Shown here in pieces: positions 1-64,000 of a stretch of 64,000 nucleotides of DNA. Each line of letters opens with the position of its first letter. The stretch's first letter is position 1. This DNA is from a virus. The notes beneath the pieces are model-generated. The model ran no database searches. It was not told where the DNA came from and worked only from the letters and a program-made list of their open reading frames with translations. A program made the position numbers and the translations under genes. The stretch covers positions 1 through 64,000 of the IMG/VR virus record IMGVR_UViG_3300048691_000181. One strand, given 5' to 3'.

Positions 1-485
1 AACAGAGAATCCAAGTCGGTTTCCTGAAGTGCTTCGTAGTCCAGTCCGATGAAAAGCGGTGGTTCGGTTTTCGGCGACTTGAACTGGAATTCGATAGCAT
101 CAGAAGTTTGCTGGCTTCCCCAGAGGCTCTCAACCAGAGAGTCAACCTCCGAATAAGAACGTGGCAGTTTCAGCTCGAATTCGACATCTTCAGTCGCATT
201 ATGCGCTGCAACTGCCATGTGCAACTTCCGAATTGAACCTTCGTGCATGTCAGAGAATCGCAAATCTTCTTCAGATAGAATCTGAAGCAATTGGTCGCAA
301 TTTGAAGCATCGAACTTCAAATTGACCAAAGGCGATTGAGCTTGGAGCTGTGGTCTTAAGCTTGGCAATGGCTCTGCTTTGTCGAGCAGGTTGAGGCAAG
401 CAAGTGTGCTTACCATGTTTTCAATTGCCATGTTCCAGAGCTTAAAGCTCGATGGAACAAGTGGCGTCATTTTTGCTGGCGTCAT
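1..485 (-). CDS. Unknown protein, N-terminal part (runs off the left edge)
   Basis: An open leftward frame of about 160 codons has no stop before the window edge. Three in-frame ATGs are possible starts, at 485, 470 and 431; the first two lie in a duplicated ATGACGCCA motif and overlap the end of the gene upstream, the last would leave a short gap. The N-terminus (SSFKLWNMAIENMVSTLACL) looks helical and the rest is mixed with many acidic residues. No family recognised. The segment 299-323, inside this gene, is a perfect 9-bp stem with a 7-nt loop. Confidence 0.6.
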   Translation of the reverse strand, partial: MTPAKMTPLVPSSFKLWNMAIENMVSTLACLNLLDKAEPLPSLRPQLQAQSPLVNLKFDASNCDQLLQILSEEDLRFSDMHEGSIRKLHMAVAAHNATEDVEFELKLPRSYSEVDSLVESLWGSQQTSDAIEFQFKSPKTEPPLFIGLDYEALQETDLDSL

Positions 486-819
486 TTTTTGCTTGATTTT
501 CAGTGTAACACATTCTCTTAACAAGCGAATACTCCCAATAAGGAGTAGCGGCCAAGAGCATTAATTTAAGGCTTTTAAGCCTCTTCTTATCTTCCCCTTC
601 TCTTAATGCGTACATCGCATTAAAGTAGCTTAGAAGAAAGAAAACACGGCTTCCTGTCCAATATAGCTGAAACAGAAGTAACAACATAGACTGAGAAGGT
701 CTATTCATTACTAAGGTTAAAGAAACTATATACACTGATAAGAGTATCAGTTGACACGTGGCGTGTTTTAGGGAAAGAGCTAAAACGTGGGAAGAGAGGA
801 TGGGCAAGAACTTAGCCAT
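442..819 (-). CDS. Small integral membrane protein, unknown function
   Basis: 125 residues starting MAKFLPIL. The start at 819 is chosen because the upstream gene stops with TGA at 823-821, one base before, which indicates translational coupling; a longer in-frame reading would overlap that gene extensively. Two strongly hydrophobic stretches (about residues 18-40 and 44-66) suggest a two- or three-pass membrane protein; the C-terminal tail carries a small duplication (AKNDASKNDA) from a DNA repeat that also lies at the start of the next gene. Stem-loops occur at 603-623 and 734-751. Function unknown; holin or host-membrane modifier are possible but unsupported. Confidence 0.6.
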   Translation of the reverse strand: MAKFLPILSSHVLALSLKHATCQLILLSVYIVSLTLVMNRPSQSMLLLLFQLYWTGSRVFFLLSYFNAMYALREGEDKKRLKSLKLMLLAATPYWEYSLVKRMCYTENQAKNDASKNDATCSIEL

Positions 820-820
820 A

Positions 821-1477
821 TCATGCTCCCTTTTGCCCAAATGAATGAAGGAAATCACACGCGATTTCATTGGCATAAGCCAAATATTCCCGCAAGATTT
901 TTCCTTCTCTGTAGTCCATGCCAACTCCAGCTTTAATCTTAACCGATGATTCAACATGCATACAATTTGTACGCTCGTTGAACTTCAAGTCAAAATTAAT
1001 TTGGGTTAGCCCAAACTTAGCGAACCAGCCTCCTCCGAGCTCAATACAGAGCTTCTTAGGAACATAGCTACCTCGTTTTTGGAGCCACATTTTACCCATG
1101 CCTGCTCGAATTGTCGTAGCAGCAGTGGGTGTGTTTTCGATGGCATTGATGAGGCATTGGGGAATATGCAGCCCTGTTTTGGAAGCTTGATTTCCATAGT
1201 CCCTCATTCTGCTGTGGAAGCAGAATTCCTTCCATAGGGTGATGAAATGTGCTTCATGAGGCACATTACATACAACAGTTGGATAGCCGACTTTCCAGTC
1301 GACTGGTTTCAGTTCCATCTTTTCGTAGTTGTGAGCTGAGCCTACGGGTTGCACCTCTCGCTGGTTGAAGGTACGAAATCCGTAGCGCATAGTTTCTGTT
1401 CCTTGAAATACTTCAAGTACATGGAATGCGCTTTGGCTCAGGTCGAACTGGTATTTACAGAGCTTTTCCATTGCCAT
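821..1477 (-). CDS. Unknown conserved-looking protein
   Basis: About 218 residues. The start is uncertain: ATGs at 1495, 1477 and 1471 are in frame and all lie inside the end of the L7/L12-like gene upstream, so the genes overlap by roughly 17-41 nt. The product is soluble, with a Lys/Arg-rich start, a Gly-rich stretch (CIELGGGWFAKFG) near residue 155 and a helical C-terminus (EYLAYANEIACDFLHSFG). No domain recognised. It sits in an apparent operon between the L12-like gene and a membrane protein gene. The sequence contains perfect stem-loops at 1246-1267 and a 12-bp palindrome at 1295-1306. Confidence 0.65.
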   Translation of the reverse strand: MAMEKLCKYQFDLSQSAFHVLEVFQGTETMRYGFRTFNQREVQPVGSAHNYEKMELKPVDWKVGYPTVVCNVPHEAHFITLWKEFCFHSRMRDYGNQASKTGLHIPQCLINAIENTPTAATTIRAGMGKMWLQKRGSYVPKKLCIELGGGWFAKFGLTQINFDLKFNERTNCMHVESSVKIKAGVGMDYREGKILREYLAYANEIACDFLHSFGQKGA

Positions 1478-1715
1478 TGCCCTTCTCTTTTTCAATTTTC
1501 ACAATCGCTCCATGCTCTTCAATAGCAGCCTTAATCTCTAAGGCTCTTTTTTTTGTAACATTTTTAGCAAGCGTGCCGCTACCTCCAAAGTATGGCATTA
1601 TTTCCTTGGCCTCTTTGAGGCCAATATCAAGCGTGAATTTAATTGCCTTGCAGCAACTAAGCTTATTTGGACCTTCGTCAACAAGGATGACGAGGCACTT
1701 AGGCGATTTATCCAT
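1455..1715 (-). CDS. Ribosomal protein L7/L12 C-terminal-domain homologue
   Basis: 86 residues that align by eye with the C-terminal domain of ribosomal stalk protein L7/L12: a first strand and helix VILVDEGPNKLSCCKAIKF, the signature GLKEAKEIM helix, then a lysine-rich helix and final strand EEHGAIVKIEKEKG. In bacteria this domain recruits translation GTPases (EF-G, EF-Tu, IF2). The N-terminal domain that dimerises and binds L10 is absent, so it cannot be an ordinary stalk subunit; a freestanding copy could occupy factors or replace host L12 tips. L7/L12-type proteins are known in some other phages. A perfect 8-bp hairpin lies at 1606-1624. Confidence 0.75.
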   Translation of the reverse strand: MDKSPKCLVILVDEGPNKLSCCKAIKFTLDIGLKEAKEIMPYFGGSGTLAKNVTKKRALEIKAAIEEHGAIVKIEKEKGNGNGKAL

Positions 1716-1718
1716 TTA

Positions 1719-2492
1719 TTAAGGTTTAGCCTCCGCTGGAGGCGGTTTTCCAATATAATCAATTGCCTGTATTCTCTCTAAATAAGACTTAGGCAATTGA
1801 AATCCGTCTTTCACTGCTCTCTTATGAGCAGCATTGATTGAAGCCCAATATTCTTCAGAGGGCTTCAACGGGTTATGTATGTCCTTATTCAACGACCATG
1901 AGGTCACATTAAAGAACATGATTCCTCCTTCTGGAATGACGTTTGGAATCCCTGCCGATTCTCCCAATTGAGGGAAAATCGAAGGTGTTTCTCGAACGTC
2001 ATTCTGTACTGCATGGAGCGGATGCCAGTTAGACAGCAACATATAGTGATTTCCCTCACCAGAGAAATCAGAATTGTTACAGCCTTCCTTCAGCATCAAT
2101 GGAGACCCAAAACGAAGTGCTATCTTTGGTATCGCAAAGACACCAATATAGCAAACGTCTGTTTCGTCTCCTTGTCTCAATGTAGCCTTTCCCTCTACGG
2201 TTGAGAATTCAAGGCTATCTGCCAACCAAGCCTTCTTCTGGAAGGAGAGTTTGACAAATGGAAACTTGTACCAACCGACAAAGTGTGAGCTGAACAGGTC
2301 TTCATTTGGAACGTCCATTCCAATTTCCTTAAAGGAAGGAGCTAAACGTTCGATGAAGTTTGAAGCTTTGAATAAAGCTCCATACGTGCCAATCAGCACA
2401 AAATCTTTAGCTGGATTGCCACGTCCAGCAAGATTATAGTCATTTGGCGCTAATTCAATTCGAGGAATTAAATCCTTATTGAATGGTTTCAT
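1719..2492 (-). CDS. Unknown soluble protein
   Basis: 257 residues, no recognised domain. The N-terminus contains RIELAPNDYNLAGRGNPAKD, the middle is rich in aromatic residues and the C-terminus has a Pro-rich tail (KPPPAEAKP). The start ATG at 2492 overlaps by one base the TAA of the small ORF upstream (TAATG), a coupling arrangement used repeatedly in this phage. The stop is three bases before the L12-like start. Stem-loops at 1729-1743 and 2364-2379. It is probably co-transcribed with its neighbours. Confidence 0.7.
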   Translation of the reverse strand: MKPFNKDLIPRIELAPNDYNLAGRGNPAKDFVLIGTYGALFKASNFIERLAPSFKEIGMDVPNEDLFSSHFVGWYKFPFVKLSFQKKAWLADSLEFSTVEGKATLRQGDETDVCYIGVFAIPKIALRFGSPLMLKEGCNNSDFSGEGNHYMLLSNWHPLHAVQNDVRETPSIFPQLGESAGIPNVIPEGGIMFFNVTSWSLNKDIHNPLKPSEEYWASINAAHKRAVKDGFQLPKSYLERIQAIDYIGKPPPAEAKP

Positions 2493-2647
2493 TAGTCGCC
2501 ATAGTTATGAAACGAAGACACTAATTCAGTTGTAACAACTGAAAATAGTGCTCCAATGAGCAAAGTTGCCTGTACCGCACTATAATAGCCAATTTGTGGC
2601 ATATTAAACTGCGGTACGTCTCTTGCAATTCCATTCCAAAATACCAT
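2492..2647 (-). CDS. Small membrane protein, start uncertain
   Basis: From ATG 2647 the frame gives 51 residues ending FHNYGD, with one hydrophobic segment (ATLLIGALFSVVTTELV). The frame stays open upstream to about 2750 and would add KIAKFAVRLVSTFLISPFLV, a second good membrane segment, but it contains no ATG; a 9-A run on the coding strand (about 2711-2719) could hide a frameshift or slippage site, or a rare start codon is used. The TAATG overlap with the next gene supports translation. Function unknown. Confidence 0.4.
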   Translation of the reverse strand: MVFWNGIARDVPQFNMPQIGYYSAVQATLLIGALFSVVTTELVSSFHNYGD

Positions 2648-2727
2648 TACCAAGAATGGTGAAATTAGGAATGTTGAAACTAAGCGAACTGCAAACTTTG
2701 CAATTTTTATTTTTTTTTGCTTTTCTA

Positions 2728-2973
2728 TTAGTACAGTAAAAATTTGTAGAACAATGCAACTTCTTCGATTCTATGACTTATTCCTTTTTTATTGCACCAG
2801 TCAAGGCACAAAGGGAGAAAGTGGCTTAGAATCAAAATAAAGAGCATTGTCCAAAGCTTTTGAATAACGTCTGCTTCATACCAGAGGAATATGACTAAGC
2901 TCAATAACCCTATCAGTGCTAAGAATATTAGGCTGATACTTATGGTTACGGCTTTTTCAATCAACGCAATCAT
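2728..2973 (-). CDS. Small two-pass membrane protein
   Basis: 81 residues with two long hydrophobic segments, about residues 9-31 (ISISLIFLALIGLLSLVIFL) and 39-58, and a basic C-terminal tail. It lies downstream of the TROVE-like gene and upstream of another small membrane ORF. No family recognised; size and topology would fit a holin or a membrane accessory protein, but nothing specific supports either. The 68-nt gap to the gene upstream holds a 7-bp stem-loop with an 8-nt loop at 3013-3034. Confidence 0.55.
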   Translation of the reverse strand: MIALIEKAVTISISLIFLALIGLLSLVIFLWYEADVIQKLWTMLFILILSHFLPLCLDWCNKKGISHRIEEVALFYKFLLY

Positions 2974-3041
2974 TCAATCCAAAGATTGATGTGTCTCTGG
3001 CGTAGGTATGTGTTCCAATTATTTTTCATTGGAAGTTTATT

Positions 3042-4559
3042 TTACTGGTTACGGAAAGACACAGTCGAATTTGTATCTCCTTTTTCCATTGGATTGGCTA
3101 TGCCATTTTGTTGGCATATCCATTCAAGGAAATAGTCGGAGTGACCGTGAATCCGTGTAAACATGGATTGAACCTCAGTCCCATATTTCTCGGCATGTGC
3201 CTGAACGTTCATAACGAACTGACGTTTACAAGCCGTAATAACGGGGAATTGAGTATCCCCTAACTTATTTGCTGAATCTCCTCTCCAAGAAACTTGGAGC
3301 CTGTTATCACATTCTTCTCCATCGCAGAAAAGAAAGATATTAGAAGCCGAATGGCTTGGATTGGACTTTATGTCCTTCTCAACTGTAGCAAAGAAGTCGT
3401 ACTCGAATATGCCTCCGCCTTGCAGCTTGTACTTTCTTTCGAGTTTATCTCCTGCATCCATTGAGAATATATTCTCAAATAATGCAAGTCTATCTTCTTC
3501 ATTGAGCTTTATGTGAAGCCCAATGTCTTTTCCATTATTTGGTGCACTTGTATCTCCAGAGAACCAAATTTCACATTCTTCGCACACCAGCGATAGCATA
3601 TATGCCATAAGTATAGCAGCATGCCTTCGCTCCATCCTTCCTCCTCCGCCAGAAGCGATTGGGTGCTTCATACTTCCAGACCAGTCAATTCCGATATGTG
3701 TCATGCCAGGAATCTTTTTAATTCCCTTGTGTGTGAACATATTGAATATCAGCTCTTGAAACAATGGAGCGAAAGAGCTATTGTTCACAGCATTAGCATT
3801 CAGCTCGGTTTTATAGAGAACCGTAGGTGGCATCAAGCCTTTCGGCATTTTTGCACGCAGGTTCTCTTCGAGCCATGCTCTATCTATGCCTAACTCATCG
3901 GCAAATGGCATCGAATTGATGTACGCGATTACATTCAATTCGATTAGCTCCATCTTGGCTTGGTCAATAGACAGAGCTTTGAATGCACTTGGCATCGAAG
4001 TGTTTCCCCAACGAGACAACGTCTCTAACTTCTCCCAGTTCACCTTTGACAGTTTACCGATTGAAGTTGCGCTGTTCGCTTTTGTATATGTTTCATATAC
4101 CTGTCTAAGTTGTGGAAGAACAGGTAAGGTAGGTTCGTCGAGCAGTATCGTATCGATGAGTGGTCTGACCGTGCTGGTCAAGGACATACCTACTACACGG
4201 AACTTCATGATATGCTCGAACAGTTTTTGAGCTTCACTTTCTTTCAGAAAGACAGAAGCCCAATGTATCGTATACATCAGTATTGGCTGATGTAGTAGGA
4301 GTTCAGGTACGAAGCTCGCCAATGCAGGCGTAGGCGCGTACTTGAAAACAATAACTATGTATGCCGCGATAGAACTTTGAAGCTTGGCCAATTGCATCAA
4401 ATTCTTTGCAGCGTCGTAATCGTCGTAGATTAAATCTACGTCATGAGATTGGCTCTTAATCAATGGCTCAATCTCGTTAACAACAACTTTTTGGACGAAG
4501 CTGTCATTTTCCTGCAATATGAATTGCGAGAAAATTCCAGCTAACGTTTTTTTTTTCAT
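3042..4559 (-). CDS. Ro60/TROVE-like RNA-binding protein with vWA domain (putative)
   Basis: 505 residues. The N-terminal ~270 residues are helical, as expected for a HEAT-repeat ring; a segment MPPTVLYKTELNANAV precedes a C-terminal von Willebrand A domain starting near residue 293 with the MIDAS motif DWSGS and a later FLFCDGEE strand typical of vWA folds. This order (helical ring, MPxTxL-type segment, vWA) is that of Ro60/TROVE proteins, which bind misfolded RNAs and Y RNAs. A phage Ro-like protein in the same arm as odd tRNA-like RNAs is suggestive. Alternative: an unrelated vWA protein with helical N-terminus. Contains an 18-bp palindrome at 3461-3478 and hairpins at 3099-3118 and 4424-4440. 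Confidence 0.5.
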   Translation of the reverse strand: MKKKTLAGIFSQFILQENDSFVQKVVVNEIEPLIKSQSHDVDLIYDDYDAAKNLMQLAKLQSSIAAYIVIVFKYAPTPALASFVPELLLHQPILMYTIHWASVFLKESEAQKLFEHIMKFRVVGMSLTSTVRPLIDTILLDEPTLPVLPQLRQVYETYTKANSATSIGKLSKVNWEKLETLSRWGNTSMPSAFKALSIDQAKMELIELNVIAYINSMPFADELGIDRAWLEENLRAKMPKGLMPPTVLYKTELNANAVNNSSFAPLFQELIFNMFTHKGIKKIPGMTHIGIDWSGSMKHPIASGGGGRMERRHAAILMAYMLSLVCEECEIWFSGDTSAPNNGKDIGLHIKLNEEDRLALFENIFSMDAGDKLERKYKLQGGGIFEYDFFATVEKDIKSNPSHSASNIFLFCDGEECDNRLQVSWRGDSANKLGDTQFPVITACKRQFVMNVQAHAEKYGTEVQSMFTRIHGHSDYFLEWICQQNGIANPMEKGDTNSTVSFRNQ

Positions 4560-4737
4560 AAATTACGGGTTAATGTGTTCCTGTTTAAGCATCTTTTTTA
4601 GAAATCGATATACTCTTTTGATTTGCAGTCAAGAGTCTATATATCGTATTCTTCATTAGGTCAGCTCGTGGTATGCTATGTGATATAGCGAATTAACGAG
4701 TCTGTTTCTTAAACAGGAACGAGTTTAAAACGACTTA
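4560..4737. other. Gene-free gap upstream of the TROVE-like gene
   Basis: No ORF supported. AT-rich, with the string TTCCTGTTT near 4576 and CTGTTTCTTAAACAG near 4711, so two stretches that can pair with each other or form a local hairpin. It probably carries the leader of the TROVE-like gene; I could not place a promoter. Confidence 0.4.
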
Positions 4738-4902
4738 CTATCTGTCCACTGGACAGTTAGCGCAACCGCCTGTTGCGCAATTTGACCCGCTACAACCGCC
4801 TTTGAAGGCAGTGCAAGTAGCAGGTTTTGGTCCAGTAGACCCTTCGACTTTATAAGTCGGAATTGAATTTGAAATGATTGGATTTTTCATACCAGTTGCC
4901 AT
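4738..4902 (-). CDS. Small cysteine-rich protein
   Basis: 54 residues from ATG 4902 to TAG 4740-4738. The C-terminal half carries five cysteines in 21 residues (pattern C-x6-C-x4-C-x4-C-x2-C) among Gly, Ser and Asn, beginning ATCTAFKGGC. There is no signal peptide. The spacing suggests a metal-binding or disulphide-rich mini-protein; Gly-rich Cys patterns are also seen in small maturation substrates. No partner enzyme is visible nearby. Function unknown. Confidence 0.55.
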   Translation of the reverse strand: MATGMKNPIISNSIPTYKVEGSTGPKPATCTAFKGGCSGSNCATGGCANCPVDR

Positions 4903-4957
4903 TTGAAATTGTTAATTTTGCCTTGTAGTAGAGCCCCTTTTTTGGAGGGCGCAGATG

Positions 4958-5137
4958 CTACTTAGCGAAAAAGAGTGAACAGGCGCGTGCCCATCCACTT
5001 GTTTCAGCGATTTTAACCGCAGCCTGAGCCGCAGTTAGGTCGCTACCCATTCCTACACTATTTGGCACTTGAGCCAAACGAAGAATGGATTCTCGTTGTT
5101 GTGCCACCTTTTCGAGGTTGGCTCTATGTTTTTCCAT
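4958..5137 (-). CDS. Small unknown protein
   Basis: 59 residues from ATG 5137, ending TAG. Begins MEKHRANLEKVAQQRESILR, a basic amphipathic helix, followed by GMGSDLTAAQAAVKIAETSG, a second helix, and a hydrophobic end. It lies between the exported OmpA-like gene and the Cys-rich gene in the same direction, so probably the same operon. No family recognised. Confidence 0.55.
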   Translation of the reverse strand: MEKHRANLEKVAQQRESILRLAQVPNSVGMGSDLTAAQAAVKIAETSGWARACSLFFAK

Positions 5138-5160
5138 TTGACAATCTCTATTTAGGTTTC

Positions 5161-6234
5161 TTAATAATTAAATATGTATGTTAAATATTGATCTGCTACG
5201 TTATAGCCCTGATAGGGTCTAATACGTGTCTGAATTCTTTCTGATCTGAAACCACTTTTCTTCAGAGCTTCAATACCGCAATCAATACGTGCTTGAGCTA
5301 TTTTCTGATTTTTTAGTTTCGTTCCAGTACTCGAACTTGCTCCAATGACGAGTACTTGAGCTGTCTTGGGAATCTTATCCACAAAGGATAAGATTCCGTC
5401 TAATTGCTCAAACGACAAATCTGAAGCTCCTGCTTTAAAATGCAGGGTTAGTGTTTCGGATTTAGCTTGTTTCTGAATTGGCGCTTCCTGTTTTTGCTGT
5501 TCAAGAACTTCAGTACGTTGAAAAACGCGTTGAATCTTGGAAAGCAAAAAGGAATCGTTTTTCCTCAACGGTTCTGTTTCTTGACGAACCAAATAGCTCG
5601 TCAATTGGACAATTGCTTGTCCAAAAACGCTGTCGTTCAATAGGCGGTCACGTGTTTCCTGAACGGAAAACACAGGAGCGGGTGCTTGAACGACGGGTGG
5701 TTTCGCTTGCCGCTGTTTTTTAAACAGCGGCAAGCGAACAAATACGCGTGGCGTAACCACGATGTCGTGTTTTCCGCGAATAGCATTGTCAAGCCCATCT
5801 GGAACCGCAATGTTGCGTTCCCCAGATAAACTAACACCTATAACGGTGTTAGCTTTGGTACGCCATTGGGCGCCCATTGCAACGTTTGCGTTTGCGGCTG
5901 CGTAACGGAATGGACGGGCTGTAATGGAGCCTTCTCCGAAGAGTTGGAACCGATTGCCCGTTTGAATTCTGGCTCCGATTTCACCGTATCCGTGGTCGCG
6001 TACAAAACTGCCGAGACGTAAAGCGCGATAAGCCACACCAGTAAAAACCCCGCCTGTGATGTTTGGGGTAATAGAAAAATCATAGCCCAAACGAAGGCCA
6101 ATTTCAGACCCCGCCTTTGCGGTCTCGAAATCAGTATAAGCGATGGGAGCTGCCAATCGCGTTTCAAGAGTGAGTTGAGCATTAGCGACAGTTGTTGTGG
6201 CTAAGATAGCCACAATTAAAAGAATCTGTTTCAT
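5161..6234 (-). CDS. Exported OmpA-like outer-membrane protein
   Basis: 357 residues. A Sec signal peptide (residues 1-19, cleavage after ANA before QLTLE) leads into a Gly/aromatic-rich beta-strand region (about 20-175), a Pro/Gln linker, and a C-terminal OmpA/MotB-like peptidoglycan-binding domain (about 250-350: LTLHFKAGASDLS ... VLVIGASSSTG ... ARIDCGIEALKKSG). This is the architecture of Bacteroidota outer-membrane porin-like OmpA proteins. In a phage it could remodel the infected cell surface, for example to block superinfection. A 17-bp perfect inverted repeat with a 3-nt loop (5702-5738) lies exactly at the barrel-linker junction, and an 8-bp hairpin at 5831-5852. Confidence 0.7.
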   Translation of the reverse strand: MKQILLIVAILATTTVANAQLTLETRLAAPIAYTDFETAKAGSEIGLRLGYDFSITPNITGGVFTGVAYRALRLGSFVRDHGYGEIGARIQTGNRFQLFGEGSITARPFRYAAANANVAMGAQWRTKANTVIGVSLSGERNIAVPDGLDNAIRGKHDIVVTPRVFVRLPLFKKQRQAKPPVVQAPAPVFSVQETRDRLLNDSVFGQAIVQLTSYLVRQETEPLRKNDSFLLSKIQRVFQRTEVLEQQKQEAPIQKQAKSETLTLHFKAGASDLSFEQLDGILSFVDKIPKTAQVLVIGASSSTGTKLKNQKIAQARIDCGIEALKKSGFRSERIQTRIRPYQGYNVADQYLTYIFNY

Positions 6235-6283
6235 AAAATCAAGTGTTTTTTGTGGCTTTCGCCGTTTATTTTTTTAATTAAGC

Positions 6284-7381
6284 TCACAAATCGTCGAGCT
6301 TTTGTAGTTGCCACTTCTCGATAATGGCAACAAGATTAGCCCCATAATTTGGGTCAGTGGCATAATGCCACTTTTGTAATGACTCTGCCCACCTTTTATA
6401 GTTTGCATTCTGCCTTGCTAATGCAGCATACTTACCATAATAGACAGATTTGTCCGTTAGCCATTCTGAATGGGCGCGATAGCTCTCCCAAGCAGAGGCG
6501 AAATTGCGATAGCGCTCTCCTGCTTTGTCACCTTTGTGAATGGTGACAATTGGGCTACAATGCCCAGAATCGCAATTCTTCTCCCAACACTTAATGCCAA
6601 AATGAGCATTGTGTTGGGAGGCTAAAATAGACATTCCATTTGCTGACTCCAATGCTCCTTGAGCAAGGATAATTGAAGCTGGAATGCCAAATTTGTCCTT
6701 TTCGCCGATAGCAATTTTTGAGAACCTCTGAAAGTAAGAGGCTCTCTGTTGGTCGGGCAAAGATATAGAGCTCACCGACTTTGTTGAGACAAACTGAGCT
6801 GTTCCTCCTTTTGGAAGGGAGGGTTCAATTCGTTCTATTCCGTCGGTAGCCAGCTCCTTCGCTGGAGCTTTGATAAGAGTCGTAGAATTCTCTACAATCC
6901 CCTTTATTTGCCTTCTAACAGACTTTTCTTGTGTCTGTGGTACACTGTGGTTCATAGCCCCAACATAACCTAAGAAACAAGAAATGGTCAATGCCCCAGC
7001 AGCAAGTAACCCTAAGAAGAGATTTGCTTGTTCCGCATCACGGAATTCAGCGTACTCTTCTAAACCCGCATTGTACGGGTTGTTTTTTAGGGTGACGAGA
7101 TAGTTTCTCCATCGCTTGACGAACCGAGAAGCGCGCCATGCCATTGCTGCGAATAGGCAGAATGACACGATGAAAACTATCTGACTATAATTGGCAGTCG
7201 GATACCAGACCGACATACCAAAAGCAGCAAGTGTGGAAATAGACATGCCGACTGCTCCCCTGATTAGGGTTTCAATCAGATGTTTCTTTAGCCAGACAGC
7301 CGCCTGTTCGGTCAATTGGCCGACATCTGCTACAATGGCAGGAAGCACCTCGTAACGGTGCTTGTTCACAGTGCCGTTCAT
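6284..7381 (-). CDS. Membrane-anchored glucosaminidase (GH73/FlgJ-type) endolysin-like protein
   Basis: 365 residues. Residues about 38-60, 65-84 and 120-142 are hydrophobic membrane segments; residues about 220-360 form a lysozyme-like glucosaminidase domain with KFGIPASIILAQGALESANG (Glu of ALES the likely catalytic acid), then HNAHFGIKCW and YRNFASAWESYRAHSEWL, all typical of GH73/FlgJ beta-N-acetylglucosaminidases that cut peptidoglycan. The N-terminal membrane domain suggests delivery to the periplasmic face without a signal peptide. A complex hairpin (10 bp plus an inner 5-bp stem with an 8-nt loop, 6581-6620) lies in the coding sequence. Confidence 0.75.
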   Translation of the reverse strand: MNGTVNKHRYEVLPAIVADVGQLTEQAAVWLKKHLIETLIRGAVGMSISTLAAFGMSVWYPTANYSQIVFIVSFCLFAAMAWRASRFVKRWRNYLVTLKNNPYNAGLEEYAEFRDAEQANLFLGLLAAGALTISCFLGYVGAMNHSVPQTQEKSVRRQIKGIVENSTTLIKAPAKELATDGIERIEPSLPKGGTAQFVSTKSVSSISLPDQQRASYFQRFSKIAIGEKDKFGIPASIILAQGALESANGMSILASQHNAHFGIKCWEKNCDSGHCSPIVTIHKGDKAGERYRNFASAWESYRAHSEWLTDKSVYYGKYAALARQNANYKRWAESLQKWHYATDPNYGANLVAIIEKWQLQKLDDL

Positions 7382-7390
7382 GTTTGTTTT

Positions 7391-7648
7391 TTATTTTATA
7401 GAGCCGTATTTGGCATTGAATGCCTTTATACGGTTACCAGATTCAATTGGCCCTAATTGAGCCAACTCTTCCTTAAACTCGTCCGACATACTGTCGGTTT
7501 CCGTTCGAGGGATTTGAACCCCGTAGGGTTCGAGCTGGAAGTCTTGGAGACAATTGTTCTCCAAGATAAAGTCCAGCAGCTCCGTTTCCCCTTTAGCTAA
7601 CTCTGCCAATATAGCATCTCTAACTAAAGGGCGTACAATCGCTCTCAT
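7391..7648 (-). CDS. Unknown small acidic protein
   Basis: 85 residues, starting MRAIVRPLVRDAILAELAKG and rich in Glu thereafter; predicted helical then extended (LEPYGVQIPRTETDSM). It ends 9 nt before the glucosaminidase gene, so it is probably co-transcribed. Two perfect hairpins fall inside it: 7516-7531 (6 bp) and 7543-7565 (8 bp, 7-nt loop). No family recognised. Confidence 0.6.
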   Translation of the reverse strand: MRAIVRPLVRDAILAELAKGETELLDFILENNCLQDFQLEPYGVQIPRTETDSMSDEFKEELAQLGPIESGNRIKAFNAKYGSIK

Positions 7649-7727
7649 GGGATTTGTTTTTATTCTAAGCTATTATTGTCTCTTTTCCATGTATATGGAT
7701 AGTTAGAGAATAATAATGGCTTAGGAG

Positions 7728-7976
7728 TTAGAAATTACGGAATGCCATTCCATCGAACTCGAAGAATAGGGCGCTAACCCATCCTGAATCCAATTTGACC
7801 ATTCCGTTTTGTTGAAGGACTTCAACAGGAAACTTAATAGGCTCCATCCCATTACCGACTTTGGTAAGGGTTGAAGCAGATAGTCTCCTGTTGAAGCCCG
7901 TTAATTCGACTGCCACAGGCTTATTCTTCTTTTCAGGAAGAATCGCCTTCGGCAGAATTGGATTAGCCATAACCAT
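7728..7976 (-). CDS. Unknown small protein
   Basis: 82 residues; an alternative start two codons in (MANPILPK, 7970) is equally good. Mixed beta-like composition (KPVAVELTGFNRRLSASTL, WVSALFFEFDGMAFRNF). No transmembrane segment or known motif. The gap to the gene downstream (7649-7727) can form a long imperfect hairpin in which CTAAGC near 7665 pairs with the region near 7720. Confidence 0.55.
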   Translation of the reverse strand: MVMANPILPKAILPEKKNKPVAVELTGFNRRLSASTLTKVGNGMEPIKFPVEVLQQNGMVKLDSGWVSALFFEFDGMAFRNF

Positions 7977-8030
7977 TTTTCAGTTGCGGTGGCAACGCCC
8001 CCTCGTTCAGAAGCTTCACTAACCTATTGA

Positions 8031-8086
8031 ATTCTTATACTACGTATAAGAATCAATATAAGGTACGTGCGTTATGCGTACCTTAT
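8031..8086. repeat. Two tandem perfect hairpins in an intergenic gap
   Basis: 8031-8040 pairs with 8044-8053 (10 bp, 3-nt loop) and 8058-8067 pairs with 8077-8086 (10 bp, 9-nt loop). They occupy the 168-nt gap between the leftward genes at 8145-8984 and 7728-7976. No T-run follows, so processing or mRNA-stability elements are as likely as terminators. Confidence 0.75.
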
Positions 8087-8144
8087 TATATGGTTACATT
8101 GAATTCTAAAACAAAGGGACGTTGCCTCATTTTGAGTAACGTTT

Positions 8145-8984
8145 CTAAATCCTCCGAATGCCATTTACCCGAACCCAAGAGATGGGCTGGGTTGGTTTTG
8201 AAGGGAGATACTTGACAATCAGACAGAATCCCTTATCAGGGAAACTGTAAAAAATGTAAGCAAATCCACCTTCCTCAATGGCGCTCATGTTCTCGAGCTC
8301 CACCAATGGGAGCTCTTTGCCCATGATTTCTAATTGAGCTCTCGAATCGGTCAAGAAACGAATACGAAGAGGCACTGAATCTGCGTTGTACGCCGTTTGT
8401 TCTTTTGGAACAAACGCATACTGTGCAGACACAGAATAGCCCGTTAGAATGAAAAGAAATGCCACTGTAAGTACTTTCAACCCCTTCTTAGGGGGTTTCA
8501 CCATCCATAATATAATTGTGATTAGCACCAATAGCAAAACTGGGAACCAGCTACCATGCGAAGTACCAGAAGGTACTTCTATGATGTGACCATCAGCTTG
8601 AGCATTAGCTGAAACAAATAGGCTCATAGCTAAAGCGCTAAGACCTATTTTTTTCAGGAACTTACTCTCATTAAACACACCATCGACAAATCCCACTACT
8701 GCAAACAAGCAGAGTGCAATCGTCAAAAATCCCATCATTCCAGTAGGGTCTGGATTAGGATGATGGACTGCTACAGTCTCTTGAGCCACAGCCAAGAATG
8801 GCATAGTTACAAGAGCCGAAATTGCCCTTGTTGTGTGGCACCCTTTGCCCAATGCCGAAAAGCAAAGGGTCATGAAAACTGCTCCTGCAATAATGGAGCA
8901 CGCTACGACTTCGGACATCGTAGCGAATAAAAGGCAGACTACTGCCATTCCGAGGGTGGCCAATTGGCCTGTTTGTTTTGTCAT
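8145..8984 (-). CDS. Multi-pass membrane protein, unknown
   Basis: 279 residues with about six hydrophobic segments (near 8-25, 27-45, 55-68, 83-102, 143-162, 168-188) and a C-terminal soluble part (residues ~190-279) ending in VRVNGIRRI. Several stretches resemble signal peptides internally (ALAMSLFVSANAQADG; LFILTGYSVSAQYAF), as if exported segments had been joined. Possible host-envelope function; no family recognised. The coding sequence holds perfect hairpins at 8295-8315 (7 bp), 8394-8416 (9 bp) and 8560-8579 (8 bp). Confidence 0.55.
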   Translation of the reverse strand: MTKQTGQLATLGMAVVCLLFATMSEVVACSIIAGAVFMTLCFSALGKGCHTTRAISALVTMPFLAVAQETVAVHHPNPDPTGMMGFLTIALCLFAVVGFVDGVFNESKFLKKIGLSALAMSLFVSANAQADGHIIEVPSGTSHGSWFPVLLLVLITIILWMVKPPKKGLKVLTVAFLFILTGYSVSAQYAFVPKEQTAYNADSVPLRIRFLTDSRAQLEIMGKELPLVELENMSAIEEGGFAYIFYSFPDKGFCLIVKYLPSKPTQPISWVRVNGIRRI

Positions 8985-9251
8985 TTTTAAAATGAAGTTT
9001 TTAAAGTAAAACTTAATCGGGGTAGTAGCCTAAGCCACTACCCCAGAAAAGAAACTTTGTTCTCAATCACAAGAACAGATTCAACCTCCTAACTGGAGCG
9101 AGGAACCTGTTTTTCTTTAGTCTAAGCGTACTTCTCTAACTTTCCGATACATTATAAGGGAGCATGAAAAGAAGTGCTTAGAAAGCAATTATTTTAAAAG
9201 GGAAAGGGAAGCTAATTCACAAATGAGAAAAGAACCCAATCCCTAATATTG
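8985..9251. other. Gene-free leader between tRNA region and membrane protein gene
   Basis: No ORF supported. A perfect 8-bp G/C-rich hairpin (9019-9026 with 9037-9044, 10-nt loop) lies just upstream of the leftward gene start at 8984 and may end tRNA-region transcripts or protect the mRNA 5' end. The rest shows no recognisable gene. Confidence 0.5.
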
Positions 9252-9343
9252 TCGCATGTTTGGGACTCGAACCCAAATCTTTTCTCTATTGAAGAAGAAC
9301 GTGTCACCTCCCTCTCTTATCAAGAGGCTACCACCGACATGCG
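9252..9343 (-). tRNA. tRNA-like gene with extra hairpin, anticodon unresolved
   Basis: 92 nt. Acceptor arms CGCATGT/ACATGCG pair perfectly, the T arm is TTGGG-TTCGAGT-CCCAA, and the discriminator is A. Between them are two candidate anticodon arms: CCTCT-loop-AGAGG (loop TGATAAG) close to the 5' side, and TTCTT-loop-GAGAA with the 8-nt loop CTTCAATA. With the second as anticodon arm, the first is an insertion in the D arm and the anticodon could be UCA (reads UGA). Neither reading is canonical. Could be a degenerate, decoy or suppressor tRNA. Confidence 0.55.
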
Positions 9344-9534
9344 TAAAACTCGTTCTGGAATCTAAACACAACAAAAAATTCAGAACCAGAACGAGGTATC
9401 TTTCTCTAAGGGCGGCTCATTATAATTCGAGAACCCGAAGAGAAATTCCTTAATTTAGAAGAAGCTAAAAAACCGTGTTCAAGAAATAAGATTATTTCTC
9501 AAACACGGAACCTAAGAACTTCATCTAAAACTTG

Positions 9535-9607
9535 TGGACAGTACGGGACTCGAACCCGTGTCTTATGGTTTTTATGCCATCCAGTTACCGCTACTTTACA
9601 ACTGCCC
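9535..9607 (-). tRNA. tRNA with 8-nt anticodon loop, identity unresolved
   Basis: 73 nt. Acceptor GGGCAGT/ACTGTCC (one G-U), discriminator A, T arm ACGGG-TTCGAGT-CCCGT perfect, Gln/Arg-like D loop (AAGTAGCGGTAA). The anticodon stem ATGG/CCAT encloses CATAAAAA, eight bases rather than seven, so the anticodon cannot be fixed: CAU and AAA are both readable. The same 8-nt loop recurs in a hairpin at 12342-12359. Confidence 0.7.
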
Positions 9608-9873
9608 AATTTGACTACTTTTTTTAAGGGAACATAGTCATACCCCACTAAATCTAAATCTAAATCTAATAAAATTTTTTGACCCGTAAAGGATTGAAAC
9701 CTTTAGCCGATAATAAACCCAGTGACCAACTCTTTGATTCCCCCTTGTTCCCGAAGGAAGCTCGTGGAATGCTCGAATGGTGTACTTTATTTCGGTATGC
9801 CTATATTGTTCTTTGCATGCCATTCAACCTTGCGGAAGAAAGCGAAAGTAATAAATATAGATAACGGGTACTG
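9608..9873. other. Gene-free spacer with tRNA-like remnant
   Basis: No supported ORF. On the minus strand AAAGG-TTTCAAT-CCTTT near 9680-9697 resembles a T arm, but no matching acceptor half is found within tRNA distance, so it may be a tRNA remnant. Nothing else recognised. Confidence 0.35.
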
Positions 9874-9946
9874 AGGAGAAGACGGGACTCGAACCCGTAT
9901 AACCTGACTTTCAAGTCAGGTGCTCTACTAATTGAGCTACTTCTCC
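9874..9946 (-). tRNA. tRNA-Phe-like (GAA) with even-numbered anticodon loop
   Basis: 73 nt with perfect acceptor (GGAGAAG/CTTCTCC), D arm GCTC/GAGC and T arm ACGGG/CCCGT. The anticodon arm is a perfect palindrome, CCTGAC-TTGAAA-GTCAGG: with a five-pair stem the loop is CTTGAAAG (8 nt), with six pairs TTGAAA (6 nt). GAA (Phe) is the most natural anticodon. Lies 8 nt downstream of the ArsR-type gene's stop on the same strand. Confidence 0.8.
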
Positions 9947-9954
9947 ACCTCGGA

Positions 9955-10260
9955 TTAACCGAGCAATTCACCAGCCAAACGGCTGATGCTATTGATACGT
10001 TCCTTGTCAATACTGTAATAAATAAACTTGCCTTGGCGTTCCGTAGCAACAACACCTGCACGACGTAAAATAGCGAGGTGTTGCGAAGTAACTGATTGTT
10101 CCAAACGGAGTTTGGTGTACAATTCATTAACTGCCATCTTTTCGTTTTCTTCTAACAGCTCGAGAATTTGCTGACGGACCTTGTGGTTCACAGCGCGAAG
10201 AACCAATAGCGCTTTACGGATGTTGGCGTAGTCTGCTACGCCTTTTTTAATATTTTTCAT
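9955..10260 (-). CDS. ArsR/SmtB-type winged-helix transcription repressor
   Basis: 101 residues with the ArsR fold: helices RKALLVLRAVNHKVRQQILE, then VNELYTKLRLEQSVTSQHLA with recognition helix TSQHLAILRRAGVV and wing ATERQGKFIYYSID. The ELCVC-type metal site of classical ArsR is absent (MAVNELYTKL), so metal sensing through it is unlikely. It is embedded in the tRNA cluster, between tRNA genes on both sides, and appears poor in the intragenic hairpins that mark its neighbours, which hints at separate acquisition. A plausible target is the 18-bp palindrome at 14543-14560, but this is inference. Confidence 0.8.
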   Translation of the reverse strand: MKNIKKGVADYANIRKALLVLRAVNHKVRQQILELLEENEKMAVNELYTKLRLEQSVTSQHLAILRRAGVVATERQGKFIYYSIDKERINSISRLAGELLG

Positions 10261-10301
10261 TTTTAAATGAAATTTAAGTCTTGAGACATTTCAAGACCAA
10301 G

Positions 10302-10374
10302 TGCGCCCTAAAGGAATCGAACCTTCTACCTCTTGCAAACCTAAGCAAGTGCTCTGCCATTGAGCTATGGACAC
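10302..10374 (-). tRNA. tRNA with 8-nt anticodon loop, identity unresolved
   Basis: 73 nt. D arm GCTC-AATGGCA-GAGC is canonical, T arm GAAGG-TTCGATT-CCTTT, acceptor GTGTCCA/AGGGCGC pairs with G-U pairs and one A-A at the base. The anticodon arm CTTGC/GCAAG is a perfect five-pair stem around TTAGGTTT, unambiguously eight bases. With U33 at loop position 2 the anticodon would be AGG (Pro-type) but base 37 would be U, which is abnormal. Confidence 0.75.
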
Positions 10375-11154
10375 AAAACCATCACGTAGAAACTAATCTA
10401 CGTCCCAGACGCTTCTCTTTGAGAAATCAAAGAGAAGCTGTTTAATCCGAGCATTTCAACTCGGTATCTAACTTTTTTATTACATCTTATCCAGAAGGTT
10501 AATTACGCCTCCTGAATAAGATGCTCACTCTCTTTACCAGTCTTTGCCAGAGATACTGGGATTCTACGTGCAATAGTAGGTAATACACTCCTTGCGGAGG
10601 AAAGGCTCCTTGCGGACACCAAGCACGAATAAGGAAAATCTATCCTTTAATAGCCCTGTTATTTAACAGGGAAATGTGGATTCGCACCACATTTAGAATC
10701 TTTCTACTCCAAGCCACTCCTATTCTATTAGATTGTTAGTGGTACTCGTAATTGGTACTTAATTTTTTAAGAGTGATTTAGCCGACCAATCAGCAAACCT
10801 TCACTCCGAGCCACTCTGTTTTTCAGTGGCAACTCTTCTTCGTAATCTCCTCTACTCCCATCTCCTCTAAACTCTACGCTTGCAATCGTAAAGAATAAAG
10901 TTGAATCAGCCTCTCGGCAATTAGAGAATCCTTCCCAGTCTCTCTCTGGGCTTCTTTCCGTTGCGTATACTACGGGTCATTTGTGGTTTAAGGCTTGAAG
11001 TTTTACCACAATTCGTTGGACTATGATTGTCCATAGCACCCTGCTTTCACCCTGCAGGTCGAGGCTCGATTGGTCGCCCTTGAATTAGGGCGAGCCTCTA
11101 ATATTTAATTTCATTAAATTGAATATTATTCTCACCAACATTGGTGAGACAAAG
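10375..11154 (-). ncRNA. 780-nt gene-free, hairpin-dense region; candidate structured RNA(s)
   Basis: No ORF of note. Perfect stem-loops follow one another: 10411-10438 (10 bp, 8-nt loop), 10447-10464 (5 bp, 8-nt loop), 10483-10523 (8 bp with inner CAG/CTG), 10537-10559 (5 bp), 10654-10671 (8 bp, 2-nt loop), 10672-10694 (8 bp, 7-nt loop resembling a T arm with loop TGCGAAT), 10934-10950 (5 bp), 11061-11098 (nested stems) and 11131-11148 (8 bp). A short direct repeat CTCCTTGCGGA occurs twice near 10588 and 10606. Flanked by tRNAs on the same strand. It may be one or several structured RNAs, tRNA debris or decoys; orientation is assumed from the neighbours. Confidence 0.45.
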
Positions 11155-11227
11155 TGGTAGTGAAAGGACTCGAACCCTCTTTCCCCTTCGTTTTATAACG
11201 AAGCGCTCACCCATGAGCTACACTACC
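11155..11227 (-). tRNA. tRNA with 8-nt anticodon loop, identity unresolved
   Basis: 73 nt. Acceptor GGTAGTG/CACTACC is perfect with discriminator A; D arm GCTC-ATGGGT-GAGC; anticodon stem CTTCG/CGAAG perfect around TTATAAAA (8 nt). The T arm pairs best as AGAGG/CCTTT with loop GTTCGAGT, which is also eight bases, one more than normal. ATA or UAU could be read as the anticodon; neither is secure. Confidence 0.75.
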
Positions 11228-11244
11228 TTATCCTTAATGCCGTA

Positions 11245-11922
11245 TCAATGAATCAATACGGCATTAAGGTCAATTGCTGCCCATAATTTAGACCCGACAG
11301 CAAGGTCTCTTTCCTTAATGACTATATCTCTGAAAGAATAATAGTCATTAAGGTTTTTAACTTGGAACGCAAATGCATAGAGTAGCATCTGCGCCAGTAA
11401 ATCCTCGGGTAAGATAAAACCCGAGAAGTATTTGTTCTCCACACGTGACGCTTTGGCATATTTGCCTTCAAAGTCATAGTGGCCTGCATTTGAGTATCTG
11501 TTCGCAACACATTGTTGCACATCAGATACTATATTCAAATGGATAGACCCAGAAGAGTCTATCTTGCATTGCCTCAACTGACGTGTGAAGCGTACGACCG
11601 AGGACACGAAGTCACTCGGTTTCAGTGTGGGAAATAGCTGGACAAGTTCCAGCTCTCTCCCGACATAGGGATGAGTAGTATAACGGCTATGCTTAAAGCC
11701 GTTATATACGTGAAGTTTGGAGTGGTAATTGGTATCCACTCGGGTTTCTTCCCCGAATTTATACTCCAGCTCAATTCCAACCTTGTCGATGCCCTTGAAC
11801 AAGAGCCTGAAACAGGCATACATGGAAGGACTCCATGATGCCTGATTCAAACCCTTACCCAAACCGCGAAACAGGGCAGCTATAAGCCACCCCATTTCGC
11901 GGGTTTTGTATTTTGTTCCCAT
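11245..11922 (-). CDS. Possible amidoligase-like protein
   Basis: 225 residues. KVGIELEYKFGEE near residue 47 resembles the first glutamate-bearing strand of amidoligase/GCS-like enzymes (GxExE), and CKIDSSGSIHLNIV near residue 117 resembles their later (D/G)xSxxxHxH strand; the expected second His is replaced by Asn. Such enzymes make amide bonds to amino groups of peptides or proteins. The match is weak and could be chance. The gene is unusually rich in perfect hairpins: 11404-11425, 11542-11563, 11636-11654 and 11680-11705. Its start overlaps the stop of the upstream gene by one base. Confidence 0.5.
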   Translation of the reverse strand: MGTKYKTREMGWLIAALFRGLGKGLNQASWSPSMYACFRLLFKGIDKVGIELEYKFGEETRVDTNYHSKLHVYNGFKHSRYTTHPYVGRELELVQLFPTLKPSDFVSSVVRFTRQLRQCKIDSSGSIHLNIVSDVQQCVANRYSNAGHYDFEGKYAKASRVENKYFSGFILPEDLLAQMLLYAFAFQVKNLNDYYSFRDIVIKERDLAVGSKLWAAIDLNAVLIH

Positions 11923-12269
11923 TAGAAAAGCAATGGAAATTTGTTTTTAATCTTCTGCTCCTCCGTAGAAGGAAGAGCGTTGAAGATTGAACGAAAATTG
12001 CTCGCATTCCAATTTGAGCAGCTTTGGGGATTGATACCGCCCTCTGCCAATTCGGACAGGATGCAGAATAGTCCGCCTGTTTTGCAGGCGCGCTCCCAAT
12101 CGATACTGGGAATGTTAGTTGATTTGATAACGGTTTCAGCAACGGGGACAACTGGTACAACAGGAGCCGTCATAAGGGAAGCCAACATAGCCTTCCCTTC
12201 TTTCGTTGTGAGCTTCAATCCAGCAGCTCGTACAGCAGCCTTAGCTGCTTCGTTTGTCAATCCAGTCAT
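11922..12269 (-). CDS. Unknown protein
   Basis: 115 residues. The N-terminal 30 residues (TNEAAKAAVRAAGLKLTTKEGKAML) look like a small helical domain, followed by a Val/Pro linker (APVVPVVPVAE) and a second part with CKTGGLFCILSELAEGG. The stop is coupled with the next gene by a one-base overlap. Hairpins at 12074-12090 and 12174-12199. No family recognised. Confidence 0.6.
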   Translation of the reverse strand: MTGLTNEAAKAAVRAAGLKLTTKEGKAMLASLMTAPVVPVVPVAETVIKSTNIPSIDWERACKTGGLFCILSELAEGGINPQSCSNWNASNFRSIFNALPSTEEQKIKNKFPLLF

Positions 12270-12524
12270 TGTTAGATGAGTTTTATGGATTCATGAGCAT
12301 GCAATATCGCAGCTCACTTATTCTTGACCACGCAGAACAACTATGTTTTTTATGACATAACCCGCGTGGCAATTTCTTAGTCAGTCTCTTCAGCTATGGT
12401 AGACTAATTCCATAGGACAGCACGAAGGCTGTTTCGACTTTAACCGATAAAGAAATAAAAACTGGGGCTATCTAACGATACAGACAACCCCAGAACAAAA
12501 AATTTATTTCTTAACCAACTCATG
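12270..12524. other. Gene-free gap with stem-loops
   Basis: No ORF supported. 12328-12333 pairs with 12364-12369 (CCACGC/GCGTGG) and encloses TATGT/ACATA (12342-12346 with 12355-12359) whose 8-nt loop, read on the minus strand, is CATAAAAA, identical to the anticodon loop of the tRNA at 9535-9607. Another hairpin, CTATGG/CCATAG, lies near 12396-12417. May include a truncated tRNA-like minihelix. Confidence 0.45.
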
Positions 12525-12595
12525 CGAAGGGAATAGGACTCGAACCCTACTCTAACAGGACTAAACCTGTCGCGCACCCATTGCACTTCCCCTTC
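12525..12595 (-). tRNA. tRNA with abnormal anticodon loop, identity unresolved
   Basis: 71 nt. Acceptor GAAGGGG/TCCCTTC pairs (one G-U), D arm GTGC-AATGGGT-GCGC. Anticodon arm ACAGG-TTTAGT-CCTGT has a six-base loop, or an eight-base loop GTTTAGTC if the inner pair is opened. T arm GTAGG/CCTAT encloses an eight-base loop GTTCGAGT. UAG, UUA or AGU can be read as anticodon; none is canonical. Confidence 0.65.
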
Positions 12596-12705
12596 CTACT
12601 TAACATTGCACGGATTAATGACCGTGCTCAATTTGCCAATTCCGTTTCACTCCATTTGCCAATGAACGTGTGTTGCTAACCCTGCAACAAGGTTTCAAAA
12701 GAGAA

Positions 12706-12909
12706 CTACAATTGGCTCTCTACCGTCTCCACACTTAACATAACCGAAGCGGTTACGCCATTGTGGAGAAAAGTTCCCCAATAATGGGGCATGAAATCGT
12801 CACTTCCCAATCCGAAAACATCGCTGCCTTCTTCCTTGGTGCACTTAGTAGATAAATCTACGAGTGCAAGGGTTTTTACCCCAAAGTGGTTAAAATACAC
12901 TTTTTTCAT
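12706..12909 (-). CDS. Small unknown protein
   Basis: 67 residues beginning MKKVYFNHFGVKTLALVDLS, with an alternating hydrophobic pattern suggesting beta strands (GVTASVMLSVETVES). It lies between two tRNA-type genes on the same strand. A strong stem-loop is encoded at 12841-12867 (GCACT/AGTGC enclosing GTAGAT/ATCTAC). The gap downstream has hairpins 12608-12627 (6 bp, 8-nt loop) and 12671-12689 (6 bp, 7-nt loop). No family recognised. Confidence 0.5.
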   Translation of the reverse strand: MKKVYFNHFGVKTLALVDLSTKCTKEEGSDVFGLGSDDFMPHYWGTFLHNGVTASVMLSVETVESQL

Positions 12910-12910
12910 G

Positions 12911-12984
12911 ACAAGAACAAAGGAATCGAACCTTCATGCTTAGAATTTACCTTACGTTCACTCCTCATTACGAGGCTTACTTGT
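12911..12984 (-). tRNA. Degenerate tRNA-like element
   Basis: 74 nt. Acceptor halves ACAAGTA/TTCTTGT pair with one T-T mismatch, the D arm is CCTC-GTAAT-GAGG and the T arm GAAGG-TTCGATT-CCTTT, but one extra base separates T arm and acceptor and no clean anticodon stem is seen (the best is GAA/TTC around an 11-nt loop). It is either a decayed tRNA or another unusual one. Confidence 0.4.
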
Positions 12985-13422
12985 AAGTGCTAAACACCCT
13001 ACCCAATGTAGGATTCTTGTTGTCTTATTGGCTGTTAAAAAATAAGATAATGTCTTAATCAGAGCTAACCAACACTCACTCTGATTAAGAACACTAAATT
13101 CACTCATTCTATACACCCTGTCAAATGACGTTATCTTGACAGACAGGCATGTACACGGTTGAGGGAAACCGTTATTTTTTTTAGCTTTAAATTTTGACCG
13201 TTCAAAAGAACACGCTTTGAGCCTAACAAACTGTTTTACTTCGCTCAAACGAAGAATCGTACACGCCAAGAAGCATACAATTGAAAACAATAATAAAATA
13301 AAAAAGAATTGGTTGCACATACAACAATAATTATTGCATGTGCAAACAATTGAACGGCTTTTTAAGGCATATTTGAGGTACAAATATTGCTATTTATACC
13401 TCAAAATACCTTAAACTTTTTC
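12985..13422. other. Gap without a convincing gene
   Basis: A leftward frame of 141 codons (12958-13383) spans most of this gap, with one hydrophobic stretch, but it overlaps the tRNA-like element, has an unlikely composition (many Cys, low-complexity start) and resembles no protein, so it is not called. AT-rich sequence near 13380-13400 would fit a promoter region for the genes to the left. No clear hairpin or promoter box was placed. Confidence 0.35.
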
Positions 13423-14124
13423 CTAAAAATCGAAACCGATTTTATAGGAAGATTTTACGATGTCTGTGGCGTTGTTTGATAACCACAGTCCGTTTGCCAC
13501 TGCAAACTTGCTGTCAAGTACGCTACCAATTTCGGCGGAGGCTAAAAAGCCAGCCGTAAACTTTACGGCTTGTGTTTGGTCTTCAAATCTCTTTGTTGGA
13601 GCAATGCCAATATTGAACGCAACCTCCTTTGAAGTTCCTTTAGCATCAACAAGATGCCCTTTTACCCCGTAACACAGGGTTGTGCTTGGCAAACTTGTTG
13701 CGTTACCAGCAAATTCCTTGCTAAAGATTCGAGTAACGAAAAGTTTTCCGCCTTTTATAGCATTAATAATACTGGTCTCTAATGCTAATCGGTCACTCAT
13801 TTTCCAAATTCCATTTTCCATTACGTAGCCTAATGAGGCTATCGTTGAATCAAACGAGATTCCACCTTTAGCGGTGAAATTGCTAAATGGAACAGACGCC
13901 AATGAAACAGCTAATGCTGTTACGGCTTTGAGTGTTTCAGCGTTCCGCGTAGCGATTGGTGTTGCACCAACCTGAGTAGCAGGAAATTCTACACTATTAC
14001 GCGTATATACATCTTCCAAATCCGCATCTTGCGACAATGTGAAATATGTTTCAAGTTTAGTGTTTGGTTCTTGGATGTTTGCATCCGTTAAGGCTTTAAT
14101 AGCCTTGCCTTTGGTAAGTGTCAT
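13423..14124 (-). CDS. Unknown protein, first gene of the leftward arm
   Basis: 233 residues from ATG 14124 (MTLTKGKAIKALTDANIQEP). An upstream in-frame ATG at 14268 is rejected because the extra 48 residues are basic, unstructured and lie in the control region. Composition alternates beta-like and Gly/Ala/Thr-rich segments, with a conserved-looking centre (GGKLFVTRIFSKEF; LCYGVKGHLVDAKG). No domain recognised. It is the first gene after a leftward promoter-like box at 14266-14273. Perfect inverted repeats at 13552-13570 and 13906-13921 fall in the coding sequence. Confidence 0.65.
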   Translation of the reverse strand: MTLTKGKAIKALTDANIQEPNTKLETYFTLSQDADLEDVYTRNSVEFPATQVGATPIATRNAETLKAVTALAVSLASVPFSNFTAKGGISFDSTIASLGYVMENGIWKMSDRLALETSIINAIKGGKLFVTRIFSKEFAGNATSLPSTTLCYGVKGHLVDAKGTSKEVAFNIGIAPTKRFEDQTQAVKFTAGFLASAEIGSVLDSKFAVANGLWLSNNATDIVKSSYKIGFDF

Positions 14125-14265
14125 ATCGTTATGATATTTAAAGAGTAAAGAATGTCTTGTCCGTTTCAGAAACGTAACACAACTCGCAAATTTTAAAGAG
14201 TTTTGAACTCTAACCAGATTCCAAGCATCCCTACCCGTGTGGGGGGGGCTGTCTTTGACTCTCGT

Positions 14266-14273
14266 CAAATCTA
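14266..14273 (-). promoter_or_regulatory. Leftward promoter box (TAnnTTTG type)
   Basis: On the minus strand the sequence is TAGATTTG, matching the Bacteroidota -7 consensus TAnnTTTG. No convincing -33 TTTG partner is seen. Transcription from here would enter the gene at 14124 after a leader of about 135 nt that includes an eight-G run. Confidence 0.35.
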
Positions 14274-14285
14274 TACTGGAGTGTA

Positions 14286-14371
14286 TTGGGGAACCACACG
14301 CTAATTTTTTTACATAAATTTTTTTTTGGGGAAAAACCAGACGCTAATATTTTTATATTTTTTTTGGGGAA
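14286..14371 (+). repeat. TTGGGGAA direct repeats with T-tracts in the divergent region
   Basis: TTGGGGAA occurs at 14286-14293, 14326-14333 and 14364-14371, at 40- and 38-nt spacing. The first two copies are followed by a similar CC(A/C)-ACGCTAAT-like motif (near 14299 and 14341) and long T runs. Iteron-like spacing between divergent arms would suit an origin or a regulator-binding array. Confidence 0.6.
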
Positions 14372-14542
14372 GCAAGTAAAAGTGAGATACCATATATATA
14401 AGCGATTAGACATTTTAAGTTTTAGTTAAATAGGTCTTAAATACCATAGTAGCAAGCATACTAAACACGTTTTTTAATGGTTATTTAGTTAAGAAAGTGT
14501 TAAGATTTAGAGATGCTGGTTGGTGTTCCAGTAGTATGTTTA

Positions 14543-14565
14543 ATACAGTTATAACTGTATGTTTG
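14543..14565 (+). promoter_or_regulatory. Perfect 18-bp palindrome overlapping a promoter box
   Basis: ATACAGTTATAACTGTAT at 14543-14560 is an exact palindrome. Its last three bases are the start of TATGTTTG (14558-14565), a match to the Bacteroidota -7 box. A dimeric repressor bound here would cover the promoter, so this is a strong operator candidate for the rightward arm. The ArsR-type protein or the winged-helix protein encoded at 14680 are possible binders. Confidence 0.55.
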
Positions 14566-14652
14566 TATACATTATACCAGTATATTTTAATCGAGAGATT
14601 ATATTTTGTACTTTTTTTTTACGTAGCTATTGACATTTGAGTTGCAGTAGTG

Positions 14653-14660
14653 TATCTTTG
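14653..14660 (+). promoter_or_regulatory. Rightward promoter box TATCTTTG
   Basis: TATCTTTG matches TAnnTTTG, and TTGACATTTG ends at 14639, 13 nt upstream, giving an upstream TTTG-like element. The box lies 19 nt before the first ATG (14680) of the rightward arm. Best promoter candidate in the window. Confidence 0.6.
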
Positions 14661-14679
14661 TTAAAAAAGATAAAACAAC

Positions 14680-15222
14680 ATGGAAATGAGACAACGATAT
14701 AAAAGAGGAAAGCTTGCGACTTATATTGACCCTGATACAGGAGAGTTAATAGAGTTAACTCCTTCTTATATTCAGAACTATGTTGCGAATGATGGAGAGT
14801 CTTTTTACCAATTGTATGCTGGCTTTATTGGATTATTGCAAGATGGTGTAGAGAAATCAGAGATGAAGATATTTGGCTATTTGCTTGAACATTACATGCA
14901 TAACAATGTCTTCAATATAGGAAAGGCAGTAAAGCAAGACATGGAAGATAGATTAGGGGTAAAGCTAAGAACTATAGAGGGATGTTTAGTTTCTCTAAGA
15001 AAACCGAGAGGAGATGGAACAGCTTTATTACTATATAACACTTCAAACAAAAGTTACTGTATTAATCCAAGATATGTGATACAGAGTTTTGATGGTAAAG
15101 ATGCTCGACTTCAAAAGATTAAGATTTGCCTATCCAATGGATTTGAACCTATTAACTTTTTAAAAAAGAAACAAAATGCAAAGGACGTTCCTGATGATTC
15201 AGAAAGAAAACAACAAGGATAG
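14680..15222 (+). CDS. Winged-helix (RepL-like) DNA-binding protein, first rightward gene
   Basis: 180 residues. The middle (about residues 60-115: KSEMKIFGYLLEHYMHNN ... KAVKQDMEDRLGVKLRTIEG ... LVSLRKPR) reads as a winged helix-turn-helix of the RepL/plasmid replication-protein type, with RTIEGCLVSL the likely recognition helix. The N-terminus has a YIDPDTGELIEL strand pair. In phages such proteins act in early transcription control or replication initiation. It directly follows the promoter/operator region, consistent with a regulator. Confidence 0.6.
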   Translation: MEMRQRYKRGKLATYIDPDTGELIELTPSYIQNYVANDGESFYQLYAGFIGLLQDGVEKSEMKIFGYLLEHYMHNNVFNIGKAVKQDMEDRLGVKLRTIEGCLVSLRKPRGDGTALLLYNTSNKSYCINPRYVIQSFDGKDARLQKIKICLSNGFEPINFLKKKQNAKDVPDDSERKQQG

Positions 15223-15409
15223 TTATACTTACGAAGACCTTGTTAGAGATAGCGAAGGAACTACTAATCCTTTAGATGAAAGTTATCCCTTAAGGATTCG
15301 ACGAGTACAATCAGTCTTTTCAAGAGATGTAAAAAGGATTCTCTTAGAAGAGGAGGAGATTAAGCGTAAAGAGTTAGAGTGGAATAAAAAGATAAAGCGA
15401 ACTAAGTAA
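15194..15409 (+). CDS. Small charged protein, unknown
   Basis: 71 residues from ATG 15194 (MIQKENNKDSYTYEDLVRDS); an upstream ATG at 15176 would overlap the previous gene more. The C-terminal half is a highly charged helix (SRDVKRILLEEEEIKRKELE). The gene overlaps the end of the preceding gene and its TAA overlaps the next ATG (TAATG). No family recognised. Confidence 0.55.
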   Translation: MIQKENNKDSYTYEDLVRDSEGTTNPLDESYPLRIRRVQSVFSRDVKRILLEEEEIKRKELEWNKKIKRTK

Positions 15410-15624
15410 TGACAATTAAGATAAGCCTATCTGAGCCTCAAACAAAGGAAGATAAAGATTACGTTAAAGACTTAAGGAGTCATCTAAAAACAGGATTTTC
15501 AAAAGAAAGAGATACTATCTATTATGCTCCAATAAACAAGAATCAAGTATCTCTTTTGGTAAAGAAACGAATGAGAGAAGCTGAGGTTGAAAGGCGTTAT
15601 AAGAAATCACACGAAATCTATTAG
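15409..15624 (+). CDS. Small basic protein, unknown
   Basis: 71 residues, starting MTIKISLSEPQTKEDKDYVK, with a C-terminal basic helix (KKRMREAEVERRYKKSHEIY). Start coupled to the previous gene by TAATG. Stop is TAG with an in-frame TGA two codons later. Possible nucleic-acid-binding accessory protein from charge only. Confidence 0.55.
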   Translation: MTIKISLSEPQTKEDKDYVKDLRSHLKTGFSKERDTIYYAPINKNQVSLLVKKRMREAEVERRYKKSHEIY

Positions 15625-15626
15625 AC

Positions 15627-16283
15627 ATGACAGCTAAGATTACAATGCACATAGCAAGAGATGATTTATCGAAGCGTATTATCCAATGGATACAGTTTTT
15701 GAATCCTAAGTTATCTCCTCTTACAGAGAAGGAAATGAATCTCTTAGAGGAAGTATTCAGATTGCCTGATAAGTTCTTTGCTGTTCCTTTCTCTACTATT
15801 CCTAAGAGGTTATATGGTGAGCGGTTGAAGATAGAACCTTTAGCGTTACAGAGATTGATTGCCTCCTTGTTTAAGAAGGGCTATCTGGTTAAGGATGAAT
15901 ATGAAGAGATGGATATATTACATCTATTAAAGGGAACTATGGTTAGAGGATTAAAGGAAGAGAGTAAAATAAGATTTGAATTAGACTGGGTATTAGATGG
16001 AGATAATATACGAACCATTGAATCTAAAAGCATTCGAGGAATACATCCAGATATTATTCGAGAAGCAAAGAAAGAGGTATCCCCTTCATCAAGATTATCC
16101 TCGCTTAAGCAAGAAGTAGAAGAAAAAGAAACGAAAGAACATAAACAAATCTTAAATGAAGACACTATTCAATCCTCCGATAAGTCTGGAACAAGCAATG
16201 GAGTACCTTTATCTTCACTGGAACTTATTGAAGCTCAAAAGAAAAGACTGGCAGAATATAGAGCCAGAAGAAAACAATCTTAA
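15627..16283 (+). CDS. Unknown protein, possible winged helix
   Basis: 218 residues. Residues about 30-105 (LSPLTEKEMNLLEEVFRLPD ... ALQRLIASLFKKGYLVKDEY) look like a winged helix-turn-helix; the C-terminal third is a charged, low-complexity tail ending LAEYRARRKQS. Placed in a tightly packed run of small genes before the chaperonin. Regulatory or structural role unknown. Confidence 0.55.
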   Translation: MTAKITMHIARDDLSKRIIQWIQFLNPKLSPLTEKEMNLLEEVFRLPDKFFAVPFSTIPKRLYGERLKIEPLALQRLIASLFKKGYLVKDEYEEMDILHLLKGTMVRGLKEESKIRFELDWVLDGDNIRTIESKSIRGIHPDIIREAKKEVSPSSRLSSLKQEVEEKETKEHKQILNEDTIQSSDKSGTSNGVPLSSLELIEAQKKRLAEYRARRKQS

Positions 16284-16285
16284 TT

Positions 16286-16816
16286 ATGCAAACTAAGAAC
16301 GCCGATATAAAGCTCAAGGAAGCGATGAAACTCTATAACGAGGATAAGCTACCTTCTTTACAAATAGACGAAGCTAAGGCAGATAAGATGCTAAAGACTC
16401 AATTTCTTTATTTAAAGAAGGCTATGACTTTACCTTATACGACCGAGATTAGAGTGCCGAGGTTGCTAACGTTAAAGATGCGCTACCGTCATGTTCGAGC
16501 CAAGATTAATGATTGCATAACTGAAGCTAAGGAACTTCGAGATAAGAAGTGCTATAACTGTGATGATATAGAATTAGAGCGTTCACAAGAAGATACGGAG
16601 AAGTTACAATCCTTAAAGAAAGAAATCAAGTACCAATGGATTTTAAAAGAGAAGTGGATGTCTATTTATACAAAGACGGCTACCTATGCGCGATTAAGAA
16701 AGCTTCGAGCTATGTGGCAAGAAAGGAATAAGGACATAAGACTGAAAGAAGATTATGTCAAGAATAGAAAATTAACTCAAATGCCTCGAACCAATGAGGT
16801 GTTTAATATCGACTAA
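16286..16816 (+). CDS. Helical basic protein, unknown
   Basis: 176 residues, almost entirely predicted helical and rich in Lys, Arg and Leu, with a CYNC motif near residue 92 and a long charged region ERSQEDTEKLQSLKKEIKYQ. Two nucleotides separate it from the previous gene. No domain recognised; coiled-coil character suggests an assembly or nucleic-acid partner. Confidence 0.55.
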   Translation: MQTKNADIKLKEAMKLYNEDKLPSLQIDEAKADKMLKTQFLYLKKAMTLPYTTEIRVPRLLTLKMRYRHVRAKINDCITEAKELRDKKCYNCDDIELERSQEDTEKLQSLKKEIKYQWILKEKWMSIYTKTATYARLRKLRAMWQERNKDIRLKEDYVKNRKLTQMPRTNEVFNID

Positions 16817-16817
16817 C

Positions 16818-17270
16818 ATGTACGATAACGATTCTTATTGGACTAAGAAATTTAAAGTTTATCTTGAATCTGGCAGTCAGAGACTATGCTTTGAGTTTAA
16901 ACCTTCAGCAGAAAATATATTTTCAAAATTAGCAAACGATAAACAACCAGAAAAAATGAACCAAGTAGTTACATTAGACTTAAACGCATTAGACTATTGC
17001 TCGGTTGAGCAACTTAAAGAAATTACAGCTTTGATTGAGAAAATTTCAAAACAGAAGACGACTCTTGATAATCAGAAGATATATCAAGAAATTAAAGCAA
17101 AAGAAAGACAAGAATTAGAGGCTAAGTTTAAAGCACACGAAGCAGTCTCTATGCGTATCGTTACACAAGAAAGATTCATTGCTCAACAAAGAGAACTAAA
17201 GAAAGAATTAGAAAAAGAATATAGAGCTTTAAAAGAAGCTTACGTAGCAAAATATAAAACCACTAACTAA
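16818..17270 (+). CDS. Coiled-coil protein, unknown
   Basis: 150 residues from ATG 16818 (MYDNDSYWTKKFKVYLESGS); the longer frame from 16794 would overlap the previous gene. The N-terminal 50 residues are beta-like, the rest forms a long charged coiled coil (EQLKEITALIEKISKQK ... FIAQQRELKKELEKEYRAL). Function unknown. Confidence 0.55.
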   Translation: MYDNDSYWTKKFKVYLESGSQRLCFEFKPSAENIFSKLANDKQPEKMNQVVTLDLNALDYCSVEQLKEITALIEKISKQKTTLDNQKIYQEIKAKERQELEAKFKAHEAVSMRIVTQERFIAQQRELKKELEKEYRALKEAYVAKYKTTN

Positions 17271-17279
17271 GAAAGAATT

Positions 17280-17843
17280 ATGACAACAAGAACAATTCCA
17301 CAAGTAAAACCACAAGTACAGATGCAACAAGAACAGACAATAACGAATCGTTTCCAACAAGACTTAAAGAAACGTATTGAAGAGAATAAGAAGTTCAATC
17401 AGAACATTCTTGAACACAAAGAATCTTTAGACAAAGTAGAATTCATCACGGGCGATATTATCGTACGGATGTTAAAGTTTGAAGGAGAGCAAGACAATGA
17501 AGGTTTACTCTTAGAGCGGAAGTTTAAACCGTTTGAGACAGAGGGTGGTAGACCTGCTTCTAAGATTGATGACTGGGACTATTCAACTAAGGCTGTCGTG
17601 GTCAAGATGCCAAGCAAGCGTTTCTTAGCACTCTTAACACCAGAGAATAGAGCACGTTACGAACTGGTTAAGGAAGGAGATATAATCTGGTTAAATATGA
17701 GTGTAATGCAGCGAGCTGAACAGTATGCTTTTATTCACGAAAGAAACTATCCTGTTCAAGGCTATGAAGGCTATCTTTTGATTCCAGTCAATAGATTTGA
17801 TGTAATTGAAGGAAATATAGCAGAGTTAAATAAAACCGCTTAG
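17280..17843 (+). CDS. GroES-like co-chaperonin candidate
   Basis: 187 residues. After a charged N-terminal helix (1-50), the region VEFITGDIIVRMLKFEGE, NEGLLLERK, TKAVVVKMP, VKEGDIIWLN and EGYLLIPVNRFDVIEG follows the strand order of GroES (first strand, mobile loop, VVAVG-like strand, VKxGD turn, final YLILxxxDILA strand). The protein is nearly twice the size of GroES because of the N-terminal extension and an insert at about 110-130. It is three genes before a GroEL gene on the same strand, which is the best support. The match is structural by eye and may be wrong. Confidence 0.45.
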   Translation: MTTRTIPQVKPQVQMQQEQTITNRFQQDLKKRIEENKKFNQNILEHKESLDKVEFITGDIIVRMLKFEGEQDNEGLLLERKFKPFETEGGRPASKIDDWDYSTKAVVVKMPSKRFLALLTPENRARYELVKEGDIIWLNMSVMQRAEQYAFIHERNYPVQGYEGYLLIPVNRFDVIEGNIAELNKTA

Positions 17844-17856
17844 AATAAAGAAAAAC

Positions 17857-18450
17857 ATGCTTGTATGGGATTTAGATAAGAATTTCTGGGAGATAAATAG
17901 CATGTTCTATTTGTTCTTCAAAGAACTTAAAGATGAAGATGCTTCTAAGAATAAGGAAGTATCTTCAATCAAGATGTGGTGTATATCGATGATGGGAGCG
18001 GATACTTCTCCGTTAAAAAATATGACGCAAGAGGAGAAAGAATTGATACTAAGAGATTCTTTCTTGAAAGCACATGAGAATGTTATTCTTCCAGAGAAAG
18101 TGTCTAAGAATAAAGATAAAGCATCTTCTAAGTCAGAATACGTTAACGTGTTTAAGATATTCGACAAGAACTTAGATGCGCCTCTGGTTGAGAGGATGGT
18201 AAATATCACACATAGTAAAGCTAAGAAGCTGTTACGAATGTGGGAGAATAAGTTAGAAGAGCGTCAATACTTCATCAATACGACACCTTATGATAAGACA
18301 TCTTACGAGATGTTAGAGAAGATAATACCCCCTACGGCTAAGATGTGGCAAGAGTATTATCGGTTGAAAAAAGAATCAGAAGAAGAGAATGAACAATCTG
18401 TTCACGGTGGTACAGAAGAATCCTTCTTAGAAAAAGAATATGGAAATTAA
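17857..18450 (+). CDS. Unknown protein
   Basis: 197 residues, starting MLVWDLDKNFWEINSMFYLF; helical, acidic C-terminal tail (KKESEEENEQSVHGGTEES). A central segment (DKNLDAPLVERMVNITHSKA) could be a helix-turn-helix-like unit. No family recognised; position between the GroES-like and WDGH genes. Confidence 0.55.
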   Translation: MLVWDLDKNFWEINSMFYLFFKELKDEDASKNKEVSSIKMWCISMMGADTSPLKNMTQEEKELILRDSFLKAHENVILPEKVSKNKDKASSKSEYVNVFKIFDKNLDAPLVERMVNITHSKAKKLLRMWENKLEERQYFINTTPYDKTSYEMLEKIIPPTAKMWQEYYRLKKESEEENEQSVHGGTEESFLEKEYGN

Positions 18451-18451
18451 C

Positions 18452-18850
18452 ATGACAGATAAAGAAAAGCTTAATCAGGTAAAAGAAATAATAGCCTCCT
18501 TAGAAATACCAAAGGGTTCTATATCAGACGGCAACCACACCTTCGATGAACTCTACGAGCATAGATGTATTCTCTGGATTGCACTATGCAAAATGGAAGC
18601 AAATATTGAATTCTATATAGGTGGCACAGCAGGTTCTTCATGGAAAACAACTACACACTCTTCAGGAGATGTAATGGAAGGTTGGTTCCTATTAGGAATG
18701 GGAAAAATAAAAGGAGAACAGATAACATATCATCTACCAATTAAATATTGGAATGATTGTGAATTTGCTCAAATATTAGTAAAAGCTCCAGAATACGATG
18801 GACACTCTTCAAGTGATGTACTTGAAAGAATTAAAAAATTAGAAGACTAA
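18452..18850 (+). CDS. WDGH-family protein
   Basis: 132 residues from ATG 18452; an ATG at 18440 lies within the previous gene. The ordered motifs SDGNHTFDELYEHRCILWIA, WKTTTHSSGD, GWFLLGMG, ITYHLPIKYW and YDGHSSSDVLERI identify a family common in phages and mobile elements and named for its W/Y-DGH motif. Biochemical role not established to my knowledge. Sits directly upstream of groEL. Confidence 0.7.
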   Translation: MTDKEKLNQVKEIIASLEIPKGSISDGNHTFDELYEHRCILWIALCKMEANIEFYIGGTAGSSWKTTTHSSGDVMEGWFLLGMGKIKGEQITYHLPIKYWNDCEFAQILVKAPEYDGHSSSDVLERIKKLED

Positions 18851-18861
18851 AAGCAAGAATA

Positions 18862-20568
18862 ATGCAAGCTAAAGAATATACAAATCACTATAAAAACGAT
18901 GCACGGGATGTACTCATTGAAGGAGTTAACCAATTAGCCGATATGGTTAATGTAACCTTAGGTGCAGGAGGTCGATTGGTCGCTATCGAGAATACATTTA
19001 AAGAGCCTTACCTTACCAAAGATGGCGTAACAGTGGCTAAGAAGATTAAGATTAAACCACCTTATCATCTTGGTGCAGCCATGTTAAGACGTGCTGCCGA
19101 GAGGTTGGGTAATGAGTTTGGTGATGGCACGTCTACTGTTACATGTATGACGCAAAGCTTGGTCAACTCTGGTAGAGACCTTATTTTAAAGAAAGGACTC
19201 AATACACGTCAACTTGTTTATGACCTTGAACAGAAGAAGGGCTTAGTCTTAGAGAACTTAAGACATCAGAAGAAAGACTTAACAGATGATGTACGTCCTG
19301 AACATATTGTCCTAACTTCTACCAACAATGATACAGAGATTACGACAACGATTATGAATGCGTATGCTTCTGTTGGTTCAGAAGGGCTTATCTTAATCGA
19401 AGAATCTAAGTCTATGGATACTCTGGTTCAGCTCACTTCTGGTTATGCTTATGATAGAGGCTATGTTTCTTCTCAGTTCATTAAGGACAATGCTTCTCTC
19501 TCAATTACGATGAACGATGTGAAGTTTCTTTTATGTGATAGAAAGATTGAACGAACAGAGCAGGTCAAAGATATTATTCTTCAGATTGGTATGTCTAATC
19601 GGATGAATAAGACCAATACGAGCTTAGTGATTATTGCAGATGACTTTGACCCTCAGGTATTGGCTATGTTGATTATGACGAATAGGAACTATGATGGGTT
19701 AGGCATTTGTTGTATTAAAGCACCAAGCTATGGTGAAAATCGTTTCTTCATGTTAGAGGACATTGCCGCTTTAACAGGTGCTACTGTTATCTCTCAAAAC
19801 AATGGTCTTTCCTTAGGTGACTTAAGATACGAAGATTTAGGTTCTGCTGGTCAAGTCTTTATCTCGTCAGAACAGTTTATCATTAAAGAACCTTCGCTTG
19901 ATGAAGAACGCGTAAACAAGCGAATAGAACATGCCAATGCTCAATACCACAACGATTCCATTATCTTGTGGGAAAGAGAACAAGCAAGAAAGCGCATGGC
20001 TAAGCTGATGTCTAAGACGGCTATCATCATGGTGGGTGGTACATCCGACTTAGATGTTAAAGAAAAGATGGATAGATACGATGATGCGATTAAGGCTTTG
20101 ATGGTTTCCTTGAAAGGGGGTATCGTTGCAGGTGGTGGAGTAGCGATGTTACAGAGTCGACTTCAAGAAAAAGAAAACGACTGGGCAGCAACCATGCTAA
20201 ACAAGGCTTTATATGCTCCCTTTAAGCAGATTATGGATAATGCAGGTGTAATGCCTAAGGAACGAGTTAGTGTCTTAGAAGCCATTAGGTCAGGTAAATT
20301 CTATACGTTAAAGATGAAAGTAAATAGAGAGAATGATGTATGCGATTTAAGTTCAAACTGCAAATACATATCACCTTTCTTAGCTATTTCAGATTCTTTA
20401 AGAGATACACAATGTATTGACCCTTATCTTGTTACAGAGGCTTGTGTCAATACATCAGTGGCTATTGCAACGTCTATCTTACTTACTGCAGGAATAGTAC
20501 AATCAGAAGTAGCTTTGTCTAACCAACAGCTTCAGTTAGCTGAAGAGATAGACATGATTAACGGATAA
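18862..20568 (+). CDS. groEL: Phage-encoded GroEL (Hsp60) chaperonin
   Basis: 568 residues, close to the usual length. ATP-site motifs are in the expected places: DGVTVAKK (53-60), GDGTSTVT (87-94, containing the catalytic Asp equivalent to D87 of GroEL) and GGIVAGGGVAML (about 418-429). It lacks the GGM-rich C-terminal tail, ending QLQLAEEIDMING. In other phages GroEL homologues fold capsid or other virion proteins. A GroES-like candidate lies upstream in the same run; TerL and capsid genes lie downstream. Confidence 0.93.
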   Translation: MQAKEYTNHYKNDARDVLIEGVNQLADMVNVTLGAGGRLVAIENTFKEPYLTKDGVTVAKKIKIKPPYHLGAAMLRRAAERLGNEFGDGTSTVTCMTQSLVNSGRDLILKKGLNTRQLVYDLEQKKGLVLENLRHQKKDLTDDVRPEHIVLTSTNNDTEITTTIMNAYASVGSEGLILIEESKSMDTLVQLTSGYAYDRGYVSSQFIKDNASLSITMNDVKFLLCDRKIERTEQVKDIILQIGMSNRMNKTNTSLVIIADDFDPQVLAMLIMTNRNYDGLGICCIKAPSYGENRFFMLEDIAALTGATVISQNNGLSLGDLRYEDLGSAGQVFISSEQFIIKEPSLDEERVNKRIEHANAQYHNDSIILWEREQARKRMAKLMSKTAIIMVGGTSDLDVKEKMDRYDDAIKALMVSLKGGIVAGGGVAMLQSRLQEKENDWAATMLNKALYAPFKQIMDNAGVMPKERVSVLEAIRSGKFYTLKMKVNRENDVCDLSSNCKYISPFLAISDSLRDTQCIDPYLVTEACVNTSVAIATSILLTAGIVQSEVALSNQQLQLAEEIDMING

Positions 20569-20579
20569 GTAAAATGGAA

Positions 20580-20663
20580 AGAAGTAGGAGCTCGGTAGGT
20601 AGAGCAAAGATTAAATGAAAGGCTTTAATCTTCGGAACGTGGGTTCGATTCCCACTACTTCTT
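20580..20663 (+). tRNA. tRNA-like gene with 9-bp anticodon arm
   Basis: 84 nt. Acceptor AGAAGTA/TACTTCT, D arm GCTC-GGTAGGTA-GAGC and T arm GTGGG-TTCGATT-CCCAC are good, though three bases, not two, separate acceptor and D arm. The anticodon arm is AAGATTAAA/TTTAATCTT, nine perfect pairs with an 8-nt loop TGAAAGGC, about nine bases longer than normal. Anticodon unassigned. It may be a tRNA with a small insertion in the anticodon loop or a non-decoding tRNA-like RNA. Confidence 0.6.
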
Positions 20664-20672
20664 CAAAATAAT

Positions 20673-20754
20673 GCTACGATACGCTAAATTGGTATTGCGG
20701 CTCCCGTGGAGGGAGTGGTCGAAAGACGTGAAGGTTCAACCCCTTCTCGTAGCA
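20673..20754 (+). tRNA. Type II tRNA (possibly Ser-GGA)
   Basis: 82 nt. Acceptor GCTACGA/TCGTAGC perfect, short D stem CGC/GCG, T arm GAAGG-TTCAACC-CCTTC, and a long variable arm GTC-GAAA-GAC, so a Ser/Leu-type tRNA. The anticodon arm CTCCC-GTGGA-GGGAG has five pairs round a 5-nt loop; opening the inner pair gives a 7-nt loop CGTGGAG in which GGA (Ser) follows a U at position 3 instead of 2. Confidence 0.65.
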
Positions 20755-20773
20755 CAAATAAACACAAAGCAAT

Positions 20774-23314
20774 ATGTTTCTTAAAAATGTAGATTGGCAA
20801 AGACATGTCACAAATAAAGCCTTTAAGGTAGATATTATAAAAGCACATCCACGCTCTTATGATTATCAATCTTTCTGGAAAGAGCAACTAAAGAAAGTCA
20901 GAGAAGGCGTCTGGGAGCAAGGGAAATGGATGCCAGGACGCCTTTACTATTTTACTAACTTTCATAATATCTATCGGAATAAAGGCAAAAACATTACTCA
21001 AAAAGTCTATGCCTTACCAGATTTAAGAGATATAGAATGGGAAATATTTCTTTTGATTGAGGAGATGCGCGGCTTTTCTGGTTTTGATGGGGATGAAGAA
21101 TATACTTGCTTAGAAGAATACGAATACATGGATATTCATAAGTCTAATATTGATATAGAAAGTGAAGCGTTCTTACACGATAGAAGTGTCTTAAAGAAAG
21201 ATAAACCTGAAATATGGTCAGAGATACTGGGGCAATGGAAAGAGTATATTCCTGCAAGACACTATCTTAAACAAATACATAGTCATAATAAAGGGATTCC
21301 TATGTACAGGAATCAGGCAAAGAATATGCTCTGGCTAACTGGACGTGGTGGTGGTAAGTCTATTATACTTGCAGCTCAAGCACTTTACGAATGGTTATTC
21401 GATGGAAAGCCACCAGTTAATAAATATTTAGACTCGGAAGATAGGGTTTCTTTGAAAGATATGAAAGCTTCTATTATAATGGGAGCAGGAGATAAAGGAA
21501 AGACTTCAACAATGGTGCGCTATATGAGAGATGCTTATTCACGTCTTCCAGGAATATACGAATCTCCAGACAGAGCTTACCCTGCACCTTTCTCTAAGCA
21601 ATATACAGGAGGATTTGACACTAAGATTGTATCATCTTACAAGAAAAAAGAAAAAGGCAAATGGTATAAGGATGCTGGGTCAGGTAGTATTATTAGAAAT
21701 CTTTCTTTCTTAGACAATCCCTTTGCGGGTCAAGGGGATAGAAATGGGCTAATTTTATTGGAAGAAATTGGGATGTTTAATAATCTTATTAAAGTATACA
21801 ATGCTTTAACACCTAATACTAAATACGATACTACTAAAAAATTTGGTTCTATATTTATGACTGGTACTGGTGGCGATATTGCTGGAGGCGGAACCGTTGA
21901 CGCTCAATATATGTTCTATAATCCTAAGAACTTTGACCTATTGACATTTGATGACCAGTGGGAACATCGAGGCATGATAGCTTATTTTATGTCTTCTTAT
22001 ATGTTACTTAATCAGCATAGAGATGAAGAAGGCATTGTAGATTTGCCTAAGGCAAAGATTACCCTTGACAATGACCTCGAAAAGATGAGGTTGACTAAGG
22101 ATAGGGATGCCTATGAGATGGAAATGATATATAAAGCTCGTGTTCCTTCTGAAGTATTTTTAACACCTAATGGTAATATCTTCCCAATCGTAGAATTGAA
22201 AGAGCGTTTAACCCAATTAGAGATAGATGGAGAGTTAGACATGTTAGAGAAAAAAGTAAGTCTTCACTATTCTCCAAATGGCATTAATGGTGTAACCTAT
22301 AAACTCTTAGACAAAGGAGAGGCCTTGCCAATAAATAAGTTCCCATGGTCTGATGGTGCATCTAAGGAAGGATGTGTTGTCCTTTACGAATTACCAATAG
22401 AAGAAAAGAGAGTCATAGACGAGACTAATTATCGGAATCAAGATTATAGCTCGATGATGTATGTACCAGAAGGGTTGTACGTTATTGGGCATGACCCGTT
22501 TAGGACCAATTCAGAGAACGGCTCTTTAGCTGCTACCGTGGTTATGAAAACAAAGAAGTATGGTCACAAGTATGGTCACGATGAGATTGTTGCTGTTTAC
22601 TATGGCAGGCCCTTTGAAGGTCGTGATGCATCTAATGAGATACTGTTCAAGTTGGCATTAATGTACAATGCTAAGGTCATGTTTGAGAACAATGTGGGTA
22701 ATGTTAAGGACTTCTTTGAAAAGAAGAAAAGATTAGACTTGCTCTATAAACGACCTTCTTCCGTACTCTCGAACAAGGATGCGTTACACTCTGTCTCTAT
22801 GTCTATTGACTACGGCTATCCACTCTCTAATCAGAAGTTAAAGATGGAAGCACTTCAATATCTTAGAACATGGTTATTGGAAGAACGTGGTAGAGAAAAT
22901 GTAAAAAAGCAGATAGTAACGTATGATAAGTTTGGAAAGAAGAAAATTTTAGAAATCATCGAATCTCAATCGGTTAAGGAAGAAGATGCGATTCGGATGA
23001 AAAACGGAGAAGACTTATCATCAGAGCGATATAAGCAGATAAGAAATTTAGATAAAATTCACGACCGAAGACTCTTAGAAGAGTTAATTTCCTATAACTT
23101 AGATGGCAACTTTGATGCGGTTCATGGATGCATAGGAGCAGTCTTAGCCTTAGAAGAGGACTATAATAAAAAGACATCTGAAGTATTTCAACAAGAGAAT
23201 GCAAATAAGATGAAATACTTCACCGAGAACCGTCGAATATTCAAAGACTTAGACTATATCGAGAAACGAAGAATCGTCGCTTACAATCAAAATAAAGTGG
23301 GTTCTCCGACATAA
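20774..23314 (+). CDS. terL: Terminase large subunit (DNA-packaging ATPase/nuclease)
   Basis: 846 residues. Walker A LTGRGGGKS (about 187-195) and Walker B LILLEEIGMF (about 326-335, acidic pair EE) form the packaging ATPase; the C-terminal nuclease begins with the strand YVIGHDPFR near residue 570 (Asp a metal ligand) followed by KVMFENNVGN near 635. It cuts concatemeric DNA and drives it through the portal. Large size and adjoining portal gene match crAss-like phages. No small terminase gene is recognised nearby. Confidence 0.9.
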   Translation: MFLKNVDWQRHVTNKAFKVDIIKAHPRSYDYQSFWKEQLKKVREGVWEQGKWMPGRLYYFTNFHNIYRNKGKNITQKVYALPDLRDIEWEIFLLIEEMRGFSGFDGDEEYTCLEEYEYMDIHKSNIDIESEAFLHDRSVLKKDKPEIWSEILGQWKEYIPARHYLKQIHSHNKGIPMYRNQAKNMLWLTGRGGGKSIILAAQALYEWLFDGKPPVNKYLDSEDRVSLKDMKASIIMGAGDKGKTSTMVRYMRDAYSRLPGIYESPDRAYPAPFSKQYTGGFDTKIVSSYKKKEKGKWYKDAGSGSIIRNLSFLDNPFAGQGDRNGLILLEEIGMFNNLIKVYNALTPNTKYDTTKKFGSIFMTGTGGDIAGGGTVDAQYMFYNPKNFDLLTFDDQWEHRGMIAYFMSSYMLLNQHRDEEGIVDLPKAKITLDNDLEKMRLTKDRDAYEMEMIYKARVPSEVFLTPNGNIFPIVELKERLTQLEIDGELDMLEKKVSLHYSPNGINGVTYKLLDKGEALPINKFPWSDGASKEGCVVLYELPIEEKRVIDETNYRNQDYSSMMYVPEGLYVIGHDPFRTNSENGSLAATVVMKTKKYGHKYGHDEIVAVYYGRPFEGRDASNEILFKLALMYNAKVMFENNVGNVKDFFEKKKRLDLLYKRPSSVLSNKDALHSVSMSIDYGYPLSNQKLKMEALQYLRTWLLEERGRENVKKQIVTYDKFGKKKILEIIESQSVKEEDAIRMKNGEDLSSERYKQIRNLDKIHDRRLLEELISYNLDGNFDAVHGCIGAVLALEEDYNKKTSEVFQQENANKMKYFTENRRIFKDLDYIEKRRIVAYNQNKVGSPT

Positions 23315-23348
23315 TTAGCAGAAACAAAAACACCTAACAAAAACATAG

Positions 23349-26012
23349 ATGCAACTCTATCCAAACCAGCGTATTCCTTACGCAGATAAGATAAAAAACG
23401 ACAACGAATGGGGAAGAAAGATGCTCGACTATCTGGCACGTTACTCTAATCTCTTTAATAATAATTATGCGCGTAAGCTCTCTAACTATCGCTTGTTCAA
23501 TAACCAACTGGACCAGAAAGACTTCGAGAGAGACTGTAACGCAATGGGCATAGATGTAGGACAATGGAAAGATGAAGTCTTGCCCTATAATAAGACATAT
23601 AACAAGATTCAAGTTCTCCTCGGTGAAGAATTAAAACGTCCTTTCAAGTTTACCGTAGCACTCGTTAATGCTTCAGGCATTAGAAAGAAAGAAAGGGCTA
23701 AAACAGATATGCTCCAGAATTGGATAGAAGCTACGGTTGAGCAATATGGTATTCAAGTACAACAAGAGCAACAACAAAAGAAATTAGCCTTAGATGAGAA
23801 GTATAAGCAGCTAAAACTACAACAGCAGAAGGAGCAATCACCTGCACAGATGCAAGAGCAACAGACGATGCAAGAGATTCAACAGATGCAGCAGCAACAG
23901 GATGACCAGTTAGAGCAACAGTATCAGCAAGAGTTAGATATGCAGTCTAAGAAAGTTCAAGCACGTATGGACAACTTAGTACCACCTAATGAGATAGACA
24001 AATGGTATTCTTCTAAGTATAGGGATTCTCGAGAGATATTGTCTTCTAAGATGTTGAATTATCTGGTTCAGAGACAAGACTTAAAATCGAAGAAGAATGA
24101 CGGATTTAAGCACGGTTGCATCTCTGGTGAAGAAATCGTATATGTAGGCATAGAAGGTAACGAACCTGTGGTTAAGGTTATTAATCCGCTTAACTTATTC
24201 TATCACAAGTCAGTGGATACTAAGTATATGCAAGATGGATTATTTGCTGGCCAAAGAACTTTTATGACCAATGCAGATATTCTTTCTATCTATGGAGATT
24301 ACTTGTCCGAAGAAGACCAAAAGTCTATAACAGGTAAATTAGAAGGCTCTGCAACAACATGGGGAACATCTACTTCTAATCCGAATGAGTATGCGACCGA
24401 TACTGTTGAAGATATGTTCTGGCAAGACTCTGTGATTAACAATGGACTTTCTGGTAACTTAAACATGGTACATGGTCAATATTCTGCACGGACATCACAA
24501 GAACTTCAAGTGGTTCATGCAGAGTGGGTAAGTCAGCGCCAAGTAGGCTTTTTAACCTTTACCAACGAGTTTAATGAAGAAGAGACTGTTTTGGTAGACG
24601 AAAACTTTATCGTACCTAAGAACGCAAGAAAAGAGAAGAAAAAGGTAAACGGAAAGAATGTTGAATGTGCTTACTTTACAATAGAAGAGGAAGGAATGGA
24701 TGAGCAAGGGCAGACTACTATTGTTCCTAAGGAATATAAGTATGAAGCACAATGGATTCCTCAAGTATGGGAAGGCGTCAGAATTGGTATGGACAAATAT
24801 TGTTGTATCCAACCAAAGAGACATGCTTATTTCTCAATAGACCATCCAAACAAGACCAAGTTAGGCTATCATGGCGTTATCTATAATAACATGAACGCTG
24901 AATCTGTTTCTATTATGGACAGAATGAGACCTTATCAGATGCTCTATTTTATCGTGATGCACAAGATGAAGAAACTCGTAGCTCAAGATAGAGGCAAGAT
25001 TCTTCATTTGGACACGTCTATGATTCCTGCTGATATAGGACACGAAAAGACGATGTACTATCTTCAAGAGTTGAATATTGACCTATATAACCCGTTAGAG
25101 AATATAGAAGTCCCAGGAGGTTATCAGAGAGGTGGTAAAGTAACTCAAACATCAGACTGGTCTAATATGCAATACATCCTATCTTATGTTCAGTTGTTAA
25201 ATTATTTAGATGGCATGATTGGAGACAGTGCGGGTGTTACGCGACAAAGAGAAGGTCAATCTTCACCAGACGAAGCTGTTAGAAATGTTCAATCGGATTT
25301 AACCCAATCTGCTGTGGTTACGGAAATCTTCTTCAATATCCATAACAAGTTATGGGAAGATGTCTTAAACAGTCTATTGAGTACGGCAAGACGGTTCTAT
25401 AAAGACTCGAAACAATCTCATATTCAATATATATTAGATGACCTTTCGTTAGAGACCTTATCTTTATCGGAAGACGATTTAGAAGACTCTGACATTGGTG
25501 TATTTGCTACTTCTTCTATTCAAGAAAACGACATCTTTAATACGCTAAAAAGTTTGTCTCAAGCGCTACTTCAGAACGACAAGGCTAATATGAGTCATAT
25601 TATCGACATCTTAGAGTCTAACTCTTTGGCTGAATTGAAGAAAGATATTAAACAGTTCGAGAAAGAAACAGCAGAGAAAGAACAAGCAGCTTATGACAAC
25701 CAGATGAAGCAACAGCAAGATGCTCAAGCTTATGCTCGAGAAACAATGATGATGAAAGAGAAGGAGATTACTGATAGAGAATTGAAGAAGGCAGAAATCG
25801 ACGTTTTCAAATTCCAGAAGGACTTGGATGTTGACAATGATGGTATCCCAGATTTTATAGAAGTCCAGAAGCTGAAGCTCCAGCAAGAGACAAATGAAAA
25901 AGATAGAATTCTTAAAGAGAAAGAATTAAACATGAAGAAGGACGAATTAAAAGCAAAAGAGCGTATCGAGAAGTACAAGGTGGATAATAAACCACGTCCA
26001 ACGGCCAAATAA
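23349..26012 (+). CDS. Portal protein
   Basis: 887 residues, directly after terL. Residues about 130-205 form a Gln/Lys-rich insert (QQEQQQKK ... QQQQDDQLEQQ), and the C-terminus (about 770-887) is a long charged coiled coil interrupted near residue 826 by DVDNDGIPDF, which resembles a calcium-binding DxDxDG loop. The body contains the helix-rich GITRQREGQ-like segment (SAGVTRQREGQSS) typical of portal proteins. Forms the dodecameric ring at the packaging vertex. Assignment from position, size and fold-like segments. Confidence 0.8.
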   Translation: MQLYPNQRIPYADKIKNDNEWGRKMLDYLARYSNLFNNNYARKLSNYRLFNNQLDQKDFERDCNAMGIDVGQWKDEVLPYNKTYNKIQVLLGEELKRPFKFTVALVNASGIRKKERAKTDMLQNWIEATVEQYGIQVQQEQQQKKLALDEKYKQLKLQQQKEQSPAQMQEQQTMQEIQQMQQQQDDQLEQQYQQELDMQSKKVQARMDNLVPPNEIDKWYSSKYRDSREILSSKMLNYLVQRQDLKSKKNDGFKHGCISGEEIVYVGIEGNEPVVKVINPLNLFYHKSVDTKYMQDGLFAGQRTFMTNADILSIYGDYLSEEDQKSITGKLEGSATTWGTSTSNPNEYATDTVEDMFWQDSVINNGLSGNLNMVHGQYSARTSQELQVVHAEWVSQRQVGFLTFTNEFNEEETVLVDENFIVPKNARKEKKKVNGKNVECAYFTIEEEGMDEQGQTTIVPKEYKYEAQWIPQVWEGVRIGMDKYCCIQPKRHAYFSIDHPNKTKLGYHGVIYNNMNAESVSIMDRMRPYQMLYFIVMHKMKKLVAQDRGKILHLDTSMIPADIGHEKTMYYLQELNIDLYNPLENIEVPGGYQRGGKVTQTSDWSNMQYILSYVQLLNYLDGMIGDSAGVTRQREGQSSPDEAVRNVQSDLTQSAVVTEIFFNIHNKLWEDVLNSLLSTARRFYKDSKQSHIQYILDDLSLETLSLSEDDLEDSDIGVFATSSIQENDIFNTLKSLSQALLQNDKANMSHIIDILESNSLAELKKDIKQFEKETAEKEQAAYDNQMKQQQDAQAYARETMMMKEKEITDRELKKAEIDVFKFQKDLDVDNDGIPDFIEVQKLKLQQETNEKDRILKEKELNMKKDELKAKERIEKYKVDNKPRPTAK

Positions 26013-26068
26013 CTTCATTCTAAGCAACGATAATATATTCTACTTTAGAATTATAGAACCCTAATTAA

Positions 26069-26103
26069 AACGAGCACTTGATGAAAATAATCAAGTGCTC
26101 GTT
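26069..26103 (+). terminator. Perfect 13-bp stem-loop after the portal gene
   Basis: 26069-26081 pairs exactly with 26091-26103 around a 9-nt loop. The downstream sequence is A-rich, not T-rich, so intrinsic termination may be weak; the hairpin may instead separate portal and scaffold messages. TAACTTTA at 26115, close to the promoter consensus, follows. Confidence 0.55.
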
Positions 26104-26136
26104 CAAAAATAAGATAACTTTACACAAGAATAATCA

Positions 26137-27222
26137 ATGGACGATTTTTCAATCATATTTGAAGATGATGCACCTGCATCGCAGATATTTGGGATGCCAC
26201 AAGAACAAGAGAAACCTATCGTAGACTTAGGTGTTGTTAATCCCGTAGTACCTCCAGCTACAAAAGAAGATGAAGAAGCTTTTTTTAAGCCTTACGATAA
26301 AAATGAAGCACATTCTAAAAGTGAGGATAAAATAGACAACGGATTTCATCAAGCTGCCACTTCAAATCCCGAACCAGATAAAGATGATTCGATTACTAAG
26401 AAGTATTACGAATTTATGAAAGAGTCTAATCTTCTTATGGTTCCAGACGATTTTGAATTTGATGGCACAAATGAGAAGCTAACAGAGGCGCATGAAACAA
26501 CCTTAGCAAATATGCAGCAATTGGCTTATTCTGCCATTATGGAAAGACTACCAGAAGAAGTACAGTCCTTAGTTCAATATTCACTCAAAGGTGGTAAGGA
26601 TTACGAAGCTTTTCTTAAACAAGATAACAGCTTCGATATCTCAAACGAACAAGGACAGATTTCTCTGATTAAGCACTATTATAAGAATACAGTCAAGTGG
26701 GACGATGCCCGCATTGAACGCTATCTGTCTAAAACAGATGAAGGCGAATTAGCGGCTGAAGCAGAATCTATCAAAGAGGAATTAGAAGAGTCTCAATCAG
26801 AACAGCGTAAGTTAAAAATAGCAGAACAAGAAAGATTGGAAAAGCTGGCTATGGAACAACAAAAAGCGGTTCAAGTAAAGATTACAGACACAATAGGAAA
26901 TGCAGGCTTTATCGAAGACAAGCGAAAGCAACCCTTAAAGAACTTTATATTTAATGCGGTTAGAAAAGATGATGGGAAAGCTACAGACTTTCAGAGAGCA
27001 TTAAATCAAATACAAACAAATCCTGAACATCTTATCCAATTAGCAGACCTCTTAATGGACTATGATAAGGTAAAAGGACTGAAATATGAACGCTTTGAAA
27101 ACAAAGCAACGACGAGGGTGACCAAAGACTTAAAAGCTAAATTAGAGCAAACTGTATCTAAGAAGCTTGGCAGTATTGGCAATTCGTCTAAAGAAATTGA
27201 TTGGGCTAAGTTTATAGGTTAG
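26137..27222 (+). CDS. Scaffold-like structural protein
   Basis: 361 residues, between portal and capsid genes, the usual place of the scaffold. The sequence is acidic and low in complexity at the start, with a central coiled coil (EELEESQSEQRKLKIAEQER) and a basic C-terminal segment (KLEQTVSKKLGSIGNS). Scaffolds guide capsid assembly and are lost or cleaved afterwards. No sequence signature proves it. Ends TAG TAA. Confidence 0.6.
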   Translation: MDDFSIIFEDDAPASQIFGMPQEQEKPIVDLGVVNPVVPPATKEDEEAFFKPYDKNEAHSKSEDKIDNGFHQAATSNPEPDKDDSITKKYYEFMKESNLLMVPDDFEFDGTNEKLTEAHETTLANMQQLAYSAIMERLPEEVQSLVQYSLKGGKDYEAFLKQDNSFDISNEQGQISLIKHYYKNTVKWDDARIERYLSKTDEGELAAEAESIKEELEESQSEQRKLKIAEQERLEKLAMEQQKAVQVKITDTIGNAGFIEDKRKQPLKNFIFNAVRKDDGKATDFQRALNQIQTNPEHLIQLADLLMDYDKVKGLKYERFENKATTRVTKDLKAKLEQTVSKKLGSIGNSSKEIDWAKFIG

Positions 27223-27330
27223 TAAATAACCGACGAGCCTGAATCTTTATTCCAATTAACGTTTAAGATTATTCTGAGACTAAGTGACGTACGAATAAGC
27301 AAACACAAACATACAAATCTCAAATTTAAC

Positions 27331-28809
27331 ATGATAGTTAAAAATCTGCCAATCATTAAACATTACGCTTCTCATGGTGGTAATTTTATTGATTCTATGT
27401 ATTTGGGTAATGCTTTTGACAATACAGGTAAACCGCATTACTTTAACATGATGACGAAATTATTCTCATCTAAATCACTCTTTTTCTCTTCTAAATTAGT
27501 CTTAGGTGCAACAGGCGGTATGGGTTCTGCTGGTCGTACTGAAATTGACGGTTATATCTACCGTTGGTTCTTACAAGGTTCAGAAGAAAAATTCTGCCGT
27601 TCACTCGAGAACTTAGAGCCTACAAACCTGACTCCAGGTCTTAACAATACCACGTTCAAGATTAAATTAGATGTTGACTATTTTGCTCAACCAGATGTCT
27701 TGATGGGTGAAGACAATGCGTATATGTTAGAAATCGTAGGAGACCCTGTTGTAGATGGTTCTATTGGTGCTATCTATACAGTACGTCTTCAAACAGACAA
27801 TCCTGCTCAATACTATGACCCTGCTTTATTAGAAGTTGGTAAAGAATATTCTAAGGTGTCTACCTCTATCCAACAAGAATTAAACCATGATTATGGTACA
27901 CAACAGTACGGTGGCAAGTTTATGTTGGAAGGTCAAATTGGCTCTTTCGGTCAAAAAGTTCAAATCACAGATGAAGCATGGAGACGTGACGGTATGATGG
28001 GTATGAATTTCCAAGCTGAAGATGCGAATGGAAATTCCCAAACAGTAACGAAGTTTATCCCAATGGCAGAAGCCAAAATGAGGGACGAACAAATGCGTTC
28101 TATCGAAGTAGCGATGATGTATGGTCAAAAGTCTACTCGTCAAATGGAAAATGGCTATACCAAGAAGACTGGTGCTGGCTTACGTGAACAACTACGTGGT
28201 TCATGGCAGCAATACTATAATGGTGCTTTAACAACACAAAGACTTCAAGACTTCTTGTTGAATATTTTCTATACACGTGAAACAGAAGCAAATCGCGCAA
28301 CAACGTTTATGACAGGTACTTATGGTCAGTTAATTTTCCATAAGATGTGTGCTAATGAAGCTAAGTCTTTCTTAACTGTAGATACGAATTATATCAATAA
28401 GATTTCTGGGTCTGGTACATCTACGCCACATTTGGCTTATGGTGCTCAGTTCACACGCTACAATGGTACTGTGGGTATTACAGTTGACTTGGTCTATAAC
28501 CAGATGTACGATGACCGTCGTTATTGCAAGATTTCACATCCAGCATATCCAGGTGTTCCGATTGATTCTTTCCGTATGACTGTTTTAGACTTTGGTAAAT
28601 CTGAAGGCGAAAATAATATTCAGATGTTACAAGCTAAAAATACATTTCACGACTTCACTGTATGTGGTGCTTGGGGACCATCTGGTGCCATCAAGGGCAT
28701 GGTAAATTCAGCTGAAATGTCTTATTCTGTTCATACGTCGGCAACTGCAGGAATTCTCCTGAGAGACCCGAGTAAAGCGGGTGAACTTATTTTTTCTTTG
28801 GCTGAGTAG
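27331..28809 (+). CDS. Major capsid protein
   Basis: 492 residues, at the expected place after portal and scaffold. Composition is that of a shell protein with alternating strands and Gly/Tyr-rich loops. The long helix-like stretch AKMRDEQMRSIEVAMMYGQK and the final VHTSATAGILLRDP strand fit an HK97-fold protein. Codon use is unusually clean, consistent with high expression. Preceded by a 108-nt leader. Ends TAG GGG AAT TAG. Confidence 0.8.
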   Translation: MIVKNLPIIKHYASHGGNFIDSMYLGNAFDNTGKPHYFNMMTKLFSSKSLFFSSKLVLGATGGMGSAGRTEIDGYIYRWFLQGSEEKFCRSLENLEPTNLTPGLNNTTFKIKLDVDYFAQPDVLMGEDNAYMLEIVGDPVVDGSIGAIYTVRLQTDNPAQYYDPALLEVGKEYSKVSTSIQQELNHDYGTQQYGGKFMLEGQIGSFGQKVQITDEAWRRDGMMGMNFQAEDANGNSQTVTKFIPMAEAKMRDEQMRSIEVAMMYGQKSTRQMENGYTKKTGAGLREQLRGSWQQYYNGALTTQRLQDFLLNIFYTRETEANRATTFMTGTYGQLIFHKMCANEAKSFLTVDTNYINKISGSGTSTPHLAYGAQFTRYNGTVGITVDLVYNQMYDDRRYCKISHPAYPGVPIDSFRMTVLDFGKSEGENNIQMLQAKNTFHDFTVCGAWGPSGAIKGMVNSAEMSYSVHTSATAGILLRDPSKAGELIFSLAE

Positions 28810-28851
28810 GGGAATTAGTCAAATTAAATCGCCATTACTATTTACTTTTGC

Positions 28852-28908
28852 TATTTTATAGTGTTTCTTTGTGCTATCAAAGCAATATTAAAGATACACT
28901 ATAAAATA
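28852..28908 (+). promoter_or_regulatory. Large stem-loop after the capsid gene, with promoter-like box
   Basis: 28852-28864 pairs with 28896-28908 (13 bp) and the loop holds an inner CTTTG/CAAAG hairpin. TACTTTTG at 28843-28850 just upstream matches TAnnTTTG. The element could limit read-through from the abundant capsid message, protect its 3' end, or restart transcription. Confidence 0.5.
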
Positions 28909-28989
28909 TCAGAAGTAAGAATTTTAAATATGGTAATCAATCCAGACTTAGGAGGTCGAGCCTAAGTAAAATAAACGATAACACAAAAC

Positions 28990-29964
28990 ATGAAAAAAGT
29001 ATTTATCCAGACTATTCCACGCGAGACAGCTCAAGGAATGGAACATTGGGTGATTGGTGCTAATGGCACTAAATCTCAGAAGACTAAGATTGGATTTATG
29101 GTAAACGATACGTTTTGCCCTATGTATTCATCAAAGATAGGTGGATTAGCCACAAACTTAGATAAACCGTGGATTGAGCAAGGTGTTCAAAAGAAAGACC
29201 CTATTACACAAGAACCACTTGTTATGCAGGACTATTACGAACAACGTTTTCGTAAACCCAAGGGATTCCTCCATAACAGGCCAGCAAATATTAGGTCAGC
29301 AGAAATTAACGAAAAAGACATGTCGTACTTCGAGAACTTAACCATCGTACTAAACGATGGTACAACTGTTCTTGATTTAGATAACTTTGATGATTGTATG
29401 AAGTATGAAGTAGCATTGGCAAGTTGGTGGTGCGCTAATTCTGAAAAGGAATGGAAAGGGCACAAATGGCCTAAAGCTCAATACTATATTGCTTTAGAGA
29501 ACGAGTCCGATGAGCTTAAATATCAGAAGAATGCAATTAAGTCTAACGCGATTGCTCAACTTCATAGTTCAGAATTAACCTTATCTTATAAGCGTTCTAT
29601 GATTGTGATTCTGAAGATAGCCAATGCACGAACAACCTTAACAGAAGCTCAAGTTCACAATCTTTTATACGAATATGTAGATGCTTCTACTGGTACAGTC
29701 GGAACCAATATTGATAAGTTTATGGAACTCGTTAACTTGATTAAGACAGTAAAAGGTAGGATTGATTTAGATGCTAAGTTCTTTCTTCAACAGTTACTCG
29801 ACTATCGTGTTATTGCTGAAAAGCAAGGCTCTTATACATGGATGCGTCCTACGGGTGCTATTGTCTTAGGAGAGACTTATACAGAAGCAATTGAGTTCTT
29901 AGTCAATCCAAAGAAACAAGCCCTTATTGAAGACTTACGTGCCCAGTTAAATATGGCTAAGTAA
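28990..29964 (+). CDS. Virion protein downstream of capsid, unknown
   Basis: 324 residues, following the capsid gene. The C-terminal half is helical (MVILKIANARTTLTEAQVHN ... FLQQLLDYRVIAEKQG) and the N-terminal half beta-like with RFRKPKGFLHN. In phages of this type the gene after the capsid gene is a conserved head-associated protein; I recognise no domain. Preceded by a 180-nt leader. Confidence 0.6.
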   Translation: MKKVFIQTIPRETAQGMEHWVIGANGTKSQKTKIGFMVNDTFCPMYSSKIGGLATNLDKPWIEQGVQKKDPITQEPLVMQDYYEQRFRKPKGFLHNRPANIRSAEINEKDMSYFENLTIVLNDGTTVLDLDNFDDCMKYEVALASWWCANSEKEWKGHKWPKAQYYIALENESDELKYQKNAIKSNAIAQLHSSELTLSYKRSMIVILKIANARTTLTEAQVHNLLYEYVDASTGTVGTNIDKFMELVNLIKTVKGRIDLDAKFFLQQLLDYRVIAEKQGSYTWMRPTGAIVLGETYTEAIEFLVNPKKQALIEDLRAQLNMAK

Positions 29965-30014
29965 GAAACGATAAAGCAAAAAAAATAAAAAAAAATCTCT
30001 AATCAAGAAAAGCT

Positions 30015-30773
30015 ATGACCATCGAAGAATTACATCACGAATTCTATCTACTCTCTAATAAAATAGGCGGTAACGAGCGTCGTAGCTTTTCTGTTTCAGA
30101 GATAGATTGGTTGTTGAATAAAGCTCAAAGGATACTGATAGACCAATATACAGACCAGTTTGAACTTAACCAAAAAAGAATTCACGACTTAGGTTCACTT
30201 CATATTAAGTTCCCGTTACAGCCTGCTATTTCAGCAAGAAACACATTGAATACAATAGCCTCATCAAATGGTAATTATAATGTCTACGAGGTCTATCTTC
30301 CACAATTAGCATTACCTTATTACTCTTGGACTAAAGTATCTTGTGTTATCACTAAGAACTCGTGTAACTATCGAGCATTAGGAAGGTACATAGACAATGA
30401 CGATTTTGACGAAGCCCTTAAATCTTCGTTCGACATATCCGAAGAAGTATTTTTTTTCAATGCGGGCAGAAGTACGAATCATGGATATAACATTCCTTCT
30501 GTTTCAGACAATAAAAAAGTTTCTTTCTATCTTTATACACCTTATCTGATAGCGAACTCGGAAATCTTTATCGAATATATTAAAGAACCTAAACCAATGA
30601 ACTATGGTGGGTATATATATTTGGATAATGTTGTCACGGTACGCCAAGATTGTGAGCTTCCTACTAAGCTCCATAACAAATTAGTAGATATAGCAATAGC
30701 CTTAGCCTTCAACACGATGAACGACTCTGCTTATGCTCTGAAAAAAGATATACTTGGAAGTCTAAGTGAATAG
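30015..30773 (+). CDS. Neck/head-completion-like protein
   Basis: 252 residues, starting MTIEELHHEFYLLSNKIGGN. N-terminal helices (SVSEIDWLLNKAQRILIDQY) followed by beta-rich sequence and a final helical part (LVDIAIALAFNTMND). This pattern is common among neck (ring) proteins of short-tailed phages, and position supports it. Ends TAG with TAA four codons later. Confidence 0.5.
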   Translation: MTIEELHHEFYLLSNKIGGNERRSFSVSEIDWLLNKAQRILIDQYTDQFELNQKRIHDLGSLHIKFPLQPAISARNTLNTIASSNGNYNVYEVYLPQLALPYYSWTKVSCVITKNSCNYRALGRYIDNDDFDEALKSSFDISEEVFFFNAGRSTNHGYNIPSVSDNKKVSFYLYTPYLIANSEIFIEYIKEPKPMNYGGYIYLDNVVTVRQDCELPTKLHNKLVDIAIALAFNTMNDSAYALKKDILGSLSE

Positions 30774-30910
30774 TCTTATTCTTAACGAGAAGGCTGTTTA
30801 TTTTGATTCTAAGCAACGATGTAGTTAAATACAATAGAATGCTAAGGCTGATACTTTAGCGCGTTTAAAACAAAGATTTCCTCGAGAAATCAAAAACCAA
30901 AACCAATCTC

Positions 30911-32278
30911 ATGGCAAACAGAGATACAAAAAGGAAAGTAGAATCTTTTGTATTAGGCAAACGTGGCGTAGCCCTTTTGAATACAGTAGCTCCTTTTCTT
31001 ACAACAAATACACACATTAATGGCGCTGCTGGCAATATCGTTTTGGCAGACGGTCAAGTAGGCTTTTTTTCCGATTCAGGCACTATTGTTAACAAGTCGG
31101 TTATCACTCAAGGTGGAACACCTGATACTTCTTTAACAGTACCACAATTGGTTGTTTATCAAGGTACAGACCATTCAGCTAATCCTGGTGATTCAACATA
31201 TATGGCACCGCTTTGGTATCGTCCTTACGAGCGCACATCGGCTGTTGATTCTCGCTACCCTGTAAATGTAACCTTACAACCTTATAAGAAACCAGCTTTC
31301 TCTACTTGGGTAATTAAGAATATTGCAGCTATTTCATCATCTTCTTTCGGTTTGAAGATTGCAATGCGCGGTCGTCACATTCAAGAATTCGCAGGTAATC
31401 AAGAAGCATTAGACTTAATGACGGATTATATCACACCAGTCTATACATCAGCTCAACTCTTGACCACTAACCCTGTTTCAGATATTATCAACAACACGGT
31501 TTACCAGATTCTCCAAAACAGCCAAGCATTGACTATTTCTATGCGTAGTCGTGGCGGTATGTTCCCTATCATTGGTTTAGCAATTGATTCTACGGCTACA
31601 AGTACAGGTACAGTTCTTTCAGCTATCGTTCATGGAACACCAGTTCCAGTTATCGTTTCTGTTGCGGGTCAAACGCGTTCAGTAACGTTTACGCAAGACA
31701 TGATTGATTCTTTATTGGTTGCTACAACGGCAGCTGGTATTCCTAATACAGCGAAGATTAAACCAGTAGACCTATCTAACACTGCTGCTTATCCTTTAGC
31801 AGATGCGATGATTATTATGGGTCTTGACCGTCAACAAGCATTTCTTGATTACGAACCTTTGGTTAAGACAAAATTAGAAGTAGGTTTAAACTATGGCTTT
31901 GCTTATGGTACGACTTATAATAAGCAGTTGTCTTTTGCTCAAGAAGCTCAAGGTTCAGGTGCTCAATATTTCTTGAAATACCGTGTGACTCAAGGTCAAC
32001 GTAAATATAATCATCTTACAATTGAAGTGCCAATCGTAGACTTTCCTAACATCTTTGATAAGACTGAGACATACGATACAATCGTTATTGACCATTCTGT
32101 TTCTAATGTTATCGATGCTTCAGGTGCTCATATCAATTCTCCTTTGAAAGAGTTTATCGTATTCCCTACGGCAGTTAAAGGTGTTGAAGGTGTTTCTACG
32201 GCTTATACAGATACGTTTACGTATATCAACAGGTGGTTAGCTTCAGCAAATATGCCATCTGCTACACAAAACGGATAG
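30911..32278 (+). CDS. Head-associated structural protein (auxiliary/decoration candidate)
   Basis: 455 residues. Begins MANRDTKRKVESFVLGKRGV, then largely beta and Gly/Thr/Ala-rich; no signal peptide. Its stop (TAG, then TAA) is followed by a strong terminator, which indicates the end of the head operon. Likely a capsid auxiliary or head-spike protein. No specific family recognised. Confidence 0.5.
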   Translation: MANRDTKRKVESFVLGKRGVALLNTVAPFLTTNTHINGAAGNIVLADGQVGFFSDSGTIVNKSVITQGGTPDTSLTVPQLVVYQGTDHSANPGDSTYMAPLWYRPYERTSAVDSRYPVNVTLQPYKKPAFSTWVIKNIAAISSSSFGLKIAMRGRHIQEFAGNQEALDLMTDYITPVYTSAQLLTTNPVSDIINNTVYQILQNSQALTISMRSRGGMFPIIGLAIDSTATSTGTVLSAIVHGTPVPVIVSVAGQTRSVTFTQDMIDSLLVATTAAGIPNTAKIKPVDLSNTAAYPLADAMIIMGLDRQQAFLDYEPLVKTKLEVGLNYGFAYGTTYNKQLSFAQEAQGSGAQYFLKYRVTQGQRKYNHLTIEVPIVDFPNIFDKTETYDTIVIDHSVSNVIDASGAHINSPLKEFIVFPTAVKGVEGVSTAYTDTFTYINRWLASANMPSATQNG

Positions 32279-32318
32279 GAATAATTCTTCAAATAAGAAC
32301 AAGTTTAACTTAAAACAT

Positions 32319-32358
32319 AAAGGGAATCGAACTGGAGACATATCGATTCCTTTTTTTT
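32319..32358 (+). terminator. Rho-independent terminator after head genes
   Basis: AAAGGGAATCGA (32319-32330) pairs with TCGATTCC and the following Ts (32343 onward) with a 12-nt loop, and eight Ts follow the stem (32351-32358). A textbook intrinsic terminator separating head genes from the fibre region. Confidence 0.85.
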
Positions 32359-32374
32359 AAACAAAGAAAACAAA

Positions 32375-33553
32375 ATGGTACAAAAAATATATCTACCTAA
32401 ATCCTTAGGTATTTACAATCCGCCTCGCAAAAGTGGTATCTTTGGTACTGCTATTGATACAGACACCTTAGATGTTGCAGATTGGATTACGCAAGCTGCA
32501 TCAGATGGAACAATTACTATTTCAGGTGTTGGTGCTGTTAGTTCTGTTGCAGGACGTACAGGAGCAGTTACTCTTGCTAAAGTAGACGTTGGGTTAACGA
32601 ATGTGGACGATACATCAGATGCAAACAAGCCAGTCTCTATTGCACAAGCAACAGCTATTGGACTTAAGGCAAATTCAACTGTAACAGACAACTTGACTAC
32701 TTTAAGCGGAGTGGCTGCTAATGCTACCAATCTTGGCACTTTTACGGGTGTTACAATTCCTGATAATGCCACAGTCAAGTCAGCACTGGCTCAACTTGAA
32801 GCACACGGAGAAACGCTTGAATTACTCGTTGCAGCCAAGCAAGATAAGATTCAATATAAACAAGCAGGCACAAACGTTTCTACTCTTGGTGCTTTCGATA
32901 AGATAAATGTTATTGGTGGCACAGCAGTTATAAATGGTGGTGATGCTACTCAATTAGACATCACTATTCCTTCCGTAGGAGCTACTACAAATACTTTAAC
33001 GAGTAATCTTGCTTCAGGTATTGTTTCAACTGTTAATGGTATAGTAGCGACCCTAACTCCTCCAACAGGAACTATTGCGACACAATTAGGTTTCGATGGT
33101 ACGGGTGCTATTGTTAAAGCTCTTCCAGTAGCTTCTGCTCCAATAACAGTCGTCAATAATGGTGCTTCTATTAAGTATTTTGTAGTATCTGGAACACCTG
33201 TTGTAACATTTACTAAAGCCGCTGGAGTAACACAAGTTGTTTCTACTGGTGGATTAATTGAAGTTATCCGTGTTCAAGTAGGTTTTGATACTGCTACGGA
33301 TACAGATGGTGCAAATTCTATTACAGTTCAAGTACCTACAACACAATCTGGCTCTATGATTCAAGTTCCTGTTGCAGAAATCTTCAACACTCAAAATGGC
33401 GCTACACCTTCAGTTACACCGTGGTTATATAAGAATCCAGGTTCTACACCTACACTTTCAGTTTCAGGTGGTACGGCAGGCTCTTTTGTTATTGTTAAAG
33501 CAACTGGAACGAATGTATTGGGTACAACAGCTACACTTGTAATGAACTTTTAA
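32375..33553 (+). CDS. Fibre-like virion protein
   Basis: 392 residues. The stretch AVSSVAGRTGAVTLAKVDVG (about 53-72) followed by LTNVDDTSDANKPVS is a motif of many phage tail and head fibres. The N-terminus (MVQKIYLPKSLGIYNPPRKS) is probably the attachment part. The rest is Ala/Thr/Val-rich beta-helix-like sequence. No signal peptide, unlike the fibre-like proteins that follow. Could be the head fibre or a collar fibre. Confidence 0.7.
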   Translation: MVQKIYLPKSLGIYNPPRKSGIFGTAIDTDTLDVADWITQAASDGTITISGVGAVSSVAGRTGAVTLAKVDVGLTNVDDTSDANKPVSIAQATAIGLKANSTVTDNLTTLSGVAANATNLGTFTGVTIPDNATVKSALAQLEAHGETLELLVAAKQDKIQYKQAGTNVSTLGAFDKINVIGGTAVINGGDATQLDITIPSVGATTNTLTSNLASGIVSTVNGIVATLTPPTGTIATQLGFDGTGAIVKALPVASAPITVVNNGASIKYFVVSGTPVVTFTKAAGVTQVVSTGGLIEVIRVQVGFDTATDTDGANSITVQVPTTQSGSMIQVPVAEIFNTQNGATPSVTPWLYKNPGSTPTLSVSGGTAGSFVIVKATGTNVLGTTATLVMNF

Positions 33554-33578
33554 GTTTAATAAAACACAAAGAATAAAA

Positions 33579-34166
33579 ATGAAAAAAATATTATCAATTA
33601 TAGCATTACTTGCTATTACAGTAATGTCTTATGCTCAGAATATTACATTTGCGACTACTTATAATATCATAGGAACTACAAGTTTAGTATCTGGCAATAC
33701 TTATACAGTTATAGGCAATGTAACTGATTTTAATGGGATTTATAATGGTACAAGTGTGGCTGTTGGAGATAGTTTATTTTACATGGAAGATGGAATAATC
33801 TATGCTGGCGCAGTAACTCTTATCAATTCTACCTCTGGCAATCAAGTATCTTTTAGGTTCTTATCAACAGACGCTTTACTTTCTACATCTCCATCAGCAA
33901 CTATGTCTGGGCAAATTATAATATCTCGCAAGAATCCACAAGGTTATTGTGCTGTTCCTGCTGGAACAAACGAAGGACTACGTTGGTCATTAGAGAATAG
34001 ATTTAAGAAGCTACTTGCAAGCGATATTATAAATTCTAAAATATACGGAAGTTTTAAAAATCCCATTAATGCAGCATTATTTACGCCCATTAATGGGATT
34101 TGGGAAACAAGTATAGATAATGAAATGGGTCAAGTCGAAGGCACATTAATACGTAGAAAAAATTAA
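33579..34166 (+). CDS. Exported unknown protein of the fibre region
   Basis: 195 residues with a clear Sec signal peptide (MKKILSIIALLAITVMSYAQ, cleavage before Q/N at about 19-20). The mature part is beta-like, Thr/Ile/Ser-rich. It follows a virion fibre gene by 25 nt. Phage fibres normally assemble in the cytoplasm, so export suggests a surface role in the infected cell or a sequence captured from the host. Confidence 0.6.
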   Translation: MKKILSIIALLAITVMSYAQNITFATTYNIIGTTSLVSGNTYTVIGNVTDFNGIYNGTSVAVGDSLFYMEDGIIYAGAVTLINSTSGNQVSFRFLSTDALLSTSPSATMSGQIIISRKNPQGYCAVPAGTNEGLRWSLENRFKKLLASDIINSKIYGSFKNPINAALFTPINGIWETSIDNEMGQVEGTLIRRKN

Positions 34167-34189
34167 TTAACAATTTGAGCTTAATAAAA

Positions 34190-34309
34190 ATGAGTACATT
34201 TATTAATGACCATGTTGGTCAATTTATTAGCATAATAGCAATCGTAATTATTGTTGCATTTATAATTTATTTTGTTCGTTATTACGAAAAAGAAAACAAA
34301 GATATTTAA
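34190..34309 (+). CDS. 39-residue single-pass membrane protein
   Basis: From ATG 34190: a short polar start (MSTFINDHVG), one hydrophobic helix (ISIIAIVIIVAFIIYFV) and a charged tail (RYYEKENKDI). Stop TAA overlaps the next ATG by one base, so it is coupled with the membrane protein downstream. Spanin, pinholin-like or regulatory role possible; unknown. Confidence 0.55.
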   Translation: MSTFINDHVGQFISIIAIVIIVAFIIYFVRYYEKENKDI

Positions 34310-34743
34310 TGATACAAATTATAATATTATACATAGTCCTATCTATATTAATAGGACTAACTAAAAGTCTTGCAGATACAATTATTTCAGGGTCTTTCGC
34401 AGCTAAGTTTCCACACTTAGCAAATAAATCTAATTCATGGTGGGGTAATACCTCAAGGAAATGGAAGAATGGAGATAAAAGTCAGGGGGAGGCATTTTGG
34501 CTATCATCTTCAATATTAGTTCCGTTTACTGATTTTTGGCATTTCTTAAATCTATTAAATGCTAATTTATATAATGTACTAATGCTACTATCATGTTACT
34601 TATGCTATAAGTATTCATATTTTCCGCAAAATACATATTATATTTATTCGGTTATATTTGTGTTTGGTAGCTATATTTTAGCACGGACTACACATCATAT
34701 AAATTTTACACTTATTTTTAACGCTAAAACAAAACAATATTAA
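34309..34743 (+). CDS. Membrane protein, paralogue of 37786-38211
   Basis: 144 residues with an N-terminal hydrophobic helix and two or three more near the C-terminus. Shares with the protein at 37786-38211 the ordered motifs WWGNTSRKWKNGDKSQGEAF, SSSILVPFTDFWH and a terminal TTHH. Immediately followed (no spacer) by a signal-peptide protein, as is its paralogue. Function unknown; may aid export or anchoring of the partner. Confidence 0.6.
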   Translation: MIQIIILYIVLSILIGLTKSLADTIISGSFAAKFPHLANKSNSWWGNTSRKWKNGDKSQGEAFWLSSSILVPFTDFWHFLNLLNANLYNVLMLLSCYLCYKYSYFPQNTYYIYSVIFVFGSYILARTTHHINFTLIFNAKTKQY

Positions 34744-35553
34744 ATGAAAAAAGTACTTATTTTTCTTTTTATAGCTATTAGCTATATTTCAGTAAATGCA
34801 CAAAGTCCTGTGGGTGGTGCAGGCATTTGCCTTACCGCAGGAGACCCTAATACAGGGTCACTCCAAGTAATCAATTCAAAATATTCTTGTCAGATTGTCA
34901 AGGATTCGGTTTCAAACTTATACTATCGCTATGATAATTCACTCGCAAGTGGTAGTAAGTGGGTAGTAATGACTTTAAGTGAAGTTGATGGTAGTATCAC
35001 AAACGAAGGTTTCATAGGTGTTACTGCTGGTTCAGCTACAACATCAATTTTGCAAGGTTATAACTCAGTAGGTACGGCTACTGGTGCAGGTGTAACTGTT
35101 ACAGCAGGAACAGGTTTATCTATTGCAGAAACAACCTCAATAGATGGTGGTGTTATCACATTAACAAATAGCCTACCAGACCAAGTAGTATCTATTACTG
35201 GTGCTGGAATTAGTGTTATTACTGGTACATATCCTAACTTTACCGTTACTTCAACGGAAGTAGATGGTTCTGTAACTAATGAGATTCAAACAATTTCAGC
35301 AACAGCAGCAGCTTCCAACTCAACAACAGTAGCCCTTAACTTAGCAGGTGGTTCATTTGCATTATCAGCAACAGCACCTTTGACTTTAACAGGTGCAGCA
35401 AATTCTCCTATTATCGGATTCGGAACACTTATAGCATATACGGATGATATTGCCGCAGGAACAGGTGGCGTGGCAATTGGAGGATGGTATCAAGCAAGTG
35501 CGGCTAACACAATGGGAGTGAAACAAGGAACGCCTCTAATCAGAGTATATTAA
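34744..35553 (+). CDS. Exported fibre-like protein A
   Basis: 269 residues. Signal peptide MKKVLIFLFIAISYISVNA, then an ~60-residue domain (GGAGICL ... PNTGSLQVINSKYSCQI ... SLASGSKWVVMTL) that is shared with the next exported protein, then Thr/Gly/Ser-rich fibre-like beta sequence (VTVTAGTGLSIAETTSIDGG), and a C-terminal GGWYQASAANTM end. The pair of cysteines in the shared domain may form a disulphide after export. Confidence 0.65.
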   Translation: MKKVLIFLFIAISYISVNAQSPVGGAGICLTAGDPNTGSLQVINSKYSCQIVKDSVSNLYYRYDNSLASGSKWVVMTLSEVDGSITNEGFIGVTAGSATTSILQGYNSVGTATGAGVTVTAGTGLSIAETTSIDGGVITLTNSLPDQVVSITGAGISVITGTYPNFTVTSTEVDGSVTNEIQTISATAAASNSTTVALNLAGGSFALSATAPLTLTGAANSPIIGFGTLIAYTDDIAAGTGGVAIGGWYQASAANTMGVKQGTPLIRVY

Positions 35554-35570
35554 TTCACATATAAAAATAG

Positions 35571-35603
35571 GTCATCCTAATTTATTAACTTAATTAGGAT
35601 GAC
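35571..35603 (+). terminator. Perfect 12-bp stem-loop between fibre-like genes
   Basis: 35571-35582 pairs with 35592-35603 around a 9-nt loop (TATTAACTT), followed by TAAAAATAATG. No T-run, so an mRNA-processing or attenuating hairpin is as likely as a terminator. Confidence 0.55.
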
Positions 35604-35611
35604 TAAAAATA

Positions 35612-37780
35612 ATGAAAAAAATAATGAAAAAAATAATATTATTTTTGTTGTTGATTATTCCATTTTTAATTTCTGCTCAAATTGTAGGTGGTAGTGGACA
35701 ATGCAAGATAAATGGTAGTCCTAATTCAGTTGCAAATTTACAAGTACTCAATCAGTCTTATAGTTGTTCATCCGCTATTGATACGTTGACGGGTGACGAA
35801 TGGGTGTATAATGTATCGTTAGCACAAGGGTCAAGATGGGAAAATAAAACACTAATGCTTTCTAACAAATGGAAACTTGGTGGCAATACATTAACAGCTA
35901 ATACTGTTTTTGGAACAAATAGTGACCATGATTTAGTATTTATTAGAAATGGTGTACGCGCTGGCTTAGTAAATAGTTCGTTAGCTAATACTTCTTTTGG
36001 TGTAAGTGCTTTACAATCTAACACTACTGGTTATAATAACACAGCTAATGGTCTAAATGCTTTATATTATAACACTACTGGCAATTCTAACACAGCTAAT
36101 GGTCTAAATGCTTTATATTATAACACTACTGGCAATTATAACACAGCTTTTGGTCTAAGTGCTTTACAATCTAACACTACTGGTTATTATAACACAGCTA
36201 ATGGTGTAAGTGCTTTACAATCTAACACTACTGGTTATAATAACACAGCTAATGGTCTAAGTGCTTTACAATCTAACACTACTGGCAATTCTAACACAGC
36301 TAATGGTGTAAGTGCTTTACAATCTAACACTACTGGTTATTATAACACAGCTAATGGTGTAAATGCTTTACAATCTAACACTACTGGTTATAATAACACA
36401 GCTAATGGTGTAAGTGCTTTACAATCTAACACTACTGGCAATTCTAACACAGCTAATGGTGTAAATGCTTTACAATCTAACACTACTGGCAATTCTAACA
36501 CAGCTAATGGTGTAAATGCTTTACATTATGGAAAAACAGGCAGTAACAATACAGTATTACTAAGCAGGGGAGACGGTATAGTTAGAAGTATTATAGCAGA
36601 CAGCTCTATGAATAACTCTTTAGTATTAGGTGCTGGTGAAAACATACGTATTTATTCTGATTCTCTTGCAAACACAGGATTTGGAACTACAACACCTACA
36701 AATAAACTGCACATTGAGGGTACTACTAATCCTATTCGTGCAGTAGGATTAGTAAGTGGTGTAAATACAGACAGTGTTGTAACAGTAGATGCAACAGGCG
36801 TTTTTCGTATGTCTAATTTGCAAGATATTGTAAAACGAAATGTCAATAATATATTTACTGTAAATCAAACTATAAATGGTATTACAGTAGGTAGGTCTGC
36901 TGGAAATACAACAAACTCTTTAGCGATTGGTCAAAATGCTTTAGCGTCTAACACTACGGGAAGTACTAATACGGCTATTGGTACAATATCACTTTTGTCA
37001 AATACTACGGGTTCTAATAATACAGCAGTAGGTTCAGGTTCTTTATATTCAAATGATATTGGTTCTCAGAATGTCGCAGTTGGGCAAAACTCATTATTAA
37101 ATAATAGTATTGGTAATACAAACACATCAATAGGACAAGGCTCATTATACAACAATATAGACGGAAATGGTAACACCGCCATTGGTCAAAATAGTATGGA
37201 CGCGCTTATAAATGGCGATAACAATACAGCTATAGGTAAAAATGCGAACGTACAAGATGCATTAACAAATGCTACGGCAATTGGTTATAATGCCAATGTA
37301 GATTCAGATAATTCACTGGTTTTAGGTAGTAATGTTAATGTTGGTATAGGTACATCATCACCCGTTTATAAATTAGATATTAATGCTATTTCAGGTGGTA
37401 CTGGAAACCCTATTCGTTTATTGGGGTTACAAACAGGCACAATAACAGATAGTATTGTAACATCCGCAAGTGGTGTACTAAAACGCATGTCACTTGCAGA
37501 TTTAAGTGTATCACAAATTATCAAATCTTCTAATACCGTAGTCAACATTCCATCTATTACAGGAATGGGAACAGTAGGGACAGTATCAGTAACAGTAACG
37601 GGTGCTGTTGTGGGTATGCAAGTATCAGCAAGCCCAAGAACAAACGTAATGACATCAGGAGTAAGTGCACCTATTGTTTATGTTAGTGCAGCAGATACAG
37701 TAACATTTAGTTTTAGCGGATTAACTGTAGGTGCTAATGGCAACATTTCTTCAAATTGGGATATAGTAATTCAAAAATAA
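35612..37780 (+). CDS. Exported fibre/adhesin-like protein B with tandem head repeats
   Basis: 722 residues. Signal peptide (MKKIMKKIILFLLLIIPFLISAQ, a second ATG at 35624 is possible), an N-terminal domain shared with protein A (GGSGQC ... LQVLNQSYSC ... SLAQGSRW), then a 17-residue repeat array (about 132-301), further YadA-head-like repeats with NTTGxxNTAxG pattern (about 440-560), and two copies of an NPIRxxGLxxGxxTDSxV unit. A trimeric-adhesin-like or fibre protein. Probably mediates receptor contact or cell-surface display; the repeat number is expected to vary. Confidence 0.7.
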   Translation: MKKIMKKIILFLLLIIPFLISAQIVGGSGQCKINGSPNSVANLQVLNQSYSCSSAIDTLTGDEWVYNVSLAQGSRWENKTLMLSNKWKLGGNTLTANTVFGTNSDHDLVFIRNGVRAGLVNSSLANTSFGVSALQSNTTGYNNTANGLNALYYNTTGNSNTANGLNALYYNTTGNYNTAFGLSALQSNTTGYYNTANGVSALQSNTTGYNNTANGLSALQSNTTGNSNTANGVSALQSNTTGYYNTANGVNALQSNTTGYNNTANGVSALQSNTTGNSNTANGVNALQSNTTGNSNTANGVNALHYGKTGSNNTVLLSRGDGIVRSIIADSSMNNSLVLGAGENIRIYSDSLANTGFGTTTPTNKLHIEGTTNPIRAVGLVSGVNTDSVVTVDATGVFRMSNLQDIVKRNVNNIFTVNQTINGITVGRSAGNTTNSLAIGQNALASNTTGSTNTAIGTISLLSNTTGSNNTAVGSGSLYSNDIGSQNVAVGQNSLLNNSIGNTNTSIGQGSLYNNIDGNGNTAIGQNSMDALINGDNNTAIGKNANVQDALTNATAIGYNANVDSDNSLVLGSNVNVGIGTSSPVYKLDINAISGGTGNPIRLLGLQTGTITDSIVTSASGVLKRMSLADLSVSQIIKSSNTVVNIPSITGMGTVGTVSVTVTGAVVGMQVSASPRTNVMTSGVSAPIVYVSAADTVTFSFSGLTVGANGNISSNWDIVIQK
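36005..36514 (+). repeat. Ten-copy 51-bp tandem repeat (17-residue coding repeat)
   Basis: Ten consecutive 51-bp units encode variants of SALQSNTTGYYNTANGV, with NSNT/YNNT/YYNT alternatives and an NALYY form in units 2-3, followed by a partial unit ending in GKTGSNN. The near-identity of units suggests recent expansion or homogenisation. Confidence 0.9.
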
Positions 37781-37785
37781 AAGAT

Positions 37786-38211
37786 ATGACAACATTTTAT
37801 ATAATCCTTGCTTTATGTGCAATAGGGCAAGGGTTCTTTAAAGACATTTCAGATGCTTTAATGTCTGGAAAATTTCAAGATGCTTTTGGTGTGAAAAATC
37901 CTAATGGTTTCTTTGGTACAACAAGTTGGACAAGAAAATATAAAAATGGAGACGTGAAGCAAGGAGAAGCCTTTTTGTTCAGTTCTTCTATTTTGGTATT
38001 CCTAACAGATGCTTGGCATTTATCAAATTCTTTTGAGATGTTGTGTAATATGGGGTGTTTAGTATTGGTGTTAAATCTTAACTTTACATTAACTATGTCA
38101 ATTGCAGTAGCATTAGTATATTGGTTTCTAAGAAGTGGTACACATCATGTTATGTTTACTTGGTGTTATGCTATAATTAAACGCATTCGATTAAAAAATA
38201 AAAAGACATAA
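37786..38211 (+). CDS. Membrane protein, paralogue of 34309-34743
   Basis: 141 residues from ATG 37786; a start at 37756 would overlap the previous gene. Shares the motifs GFFGTTSWTRKYKNGDVKQG, EAFLFSSSILVFLTDAWH and SGTHH with its paralogue. Stop overlaps the next ATG by one base (TAATG), again coupling it to a signal-peptide protein. Predicted three to four membrane helices. Confidence 0.6.
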   Translation: MTTFYIILALCAIGQGFFKDISDALMSGKFQDAFGVKNPNGFFGTTSWTRKYKNGDVKQGEAFLFSSSILVFLTDAWHLSNSFEMLCNMGCLVLVLNLNFTLTMSIAVALVYWFLRSGTHHVMFTWCYAIIKRIRLKNKKT

Positions 38212-39413
38212 TGAAAAAATATATTTTTTTAATTCTTAGTATTTGTGTATTTTCATTAAATGCACAAATTACGATAACACCACAAGGTACAATTATGGGT
38301 ACGCTATCAACAAATTACGCTTCGCTTTCAACAAGCGATTCCTTTGTCAGGATGAAGTCGGATGGTACATTATTGGGTTCACCTATTTCAGGCTGGATAC
38401 AACCAGCTATTGTAGTTCCGACATCTTTTAATTCTACATTAACTCAAAAGCTACTATCGGGGCTTGTAGTAAATGGTACGAATACGGATAGTGTTATTTG
38501 CTTTAACGCTACAACGAAAGTTTATACAAAAGTGGCAAGAACAGCATTAACTACGGTTAGTACTGTTGATTATCTACAAGCTAAACTATCAGCAGCACAA
38601 ACAAAGACTGCTGTAAGCGATATCATTCTTAATACACTTGTATCGGGAAATATCCCACTCAATACAGCAACAGGGGTAATTACATTAACAGCAGGAAAGA
38701 CTTATAAGTTAGAAGCACGTGTTTATTCCCAAAATACAACAGGAGGGGCAAATGACTTTTATTTTGAGTTTGTAGATGCTACTTCAAATGTTGGAATAAT
38801 TAGTGGCTTGAATGGTATTGGCGGTATTTTAACAACTGGTTCTTTTTTGAGAAACTACAATCCGAACGTTTCTTTGATTTATACTCCTTCTACTAATCAA
38901 GCAATTAAGTTAAGGATTACCAGTTTCAGCGTTACTTCAACAGATATTATGGCTGCTACAAATATGACAGTAGAACAAATAGGCTTGACGGGAGTTAACG
39001 TACTGCCTATTGCAAATGGTGGTACTGGTTCGTCTACTCAAAATTTTGTAGATTTATCTTCAACAGCACAGGGCAGATTGGGCAGTCTTGGTATTGGTGT
39101 ATTAATTCCTACATCAAATTTGCATATTGTTGGCAGTTTAGCAACATCTATTAGAGAAAGCACTGTAACAGCTATAACAGTAGCAGCAATAGACCGCACA
39201 GTTATTTACACAATAACAACAGGCATGCCTGCATTTACCTTACCTGCCGCAAATACGTGTAGTGGTAGAGAGTATAGATTAGTTAATTATTCTGCAACGG
39301 CAGGAAGTGTAAGTAGTTATACTGGATTTACGGGTATAGCAGCCACGACAATACTTGCCCAATCTTCCATCGTAGTTCAATCAAATGGAACGACATGGAG
39401 ACGTGTTGAATAA
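38211..39413 (+). CDS. Exported fibre-like protein C
   Basis: 400 residues with signal peptide MKKYIFLILSICVFSLNA. It contains fibre-like units (VVNGTNTDSVICFNATTKVY), a YKLEARVYSQNTTGG jelly-roll-like part, LPIANGGTGSSTQNFVDLSS (a phage fibre hinge) and a C-terminal fibre tip (FTLPAANTCSGREYRLVNYS ... NGTTWRRVE). The C-terminal part is characteristic of phage tail fibres, whereas the export signal is not. Confidence 0.7.
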   Translation: MKKYIFLILSICVFSLNAQITITPQGTIMGTLSTNYASLSTSDSFVRMKSDGTLLGSPISGWIQPAIVVPTSFNSTLTQKLLSGLVVNGTNTDSVICFNATTKVYTKVARTALTTVSTVDYLQAKLSAAQTKTAVSDIILNTLVSGNIPLNTATGVITLTAGKTYKLEARVYSQNTTGGANDFYFEFVDATSNVGIISGLNGIGGILTTGSFLRNYNPNVSLIYTPSTNQAIKLRITSFSVTSTDIMAATNMTVEQIGLTGVNVLPIANGGTGSSTQNFVDLSSTAQGRLGSLGIGVLIPTSNLHIVGSLATSIRESTVTAITVAAIDRTVIYTITTGMPAFTLPAANTCSGREYRLVNYSATAGSVSSYTGFTGIAATTILAQSSIVVQSNGTTWRRVE

Positions 39414-39424
39414 ACTAAATAAAC

Positions 39425-39886
39425 ATGATAAAGCTATATCTAATCTTAGCAATAGTTTTATTTATAACGCTATTCGCTTACTTAATAATCAAATTTTTAA
39501 AAAGACTAACAATGTTTACACTTCAAACAACAGTTGACTTCAATCAACTCATAACAGGACAAGCTGTTCAAGATACACAGCTTCAAAATATTGCAGCAGT
39601 AACAGCAGAATTGACTGCCAATGTTCAACCAGCACTTGATTTGGTCACTTCAACACAAGCACAATTGGTTCTTGACCAAGAAGCTATCGTAGCCGCACAA
39701 GCAGTTATAGATGCAGCTAATGCTAAATTGGCAGCAAATCAAGTAATTGCTGATGCAGCAATTACTATGTATCAAGTAGCTTCGATTGACCTTACAGCAT
39801 GGACGACTTATGCACAGGACTTATCTGATGACATGGCTACGGTCGAAGGTTTGAAAGATATATATACTCGGAACAACGGACAGTAA
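39425..39886 (+). CDS. Single-pass membrane or coiled-coil protein, unknown
   Basis: 153 residues from 39425: an N-terminal hydrophobic helix (LILAIVLFITLFAYLIIKFL) and a long Ala/Gln-rich coiled coil (VQPALDLVTSTQAQLVLDQE). An alternative start at 39512 (MFTLQTTVDFNQL) removes the membrane helix and leaves a coiled-coil protein. Position between exported fibre and small late genes. Function unknown. Confidence 0.5.
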   Translation: MIKLYLILAIVLFITLFAYLIIKFLKRLTMFTLQTTVDFNQLITGQAVQDTQLQNIAAVTAELTANVQPALDLVTSTQAQLVLDQEAIVAAQAVIDAANAKLAANQVIADAAITMYQVASIDLTAWTTYAQDLSDDMATVEGLKDIYTRNNGQ

Positions 39887-39898
39887 CTTTTAGTATTC

Positions 39899-39926
39899 AT
39901 TGGAGGAGATTAAGCCCTCCTCCAAT
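39899..39926 (+). terminator. Intergenic 10-bp stem-loop
   Basis: ATTGGAGGAG (39899-39908) pairs with CTCCTCCAAT (39917-39926) around an 8-nt loop. Followed by ATTATGTC, not a T-run. A plausible terminator or processing hairpin. Confidence 0.5.
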
Positions 39927-40039
39927 ATTATGTCTTTAACACAAAAAAGAAATATTCAAACAAAACAACAATGCCACAAATATCTAACCCCCAAACAGTA
40001 GGGAATAGCTTAGATTTACAACAAGCTGTTTAGTCTGCC

Positions 40040-40393
40040 ATGTTTGCTTTTGCAACTCAATTATTAAAAGATGAAAAAGCAATATCGGCGCCTAATCAAG
40101 GCTATCAAATGTACGCTAAACGTATTGCATTTGCCAACCTTGTAATGCAGTCATATAGTCCCGATTCGATTTCCCAATGGGCAAAACGAGCAGCTACATT
40201 AATTGCCATAATTCAGCCAGATATTGTATTAAATGAACAAGCTACATTTAGATATCTGCTTCAAGATAATCCAATGGGACGTAATTGCATGGAAACGGAA
40301 TTCGCTTTGTTTCAATGGAATCAACAAGGCGAAACTTCGGGTCGCCAATTATGGGATACACTATCTGGTGTAAGCCAATTAGATTTACAATAA
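40040..40393 (+). CDS. Unknown protein; frame extends upstream across an in-frame TAG
   Basis: 117 residues from ATG 40040. The same frame is open upstream to ATG 39971, separated only by a TAG at 40031-40033, giving MPQISNPQTVGNSLDLQQAV-stop-SAMFAFATQLL. Read-through with Gln would give one continuous protein. The downstream portion is helical (WAKRAATLIAIIQPDIVLNE) and ends SGVSQLDLQ, echoing the SLDLQ of the upstream part. No family recognised. Confidence 0.5.
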   Translation: MFAFATQLLKDEKAISAPNQGYQMYAKRIAFANLVMQSYSPDSISQWAKRAATLIAIIQPDIVLNEQATFRYLLQDNPMGRNCMETEFALFQWNQQGETSGRQLWDTLSGVSQLDLQ

Positions 40394-40415
40394 AAAACTT
40401 AAACAATAATATTTT

Positions 40416-40880
40416 ATGAAACACGTATTAATTTTGGCTATGAGCCTATTCGCATTCACACTATCTGCACAAGATGTCAACTGTACAACAATCAAGGCTG
40501 TTCAAGCCGAACTTAAAATCTCAACCGAGAAGGTAATGATTAAGGCTCCGAGAACTCATTTTGAAGAGCGTTCTGAAACTGTTATGGTAAAAGCTGCTCG
40601 CACGCATTGGGAAGAGAAAGCATCTGACAAGCTTTTGTCAGATGAATATACTAAGGTTTTTCAAGACGCTACTGGCAAGTGGTGTGAATTGAAAGTTCCT
40701 GCTGTTTATATCTCTGTTGTAGAGAGCGTTGAGATTATCGATACGCCAGCAGAATACAGAACATTTACAAGATACATCGAGGTAGTAGACGTTCCTGCTG
40801 AATATAAGATGATTACAATTACTCATCGCATTAAAGATGGTTATGTTCGCGTTATCAATGTTGACTGTTCTGGTCGATAG
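40416..40880 (+). CDS. Exported protein with PAEY repeats
   Basis: 154 residues; signal peptide MKHVLILAMSLFAFTLSA. The mature part carries two repeated pairs: VMIKAPRTHFEER / VMVKAARTHWEEK and IDTPAEYRTFTRYIEV / VDVPAEYKMITITHRI, with cysteines near each end (VNCTT; VDCSGR). PAEY-type repeats occur in Bacteroidota surface proteins. Probably located in the periplasm or on the cell surface; function unknown. Confidence 0.6.
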   Translation: MKHVLILAMSLFAFTLSAQDVNCTTIKAVQAELKISTEKVMIKAPRTHFEERSETVMVKAARTHWEEKASDKLLSDEYTKVFQDATGKWCELKVPAVYISVVESVEIIDTPAEYRTFTRYIEVVDVPAEYKMITITHRIKDGYVRVINVDCSGR

Positions 40881-40909
40881 TTTAAGATAAACTTTAAAGC
40901 ATTTTAAAC

Positions 40910-41230
40910 ATGGACAATAACATACAAACGGTACTTTGGGGAGCAGTTGGCGCGGCAGGCACCGCCTTATCTGCATGGATTTTTAAGCTGGCTTTAACGC
41001 CCAACCAAAGAATTTCTGAGATGAATACCATTGTGGCAGCGCACTCAAAGATGCTTGTAGATATATCCAATGAGCTTCAAGAGGTCTTAATTGAGAATAG
41101 AAATTTCAAGGAACGCATCAAAGAGTTGGAGAAAGAAAATCACGAACTCTATACCAAAATAGAAAAATTAGAAAAGTCGGATGAAAACAATACACGAATT
41201 AACAAGCAGGCTCGAAGAATTGGGTCATAA
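40910..41230 (+). CDS. Single-pass membrane coiled-coil protein (lysis cassette?)
   Basis: 106 residues: membrane segment TVLWGAVGAAGTALSAWIF near the N-terminus, then a coiled coil (ELQEVLIENRNFKERIKELE). This topology is seen in holins and inner-membrane spanins. It overlaps the start of the following peptidase-like gene by 50 nt in another frame, which fits a compact lysis cassette. Confidence 0.5.
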   Translation: MDNNIQTVLWGAVGAAGTALSAWIFKLALTPNQRISEMNTIVAAHSKMLVDISNELQEVLIENRNFKERIKELEKENHELYTKIEKLEKSDENNTRINKQARRIGS

Positions 41231-41756
41231 GATATATCGAGAACCATGGGAGTTAAATCTTGTTTTCATTAGAACAAGTCAGAGATTTACTAATAAGTTT
41301 GATGATGAAGCTTACTGGTTTTGGTGGAATGATAAGGGGGAGTTGGGATTTAAGTCTGCTAAGTGTACAACAAAAGCTGGCTTCTATTATGCTTTACATC
41401 CTATGGGTTCCAACGGAACAGCAATCCTTAAAGAGCAGCAATATTTGGATTCGTGGAAGTTAGGCTTACACCATTCTGATTATGCTGCTCTTGTTCAGGC
41501 TAAACCTATATCCGTTTGGAGAGATAACAATAAGGATTCTAAGTTAGATAACAGGGCAGAAGAGACTGGTTCTTTTTATATCAATATTCATCGAGCATCT
41601 AAGAATAAAGAATCTATGATTGTAGGTAACTGGTCAGCAGCATGCATTGTTCTTGCGAATCCTATTATGTTTCAGACCCTTATTCGTGCGGTCAACCAAC
41701 AATTAACTTTGGGGAAAAGAGATGTCTTTTCTCCTACAATACTAAAAAACTTTTAG
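41181..41756 (+). CDS. Putative peptidoglycan-active enzyme (L,D-transpeptidase-like)
   Basis: 191 residues. AKCTTKAGFYYALHPMGSNG, GSFYINIHRASKNKES and the final VGNWSAACIVLANP resemble the His and Cys active-site strands of YkuD-type L,D-transpeptidases and related phage lysins (HxxS...GxxSxGCxV), with the usual Gly before Cys replaced by Ala. It lies between two membrane-protein genes, so an endolysin role is reasonable. The family assignment is by eye. It ends TAG ACA TGA. Confidence 0.45.
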   Translation: MKTIHELTSRLEELGHKIYREPWELNLVFIRTSQRFTNKFDDEAYWFWWNDKGELGFKSAKCTTKAGFYYALHPMGSNGTAILKEQQYLDSWKLGLHHSDYAALVQAKPISVWRDNNKDSKLDNRAEETGSFYINIHRASKNKESMIVGNWSAACIVLANPIMFQTLIRAVNQQLTLGKRDVFSPTILKNF

Positions 41757-41758
41757 AC

Positions 41759-42157
41759 ATGAAACAAAGAATTTTAACCTCGTTAACACCTATTGCGGTA
41801 TCGCTCTATAAATCATTCCAACAAAAACATCCTGTCGTTGCTTTAGCAATTGGAGGTACGGTTATGTTTACATGGGGAGCTTTAACGGCTGTAACACAAT
41901 CAGGTATTCTTCAAGGAACGCCTATGGAAGAACATGTAGGTACGATTACAAATGCTCTATCCTTCTTAGGTATGGTGGTGAATTTGCTTCTAAGCGCTTC
42001 TAATATACCTACTGCTACAATTGTAGCAAATAAGGGGGAAGTGTTCTCAGAATCAAAAGAAAAGCCATCTACGAGCATCGTAGTAACACCTGCTACTATG
42101 ATTAAACAACCTCAGTTAGGTTCTATCCAAGACGTTCTAAATAAGACTAAAAAATAG
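41759..42157 (+). CDS. Two-pass membrane protein, holin-like
   Basis: 132 residues from ATG 41759; a longer frame from 41642 would lie within the previous gene. Membrane segments near residues 25-46 (VVALAIGGTVMFTWGALTAV) and 63-81 (TNALSFLGMVVNLLLSASNI) and a polar tail. Topology, size and its position directly after the lysin-like gene make a holin the best guess. Confidence 0.5.
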   Translation: MKQRILTSLTPIAVSLYKSFQQKHPVVALAIGGTVMFTWGALTAVTQSGILQGTPMEEHVGTITNALSFLGMVVNLLLSASNIPTATIVANKGEVFSESKEKPSTSIVVTPATMIKQPQLGSIQDVLNKTKK

Positions 42158-42162
42158 GAATA

Positions 42163-42576
42163 ATGATATTCACATTGAACTCAACTGGCACATATACTAT
42201 TGACTTAGATGTGTCTATTAAAACACAATATAACTTAACCAATGTTCTTACTATTGATGGCGTTATTATTGTGGCTGCTACAAATCTTCCCTATACGGCT
42301 ACGTTTACCGCAGGGGCGCACTCGATTGAGATTTTAAGAACAGGTGCTTCTGGGACATATAAAGAAAAGGCTTGTAAGCTAACTGATAAAGATATTCTAT
42401 GTAAAGTTATAAAACACATTGAGTCTTTACCAGAAGAAAAGCGTTATAAGTCACAAGCTCTCTATTTGTATTATATCTTAAATGCTGGAATAAATACATT
42501 AGAATGTACGTGTCAATGTACAGACCTAAAGACTATCTATACTGACTTAAATAACCTAATTACTGACTGCTGTTAA
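42163..42576 (+). CDS. Unknown protein
   Basis: 137 residues: an N-terminal beta-sandwich-like part (MIFTLNSTGTYTIDLDVSIK ... FTAGAHSIEILRTGASGTY) and a C-terminal part with CTCQCTDL and final DCC cysteines. Shares a position and Cys content with the following gene. Function unknown. Confidence 0.55.
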   Translation: MIFTLNSTGTYTIDLDVSIKTQYNLTNVLTIDGVIIVAATNLPYTATFTAGAHSIEILRTGASGTYKEKACKLTDKDILCKVIKHIESLPEEKRYKSQALYLYYILNAGINTLECTCQCTDLKTIYTDLNNLITDCC

Positions 42577-42578
42577 AT

Positions 42579-43157
42579 ATGGACTGTAATATTATATCTA
42601 ACTATAAGAGTATTAAGACTCAATTGGGTAATGGCATTGAATGTGACGAGAAGATAAATAAACTGAGTCAGCTTGTCTTAGTGGACTATTCTACTATTCT
42701 ATCTAATCAGACGGGTTATACGTGCAAGGATAAAGAGATTTGCAACTATTGCAATAGTTGCTCTACAAGTACTATCTCATGCAATATCGTAGAGATTACG
42801 TCTAATGGACCTAATAACCTTATGGTATCTTATTTAGGAGAGTCTAATTGTTACGATATAGGAGCAATGAACGATTGGCGTGTAAGTCTTTATCTAAATG
42901 TTACTTTTAACAATATAGGAACTGTATTGACTTCAAATATAACCTCTGTCTATTTAGATGCTGTCTTAACTACGATAACGTCTCAATCAAATGTTGTTTA
43001 CGATACGCTTAATAGCAGATACGAGATTCAGTTCAAGGCGCTTGATAATCTTCTGAATAATACTGGAACTATGAAAGTTAACTATACTGTTTCAGATGGT
43101 ACTTCTACGATAAGCCTATTCCAATATATCTCTTTAGACAATAAGAATTTATGCTAA
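42579..43157 (+). CDS. Unknown cysteine-rich protein
   Basis: 192 residues with a Cys cluster (CKDKEICNYCNSCSTST, about residues 49-65) followed by beta-rich sequence (LYLNVTFNNIGTVLTSNI). No signal peptide. May be paired with the preceding gene (2-nt spacing). No family recognised. Confidence 0.55.
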   Translation: MDCNIISNYKSIKTQLGNGIECDEKINKLSQLVLVDYSTILSNQTGYTCKDKEICNYCNSCSTSTISCNIVEITSNGPNNLMVSYLGESNCYDIGAMNDWRVSLYLNVTFNNIGTVLTSNITSVYLDAVLTTITSQSNVVYDTLNSRYEIQFKALDNLLNNTGTMKVNYTVSDGTSTISLFQYISLDNKNLC

Positions 43158-43184
43158 GAGAAAATAACACTTAAATTTACTATT

Positions 43185-43292
43185 ATGCGTATCAATATAT
43201 TACCTAATCCTGCATCGGCTTATTTCGATGATGAGACATTGGAACTGTTTGCTATTTATGCTCAAGGGCGCATTAATCCTTTTGGACTCTAA
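43185..43292 (+). CDS. 35-residue ORF, unknown
   Basis: ATG 43185 to TAA 43292, reading MRINILPNPASAYFDDETLE and ending GRINPFGL. Placed just before a terminator with normal spacing to the previous gene. Too short to identify; may be a real micro-protein. Confidence 0.4.
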   Translation: MRINILPNPASAYFDDETLELFAIYAQGRINPFGL

Positions 43293-43311
43293 GATAGCAT
43301 ACACTAAAAAT

Positions 43312-43357
43312 AAAAAGCGTTTTTGGTATCTCCAATGATACCAGACACGCTTTTTTT
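43312..43357 (+). terminator. Rho-independent terminator ending the fibre/lysis region
   Basis: AAAAAGCGT (43312-43320) pairs with ACGCTTTTT (43347-43355), enclosing GGTATC/GATACC (43325-43330 with 43337-43342); a T-run overlaps the stem end. Marks the end of the variable region. Confidence 0.85.
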
Positions 43358-43360
43358 ATG

Positions 43361-43368
43361 TATATTTG
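43361..43368 (+). promoter_or_regulatory. Promoter box TATATTTG before the tail operon
   Basis: TATATTTG matches TAnnTTTG, four bases after the terminator and 41 nt before ATG 43409. The T-run of the terminator lies where the -33 element is expected. It likely drives the neck/tail genes. Confidence 0.55.
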
Positions 43369-43408
43369 TATTTAAAGTAAAAAAAGAAAATAAGAAAATC
43401 ATAACCAG

Positions 43409-44140
43409 ATGAACTTAAAAACACATATAGACGCACTTAAACAGTTAATGCATGGCGGCATCCCTTCTGATGATAGACGCCTTTCTGACGGCTTCTTATC
43501 GCATATTCTCTTTGCGGTCAGAAATGACCTTTTGAGAAAACGCTTAGACAAGGGAGTGGCTCTATCGGAAGAAGTTTATAGTACACTTTGTATGGATGTT
43601 TCAGATTCCGCCTTTCATAATTGTAATTGCGCAGAAGGTGGATGTCCTGTAAAGAGGACTGTCTTTCACGTACCTAATGCACTTCAAACAAAGAAAGGCG
43701 TTACATTAAAGGTGATGAATCTAAATGGAGAAGTTATAGATAACCTGAGTGTAGATACCAACAAATACTCTAAAGAGCATGGACTCATACAACGCCTTAA
43801 AAGCCCCGATTCCTTTGATATAAGCCAGATGAATTGGTATTTCCACGCGAACCACATCTTCGTTCAAAACAACCCGCATATCAAAAAAATACTTGTCAAA
43901 GGCGTCTTTGCAGAATCCGTTTCAAACTTAAATCTTGAACAGTGTACAGGCATAAATACTAATTGTGTCTATCCTTATTCTGATTCAGGATTCATTGACC
44001 AAGACTTATTACCTGCGCTTTATGCGATGAGTCTTCATCTGATTAACCGTCCTGTTCAAGATAAGGTGTCAGATGAAATAGATGCGACTGTGCCTACGGA
44101 AGCCATGAGTCAAAGGCAGTCCAGAAGAAGAACTAATTAA
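43409..44140 (+). CDS. Neck/ring-type structural protein (candidate)
   Basis: 243 residues, first gene of the tail operon. It has CNCAEGGCPVK (about residues 72-82), a beta-rich middle (KGVTLKVMNLNGEVIDNLSV) and a Ser/Arg-rich tail (SQRQSRRRTN). Position before the IHF-like gene and the tail-tube genes is where ring proteins lie in crAss-like phages. No sequence signature. Confidence 0.5.
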   Translation: MNLKTHIDALKQLMHGGIPSDDRRLSDGFLSHILFAVRNDLLRKRLDKGVALSEEVYSTLCMDVSDSAFHNCNCAEGGCPVKRTVFHVPNALQTKKGVTLKVMNLNGEVIDNLSVDTNKYSKEHGLIQRLKSPDSFDISQMNWYFHANHIFVQNNPHIKKILVKGVFAESVSNLNLEQCTGINTNCVYPYSDSGFIDQDLLPALYAMSLHLINRPVQDKVSDEIDATVPTEAMSQRQSRRRTN

Positions 44141-44194
44141 GAAAAGAGAAGTAAAAAATAAAAGAAGAATAACTAAGAATAAAAAATAAAAAGA

Positions 44195-44806
44195 ATGCAA
44201 TTAAGAGATACATATTTACCAGAATATTTAGAACTATTCGATTATACCGAAAAAGATAAGAGTTTAGTCGCATCAAGAAAAACAGTAGGGCTTAAAGACT
44301 TTTATCTTCATTATGCCTCTGATAGAGCAAAAGAAGGGAAAGCAGTAGAATTCACATTCTCTGAATTTAAAGAGTTCTGTTCTATTTATAACGAATACTT
44401 AGCTCAAGAGATATGTCGAGAAGGTACATGGATTAAATTACCTTTTGGTATGGGACTAATAGGTATATCTAAATTTACGCCAAGATACTATAAACCACGG
44501 TTTAAGAAAGAAGGTGTAGAGCTATATACGAATCCACATTCAGAAGGTTTTGTCGCTAAGTTCTCGTGGGATAAAGAGAAAGCTATGCTAACGAATAAGA
44601 CTCTTTGGAGGCACGTAGCTCCATCTTCTCTTAGGCAGAATATAGCTAAGGCTATCTTCAACTATGATGCTGCTGGTAAATACCATATCTTAGATAGAGA
44701 ATCAGAGAAGTTAACACGTCAAGCGTTTAGGAAAGAAAAGAAACAAAAAGAAATGAACGAACGAGCTGAAAAGCTTAATCTAAAACAAGGAAAAACAAAA
44801 GCTTAA
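44195..44806 (+). CDS. IHF/HU-like domain protein
   Basis: 203 residues. FTFSEFKEFCSIYNEYLAQE (helix-turn-helix) followed by GTWIKLPFGMGLIGISKFTP corresponds to the helical base and first strands of an HU/IHF subunit (compare GxxVxLPGFGTFxVR). The C-terminus is highly basic (AFRKEKKQKEMNERAEKLNL). An IHF-related gene in the tail operon is typical of crAss-like phages; the product may be a virion or packaging component. Coupled to the next gene by TAATG. Confidence 0.6.
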   Translation: MQLRDTYLPEYLELFDYTEKDKSLVASRKTVGLKDFYLHYASDRAKEGKAVEFTFSEFKEFCSIYNEYLAQEICREGTWIKLPFGMGLIGISKFTPRYYKPRFKKEGVELYTNPHSEGFVAKFSWDKEKAMLTNKTLWRHVAPSSLRQNIAKAIFNYDAAGKYHILDRESEKLTRQAFRKEKKQKEMNERAEKLNLKQGKTKA

Positions 44807-45636
44807 TGAAATACGTCTCAATAAAATCCATCCTCTATGACCTCTCAACCACGATAGAGCCAAGCGAATGGAACGAATCTACGGTTATAGAATGGGCTCT
44901 AAAGGCTTCGAGAAAGATAGGTGTTATAGATATGTTGACACCTAAGCACGAGTTATGTGAAGTTATTGGACATACGTTTAAGAAACCTGACGACTTAAAG
45001 ACTTTAACTCAAGTATGGGTTTATACACTTTCTGTTTCTAATCCCTACTTTAACTCTTCAATAGAGTTGGCAAGACTTAGGCAACAAGTTGTAGACAGAC
45101 TTCAAGTACCTAAGCCAGACATCTGGTTAGATGGTATTCTCAATGCACGAGGAGGTTCAATTTCTCAAACATCAAAGACATGGCGTGTGCTCTATAAGAA
45201 TACGGGAACACCTATGATGCCCTGCTTACAAGAGAAAAGTTGTATGATGGAATATCGAGAAGAAGGTAATGCGATTAAGGTAACCCCTAAAACAGCAATT
45301 GTTTTATTGTCTTATCTGGCTTATGCCCAAGACAATGGAGAGTATATGATTCCTGATAACGAGAATTTTAAAGAAGCCTTGACCAATTATATCCTTTATC
45401 GCCTATACGACGCTAAAGTAAAAGTAGAGCCTAACCAGTTCAATCAAGCTGAAAGGAATATGCATCTTCAACGATATAATACACTGGCTGCACGTGCCAA
45501 GGGTGAATTGAATTCACCTGATGTAGGCACACTTGAAAACTTGAAGAATATTCGTACCAGAATGATGCCTAAGGGGAATCTCTTTGAATCAGGTTTTCAA
45601 TCTCTAAATCAACCAGAAAGAGGTAACCGCTTCTAA
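44806..45636 (+). CDS. Tail tubular/ring protein (gp11-type candidate)
   Basis: 276 residues. Start coupled to the IHF-like gene. N-terminal helices (SESTVIEWALKASRKIGVID is similar in outline to tail tubular A proteins) and a helical middle (YMIPDNENFKEALTNYILYR). Directly precedes the very large tail protein, the order of tail tubular A then B in short-tailed phages. Confidence 0.55.
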   Translation: MKYVSIKSILYDLSTTIEPSEWNESTVIEWALKASRKIGVIDMLTPKHELCEVIGHTFKKPDDLKTLTQVWVYTLSVSNPYFNSSIELARLRQQVVDRLQVPKPDIWLDGILNARGGSISQTSKTWRVLYKNTGTPMMPCLQEKSCMMEYREEGNAIKVTPKTAIVLLSYLAYAQDNGEYMIPDNENFKEALTNYILYRLYDAKVKVEPNQFNQAERNMHLQRYNTLAARAKGELNSPDVGTLENLKNIRTRMMPKGNLFESGFQSLNQPERGNRF

Positions 45637-45648
45637 ACCAAAAAGAAA

Positions 45649-48600
45649 ATGCAAAAGACACTATCTAATACTTTTACAGGCGGGATGAACTGGGCGCTTC
45701 TTCCACAACTGGTACCGCCTAATCAATACGAGCAAGCCCTTAATGCTGTAACACAAGATAGAGAAGGGCAATTAGGTGGCTTATCTACGGAACAATCTAA
45801 CTTCAAGTGTGGTACACTTCCATTAGACTATGTGCTCATAGGGCATCAACTTCTTTCTGATACAGATAAAGAACTCTATGTCTTATTCTATGCAGGAGCT
45901 AATGGCTATGGAGAAATAGGTATTCATAATCCTACTGATTGTGGTTACACTAAAATAGTCGGTTCTACGTGTTTAAACTTTAATGAACAATATCCTGTTT
46001 CTGCCTTGTTGAAAATACAAGACAATTCAAATCGGTTTGTTTATTTTACGGATGGCGTAAATCCATACCGTGTAATAAATATAGACGATAAGGCAAGATA
46101 TGTTACAGACCCTAATCTTCCTACTGAGACACTTATTTGCGACGCCCTCTTGTTTGCGCCTAATATGGAAACACCTTATCTAAAGGCTATAGAAGTCTTA
46201 GATGGCGGTTCTTTGAAGATGGGGCATTATCAGTGTTATGCACGTTATGTTGATAAAGAACTTATCGTCACAAATGTCATAGCTCAGTCTAATGACGTAA
46301 TGATAAATAGATACGCTGCTTCAGAAGGATATTTCACTATAGATGGAGGCTACAATATTTCTGATGCTGGCATAGCTGCTGGTACAGAGCAATATCCTAA
46401 GACTAATAAGTCTATCAAGTACACTTTATACAACACGGACAATCGGTTTGATTATGTCGAATTCTTGATTGTCCTTTTTACTGGTGGAGACAATGCTATC
46501 TCTACGGTAGAAAAGAGTGCCCCTATTGCTATATCCAAAACTTCGTCAAATCCAACAGACCCTAATGGTACAGTAACATGGGTTTATACAGGATATAATG
46601 GACTATCGGGATATTCTATCAATGAGGTGATTATAGATAAGACCATCCTTAGCACAGTAAAAGCGCATATTCAAAAAGACAATAGACTATTTATTGCTAA
46701 TACTGTTGAAGAAACGACTATGGACTATTCTCTAATCCAACAAGCAGCATTGTCTATACCAGTTAGATGGAGAGCAGAACGATTACCTAAGTTTACAGCA
46801 AATATAGAAGGAAACTCGAAAAATATGTTAGAGCACAAGACGTATATGCGTGATGAAGTATATGCCTTAGGTGTTCAAGGAAGAAAGAAGAATGGTCAAA
46901 GGACACCTGTATTTCATATTCCTGGAAGAGCTCCTTTAACAGGGATAGGAGCGCCCCTGTCCTCTGGTGAAATATTTACTATTCGTACCAACCCTACCTC
47001 TGGTTGGGATAAGAAACTCTTAAACATAGTATCTTCTACTACGATTGATGCTACGGGAAATTCTGTTCAAACACATGAAGTAGAACACTTGACCAAGTAT
47101 ATAATAGGAAATCAGATAGAACGTTGGAGAGTTTATAACACGTCAAATATAGATATAGTTACGCCAACAGAATTTGGAGGCATCATGGCTTACTATGAAT
47201 GCGATGAAGTTTACCCTACGATTAAGACACCAAACGGTTTAAATCTTTATGGTTCTTTAACAGGAAAATCTATTAGGCATCATAAGATGCCTGATACAAA
47301 TACGATACTCCACTGTACAGATGACGAAGTTCGGCCTTTATCTTTAGACATCGATTTAAGTCTATTTGTCTCATCTCTGCCGTCCGTTATTACAAATCAG
47401 GTAGAATCATGGCATATTGTACAAGCTGAGCGTACAGATGAAAACAAGACCGTTCTTGACAAAGGCTTTACCACGTACAACGAGTTTAACCTATATAGAG
47501 ATACACCTCTTGCCTTCTATGATTCAGATAAAGTTATTTCTTTCTATTCTCCTAAGTCTGTATTCCAGAGAGCAGGACTAAATGGGACACACTATAAGAT
47601 AGAATGGTATAATCGAGAACAAGATGTAGAGGCAAATGTTTCAGACTATACATATTTACAACCTAATTTTGTTTCTATGGGAGGAGATAACAGAAAGATA
47701 GTACGAGAGTTTATTCAAAAGTTAGACACACTTGGACCACTTAAATACAATCCTTCTAATTTGGCAATAAAGGCATTTACTTATATTTCTCCTACGACAT
47801 TGAGCTTAACCACAGATAATTTCACATTAGGAAGTCTGGGCAATATTACTGTAACGTTAAGGAATAGAAGCTTCTCTAATGCGCTTTTGTTGTTTCAGAT
47901 GGAAAATGGAAAAGTAATAAAGAATCCTACTGATTCTGCGGCATTCCCTAATGCCAAACCTTTCTTGACGTATGGTGCTATTAAGCAAGAGAAGTCTGTC
48001 TATGGAAACTTAGACCTATTGACCTATTTCGATACCTCCAGAATGCTCAATAGTCCAAACATTAATACGACCATTAATTCTAATCTTCATATTATCAAAT
48101 CAGGAGATACGTTTATTACACCTTTGCACGTACATAATATAGCTTTCATTAACTACGGTTCAGTCCAGAACAATATCACAGAAGATTTCTATTACTATAT
48201 AGTAGAGTCTGATTTGAATGCGGGTATGAGGCATCAATGGAATGTGAATCAAAAGACTCAGGGTAATCTTTATCATAAAGGATGGTACACATGGAATGGT
48301 GCACCTCAACGCTTTGGTGAAGACATTGAAGAATATTTAGTCAGAATGAACGGAGGTATATATGCTGGTTTCTGGTCTAATTCAACGGCAGACAAAAGAC
48401 TATTTGCTCCTGCCTATCTCTATAACAAAGACTACGGCTATCAGGCTCCAATTAAGCCTCAGTATGCCTTGTCGGGACAATACGATTATATCAAATTCTC
48501 TGAAAAAAATAGGCACTATTATCGAATTAGATATTCAGAGAAGTCTTTCCAATCAGCAAGGACAGATGCTTATAGAGACTTGCGTCCTAATAACTATGTA

Positions 48601-49914
48601 GATATAGATGCTCAGTATGGACAGATTAATGACCTGTTTGTGGACAAGAATAATATCTATGCACGCACCCATAAGTCTATCTTAATGGTTCCTACAAATG
48701 TCCAACAGATAGAAGGCAATGAGACATCTGTCTATCTCGGTAAAGCAGAAGTTATTCCATACGAACCTAAGGCAGTTTCAAACACAACTTGGTATGCTGG
48801 TGGTTATAATTTTATGCACCGCGTAAATACTGAATTTGGTACACTATTAGTAGACATCTATAACCATAAGATATTTCTGTTTAGAGACGGTTTAGAAGAC
48901 ATTACCTTATCTATGCAACCTTTCTTTGATTCGTTCCTTAGATGGGACTTATTAGACTTTAACGTTGATTATAAATATAATAGAGTTATTACATACTATG
49001 ATGCATGGAGAAAGAGAGTTCTTATTACAATGCACCGTTGGGTATTGAATCCGAATACGCTTGAGAAGATTAAGGCTGGGCCAATATCCTATAATGATTC
49101 AACTAAACTCTTTAGATTTTCCTATAATGTTCTTGGAGTTCCATTTGAAGACTTACCGATAGAAGATATAGCAACCTTAGAGAAATATACCATCTCTTAC
49201 GACTTCTCTAATAAAGCATGGGTGTCTTTTCATTCGTATGTTCCAGATTATGCTTTTGGACTTAAACAGGGATTCTTAACTCAGCATAAATATCCAGATA
49301 GTACACTAAACACAAATGCACTATGGCAACACTCTGATTCTAAGTTCAATGACAAGTCATACCTCATGTTTCAAGAACAGGACTATTCCTTCTCGATTGA
49401 GACAACAATTAATGGAGCGAACGAGATGTCTACTTACCAGAAACAGTTAGATACGTTGATTATAGATTCTGCTCAATCGAAACAAGATAGTATAAATACA
49501 GTTAGGTGGGATACATTAGAAGCGTATACAGACAAACAACATACGGGCGTAATTAACATATTACCTATTGTTCAAGATAAGACTTCGATGATACGTCAGA
49601 ATCTTTATTCTACTAACTTTGCTGAACTATCAGAGAAAGAAGGTTATTATCACATCAACAAGATACTTGATAGAATTAAGGTCGTGAACAATTCGGCTAA
49701 CTTTATCTGGACATTTAATAACCGTTTAAGAAAAACACTCGATACGGCCAATATATACACGTCTCAAACAATGAATGCTGGAAGACTAAGTTCTAAGTGG
49801 ATACGTGTTAAGTTAGGCTTACAATACAATAAAATAACAGACATCGGAATTACGAATAAGGTCAAGCAAACAATTTTTTCTCTTGGTTCAGATGTAGATA
49901 TAGTTCTAAGATAA
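45649..49914 (+). CDS. Tail tubular B / muzzle-like stabilisation protein
   Basis: 1421 residues of predominantly beta sequence with few helices. It opens TLSNTFTGGMNWALLPQLVP, the NxxGGM...P(N) type of start seen in large tail-nozzle proteins of crAss-like phages. Length, composition and position after a tubular-A-like gene support an assignment as the nozzle or muzzle of the tail. The last 60 residues (NKVKQTIFSLGSDVDIVLR) end in strands. Confidence 0.65.
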   Translation: MQKTLSNTFTGGMNWALLPQLVPPNQYEQALNAVTQDREGQLGGLSTEQSNFKCGTLPLDYVLIGHQLLSDTDKELYVLFYAGANGYGEIGIHNPTDCGYTKIVGSTCLNFNEQYPVSALLKIQDNSNRFVYFTDGVNPYRVINIDDKARYVTDPNLPTETLICDALLFAPNMETPYLKAIEVLDGGSLKMGHYQCYARYVDKELIVTNVIAQSNDVMINRYAASEGYFTIDGGYNISDAGIAAGTEQYPKTNKSIKYTLYNTDNRFDYVEFLIVLFTGGDNAISTVEKSAPIAISKTSSNPTDPNGTVTWVYTGYNGLSGYSINEVIIDKTILSTVKAHIQKDNRLFIANTVEETTMDYSLIQQAALSIPVRWRAERLPKFTANIEGNSKNMLEHKTYMRDEVYALGVQGRKKNGQRTPVFHIPGRAPLTGIGAPLSSGEIFTIRTNPTSGWDKKLLNIVSSTTIDATGNSVQTHEVEHLTKYIIGNQIERWRVYNTSNIDIVTPTEFGGIMAYYECDEVYPTIKTPNGLNLYGSLTGKSIRHHKMPDTNTILHCTDDEVRPLSLDIDLSLFVSSLPSVITNQVESWHIVQAERTDENKTVLDKGFTTYNEFNLYRDTPLAFYDSDKVISFYSPKSVFQRAGLNGTHYKIEWYNREQDVEANVSDYTYLQPNFVSMGGDNRKIVREFIQKLDTLGPLKYNPSNLAIKAFTYISPTTLSLTTDNFTLGSLGNITVTLRNRSFSNALLLFQMENGKVIKNPTDSAAFPNAKPFLTYGAIKQEKSVYGNLDLLTYFDTSRMLNSPNINTTINSNLHIIKSGDTFITPLHVHNIAFINYGSVQNNITEDFYYYIVESDLNAGMRHQWNVNQKTQGNLYHKGWYTWNGAPQRFGEDIEEYLVRMNGGIYAGFWSNSTADKRLFAPAYLYNKDYGYQAPIKPQYALSGQYDYIKFSEKNRHYYRIRYSEKSFQSARTDAYRDLRPNNYVDIDAQYGQINDLFVDKNNIYARTHKSILMVPTNVQQIEGNETSVYLGKAEVIPYEPKAVSNTTWYAGGYNFMHRVNTEFGTLLVDIYNHKIFLFRDGLEDITLSMQPFFDSFLRWDLLDFNVDYKYNRVITYYDAWRKRVLITMHRWVLNPNTLEKIKAGPISYNDSTKLFRFSYNVLGVPFEDLPIEDIATLEKYTISYDFSNKAWVSFHSYVPDYAFGLKQGFLTQHKYPDSTLNTNALWQHSDSKFNDKSYLMFQEQDYSFSIETTINGANEMSTYQKQLDTLIIDSAQSKQDSINTVRWDTLEAYTDKQHTGVINILPIVQDKTSMIRQNLYSTNFAELSEKEGYYHINKILDRIKVVNNSANFIWTFNNRLRKTLDTANIYTSQTMNAGRLSSKWIRVKLGLQYNKITDIGITNKVKQTIFSLGSDVDIVLR

Positions 49915-49931
49915 ACAAATCTTAAACGAGA

Positions 49932-52901
49932 ATGAAAAAGAAAATACAAAAACTTAGTCAAGGTGGAGATATTCTTGGAGGTATATCTAAATTTGCACCT
50001 CTGTTAAATATGGTAGCACCAGGATTAGGAACAGGCATAGGTGCTGTTGCGGGATTAGGTTCTTCCTACTTAAATAACCAAGAGATGAAACAGAAACAAG
50101 CAGAAATGGCTATGAACAATCCTGCTAACTATTCTAATCAGAATGCATTTGGTTATGCTCAAGGCGGTCCAGTTCTTCCTGCTCGAGACAATACATCTGT
50201 TCCTAATCCGATATTAAGACCTACGTGGATGGGAAATATGCAGAATCAACAACACTTCTATGCTCATAATTCTCCAACACAAGCGAATCTAAACATGATG
50301 AACATGTACGGACAAGGAGCTCAAGACCTAAATAACCAGAATGCAGCATATAAGAAATCTTTAACAAGTCCTTCTACATTAGGTTCTGTTATGGGCAACA
50401 CAGCCCTTGATGCTTTAGGCTTGTTTGGAGGCAATATGATTAAGCCTGCTGTCAAAGGCGTTCAAATGGGAAGTGCAAATAAAGTAGAAGACCTTATGCC
50501 ATTCTCTAATCTATTGAGATGGGCTGATGACATTAAGGTTCTTCCTAAGTCTAATATAGGATTTAAAGACGGTGGAGACTTGTCTAAATTAGCCCAAGGT
50601 GCTGGCTTAGTTACAGGAGCTCCTAATCAGATAGATGGTAATAACATGAACTATAAAGGTTCTCCAATAGCCCTTAATCATGGTGAGACCTTAGATACGA
50701 ATAAGGATAGAGTTATCTCTACCAATTACTTTAATCCTGTTACAGGAAAGAAAATAGTAGATGAAGATAAAGCGTTAAAGAGAAGTAGAGGGAAAGCAGA
50801 AAAGATACTTCAGAATGGTTCAGATGTAGCTGCCATGAATACTGTTAAATATACACAACAGAAAGAAGATGGACTCTATCGTATGCAAGAGATGATTGCT
50901 CAAATGGCAGGAGATAGGAATAGACCACAAGACCAACCTCCGCAAGGATATTACAAAGGTGGAGAGATTGGCAATGAACAAGGAGTTCCTCTAAACAAGT
51001 TCTATGAAGAGATGATGAATTCACAAGGAAGAGGCATTCAAGTAGAACAAGTTACAAATAACGATACTTTGAATCAAGTAATAGTAGATGCATCTAATAA
51101 AGCAGCTAAAAATATTAAACAGAATAAAAAGTCTATTGCTCATTCTGAAGATACGGCTAAGATTCAGAGAGAACTAAAAGCTCTTGGTTACGATTTAGGT
51201 AATTATGGGAATAAAGGCGTAGATGGTATATGGGGTAAGAAAACTGAATCTGCTTATAATGATTCGGTTAAGAAAGGAATATACTATAAAGAAGGAGAGT
51301 TAGATTTAACAGATGAGCAGCAAGGATATCAAGCGAAGTTTAAGCATGGCAATAAAGATACAGACGCTTTTCTTACTGGGCTTCAAAATTCTAATGCTCT
51401 AAAGTTTGATGAATTTAATAGTGGAAATGGATTACTCGATAGCATGATTTATGGACTTGGAGCGAATCAAAGAAAACATGATGAAAAAGTTCAAAAATGG
51501 TATGAAGCTCATCCTTACGAAGGTGTTCCTAAATCTTCTCTAATGAGTAAAGAAAACTCAATTCGCAAACAAAAGGTAAAAGCTGCTATTTCTAAAAAAG
51601 AGATGATTCGTCCTGATGATAGTTCAACTGTCATAGGTACTCCATTTGTGACCAATAGCACTACTAAAAAAAAAGAACCTGTTTCAGCTCCCATTAAATC
51701 TACTCCAAATTGGGAAAATGCTCCATTGATTGAAGCGTATAGAAATGACCCTGACAAGAGTAGTTATCGTAATGCGCCTAAAAAAGAAGAAGGCAATTCT
51801 ATGTTATGGCAAATGCTAACTATACTAAAGAATAACGAAGAAGGAAAATCATTAAGAAATGGTAGAGCTCAAGACGAAGTTACTAAGCAGGTATTATCTA
51901 AAAAGTATGTTACAGGTGGTCCAATAGACTGGGAAAAGAATATGCAAAACTTAGGGAATGTGAATCAACGCTATATGCCTGATGGTTCAGAGATTGACCC
52001 GATATACGGAACTAATCCTTTGCCATTAAGAACACCTATGATTCCAGACTCTATTCAGTCTATGTTTAATCCTGATGCTGGTAGGGGAGATAATGGCGCT
52101 TTCTTAAATAGGAGTAATCACTACATTACGGCGCCTTTGCCATTAGGAAGAGAAAAAGGAAGTCACGCATTAGATGTTCGAGTTAATCCTGATTTAGCTT
52201 CTTTGGATACAGACCCTTATGGGAATGCGCTTCAGACTGCTTTATCAGAGCAAGGAGCTGGCATTGATACTAAGTTTGCGCCTAAGCAACATAATCCTAA
52301 TTTCTGGTCTCAATCAACACAAGGAGAAAAGATAGGCATGGCAGGACAAGCAGCTTCTCTTATTGCTAAAGGAATAGAATCCTTTCAACCGCTTCAACAA
52401 CAAGCTACACGTCTTAATACAGCTCCTATTTCTTTAACTCAATTAGACCCTTCTTCTATCTTAAACAGAAATCAACAATCCTACCAATCAGCCTTAGCAG
52501 CCAATCAAGGCAATACCTCTAATCAGAATGTAGGTATACAACAAGCCTTATTTGCAAACAAGCTATCTGCGGATAATCAAGCACTTTCTCAATTTCAACA
52601 ACAGAATGCTTCGCTCAAAGATAACTATGAACAAAGATTGGCTCAACGTATGGGAGAGAATAATCAATCTGCTAACCAAACAGATGATATTATGGCAAGA
52701 CGTAGAGGAACACGAGAAAACATGAGAATGGGACTTTATGGAGATGTTGCTACTATGGGTATGAATGTAGGTAACTTGATGAATACACGTATGTCTAACC
52801 AAGCAGGCTTACAAATGATGAAAGGAATAGCACCTGATGTATGGGCTAATCAAATGAAAAATATGTCTCCAGCAATGAAGCAATACTTTGGACTTCAATA
52901 A
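49932..52901 (+). CDS. Large virion protein (cargo/ejection candidate) with peptidoglycan-binding-like domain
   Basis: 989 residues, Asn/Gln/Gly-rich and low in complexity. Near residues 407-445 the sequence IQRELKALGYDLGNYG, then GVDGI(W)GKKTESAYN follows the peptidoglycan-binding domain type 1 pattern. Near the N-terminus Gly-rich hydrophobic stretches (VAPGLGTGIGAVAGLGSSYL) could cross a membrane. Such proteins are packed in the capsid or tail and ejected ahead of DNA. Confidence 0.6.
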   Translation: MKKKIQKLSQGGDILGGISKFAPLLNMVAPGLGTGIGAVAGLGSSYLNNQEMKQKQAEMAMNNPANYSNQNAFGYAQGGPVLPARDNTSVPNPILRPTWMGNMQNQQHFYAHNSPTQANLNMMNMYGQGAQDLNNQNAAYKKSLTSPSTLGSVMGNTALDALGLFGGNMIKPAVKGVQMGSANKVEDLMPFSNLLRWADDIKVLPKSNIGFKDGGDLSKLAQGAGLVTGAPNQIDGNNMNYKGSPIALNHGETLDTNKDRVISTNYFNPVTGKKIVDEDKALKRSRGKAEKILQNGSDVAAMNTVKYTQQKEDGLYRMQEMIAQMAGDRNRPQDQPPQGYYKGGEIGNEQGVPLNKFYEEMMNSQGRGIQVEQVTNNDTLNQVIVDASNKAAKNIKQNKKSIAHSEDTAKIQRELKALGYDLGNYGNKGVDGIWGKKTESAYNDSVKKGIYYKEGELDLTDEQQGYQAKFKHGNKDTDAFLTGLQNSNALKFDEFNSGNGLLDSMIYGLGANQRKHDEKVQKWYEAHPYEGVPKSSLMSKENSIRKQKVKAAISKKEMIRPDDSSTVIGTPFVTNSTTKKKEPVSAPIKSTPNWENAPLIEAYRNDPDKSSYRNAPKKEEGNSMLWQMLTILKNNEEGKSLRNGRAQDEVTKQVLSKKYVTGGPIDWEKNMQNLGNVNQRYMPDGSEIDPIYGTNPLPLRTPMIPDSIQSMFNPDAGRGDNGAFLNRSNHYITAPLPLGREKGSHALDVRVNPDLASLDTDPYGNALQTALSEQGAGIDTKFAPKQHNPNFWSQSTQGEKIGMAGQAASLIAKGIESFQPLQQQATRLNTAPISLTQLDPSSILNRNQQSYQSALAANQGNTSNQNVGIQQALFANKLSADNQALSQFQQQNASLKDNYEQRLAQRMGENNQSANQTDDIMARRRGTRENMRMGLYGDVATMGMNVGNLMNTRMSNQAGLQMMKGIAPDVWANQMKNMSPAMKQYFGLQ

Positions 52902-52921
52902 CCTAAACAAAAAGAAACGCA

Positions 52922-55057
52922 ATGCCAATTAATCAATATTTTAACTACCAACCACTACAACAGGCAGACTATTCATTCCATGCACCATTAGAGATGATGG
53001 GTAAGACTTTGTCCTATCTTCAGGATAAGTCTGACAAGAACTATGCTGCATTAGGAGAAGTGCCAAGTCTGCTCAATGTTCCTGTTTTAGAAAAAGATGC
53101 TCAGTTAAGAGCCAATATAGAGAATAAGTATAGAGATAGGATTAAACAATTAGTCGATAAAACAGGAGGAGACTATTCTGGTGTCCAGAAAGATGTACTT
53201 GCTATCCAGAATGACCTTAGAAAAGACTTATCTTTCTCTGGAAACTTAGGCGCGTTGAAGTCTAACTATGACGAGTTTGGTGCTTACCAGAAAAGATTAA
53301 CAGACAATAAAACCCTAACGAACTACCAGCGTTCAGGTGCAATAAATACATCTCTAAAGAATTATCAAGGTGCAGGAGAGGTAGACGCTTTAACAGGCAA
53401 GTATAACCGATTCTCTGGTATAGACATAGATGGATTTGATGTCCAGAAACATTTGCACGATATTAGAGACCTTAAACCTTCATCAGAAGAACAGATAAGA
53501 ACTTATAAAGAAGGTAATGACATCATAGATAGAAAGTCTGCTGTTAAGGGTGTATCTTATAAGAATGCCTATGAAGTAGCCAAAGCTGACTTATTTTCCA
53601 ATCAGGCTTATCAACAACATAGGAGACAAATGGCAGCTATTGGAATGGCTATTGACCCGAGAGATGAACATGCTGCCTTAGATGCTTTTGCAGAACAAAG
53701 AAGCTTTAAAGAAGTATCAGATGACTTAAAGAGAACCAATACTGGTGATAGAGAATTTGCAGAAAGAAGAAGACACAATTTAATGATGGAAGGATATATG
53801 AAACCCGAACCTGTTGGACAATTAACATTAGAAGCTGGTAAAGGGAATGGAATACCATTAGAAAGAGAAATTAATACCACATCTAAATTAGAGCCAATTT
53901 ATGATAAAGACTTCATTGAACTGTCTGAAGGACAGGCATATCTTGGATATAAGCCAGTATCTAAAGGTGATGAAACATTAGACTATAATCACTCTTATGT
54001 TAAAACAGACCAATATGGAATATCTGGTCAAGCTCTAACAATGGCAGGTAACCAATTAATGAGAGGTCAAAAGACAGCATTGAAGATGAAAGAAGTTAAA
54101 GATAAAGATGGTAATAAGACTCAAGTACCCGTTCCTTTCTCTGAACTCAATATTGATGAGAAGCAAGCTCAATTAGGTGCATGGAATAAAGACAAGTCAA
54201 CTCAACAATCTCTTGTTCAGTTTACTAAGAATAACTATGGAACAATTGCACGTCAAAAGAACTTTACTTCCTCTTCAGTATTTACTATTGGAGATACTAA
54301 GAAACAAGATGAATTAGGTGGGTTGTATGAAGGTCAATCAGGATTGATTACTGTTTCAGATACCCAAGGTGCTTCACAAGGAACACTTCAAGACCAGATA
54401 TCGGCTTTCTCAAATACAGTAGGCGATGGCTCTAAAGTTAAAGTAACAGCAATTGGACCTTCTCCTTCAGCCAATCCTTCTGTAACAGGAAAGATGTCAG
54501 TTCGTCTTACTGTTCAAGGAAAGGCAGGACAACCTATTTCTAAGATACTATTCCTCGACAATCAAGACCCTGCTCTTCAACAGACTTATAAATCTGCTGT
54601 TGCAGCCTTTGCTCCTAATCAAGAGCAATTTGTATTTCAGCATAACGGAAAACCTGTACATTATGAAACATCTTATACAGAGTCTTTAACGTCTCCAGAT
54701 GGAAGTATATCTTCTATGTTTAGGGTTGCTCGACCTACTTCGCCATCAGAAATAGCAGAGAATAAGCGCTTAGGAATTGATGGGACTGCCTTCATAGACA
54801 ATGAAGCTGCTCTTAGCTTAGGCTCTCAAGTAGGTGTTAACCATACTATTATTGGCGGTAATAACAGAAAGGGATTAATTGAAGTGTTAGAGAATCTACC
54901 AAATGGCAAGTCTGTTAAAAAGACTTATCGGATTAATTCTCTAACACAATTGTATCCTTCTTTACAGGAAGCAACACCTCAATTAGCGCCATCTAAAGCA
55001 ACAAAGTCTACTCGTTATAGTCAATCCCAATCTTCAAGTTATTCGGAGAATGATTAA
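52922..55057 (+). CDS. Large virion protein, second cargo candidate
   Basis: 711 residues, starting MPINQYFNYQPLQQADYSFH; helical and charged in the first half (KYRDRIKQLVDKTGGDYSGV), beta-like and Ser/Gly-rich in the second, ending SRYSQSQSSSYSEND-like serine tail. Lies between two other large late genes, the place of ejected proteins in crAss-like phages. No enzymatic motif seen. Confidence 0.55.
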   Translation: MPINQYFNYQPLQQADYSFHAPLEMMGKTLSYLQDKSDKNYAALGEVPSLLNVPVLEKDAQLRANIENKYRDRIKQLVDKTGGDYSGVQKDVLAIQNDLRKDLSFSGNLGALKSNYDEFGAYQKRLTDNKTLTNYQRSGAINTSLKNYQGAGEVDALTGKYNRFSGIDIDGFDVQKHLHDIRDLKPSSEEQIRTYKEGNDIIDRKSAVKGVSYKNAYEVAKADLFSNQAYQQHRRQMAAIGMAIDPRDEHAALDAFAEQRSFKEVSDDLKRTNTGDREFAERRRHNLMMEGYMKPEPVGQLTLEAGKGNGIPLEREINTTSKLEPIYDKDFIELSEGQAYLGYKPVSKGDETLDYNHSYVKTDQYGISGQALTMAGNQLMRGQKTALKMKEVKDKDGNKTQVPVPFSELNIDEKQAQLGAWNKDKSTQQSLVQFTKNNYGTIARQKNFTSSSVFTIGDTKKQDELGGLYEGQSGLITVSDTQGASQGTLQDQISAFSNTVGDGSKVKVTAIGPSPSANPSVTGKMSVRLTVQGKAGQPISKILFLDNQDPALQQTYKSAVAAFAPNQEQFVFQHNGKPVHYETSYTESLTSPDGSISSMFRVARPTSPSEIAENKRLGIDGTAFIDNEAALSLGSQVGVNHTIIGGNNRKGLIEVLENLPNGKSVKKTYRINSLTQLYPSLQEATPQLAPSKATKSTRYSQSQSSSYSEND

Positions 55058-55088
55058 GATGAGACATATCAAACTAATCGCTATTGCC

Positions 55089-55096
55089 TATCTTTG
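55089..55096 (+). promoter_or_regulatory. Promoter box TATCTTTG before the giant ORF
   Basis: TATCTTTG matches TAnnTTTG and lies 40 nt before ATG 55136 in a 78-nt gap. No convincing -33 element. Possibly gives the giant gene its own transcript. Confidence 0.35.
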
Positions 55097-55135
55097 CCGT
55101 AAAAAATAAAACATAACTTCTAAATTCTACCTTTC

Positions 55136-58100
55136 ATGGACGAACAAGGACAAGACCCGTTTGCAGGAGGACTGCAACCACTAAAGAATACATACCAAAG
55201 ACAATTTCAGACATTAGATAAGCCGACAGAAATGGAGGCTTATAATGAATACGATAGAGGCTTTATTCCTAATTCAGGAATGAGTCAAGAACACAATAGA
55301 GCAAATAACCAGTCAAGTGGAGACTTACTTGCTAAGGCTGTTAAACGCTTAGCAATCTCTACTCCATTAAAGTTTGCTGAAAGTATCTCAGACTTAGGAG
55401 GTTTCTTGACAGGAACTTCAGCTATGGACAATCCATTATCTGTTGGATTAAGACAAGCAGAAGATGCATGGAAAGAAATGAATCCTGTTTATCGTTCTCA
55501 AAAGTATGACGAAGGAACAGTATGGGACAAGATGACATCTGGTTCATTCTTAGCTAATGACCTTATTGATGGTGTGGCTTATATGGCTTCAGCATGGGGT
55601 GGTACAAAGCTGATTGGTGCTGGTGTAGGAATGGCACTGAAGGCTACTATGCCTGAATTGGCATTAGCAGAAGCAGCAATGGCTAATGGTCAACAATTGA
55701 GTGGCGGTTCTAAGTTTGTCCAGACACTTCTTAATCGTGGCTTAGACGCCAATAATATTACACGTGGTACTGTAACAGCTTTAAATACGATTTCAGAAGC
55801 AACAGCAGAATCCGTAGACTCTTATACTCAAGTCAAACAAAACTTGCTCAGAAAGAAGCAATTAGGGCTTATGGGCCATTCTGGTTATGAGGACTATGCA
55901 AATATAGGAGATGACCAAATAGAATCTGAAGCAAGAAGTGCTTATAAGGAAACCTTTGTTGGTAATGCGGCTATCTTAATCCTGCCTAACTGGTTAGAAT
56001 CTGGTTGGTGGTTAGGAAAAGCAGGTAAAGCAGGTGCTCGTGCAACCTTAACAACAGCTTTCAGAGCAGGAGAAACGCAATTGGCTCAAGAGGCAGAAAA
56101 AATGGGTTTCAAACATGGAGCTATTGCTTTTGCTAAAGGCTTTGCTACGGAAGGCTTATGGGAAGAGAATCTTCAAGGCGCACTTCAAATGTACGAGAAG
56201 TCTATCTCTGACCCGACACTCTCTAATCGCGATAGAGGGCTATTTCCTGGCATTGCAGGCACTTTAAAGAATTCAGCAACAAACTTAGCAGGGTTTAGCA
56301 AAAGTCTCTTAGGAGGCAATATTGATGCCAATTCAGAAGAAGGTCAAGGTGCTATCTCTATCTGGTTAGGCGGTGCTTTAGGCTCTCCTATGGCATTGAT
56401 GGGTCATTACCGTGAACAAGTGGACAATAAGAAACAGAGAACAGAACTTCAGGCTGAGTTAGATAGAGCACATCAGAATAGTAAAATATTAGGTCATGGA
56501 TTCAATAAAGAGATAAACTTTGCTGTTGACTCGATTGAGAAAGATGATACTGGAAAGATAAAGAAAGATGCTGAAGGTAATCCTATTATCAAGTTTGATA
56601 TAGAGAAGAAGACTCGAGATTTGATTTCAGGATTTTTTAAAGAGATGTCTGCTAACCATGCTGTTTTAGCGGATATGGCAGACAATGAAATCTATGGTGC
56701 TGTTAATACACATTTCTCTGCCTTCAACGCGGCTATGGAAATAGAACAGTCAAGATGGGATAAAGGGATTAAGGATGTCTTTGCTGAAAGATTGGTTAAA
56801 AACTTTGAAGAGATGTCTAAGGGAACAGAAGCTGTACCAGAAAGTAAAGACGAACAAGGCAATGTTATACCAGCTCAAGAAGCTGTTGAAGGAACGAATG
56901 TAGGTAGAGGACTTTTTAAATTAGAGCTCTTAAACTCTTATCGTGACTTGTACCGTAATGAATATCAAGCAGCCTATAACAAAGCATTTAGAAGCTTTGA
57001 CGGCAATGACGAGAACAAGAAACGTTTCTTATTAGACATGGTTCAGAATAGAACGATTGAGATGTTTAGGTTACAGATGTTAAAGAGCTTGAGAGATGGT
57101 AATGGTTCTCTAACAACAGATGGTTTAGCAGAACCCTATATCAAGTCTAAGCAAGGAAGAGAAGACATAGAGAAGTTGATTGCCGAGAAAGAAGCTCAAA
57201 TAGAAAAGTTTAATCTTAGGACAAACTCGAAAGGCATAGAAGCAATGTATGGAGAATATCAGAAGTCTCAATCGGTAGATGATGTTCAGGAAGCATTGGG
57301 TAATGCAGTAAAAGAAGTAGCAGATTTAACCAAAGAACTTTCTGCAACAACAGAAACAGAGGTAGAGCAAACAACTAAAGATGCAGACGGCAAAGATGTA
57401 GTGACTAAAGTAAAGCAACAAGTAGGCATTTCAGAAGAAAAAAGAAAAGAGCTGAATCGGAAGATTCAAGAAAAGAAGAATGAAGTATTTCTTAAACGTC
57501 AAGAATATGAAGAACAGGCTGGTATTCACGCTAAGTCTATCTCAACCAACTTTTATCATGATAAAGACCTTGCAAAAGATGCCTTAGCTGGTAAAGATGT
57601 TAGAGGAATGGGACGTTACCAATATGAAAGGTTAGCTCATTCAAGAACTAAGATAGGTGGTAGATTTAGTAGATACCAGAATAGAAGAATGGGTCAAGTT
57701 CAAGATAGTCTTATCGCTCAAGTAGCGGCTAATATTCAAGCGAATAGAGAAAAGATGGCAGGGGACTTAACCTTAGTTGACCGTGTTCAAGACTTGATGG
57801 ACCAATATGAAGATGCACTACTTAATCCTCAAGCAGGTTCAGAAGAAATACGTCAACAATTACAAGAAAATGAAGAGAAGTCTCATCTATTATATCAAGA
57901 AGAAAAAGATTTAGATTTAAGATATACAGAAGAATTAAAGTATGCAACAACTTCTTTGTTGCGAAATCGCATTGATAAGACTTTCCAAAAACAAAGAGCC
58001 TTATTAAGTGAAAGAAGAGAGCTGTTAATTAACGAGTATAAAAACTTAGAGCAAGAATATAAAGACTTTGCTGATGACAAAGCCTTAGATATTATTGAAG

Positions 58101-61100
58101 AAATGCTTCAACTGATAACCCAGAATCAACGTGTCTTATTTCAAGCTTCTTTGTTTGATGGTTCTGTTATAGCTAAGTTTATGAATTTGGTTGAGACCAT
58201 TAGAGATAAATCAGAAAAGGCAATAGTAGAATACAATGACCTTATTGAACAAAGAGATGAGTTAGGGCAGAAGATTCAAGAAGGTGTATTTGATAAACCT
58301 ATCATAGAAGGATTACGAGAACTAAAGAATATAGACCTATATGGAATTAAACCAGAATACTTCTTATCTACGCCTATTGTTAAAGATGAAGATGAAGATG
58401 GTAATGAATTTGCTTTAGGTTTTGGTATAAGACAAGGAACACATATCTTTCCTTCTAATTTTGATGATGTAGTTGAACTTCAAAAGAACTTATTAAAGGC
58501 AATTAAAGCAAAGGATGATGCGCTTAACCAATATAAAACTCTTTTAAGTCAAATAGACGAGAAAGATTCTCTAACACGTAAATATGCAAATATTCTTAAT
58601 GGAGCAGAAGCTACAGCTGCTTTACCAGAAAGGGCTGGTTTAGAAGAAGCAGTTACTAAATATAAAGAGCATGTTAAAGAAAGAAGTAAACTTAATCTTG
58701 AACACACTAAGCTAAAGGACTATGATAAGAAAGCTCAATTAGCAATAGAAACAGAATGGTTGGTCAATCCTAATGAAGCTTACTTTAGACAATATCTCGT
58801 AGAACAAAATACGGATGATGTCTTAAACGCATTGTCTATCGAGTTCTCGAACATAGCTGCTGGTAAACTCTTTGATTCAGCTTTCGATATTGACGATAAA
58901 TCTACATGGACTATTCTTCCCGATGTAGCTTTTACAATGCCATTGGTTACTGCACGCTACTTTAAAGAGAAGTTAGAGGAAATAGTCAATATGACTAAGC
59001 ATACAACAGAAGATGAGACAGCAAAAGGAATTATAGAAGCCTATAAGAAAGTGTCTCAAATAATGGGGATGGGTAAATATGAGATTACACTGCCTAAAGC
59101 TCTCGATATGCTAAATGCCATTATTGCACACGAAGACAATCGTCAGAACATTAATATTGGTAGAATGGAAGCCTTTGAGAAGAATCAGAAAGCGTCACAT
59201 CAAGAAGTCTTAGATATTATTCATGGTTCAGATGCAATTAAGCTGGATGACTCTTATGGCCTATTTCGTGAGCTGCAAGCGATTAAATCCAGCGAGCGGT
59301 CTACTAAGAAGGCTGATGCTTTAAAGAGCTTAGAAGCAAAAGAAAAGGCTATCTTGCTTGAAGTAGATACTTTGATTGCACAGATGGGCATAACAGCATT
59401 GCCATCTGGTTATGAGTCTATGTCTGGTACGACCAAGCTGAATGCACTCTTATTCTCATTAGGTGGACTAAGTTCTTTTCTCTCTTTAGCAGGAGGAGAA
59501 AAGTTAAATGAACAGATGCGTGTAGCATTTAAGTTTCATGCCTTTGTTCGTGTGCTTCAATCAACAGGAGACATCAATCAGACACTCTACGAGATTTCTA
59601 AGGACGCTAAGTTAAATGATACTCAAAAAGCACAACTTACTGGCTTAATCACAAAGCTTACTTCCCTCTCTCCGATTGAGACAGCACAAGGATATTTGAA
59701 TTCTACGATTGGTGATAAAGGGAAGAATGATGCTAAGTATCAGGCTTTTGTAAATATCTTAACCAGTATAGATAAAGCACCTATGGATGGATTAGGCTAT
59801 TCGCCCAACTATCTTCAGATGAATGCCTTTATCGAATCAGTTATCAACTTCGACTTATCTCAAAAAGAGAACGAATCTCGTGTTACAGGCCTTAAAAAGA
59901 AGTTCAATTCGGACTCATTCCCTCAAGATGTCTTAGCTAAAGAATATATTAAAGACTTAAACGATAGACCTTTAAATGCGAGTTTACTCTTAGGCGTTTC
60001 TGGTTCAGGAAAAACAATAGGTACTCAACTCTTAATCAAATATTACTTAGCTGCTGGTTCAGGAAATAGACCTTCTGAAACAAAGAGAGTTCTCTTAGTA
60101 GGACATACTTCTGCTTCTTCAGAGAATCTAAAGAACGAAGCTGTTAGAACTATTCCTGCTGCTAATGCGATGACTGCTGTAACCAATGTCGAGTTCTATA
60201 ACATGACACCAGAGCAGCGTTCAGAGTTTGATTTGATTATTGCAGACGAACAGTTTACTCTTTCTACGGATGAGTTTAGAATATTCCAGAACGCGGGGAG
60301 AAATGCGTACAATGACGAAGGTGGCCCAGCAGTCTATGGTAAAGACGGATTAAAGATTCTTCAAACACCTGTTCTATTTATTATGGGTGACTCTTCTCAA
60401 CCACGAGGAGAGATTATGAACTACCTGACTGATTTAGAATCTGTTAAAGATGCTGCATATAAGTCGGTTAAGAGACTAACGCCATTGTCTATTGGCTATC
60501 GCGCTTCTGTTCAAGCCATAGAGTCTGTTGCTTACCAGTTTAAGTCCAGCACAGAGCATGTCCAACTGGAAACAACTGAAGCCAACAAGACAATAGAAGA
60601 GTTTAGAATTCAAGATAAGAACGCTATTATTGCCGCTAATGATAACCAAGCTTTAAAGGAATCTTTGTCTATCATTGGACTTATCTCTGATAATGATGCA
60701 GATGAACAAACACGTCAGAATAAGATATTAGACTTGGTTACACTCTTAGACAATAATACATCCACAGAGAAGACTGTTATTATTGTAGCCAACGAGAAGA
60801 AGAAGCAAGCATATATTGAAGGTTTAGTTAGGCTTAGTCCAAACATTAAGCCTGATTACGCAAAAGAAGGAAGGATTCAAGTAATGACCTTTAATGACGT
60901 TCAAGGGAGAACCTTTGATAACGTCTTAATCGACTATGTACCTACGGACAAGATGGTTCAGAGAAGTGTTGTCTTTAATCCTGCAACAAGAAAATATGAA
61001 CAGAAATATACAGAGATAGCCTTAGCCGACTTACAATTAGCTGTCGGTTCAGAATACAAGAAGAACTCTAATGTCTATATGGCTATAACAAGAGGAAAGA

Positions 61101-64000
61101 AGTTTGTCTATATGAATGGTATTTCTCAAGCAAAGTTAGAGACAGATAATAAACTTCAGAAGCACGTTTTTTCAGGCACTAAGGAAGCAGAAGCATTAAG
61201 AAAGAATTATGAAGAGGTTAAGAAGAACTTTGGGGTACAGGTCAATCAAGCAGTCACTACGACGCCTATTGCACCAACTCCTGCTCCAGCTGCTTCTTCT
61301 ACGAATACAAATCCTCCTCCTGCTGCAACACCTCCTGCTCCACCAGTAGCACCAACTCCTGCTCCAACCAATCCCCCTCCTACACCCCCTGTTTCAGATA
61401 TAGATAATTCAACTCCTATTATAGATAATACTGTTGAAGAAGATGAGGACGAATTAACAGAAGATGCTTTAGCAGATGTGAATACAGATGGACTTATTGA
61501 AGAAGATAAACAAGATTATCAAGACCAGATAGACCATATTGGAATAGCTCAAGTTATTGCTGCTATCAATCCAGACTTCTTTGCTGAAGGTTCAGATAAG
61601 ATTATTCTTCAACACCCAGAGACAATAGAAGATATAACTATTAATGATGGTGATACACACCTCATGGTTAAGCAAAGATTTAGAATACGTCAAGGGCTGG
61701 AGAATATTCATCAAGATGGCATAGATTATACGGTAGTTTATCCTGCTGCTATTGACTCTATTCCTGTTGAAGGAACAACTATTCCTAATTCGATTACGGT
61801 GCCTATCTTCTCAAACACAAACGATGGCAAGAGAGTAACTGTTCAAGTATATGTGCCTCTGGTTACGAAAGAAGGAGAGAGAGAACGTTTTACGGGTAGA
61901 TATATCAATTCTGGAACATTTAGATATATGACAGAAGGTGTATTTAAGTCTGAAACAGAGCATCTTGGCATGGGATTAGACACTGTCTTAAATGATATGA
62001 ATTCTAATGAGATGAGTGAATATACGACAGAATCTAAATACTTCAATGGAACTACGCTTACTCAAAAAGAGATAGATGACCACAAGAAGGTCTTGAAGGA
62101 CAAAGGATTAGATACAGACTTGCTTATGCAAGAGATGGTTGTTCACGAACAATCAGATATGAACTTTAGAAACTATGACCCTACTAAGGCTGATTCCGAT
62201 AAGATGAAGTCTGTTTCTCAAACAATAATACAAGTACTTACTGACCTCAAGAGCAAGGATAACAACGTTAATGACTCTACGTTAGAAGCATTTATATCAG
62301 AGATAACAATAAACGAGAATGGTGTTATTCGATTAAATCCTAAGTTCCTATTAGACGGTCAAGCTAAAGTTCAGCAAAAACTACCTGCTATGTTATGGGA
62401 AATTTCTACGATGGCATTAGTTAATAGTAAATCAGAAAGAGGAGTGAACTTCTTATCTTCTGCTTCACCAGCATTAAAAGCAGCCTTTGGTCAAAAAGGA
62501 CGTTCTAATGGTATTTACGGTATGCCTGTTATTATTTTAAAGAATATTCCTATTGGTACTAAGAACGGTAAGACTACAATAAGAGATTTCTTTATTCCGC
62601 TTAACCAGCCTAAGATGCAAGCAACATCTGAAATTGTATCTACATTCACTTCGTTGAAGTCTAATCTGGATAACTTCAAAGCTGTTTTAGATGAAGTAGT
62701 AGCTTCCTTAGGAAGTGATGCAAGTACCGCTTCTATTTTAGGATTAGATGCGATTAAAGGAGAAGCAGAGAGAATAGAGAATAAGAATGGCAGAGAACGT
62801 GCATTAGCAAATGGCACTTCTCATATCGAGACAAACAATACGCAAACCAATCTTTTAAACACGTCTTTTCTTAATATGGTACTCTATGCTGGTCAAGACC
62901 TATTTGACCTTCAAGATGATACGTTTGCGCCCAAGACTATTTCTGATGCAGATATAAAGAAGGTGCTCTTAGATTCATTAAAGACATCATTTGAGGCGGC
63001 TAAGGAGAAGATAGTCTTAGAAATATTCAAGAATCAAAACTTAGGAAAGAATATAGATGAACTCTTAGCTAAGGATAAATCACCAGAAGCAACAAAGAGT
63101 AAGAGAGACCAATTAGCTAAGATTAAAAGGGAACAAGAAGATAAGATTAATTTCCCTCAATCAGAGACAAATATATTAGGAAGCCAATATGTCCTATTAA
63201 CGCAAGGAATAATTGCTTCACCAGCTGAAAAGCTTCAACAATTAAAGAATGTTATCGTACCAATGGTGTATGGTAATAAGGGCTCTTTCTTTGGTACAGC
63301 TCTAAAGAATAAGCCTTATACAGTAGAGCAAGTAGCAAAACAGACAGGAATTGAATCTGCAGCTGAAGTTGCTGGTAAGCAGCCTTCAGACTATCTTGCT
63401 GAAGAGATAATTAAACAATTTCTTTCTGGTTCAGACACCTTTAAGCAGTCTGATATAGGCTTTTATTTCAATCCTAACGAAGGAAATGAAGCTATGCAAA
63501 CTAAGAACGAGTCGGTTAAATTTAAGCTCTTAGAAGGCAAATTACCTGCTGTTGTTTATGCGTACTTGAATGCAATGAAGGATTCTTTAGATGGTAAAGA
63601 TGTGAATACGATTCAATTAGAAGAACTCTTTAACATAAGAAATAAATCTAAGATTAAAAATGATGCTGCCTTTACTTCATATCAAGAGTTAAAGGACGAG
63701 ATAGCTAAATTAAATTTCAAGAAATTTAATTTTACCACAGAAACGACACCTCGAGAAATCTTAGAAAAGACTAAAGGATTTGACCTTAAAGCTTCTTTGG
63801 CTTCTAAGGCTCTCGAACACTTTGCTAAGGCTAACTATAAGATTAAGGATGAGAATGGCAACGAGAAAAGGCTCTTAATGTCTAAGCAAGATAAAAACAA
63901 TCAGACTGCTGAACAAAGGTCTAAAACAGGTAGACAAGCACAATTCAATGTCTTTGCTCGTTTAACAGAGACTAACTTCAACTTTGCATCAAGACAAAAG
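55136..64000 (+). CDS. Giant multidomain protein with SF1 helicase module (partial, runs off the right edge)
   Basis: At least 2955 codons without a stop, ATG 55136. Long helical and coiled-coil regions flank a superfamily-1 helicase: motif I LLGVSGSGKTIG (about 1617-1628), DEQ (motif II) in IIADEQFTL, a motif IV-like IGYRAS, motif V-like VMTFNDVQGRTFDNVLID and motif VI-like YMAITRGKKFVYM. A Pro-rich linker (about 2043-2085) separates a C-terminal region. It sits where crAss-like phages carry their giant virion RNA-polymerase or other injected proteins; I did not see a DxDxD polymerase motif in the part visible. It is probably packed in the virion and injected. Confidence 0.8.
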   Translation, partial: MDEQGQDPFAGGLQPLKNTYQRQFQTLDKPTEMEAYNEYDRGFIPNSGMSQEHNRANNQSSGDLLAKAVKRLAISTPLKFAESISDLGGFLTGTSAMDNPLSVGLRQAEDAWKEMNPVYRSQKYDEGTVWDKMTSGSFLANDLIDGVAYMASAWGGTKLIGAGVGMALKATMPELALAEAAMANGQQLSGGSKFVQTLLNRGLDANNITRGTVTALNTISEATAESVDSYTQVKQNLLRKKQLGLMGHSGYEDYANIGDDQIESEARSAYKETFVGNAAILILPNWLESGWWLGKAGKAGARATLTTAFRAGETQLAQEAEKMGFKHGAIAFAKGFATEGLWEENLQGALQMYEKSISDPTLSNRDRGLFPGIAGTLKNSATNLAGFSKSLLGGNIDANSEEGQGAISIWLGGALGSPMALMGHYREQVDNKKQRTELQAELDRAHQNSKILGHGFNKEINFAVDSIEKDDTGKIKKDAEGNPIIKFDIEKKTRDLISGFFKEMSANHAVLADMADNEIYGAVNTHFSAFNAAMEIEQSRWDKGIKDVFAERLVKNFEEMSKGTEAVPESKDEQGNVIPAQEAVEGTNVGRGLFKLELLNSYRDLYRNEYQAAYNKAFRSFDGNDENKKRFLLDMVQNRTIEMFRLQMLKSLRDGNGSLTTDGLAEPYIKSKQGREDIEKLIAEKEAQIEKFNLRTNSKGIEAMYGEYQKSQSVDDVQEALGNAVKEVADLTKELSATTETEVEQTTKDADGKDVVTKVKQQVGISEEKRKELNRKIQEKKNEVFLKRQEYEEQAGIHAKSISTNFYHDKDLAKDALAGKDVRGMGRYQYERLAHSRTKIGGRFSRYQNRRMGQVQDSLIAQVAANIQANREKMAGDLTLVDRVQDLMDQYEDALLNPQAGSEEIRQQLQENEEKSHLLYQEEKDLDLRYTEELKYATTSLLRNRIDKTFQKQRALLSERRELLINEYKNLEQEYKDFADDKALDIIEEMLQLITQNQRVLFQASLFDGSVIAKFMNLVETIRDKSEKAIVEYNDLIEQRDELGQKIQEGVFDKPIIEGLRELKNIDLYGIKPEYFLSTPIVKDEDEDGNEFALGFGIRQGTHIFPSNFDDVVELQKNLLKAIKAKDDALNQYKTLLSQIDEKDSLTRKYANILNGAEATAALPERAGLEEAVTKYKEHVKERSKLNLEHTKLKDYDKKAQLAIETEWLVNPNEAYFRQYLVEQNTDDVLNALSIEFSNIAAGKLFDSAFDIDDKSTWTILPDVAFTMPLVTARYFKEKLEEIVNMTKHTTEDETAKGIIEAYKKVSQIMGMGKYEITLPKALDMLNAIIAHEDNRQNINIGRMEAFEKNQKASHQEVLDIIHGSDAIKLDDSYGLFRELQAIKSSERSTKKADALKSLEAKEKAILLEVDTLIAQMGITALPSGYESMSGTTKLNALLFSLGGLSSFLSLAGGEKLNEQMRVAFKFHAFVRVLQSTGDINQTLYEISKDAKLNDTQKAQLTGLITKLTSLSPIETAQGYLNSTIGDKGKNDAKYQAFVNILTSIDKAPMDGLGYSPNYLQMNAFIESVINFDLSQKENESRVTGLKKKFNSDSFPQDVLAKEYIKDLNDRPLNASLLLGVSGSGKTIGTQLLIKYYLAAGSGNRPSETKRVLLVGHTSASSENLKNEAVRTIPAANAMTAVTNVEFYNMTPEQRSEFDLIIADEQFTLSTDEFRIFQNAGRNAYNDEGGPAVYGKDGLKILQTPVLFIMGDSSQPRGEIMNYLTDLESVKDAAYKSVKRLTPLSIGYRASVQAIESVAYQFKSSTEHVQLETTEANKTIEEFRIQDKNAIIAANDNQALKESLSIIGLISDNDADEQTRQNKILDLVTLLDNNTSTEKTVIIVANEKKKQAYIEGLVRLSPNIKPDYAKEGRIQVMTFNDVQGRTFDNVLIDYVPTDKMVQRSVVFNPATRKYEQKYTEIALADLQLAVGSEYKKNSNVYMAITRGKKFVYMNGISQAKLETDNKLQKHVFSGTKEAEALRKNYEEVKKNFGVQVNQAVTTTPIAPTPAPAASSTNTNPPPAATPPAPPVAPTPAPTNPPPTPPVSDIDNSTPIIDNTVEEDEDELTEDALADVNTDGLIEEDKQDYQDQIDHIGIAQVIAAINPDFFAEGSDKIILQHPETIEDITINDGDTHLMVKQRFRIRQGLENIHQDGIDYTVVYPAAIDSIPVEGTTIPNSITVPIFSNTNDGKRVTVQVYVPLVTKEGERERFTGRYINSGTFRYMTEGVFKSETEHLGMGLDTVLNDMNSNEMSEYTTESKYFNGTTLTQKEIDDHKKVLKDKGLDTDLLMQEMVVHEQSDMNFRNYDPTKADSDKMKSVSQTIIQVLTDLKSKDNNVNDSTLEAFISEITINENGVIRLNPKFLLDGQAKVQQKLPAMLWEISTMALVNSKSERGVNFLSSASPALKAAFGQKGRSNGIYGMPVIILKNIPIGTKNGKTTIRDFFIPLNQPKMQATSEIVSTFTSLKSNLDNFKAVLDEVVASLGSDASTASILGLDAIKGEAERIENKNGRERALANGTSHIETNNTQTNLLNTSFLNMVLYAGQDLFDLQDDTFAPKTISDADIKKVLLDSLKTSFEAAKEKIVLEIFKNQNLGKNIDELLAKDKSPEATKSKRDQLAKIKREQEDKINFPQSETNILGSQYVLLTQGIIASPAEKLQQLKNVIVPMVYGNKGSFFGTALKNKPYTVEQVAKQTGIESAAEVAGKQPSDYLAEEIIKQFLSGSDTFKQSDIGFYFNPNEGNEAMQTKNESVKFKLLEGKLPAVVYAYLNAMKDSLDGKDVNTIQLEELFNIRNKSKIKNDAAFTSYQELKDEIAKLNFKKFNFTTETTPREILEKTKGFDLKASLASKALEHFAKANYKIKDENGNEKRLLMSKQDKNNQTAEQRSKTGRQAQFNVFARLTETNFNFASRQK

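Follow-up and report, generated by a model that had tools for sequence, protein, structure and literature searches.

One transcription arm of a crAss-like phage genome is filled with local hairpins that point to selection on RNA structure

A first-pass annotation of this phage, made by eye, described perfect stem-loops in almost every leftward gene, which raises the question of why one arm of a DNA genome carries so many hairpins inside its coding sequence. The source DNA is IMGVR_UViG_3300048691_000181, and the window, i.e., the whole stretch that was analysed, comprises record positions 1-64,000 (64,000 nucleotides). Its two divergent arms are arranged as follows:

1-14300, minus strand: part of the leftward arm lying in the window, presumed early/middle genes, with 62 perfect hairpins; the arm continues at record 107-78.7 kb
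14300-14680, no strand: divergent junction of both arms, where leftward transcription presumably starts
14680-64000, plus strand: rightward arm, used as the control arm, with chaperonin, terminase, capsid and muzzle protein and without overall hairpin excess
55136-64000, plus strand: beginning of a giant ORF that spans record 55136-74119 (6327 aa)

Judged by its genes, the phage is crAss-like, with the marks of the Crassvirales: a crAss-type terminase, capsid and muzzle protein, divergent arms, and a giant ORF with a DxDxD motif. The terminase matches that of phi14:2 at 27.8%, the muzzle protein matches Pfam crAss_MUZ (6e-50), and the capsid matches crAss phages, but its best match is to Flavobacterium FpV-type phages. 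The distal part of the giant ORF contains a DYDVD motif, collinear with DFDID of gp66, the RNA polymerase of phi14:2; together with weak collinear matches to gp66, whose overall match is not significant, this motif makes the ORF a candidate virion RNA polymerase. Genes for replication lie on the leftward arm. Based on its strand, this arm presumably holds the early/middle genes that are first read in infection, and by analogy it would presumably be transcribed by a virion RNA polymerase that the phage itself encodes; two reports (PMC10136315, PMC7886860) name such an enzyme as the maker of early (and middle) transcripts, with late ones probably made by host polymerase.

Hairpins were scored if the stem was perfect over 7 bp or more and the loop measured 3-10 nt. 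By this measure 62 hairpins lie in window 1-14300 (4.3/kb), in contrast to 36 in 14300-64000 (0.7/kb, the chance level), and the excess spans the entire leftward arm of about 42 kb (record 78.7-107 kb plus window 1-14.3 kb). The surplus described by eye is therefore real and larger than claimed, 42 of the 62 hairpins having been missed. Twenty of the 21 hairpins listed earlier were recovered in place by the perfect-stem search, and the composite hairpin at 6581-6620 (10 bp plus an inner 5) can be made out by eye. Three stems (298-324, 7542-7566 and 11679-11706) are one bp longer than listed, and the stem at 13552-13570, correct in position, is one pair shorter, i.e., 8 bp around a loop of 3 nt. 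Hairpins of the window include the following:

298-324, minus strand: 10 bp, loop 7
603-623, minus strand: 8 bp, loop 5
1206-1226, minus strand: 8 bp, loop 5, absent from the earlier list
1246-1267, minus strand: 7 bp, loop 8
1606-1624, minus strand: 8 bp, loop 3
4273-4294, minus strand: 8 bp, loop 6, absent from the earlier list
5369-5397, minus strand: 12 bp, loop 5, in ORF 5161-6234, absent from the earlier list
5702-5738, minus strand: 17 bp, loop 3, the longest, in ORF 5161-6234
5831-5852, minus strand: 8 bp, loop 6
6195-6215, minus strand: 9 bp, loop 3, absent from the earlier list
6581-6620, minus strand: composite, 10 bp plus inner 5 bp, found by eye
7542-7566, minus strand: 9 bp, loop 7
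8031-8053, minus strand: 10 bp, loop 3, between listed ORFs
8394-8416, minus strand: 9 bp, loop 5
10225-10242, minus strand: 7 bp, loop 4, in the ArsR-like ORF 9955-10260
10411-10438, minus strand: 12 bp, loop 4, tRNA region
11232-11269, minus strand: 14 bp, loop 10
11679-11706, minus strand: 10 bp, loop 8
13552-13570, minus strand: 8 bp, loop 3

The codon-preserving shuffle proposed in the first-pass annotation was run on both arms. With protein and codon use preserved, the 45 leftward ORFs contain 101 stems against a mean of 22.9 (4.4x, z 16), the highest count in 100 shuffles being 34, whereas the 36 rightward ORFs contain 32 against 34.7 (0.9x), which agrees with the earlier remark that rightward genes show no similar density. 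When all dinucleotides were held as well, the leftward count was 100 vs 33.7 (3.0x; maximum of 50 in 200 shuffles) and the rightward count 35 vs 44.4. Codon or dinucleotide composition was rejected as the cause, since the excess persists when both are kept. In the rightward arm a small surplus is confined to the longest stems (at least 10 bp: 4 vs 0.8). RNAfold stability gave a sense z below -2 for 41/45 leftward and 10/36 rightward ORFs, and an antisense z below -2 for 36/45 and 8/36, respectively.

Over the whole leftward arm there are 149 hairpins, 102 of them within ORFs, with a density of 4.8/kb outside ORFs vs 3.1/kb inside. They show no regular spacing, being distributed as a Poisson process through the genes, and simple counts revealed no shared motif or tetraloop among them. 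Loop sizes form a broad plateau at 5-9 nt; the preference for 7-8 nt suggested earlier did not hold (12/62 in the window), nor is the ArsR gene exempt, as it has average density and holds the hairpin at 10225-10242. Pairing is local, the surplus fading beyond loops of ~50-70 nt, and structure is reduced near start codons. Intrinsic terminators were rejected, a U run following only 2/149 hairpins. N4-type promoter hairpins are few, share a sequence, have loops of 3 nt and sit where transcription starts; such promoters were likewise rejected, given 149 hairpins of all loop sizes without common sequence, 102 of them in ORFs.

The nature of the mismatches in near-perfect stems points to the RNA of the sense transcript as the carrier of the signal. 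In leftward stems G-U mismatches number 112 vs 47.9 expected (2.3-fold) and A-C mismatches 66 vs 54.2 (1.2-fold); in 8-position stems the observed and expected values are 68/17.9 for G-U and 32/19.4 for A-C (A-C up to 1.65x), while the rightward arm gives 89/77.4 and 79/86.9. Because A-C, which is G-U on the other strand, is far less enriched than G-U, structure in single-stranded DNA is not favoured. Single mismatches other than G-U range from 0.7 to 1.6x chance in 7-position stems, with T-T highest. The energy gain is greater for sense than for antisense in 33/45 leftward ORFs (p 2e-5). Of the three registers, two have non-synonymous pairs at chance (1.00 and 1.07) and the third has them at 1.35; the hairpins are encoded mainly by synonymous codon choice.

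Several observations count against this reading. T-T mismatches are also raised (21 vs 10.9 expected; 1.6-1.9x). When one count is taken per hairpin, the G-U surplus is smaller (14 vs 3.5 expected) and some is seen in the rightward arm too (11 vs 5.2). Sense gain also exceeds antisense gain in 24 of the 34 ORFs of the rightward arm that are shorter than 1200 aa (p 0.004), and antisense folding is almost as extreme as sense folding (mean z -4.4 vs -5.4).

The comparison with related phages, also proposed in the first-pass annotation, relied on other crAss-like genomes. No alignable relative was found in IMG/VR for three left-arm proteins, and none in the phage collection for window 1-14000 DNA, 3042-8984 DNA or one left-arm protein; L005, with 2 mismatches in 22.5 kb, is this phage itself. 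Only 6 of the 45 early proteins of the present phage had a tblastn match (E 1e-5) in 21 phage records. Six Buchavirus/Blohavirus early arms (the cr60_1 group) resemble this phage in an arm-specific surplus, though at 2.4-3.3x against 4.4x here. Double Watson-Crick changes affect 19/80 changed pairs in the Buchavirus early arm vs 6.4% of distant control pairs (p 2e-5), and 18/73 vs 21/275 within annotated CDS (p 2e-4); in the late arm the figures are 2/67 vs 4.3%. These p-values rest on one direction and species-disjoint pairs. Compensatory changes in early arms thus occur at three to four times the control, with none in excess in the late arm. Pooled Buchavirus counts, which reuse related, non-independent sequences, give a G-U:A-C ratio of 158:80 near vs 189:211 far; in independent pairs the shift is not significant (18:14 vs 84:110, p 0.18), and in cr60_1 alone A-C mismatches are more enriched than G-U (2.16 vs 1.53).

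Among 20 crAss-like genomes compared, the early ratio exceeds the late in 18, four differences being near ties (cr125_1, G005, G012, G014); G003 and G007 were excluded with one usable strand each, as were 65 of 80 IMG/VR loci, mostly short contigs. Pooled over the 19 other genomes, early arms hold 603 stems vs 407 (1.48x) and late arms 1.23x, an early level no higher than that of T4, SPO1 or B40-8 (1.5-1.9x). The hairpin ratio falls with distance from the divergent junction, incomplete contigs being treated as circular. No coding surplus was detected in phi14:2, owner of the tested virion polymerase (39 vs 41.0), crAss001 (28/25.4) or cr118_1 (37/36.6).

N4 (Schitoviridae) is alike in that its early genes are made by an injected phage polymerase and its early ORFs are rich in stems (10 vs 2.1; annotated early CDS 12 vs 3.2), as are the annotated early CDS of its relative G7C (10 vs 3.3). 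Other N4-like phages gave 1.4x (PD38) and 1.2x (JWAlpha), in DSS3phi2 the ratio is 3.4x for genes other than the early ones too, and VBP32 was left out of this comparison, no early boundary having been set. Covariation in two N4 relatives revealed no compensatory signal, at low power. An effect of early genes alone was rejected, as both T4 strands, of which the minus strand carries the early genes, stand at 1.48, and T7 early genes are without surplus (1/1.5; rest of T7, plus strand, 3/11.3). PMC4496689 describes N4 early promoters as hairpins on the DNA template strand, unlike the many RNA-level stems here, and reports that the N4 virion polymerase leaves RNA:DNA hybrids, SSB being required to strip the transcript.

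We conclude that many local hairpins have been selected in the early transcripts. As an overall explanation, selection on sense-transcript hairpins in the leftward arm, presumably transcribed by the virion polymerase, is somewhat better than an even bet. Against it stand the missing surplus in phi14:2, crAss001 and cr118_1, the near ties and modest pooled early level among crAss-like genomes, and the mixed results in N4-like phages. The purpose of the hairpins could be release and protection of the transcript behind the virion RNA polymerase, our leading guess and a tentative one. Small, fast-folding hairpins would form as the RNA exits the enzyme, the folded transcript would be kept from re-pairing with the template, and the hairpins may shield it from nucleases; late genes, made by host polymerase, would have no such need.

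The same RNA-level selection may instead serve protection from host RNases or RNA-targeting immunity such as Cas13, which is common in Bacteroidota, or the tuning of translation. The RNA-level evidence fits this possible alternative equally well, and less structure near start codons is expected for translated mRNA; late mRNAs, however, would meet the same RNases and ribosomes but have no surplus, and neither a shared motif nor regular spacing is seen. Of the causes first proposed, RNA-structure selection is supported by G-U tolerance, sense stability and compensatory changes in relatives, whereas single-stranded DNA structure and template switching fare poorly. Template-switch mutation during replication, perfecting quasi-palindromes in one arm with little or no selection, would fit the predominance of perfect stems (the longest in the window being 12-17 bp), but it is improbable: decay predicts all mismatch types without strand preference, whereas G-U stands out with T-T next; mainly synonymous sites are used, although purifying selection could give the same; compensating paired changes occur in relatives in the early arm only; and restriction to one arm requires an extra assumption. 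Still less probable is a DNA-level role of cruciforms or single-strand hairpins in replication or as binding or promoter sites like those of N4: the template-strand hairpins of N4 (PMC4496689) and the tolerance of A-C as well as G-U in cr60_1 are in its favour, but it predicts no G-U over A-C bias, which is present here and in the pooled Buchavirus count, and 149 Poisson-spread hairpins running through genes without common sequence are unlike promoters. Ordinary background from terminators, tRNA genes or base composition is hardly credible, for although T4, SPO1 and B40-8 at 1.5-1.9x indicate that a mild excess is common, and the tRNA cluster contributes some stems, the surplus is 4.4x with composition, codons and protein fixed and 3.0x with dinucleotides also, U runs follow 2/149 hairpins, and the rightward arm is at 0.9x.

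Widespread selected RNA structure is known in RNA viruses, and genome-scale ordered structure (GORS; PMC6563262) typically pairs long-range as well as locally. Like GORS, the leftward ORFs fold more stably than their protein- and codon-preserving shuffles, with pervasive internal base pairing across coding sequence and no single conserved element. Unlike GORS, the signal belongs to a DNA phage, is limited to a single transcription arm and consists of short local hairpins; no long-range pairing excess was found, the surplus being limited to loops below ~50-70 nt. Synonymous choice also differs between the early and late genes of a phage in PMC5683454, which compares codon usage; here usage is fixed and codon order still yields hairpins. 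Among the matches listed, mostly outside subscription journals and judged by title, start of abstract and some short excerpts, no earlier description was found.

In this DNA phage, RNA structure occupies a single transcription arm, and the other arm provides an internal control. This suggests a possible link between synonymous codon choice and the polymerase that makes the message, and hairpin density may offer a sequence marker of early genes in uncultured crAss-like phages. More speculatively, Crassvirales, and perhaps also other phages with an injected RNA polymerase, might encode their early transcripts as self-folding chains of hairpins because that polymerase would be unable by itself to part RNA from template; if true, the polymerase would impose a layer of information on the codons of one genome arm.

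Perfect inverted repeats with stems of at least 7 bp and loops of 3–10 nt, here called hairpins, numbered 62 in positions 1–14300 of the window, against 36 in the other 49.7 kb. The hairpin-rich stretch belongs to one of two gene arms that diverge at ~14.3–14.7 kb, composed as follows.

14.3 kb to 1, then 107 to 78.7 kb, minus strand: leftward arm, 42.6 kb in all, presumed early/middle
82202–83341, leftward arm: exonuclease VIII-like protein
85773–87038, leftward arm: primase-like protein
89138–90148, leftward arm: DnaB-like helicase
14.7–78.6 kb, plus strand: rightward arm, presumed late, with terminase, capsid, muzzle and giant ORF
55136–74119, plus strand: giant ORF, a single open frame of 6327 aa, with a presumed virion RNA polymerase inside

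An ArsR-type regulator and a glucosaminidase are also encoded in the leftward arm. The full virus record has 106,963 bases, of which the window is 1–64000. Its final 60 bases, compared by eye, repeat window positions 91–150 plus one extra base, and because the two ends overlap the genome is probably circular. Sequence comparison places the phage among the crAss-like phages: the terminase shares 27.8% identity with that of phi14:2, the capsid protein is related to those of Flavobacterium and crAss phages, and the muzzle protein is of crAss type (Pfam match, 6e-50). A chaperonin of phage type is also encoded.

The hairpin density claimed for the leftward arm by the first-pass annotation proved real and larger than described, with 20 of its 21 hairpins among the 62; the remaining one is composite, a 10-bp stem with a further 5 bp inside it. 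The entire leftward arm holds 149 hairpins, 102 of them inside ORFs. When codon order was shuffled with protein and codon use kept, the 45 leftward ORFs contained 101 stems vs 22.9 expected (z 16), with 51 vs 6.6 for stems of at least 8 bp and 10 vs 0.6 for at least 10 bp; nine of these ORFs contain no hairpin. As the annotation had also stated, the rightward genes show no like density (32 stems vs 34.7 expected in 36 ORFs), yet stems of at least 10 bp numbered 4 vs 0.8. Shuffles that also fixed dinucleotides gave 100 vs 33.7 for leftward and 35 vs 44.4 for rightward ORFs. Predicted folding energy per 120 nt was below that of shuffles by 5.8 (sense) and 4.7 (antisense) kcal/mol in leftward ORFs, and by 0.8 and 1.0 kcal/mol in rightward ORFs. 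Starting at the junction, the first 32 kb of the leftward arm show a 4.7- to 6.0-fold excess; in the final 11 kb, which carry the core replication genes, it is 2.3-fold. Long plus-strand hairpins outside rightward ORFs, at 26069–26103 (14 bp), 35571–35603 (12 bp) and 39899–39926 (10 bp), are possibly terminators or processing sites.

Within the leftward arm, loops of 5–9 nt are most frequent, and the proposed preference for 7–8 nt was not borne out, as loop counts have no peak there. The pairing excess declines with distance and is absent beyond ~70 nt, hairpins are randomly spaced (coefficient of variation 0.97), simple counts revealed no shared stem or loop sequence, and only 2 of the 149 hairpins are followed by a U run. 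In both arms pairing is lower at start codons than around them, which resembles ordinary mRNA. The hairpin feature is not explained by any known element tested. The following RNA elements were also observed.

9873–9946, 10301–10374, 11154–11227 and 12525–12595, minus strand: tRNA-like genes, within window 9533–12597
9533–9608, minus strand: further tRNA-like sequence
9248–9345 and 12910–13022, minus strand: two longer T-loop-motif sequences, without a tRNA call by ARAGORN or Rfam
13193–13254, minus strand: Pistol ribozyme (Rfam RF02679, 54 bits)
20607–20660, plus strand: tRNA-like sequence, anticodon stem apparently 9 bp, loop 8 nt

The tRNA-like sequences in 9533–12597 have 8-nt anticodon loops as read, provided that the stem is 5 bp; predicted folds allow extra pairing between outer bases of the loop in three. 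ARAGORN assigned four-letter anticodons (tgaa, aggt, ataa) to three of the sequences. Such loops could possibly serve four-base decoding or anticodon-nuclease evasion (PMC10264068).

Single-mismatch stems were used to distinguish RNA from DNA, as G-T on the transcript strand pairs in RNA and the mirror A-C does not. Relative to distant pairs, the leftward arm had 112 G-T vs 47.9 expected and 66 A-C vs 54.2 (8-position stems: 68 vs 17.9 and 32 vs 19.4), with other mismatches at 0.7–1.6 times expectation (0.65–1.9 at 8 positions), T-T being the highest; the rightward arm had 89 G-T vs 77.4 and 79 A-C vs 86.9. These counts are not independent because test windows overlap within one hairpin. Counted once per hairpin, G-T was 14 vs 3.5 and A-C 6 vs 3.2 in the leftward arm, and the contrast was weaker, since the rightward arm also gave 11 vs 5.2 G-T (A-C, 6 vs 5.6). 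Of the 45 leftward ORFs, 33 had a greater folding gain for sense than antisense (p 2e-5). The same was true of 24 of the 34 rightward ORFs of <1200 aa (p 0.004), which makes a slight sense bias a general property. Template-switch mutation, which the annotation had offered as a process perfecting the stems, would leave decaying stems with every mismatch type, and these are largely missing. Paired non-synonymous positions were found near vs distant at ratios of 1.00 and 1.07 in two codon registers and 1.35 in the third, while full stems were 4.4 to 7.5 times commoner near than at distance; hairpins are therefore built mostly by silent codon choices.

Covariation was examined in the Buchavirus group, where cr60_1 has alignable relatives. 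The early arms of cr60_1, cr113_1, cr52_1, cr109_1, cr56_1 and cr53_1 all hold 2.4–3.3 times the shuffled stem number. In an alignment of five early arms, double changes to another Watson-Crick pair made up 18.4% of the stem pairs that had changed, vs 6.0% in distant complementary stretches of equal length; in the late arm the values were alike (5.4% near, 5.2% distant). Among single changes, early stems gave 158 G-U and 80 A-C, and control stretches 189 and 211. A stricter count, limited to species-disjoint pairs and to one entry per change, gave double changes in 19 of 80 early pairs vs 6.4% (p 2e-5) and in 2 of 67 late pairs vs 4.3%; here the G-U:A-C shift (18:14 vs 84:110) was not significant. 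Contrary to these results, cr60_1 alone had A-C enriched above G-U (2.16 vs 1.53; single-genome test). The tmRNA of the early arm is excluded as the source because the signal holds inside annotated coding sequence (18/73 vs 21/275, p 2e-4). Covarying stems with conserved 8-nt loops such as UUUGRUCG occur at cr60_1 ~10771–10792 and 12541–12562, the latter within the annotated tmRNA. Selection on the hairpins at the RNA level, one of the annotation's proposals, is well supported.

A close relative of the phage was not found: one IMG/VR contig represents the same phage (2 mismatches in 22.5 kb), and searches with three left-arm and two late proteins otherwise gave at best 53–56% identity, for the capsid. 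Both strands could be measured in 20 crAss-like genomes; in 18 of them the strand opposite the terminase had the higher hairpin ratio, four of the 18 being near ties. After the window phage, the strongest early ratios were 2.9 in cr60_1 and 2.5 in G002, the nearest relative of the window phage, the G002 value coming from just 12.6 kb; no early excess was found in phi14:2 (0.95), cr118_1 (1.01) and crAss001 (1.10). Pooled over the 19 other genomes, the early excess is modest (603 vs 407 expected, 1.48; late 1077 vs 878, 1.23), and the early ratio drops with distance from the junction (1.69, 1.59, 1.56, 1.28, 1.16). Ratios of 1.5–1.9 were obtained for T4, SPO1 and B40-8, with equal strands in T4. 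In the nearest relatives TGA is read within the terminase match, 4 times in G002 and 7 plus 1 times in the crAss-like genome G003, unlike the window phage, whose match has no TGA.

Early transcripts of crAss phages are made by a virion RNA polymerase according to PMC10136315 and PMC7886860, one a review and the other a genome study, of which the review assigns early and middle genes to it and late genes likely to the host polymerase; by analogy, the hairpin arm would be the one transcribed by the injected polymerase. The giant ORF contains the presumed polymerase: its DYDVD motif is collinear with DFDID of the phi14:2 enzyme, and since overall similarity is below significance the assignment rests on this motif and weak collinear matches. 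The N4 virion polymerase is described in PMC4496689 as leaving RNA:DNA hybrids on single-stranded templates, with host SSB stripping the transcript. Early ORFs of six N4-like phages contained 43 stems vs about 13.8 expected (3.1-fold), with little excess in JWAlpha (2/1.6) and PD38 (5/3.6); VBP32 gave no early test. A separate count for G7C gave 10 vs 3.3. The rest of the six genomes reached 1.4–3.4-fold (plus strand) and 1.0–2.3-fold (minus strand), T7 did not exceed chance, lambda gave 1.1, and no compensatory signal was seen in N4 relatives. Support from N4-like phages is uneven. Silicibacter phage DSS3phi2 exceeds codon shuffles beyond its early region too (plus 3.4-fold, minus 2.3-fold), and T7 outside its early region has fewer hairpins than shuffles (plus strand, 3 vs 11.3).

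A link between the hairpins and the virion polymerase is our leading guess, and a tentative one; protection from RNases or defence systems, or translation tuning, are open alternatives. Selected RNA structure inside coding sequence is known; what is unusual here is that, in a DNA phage, it is confined to a single transcription arm.
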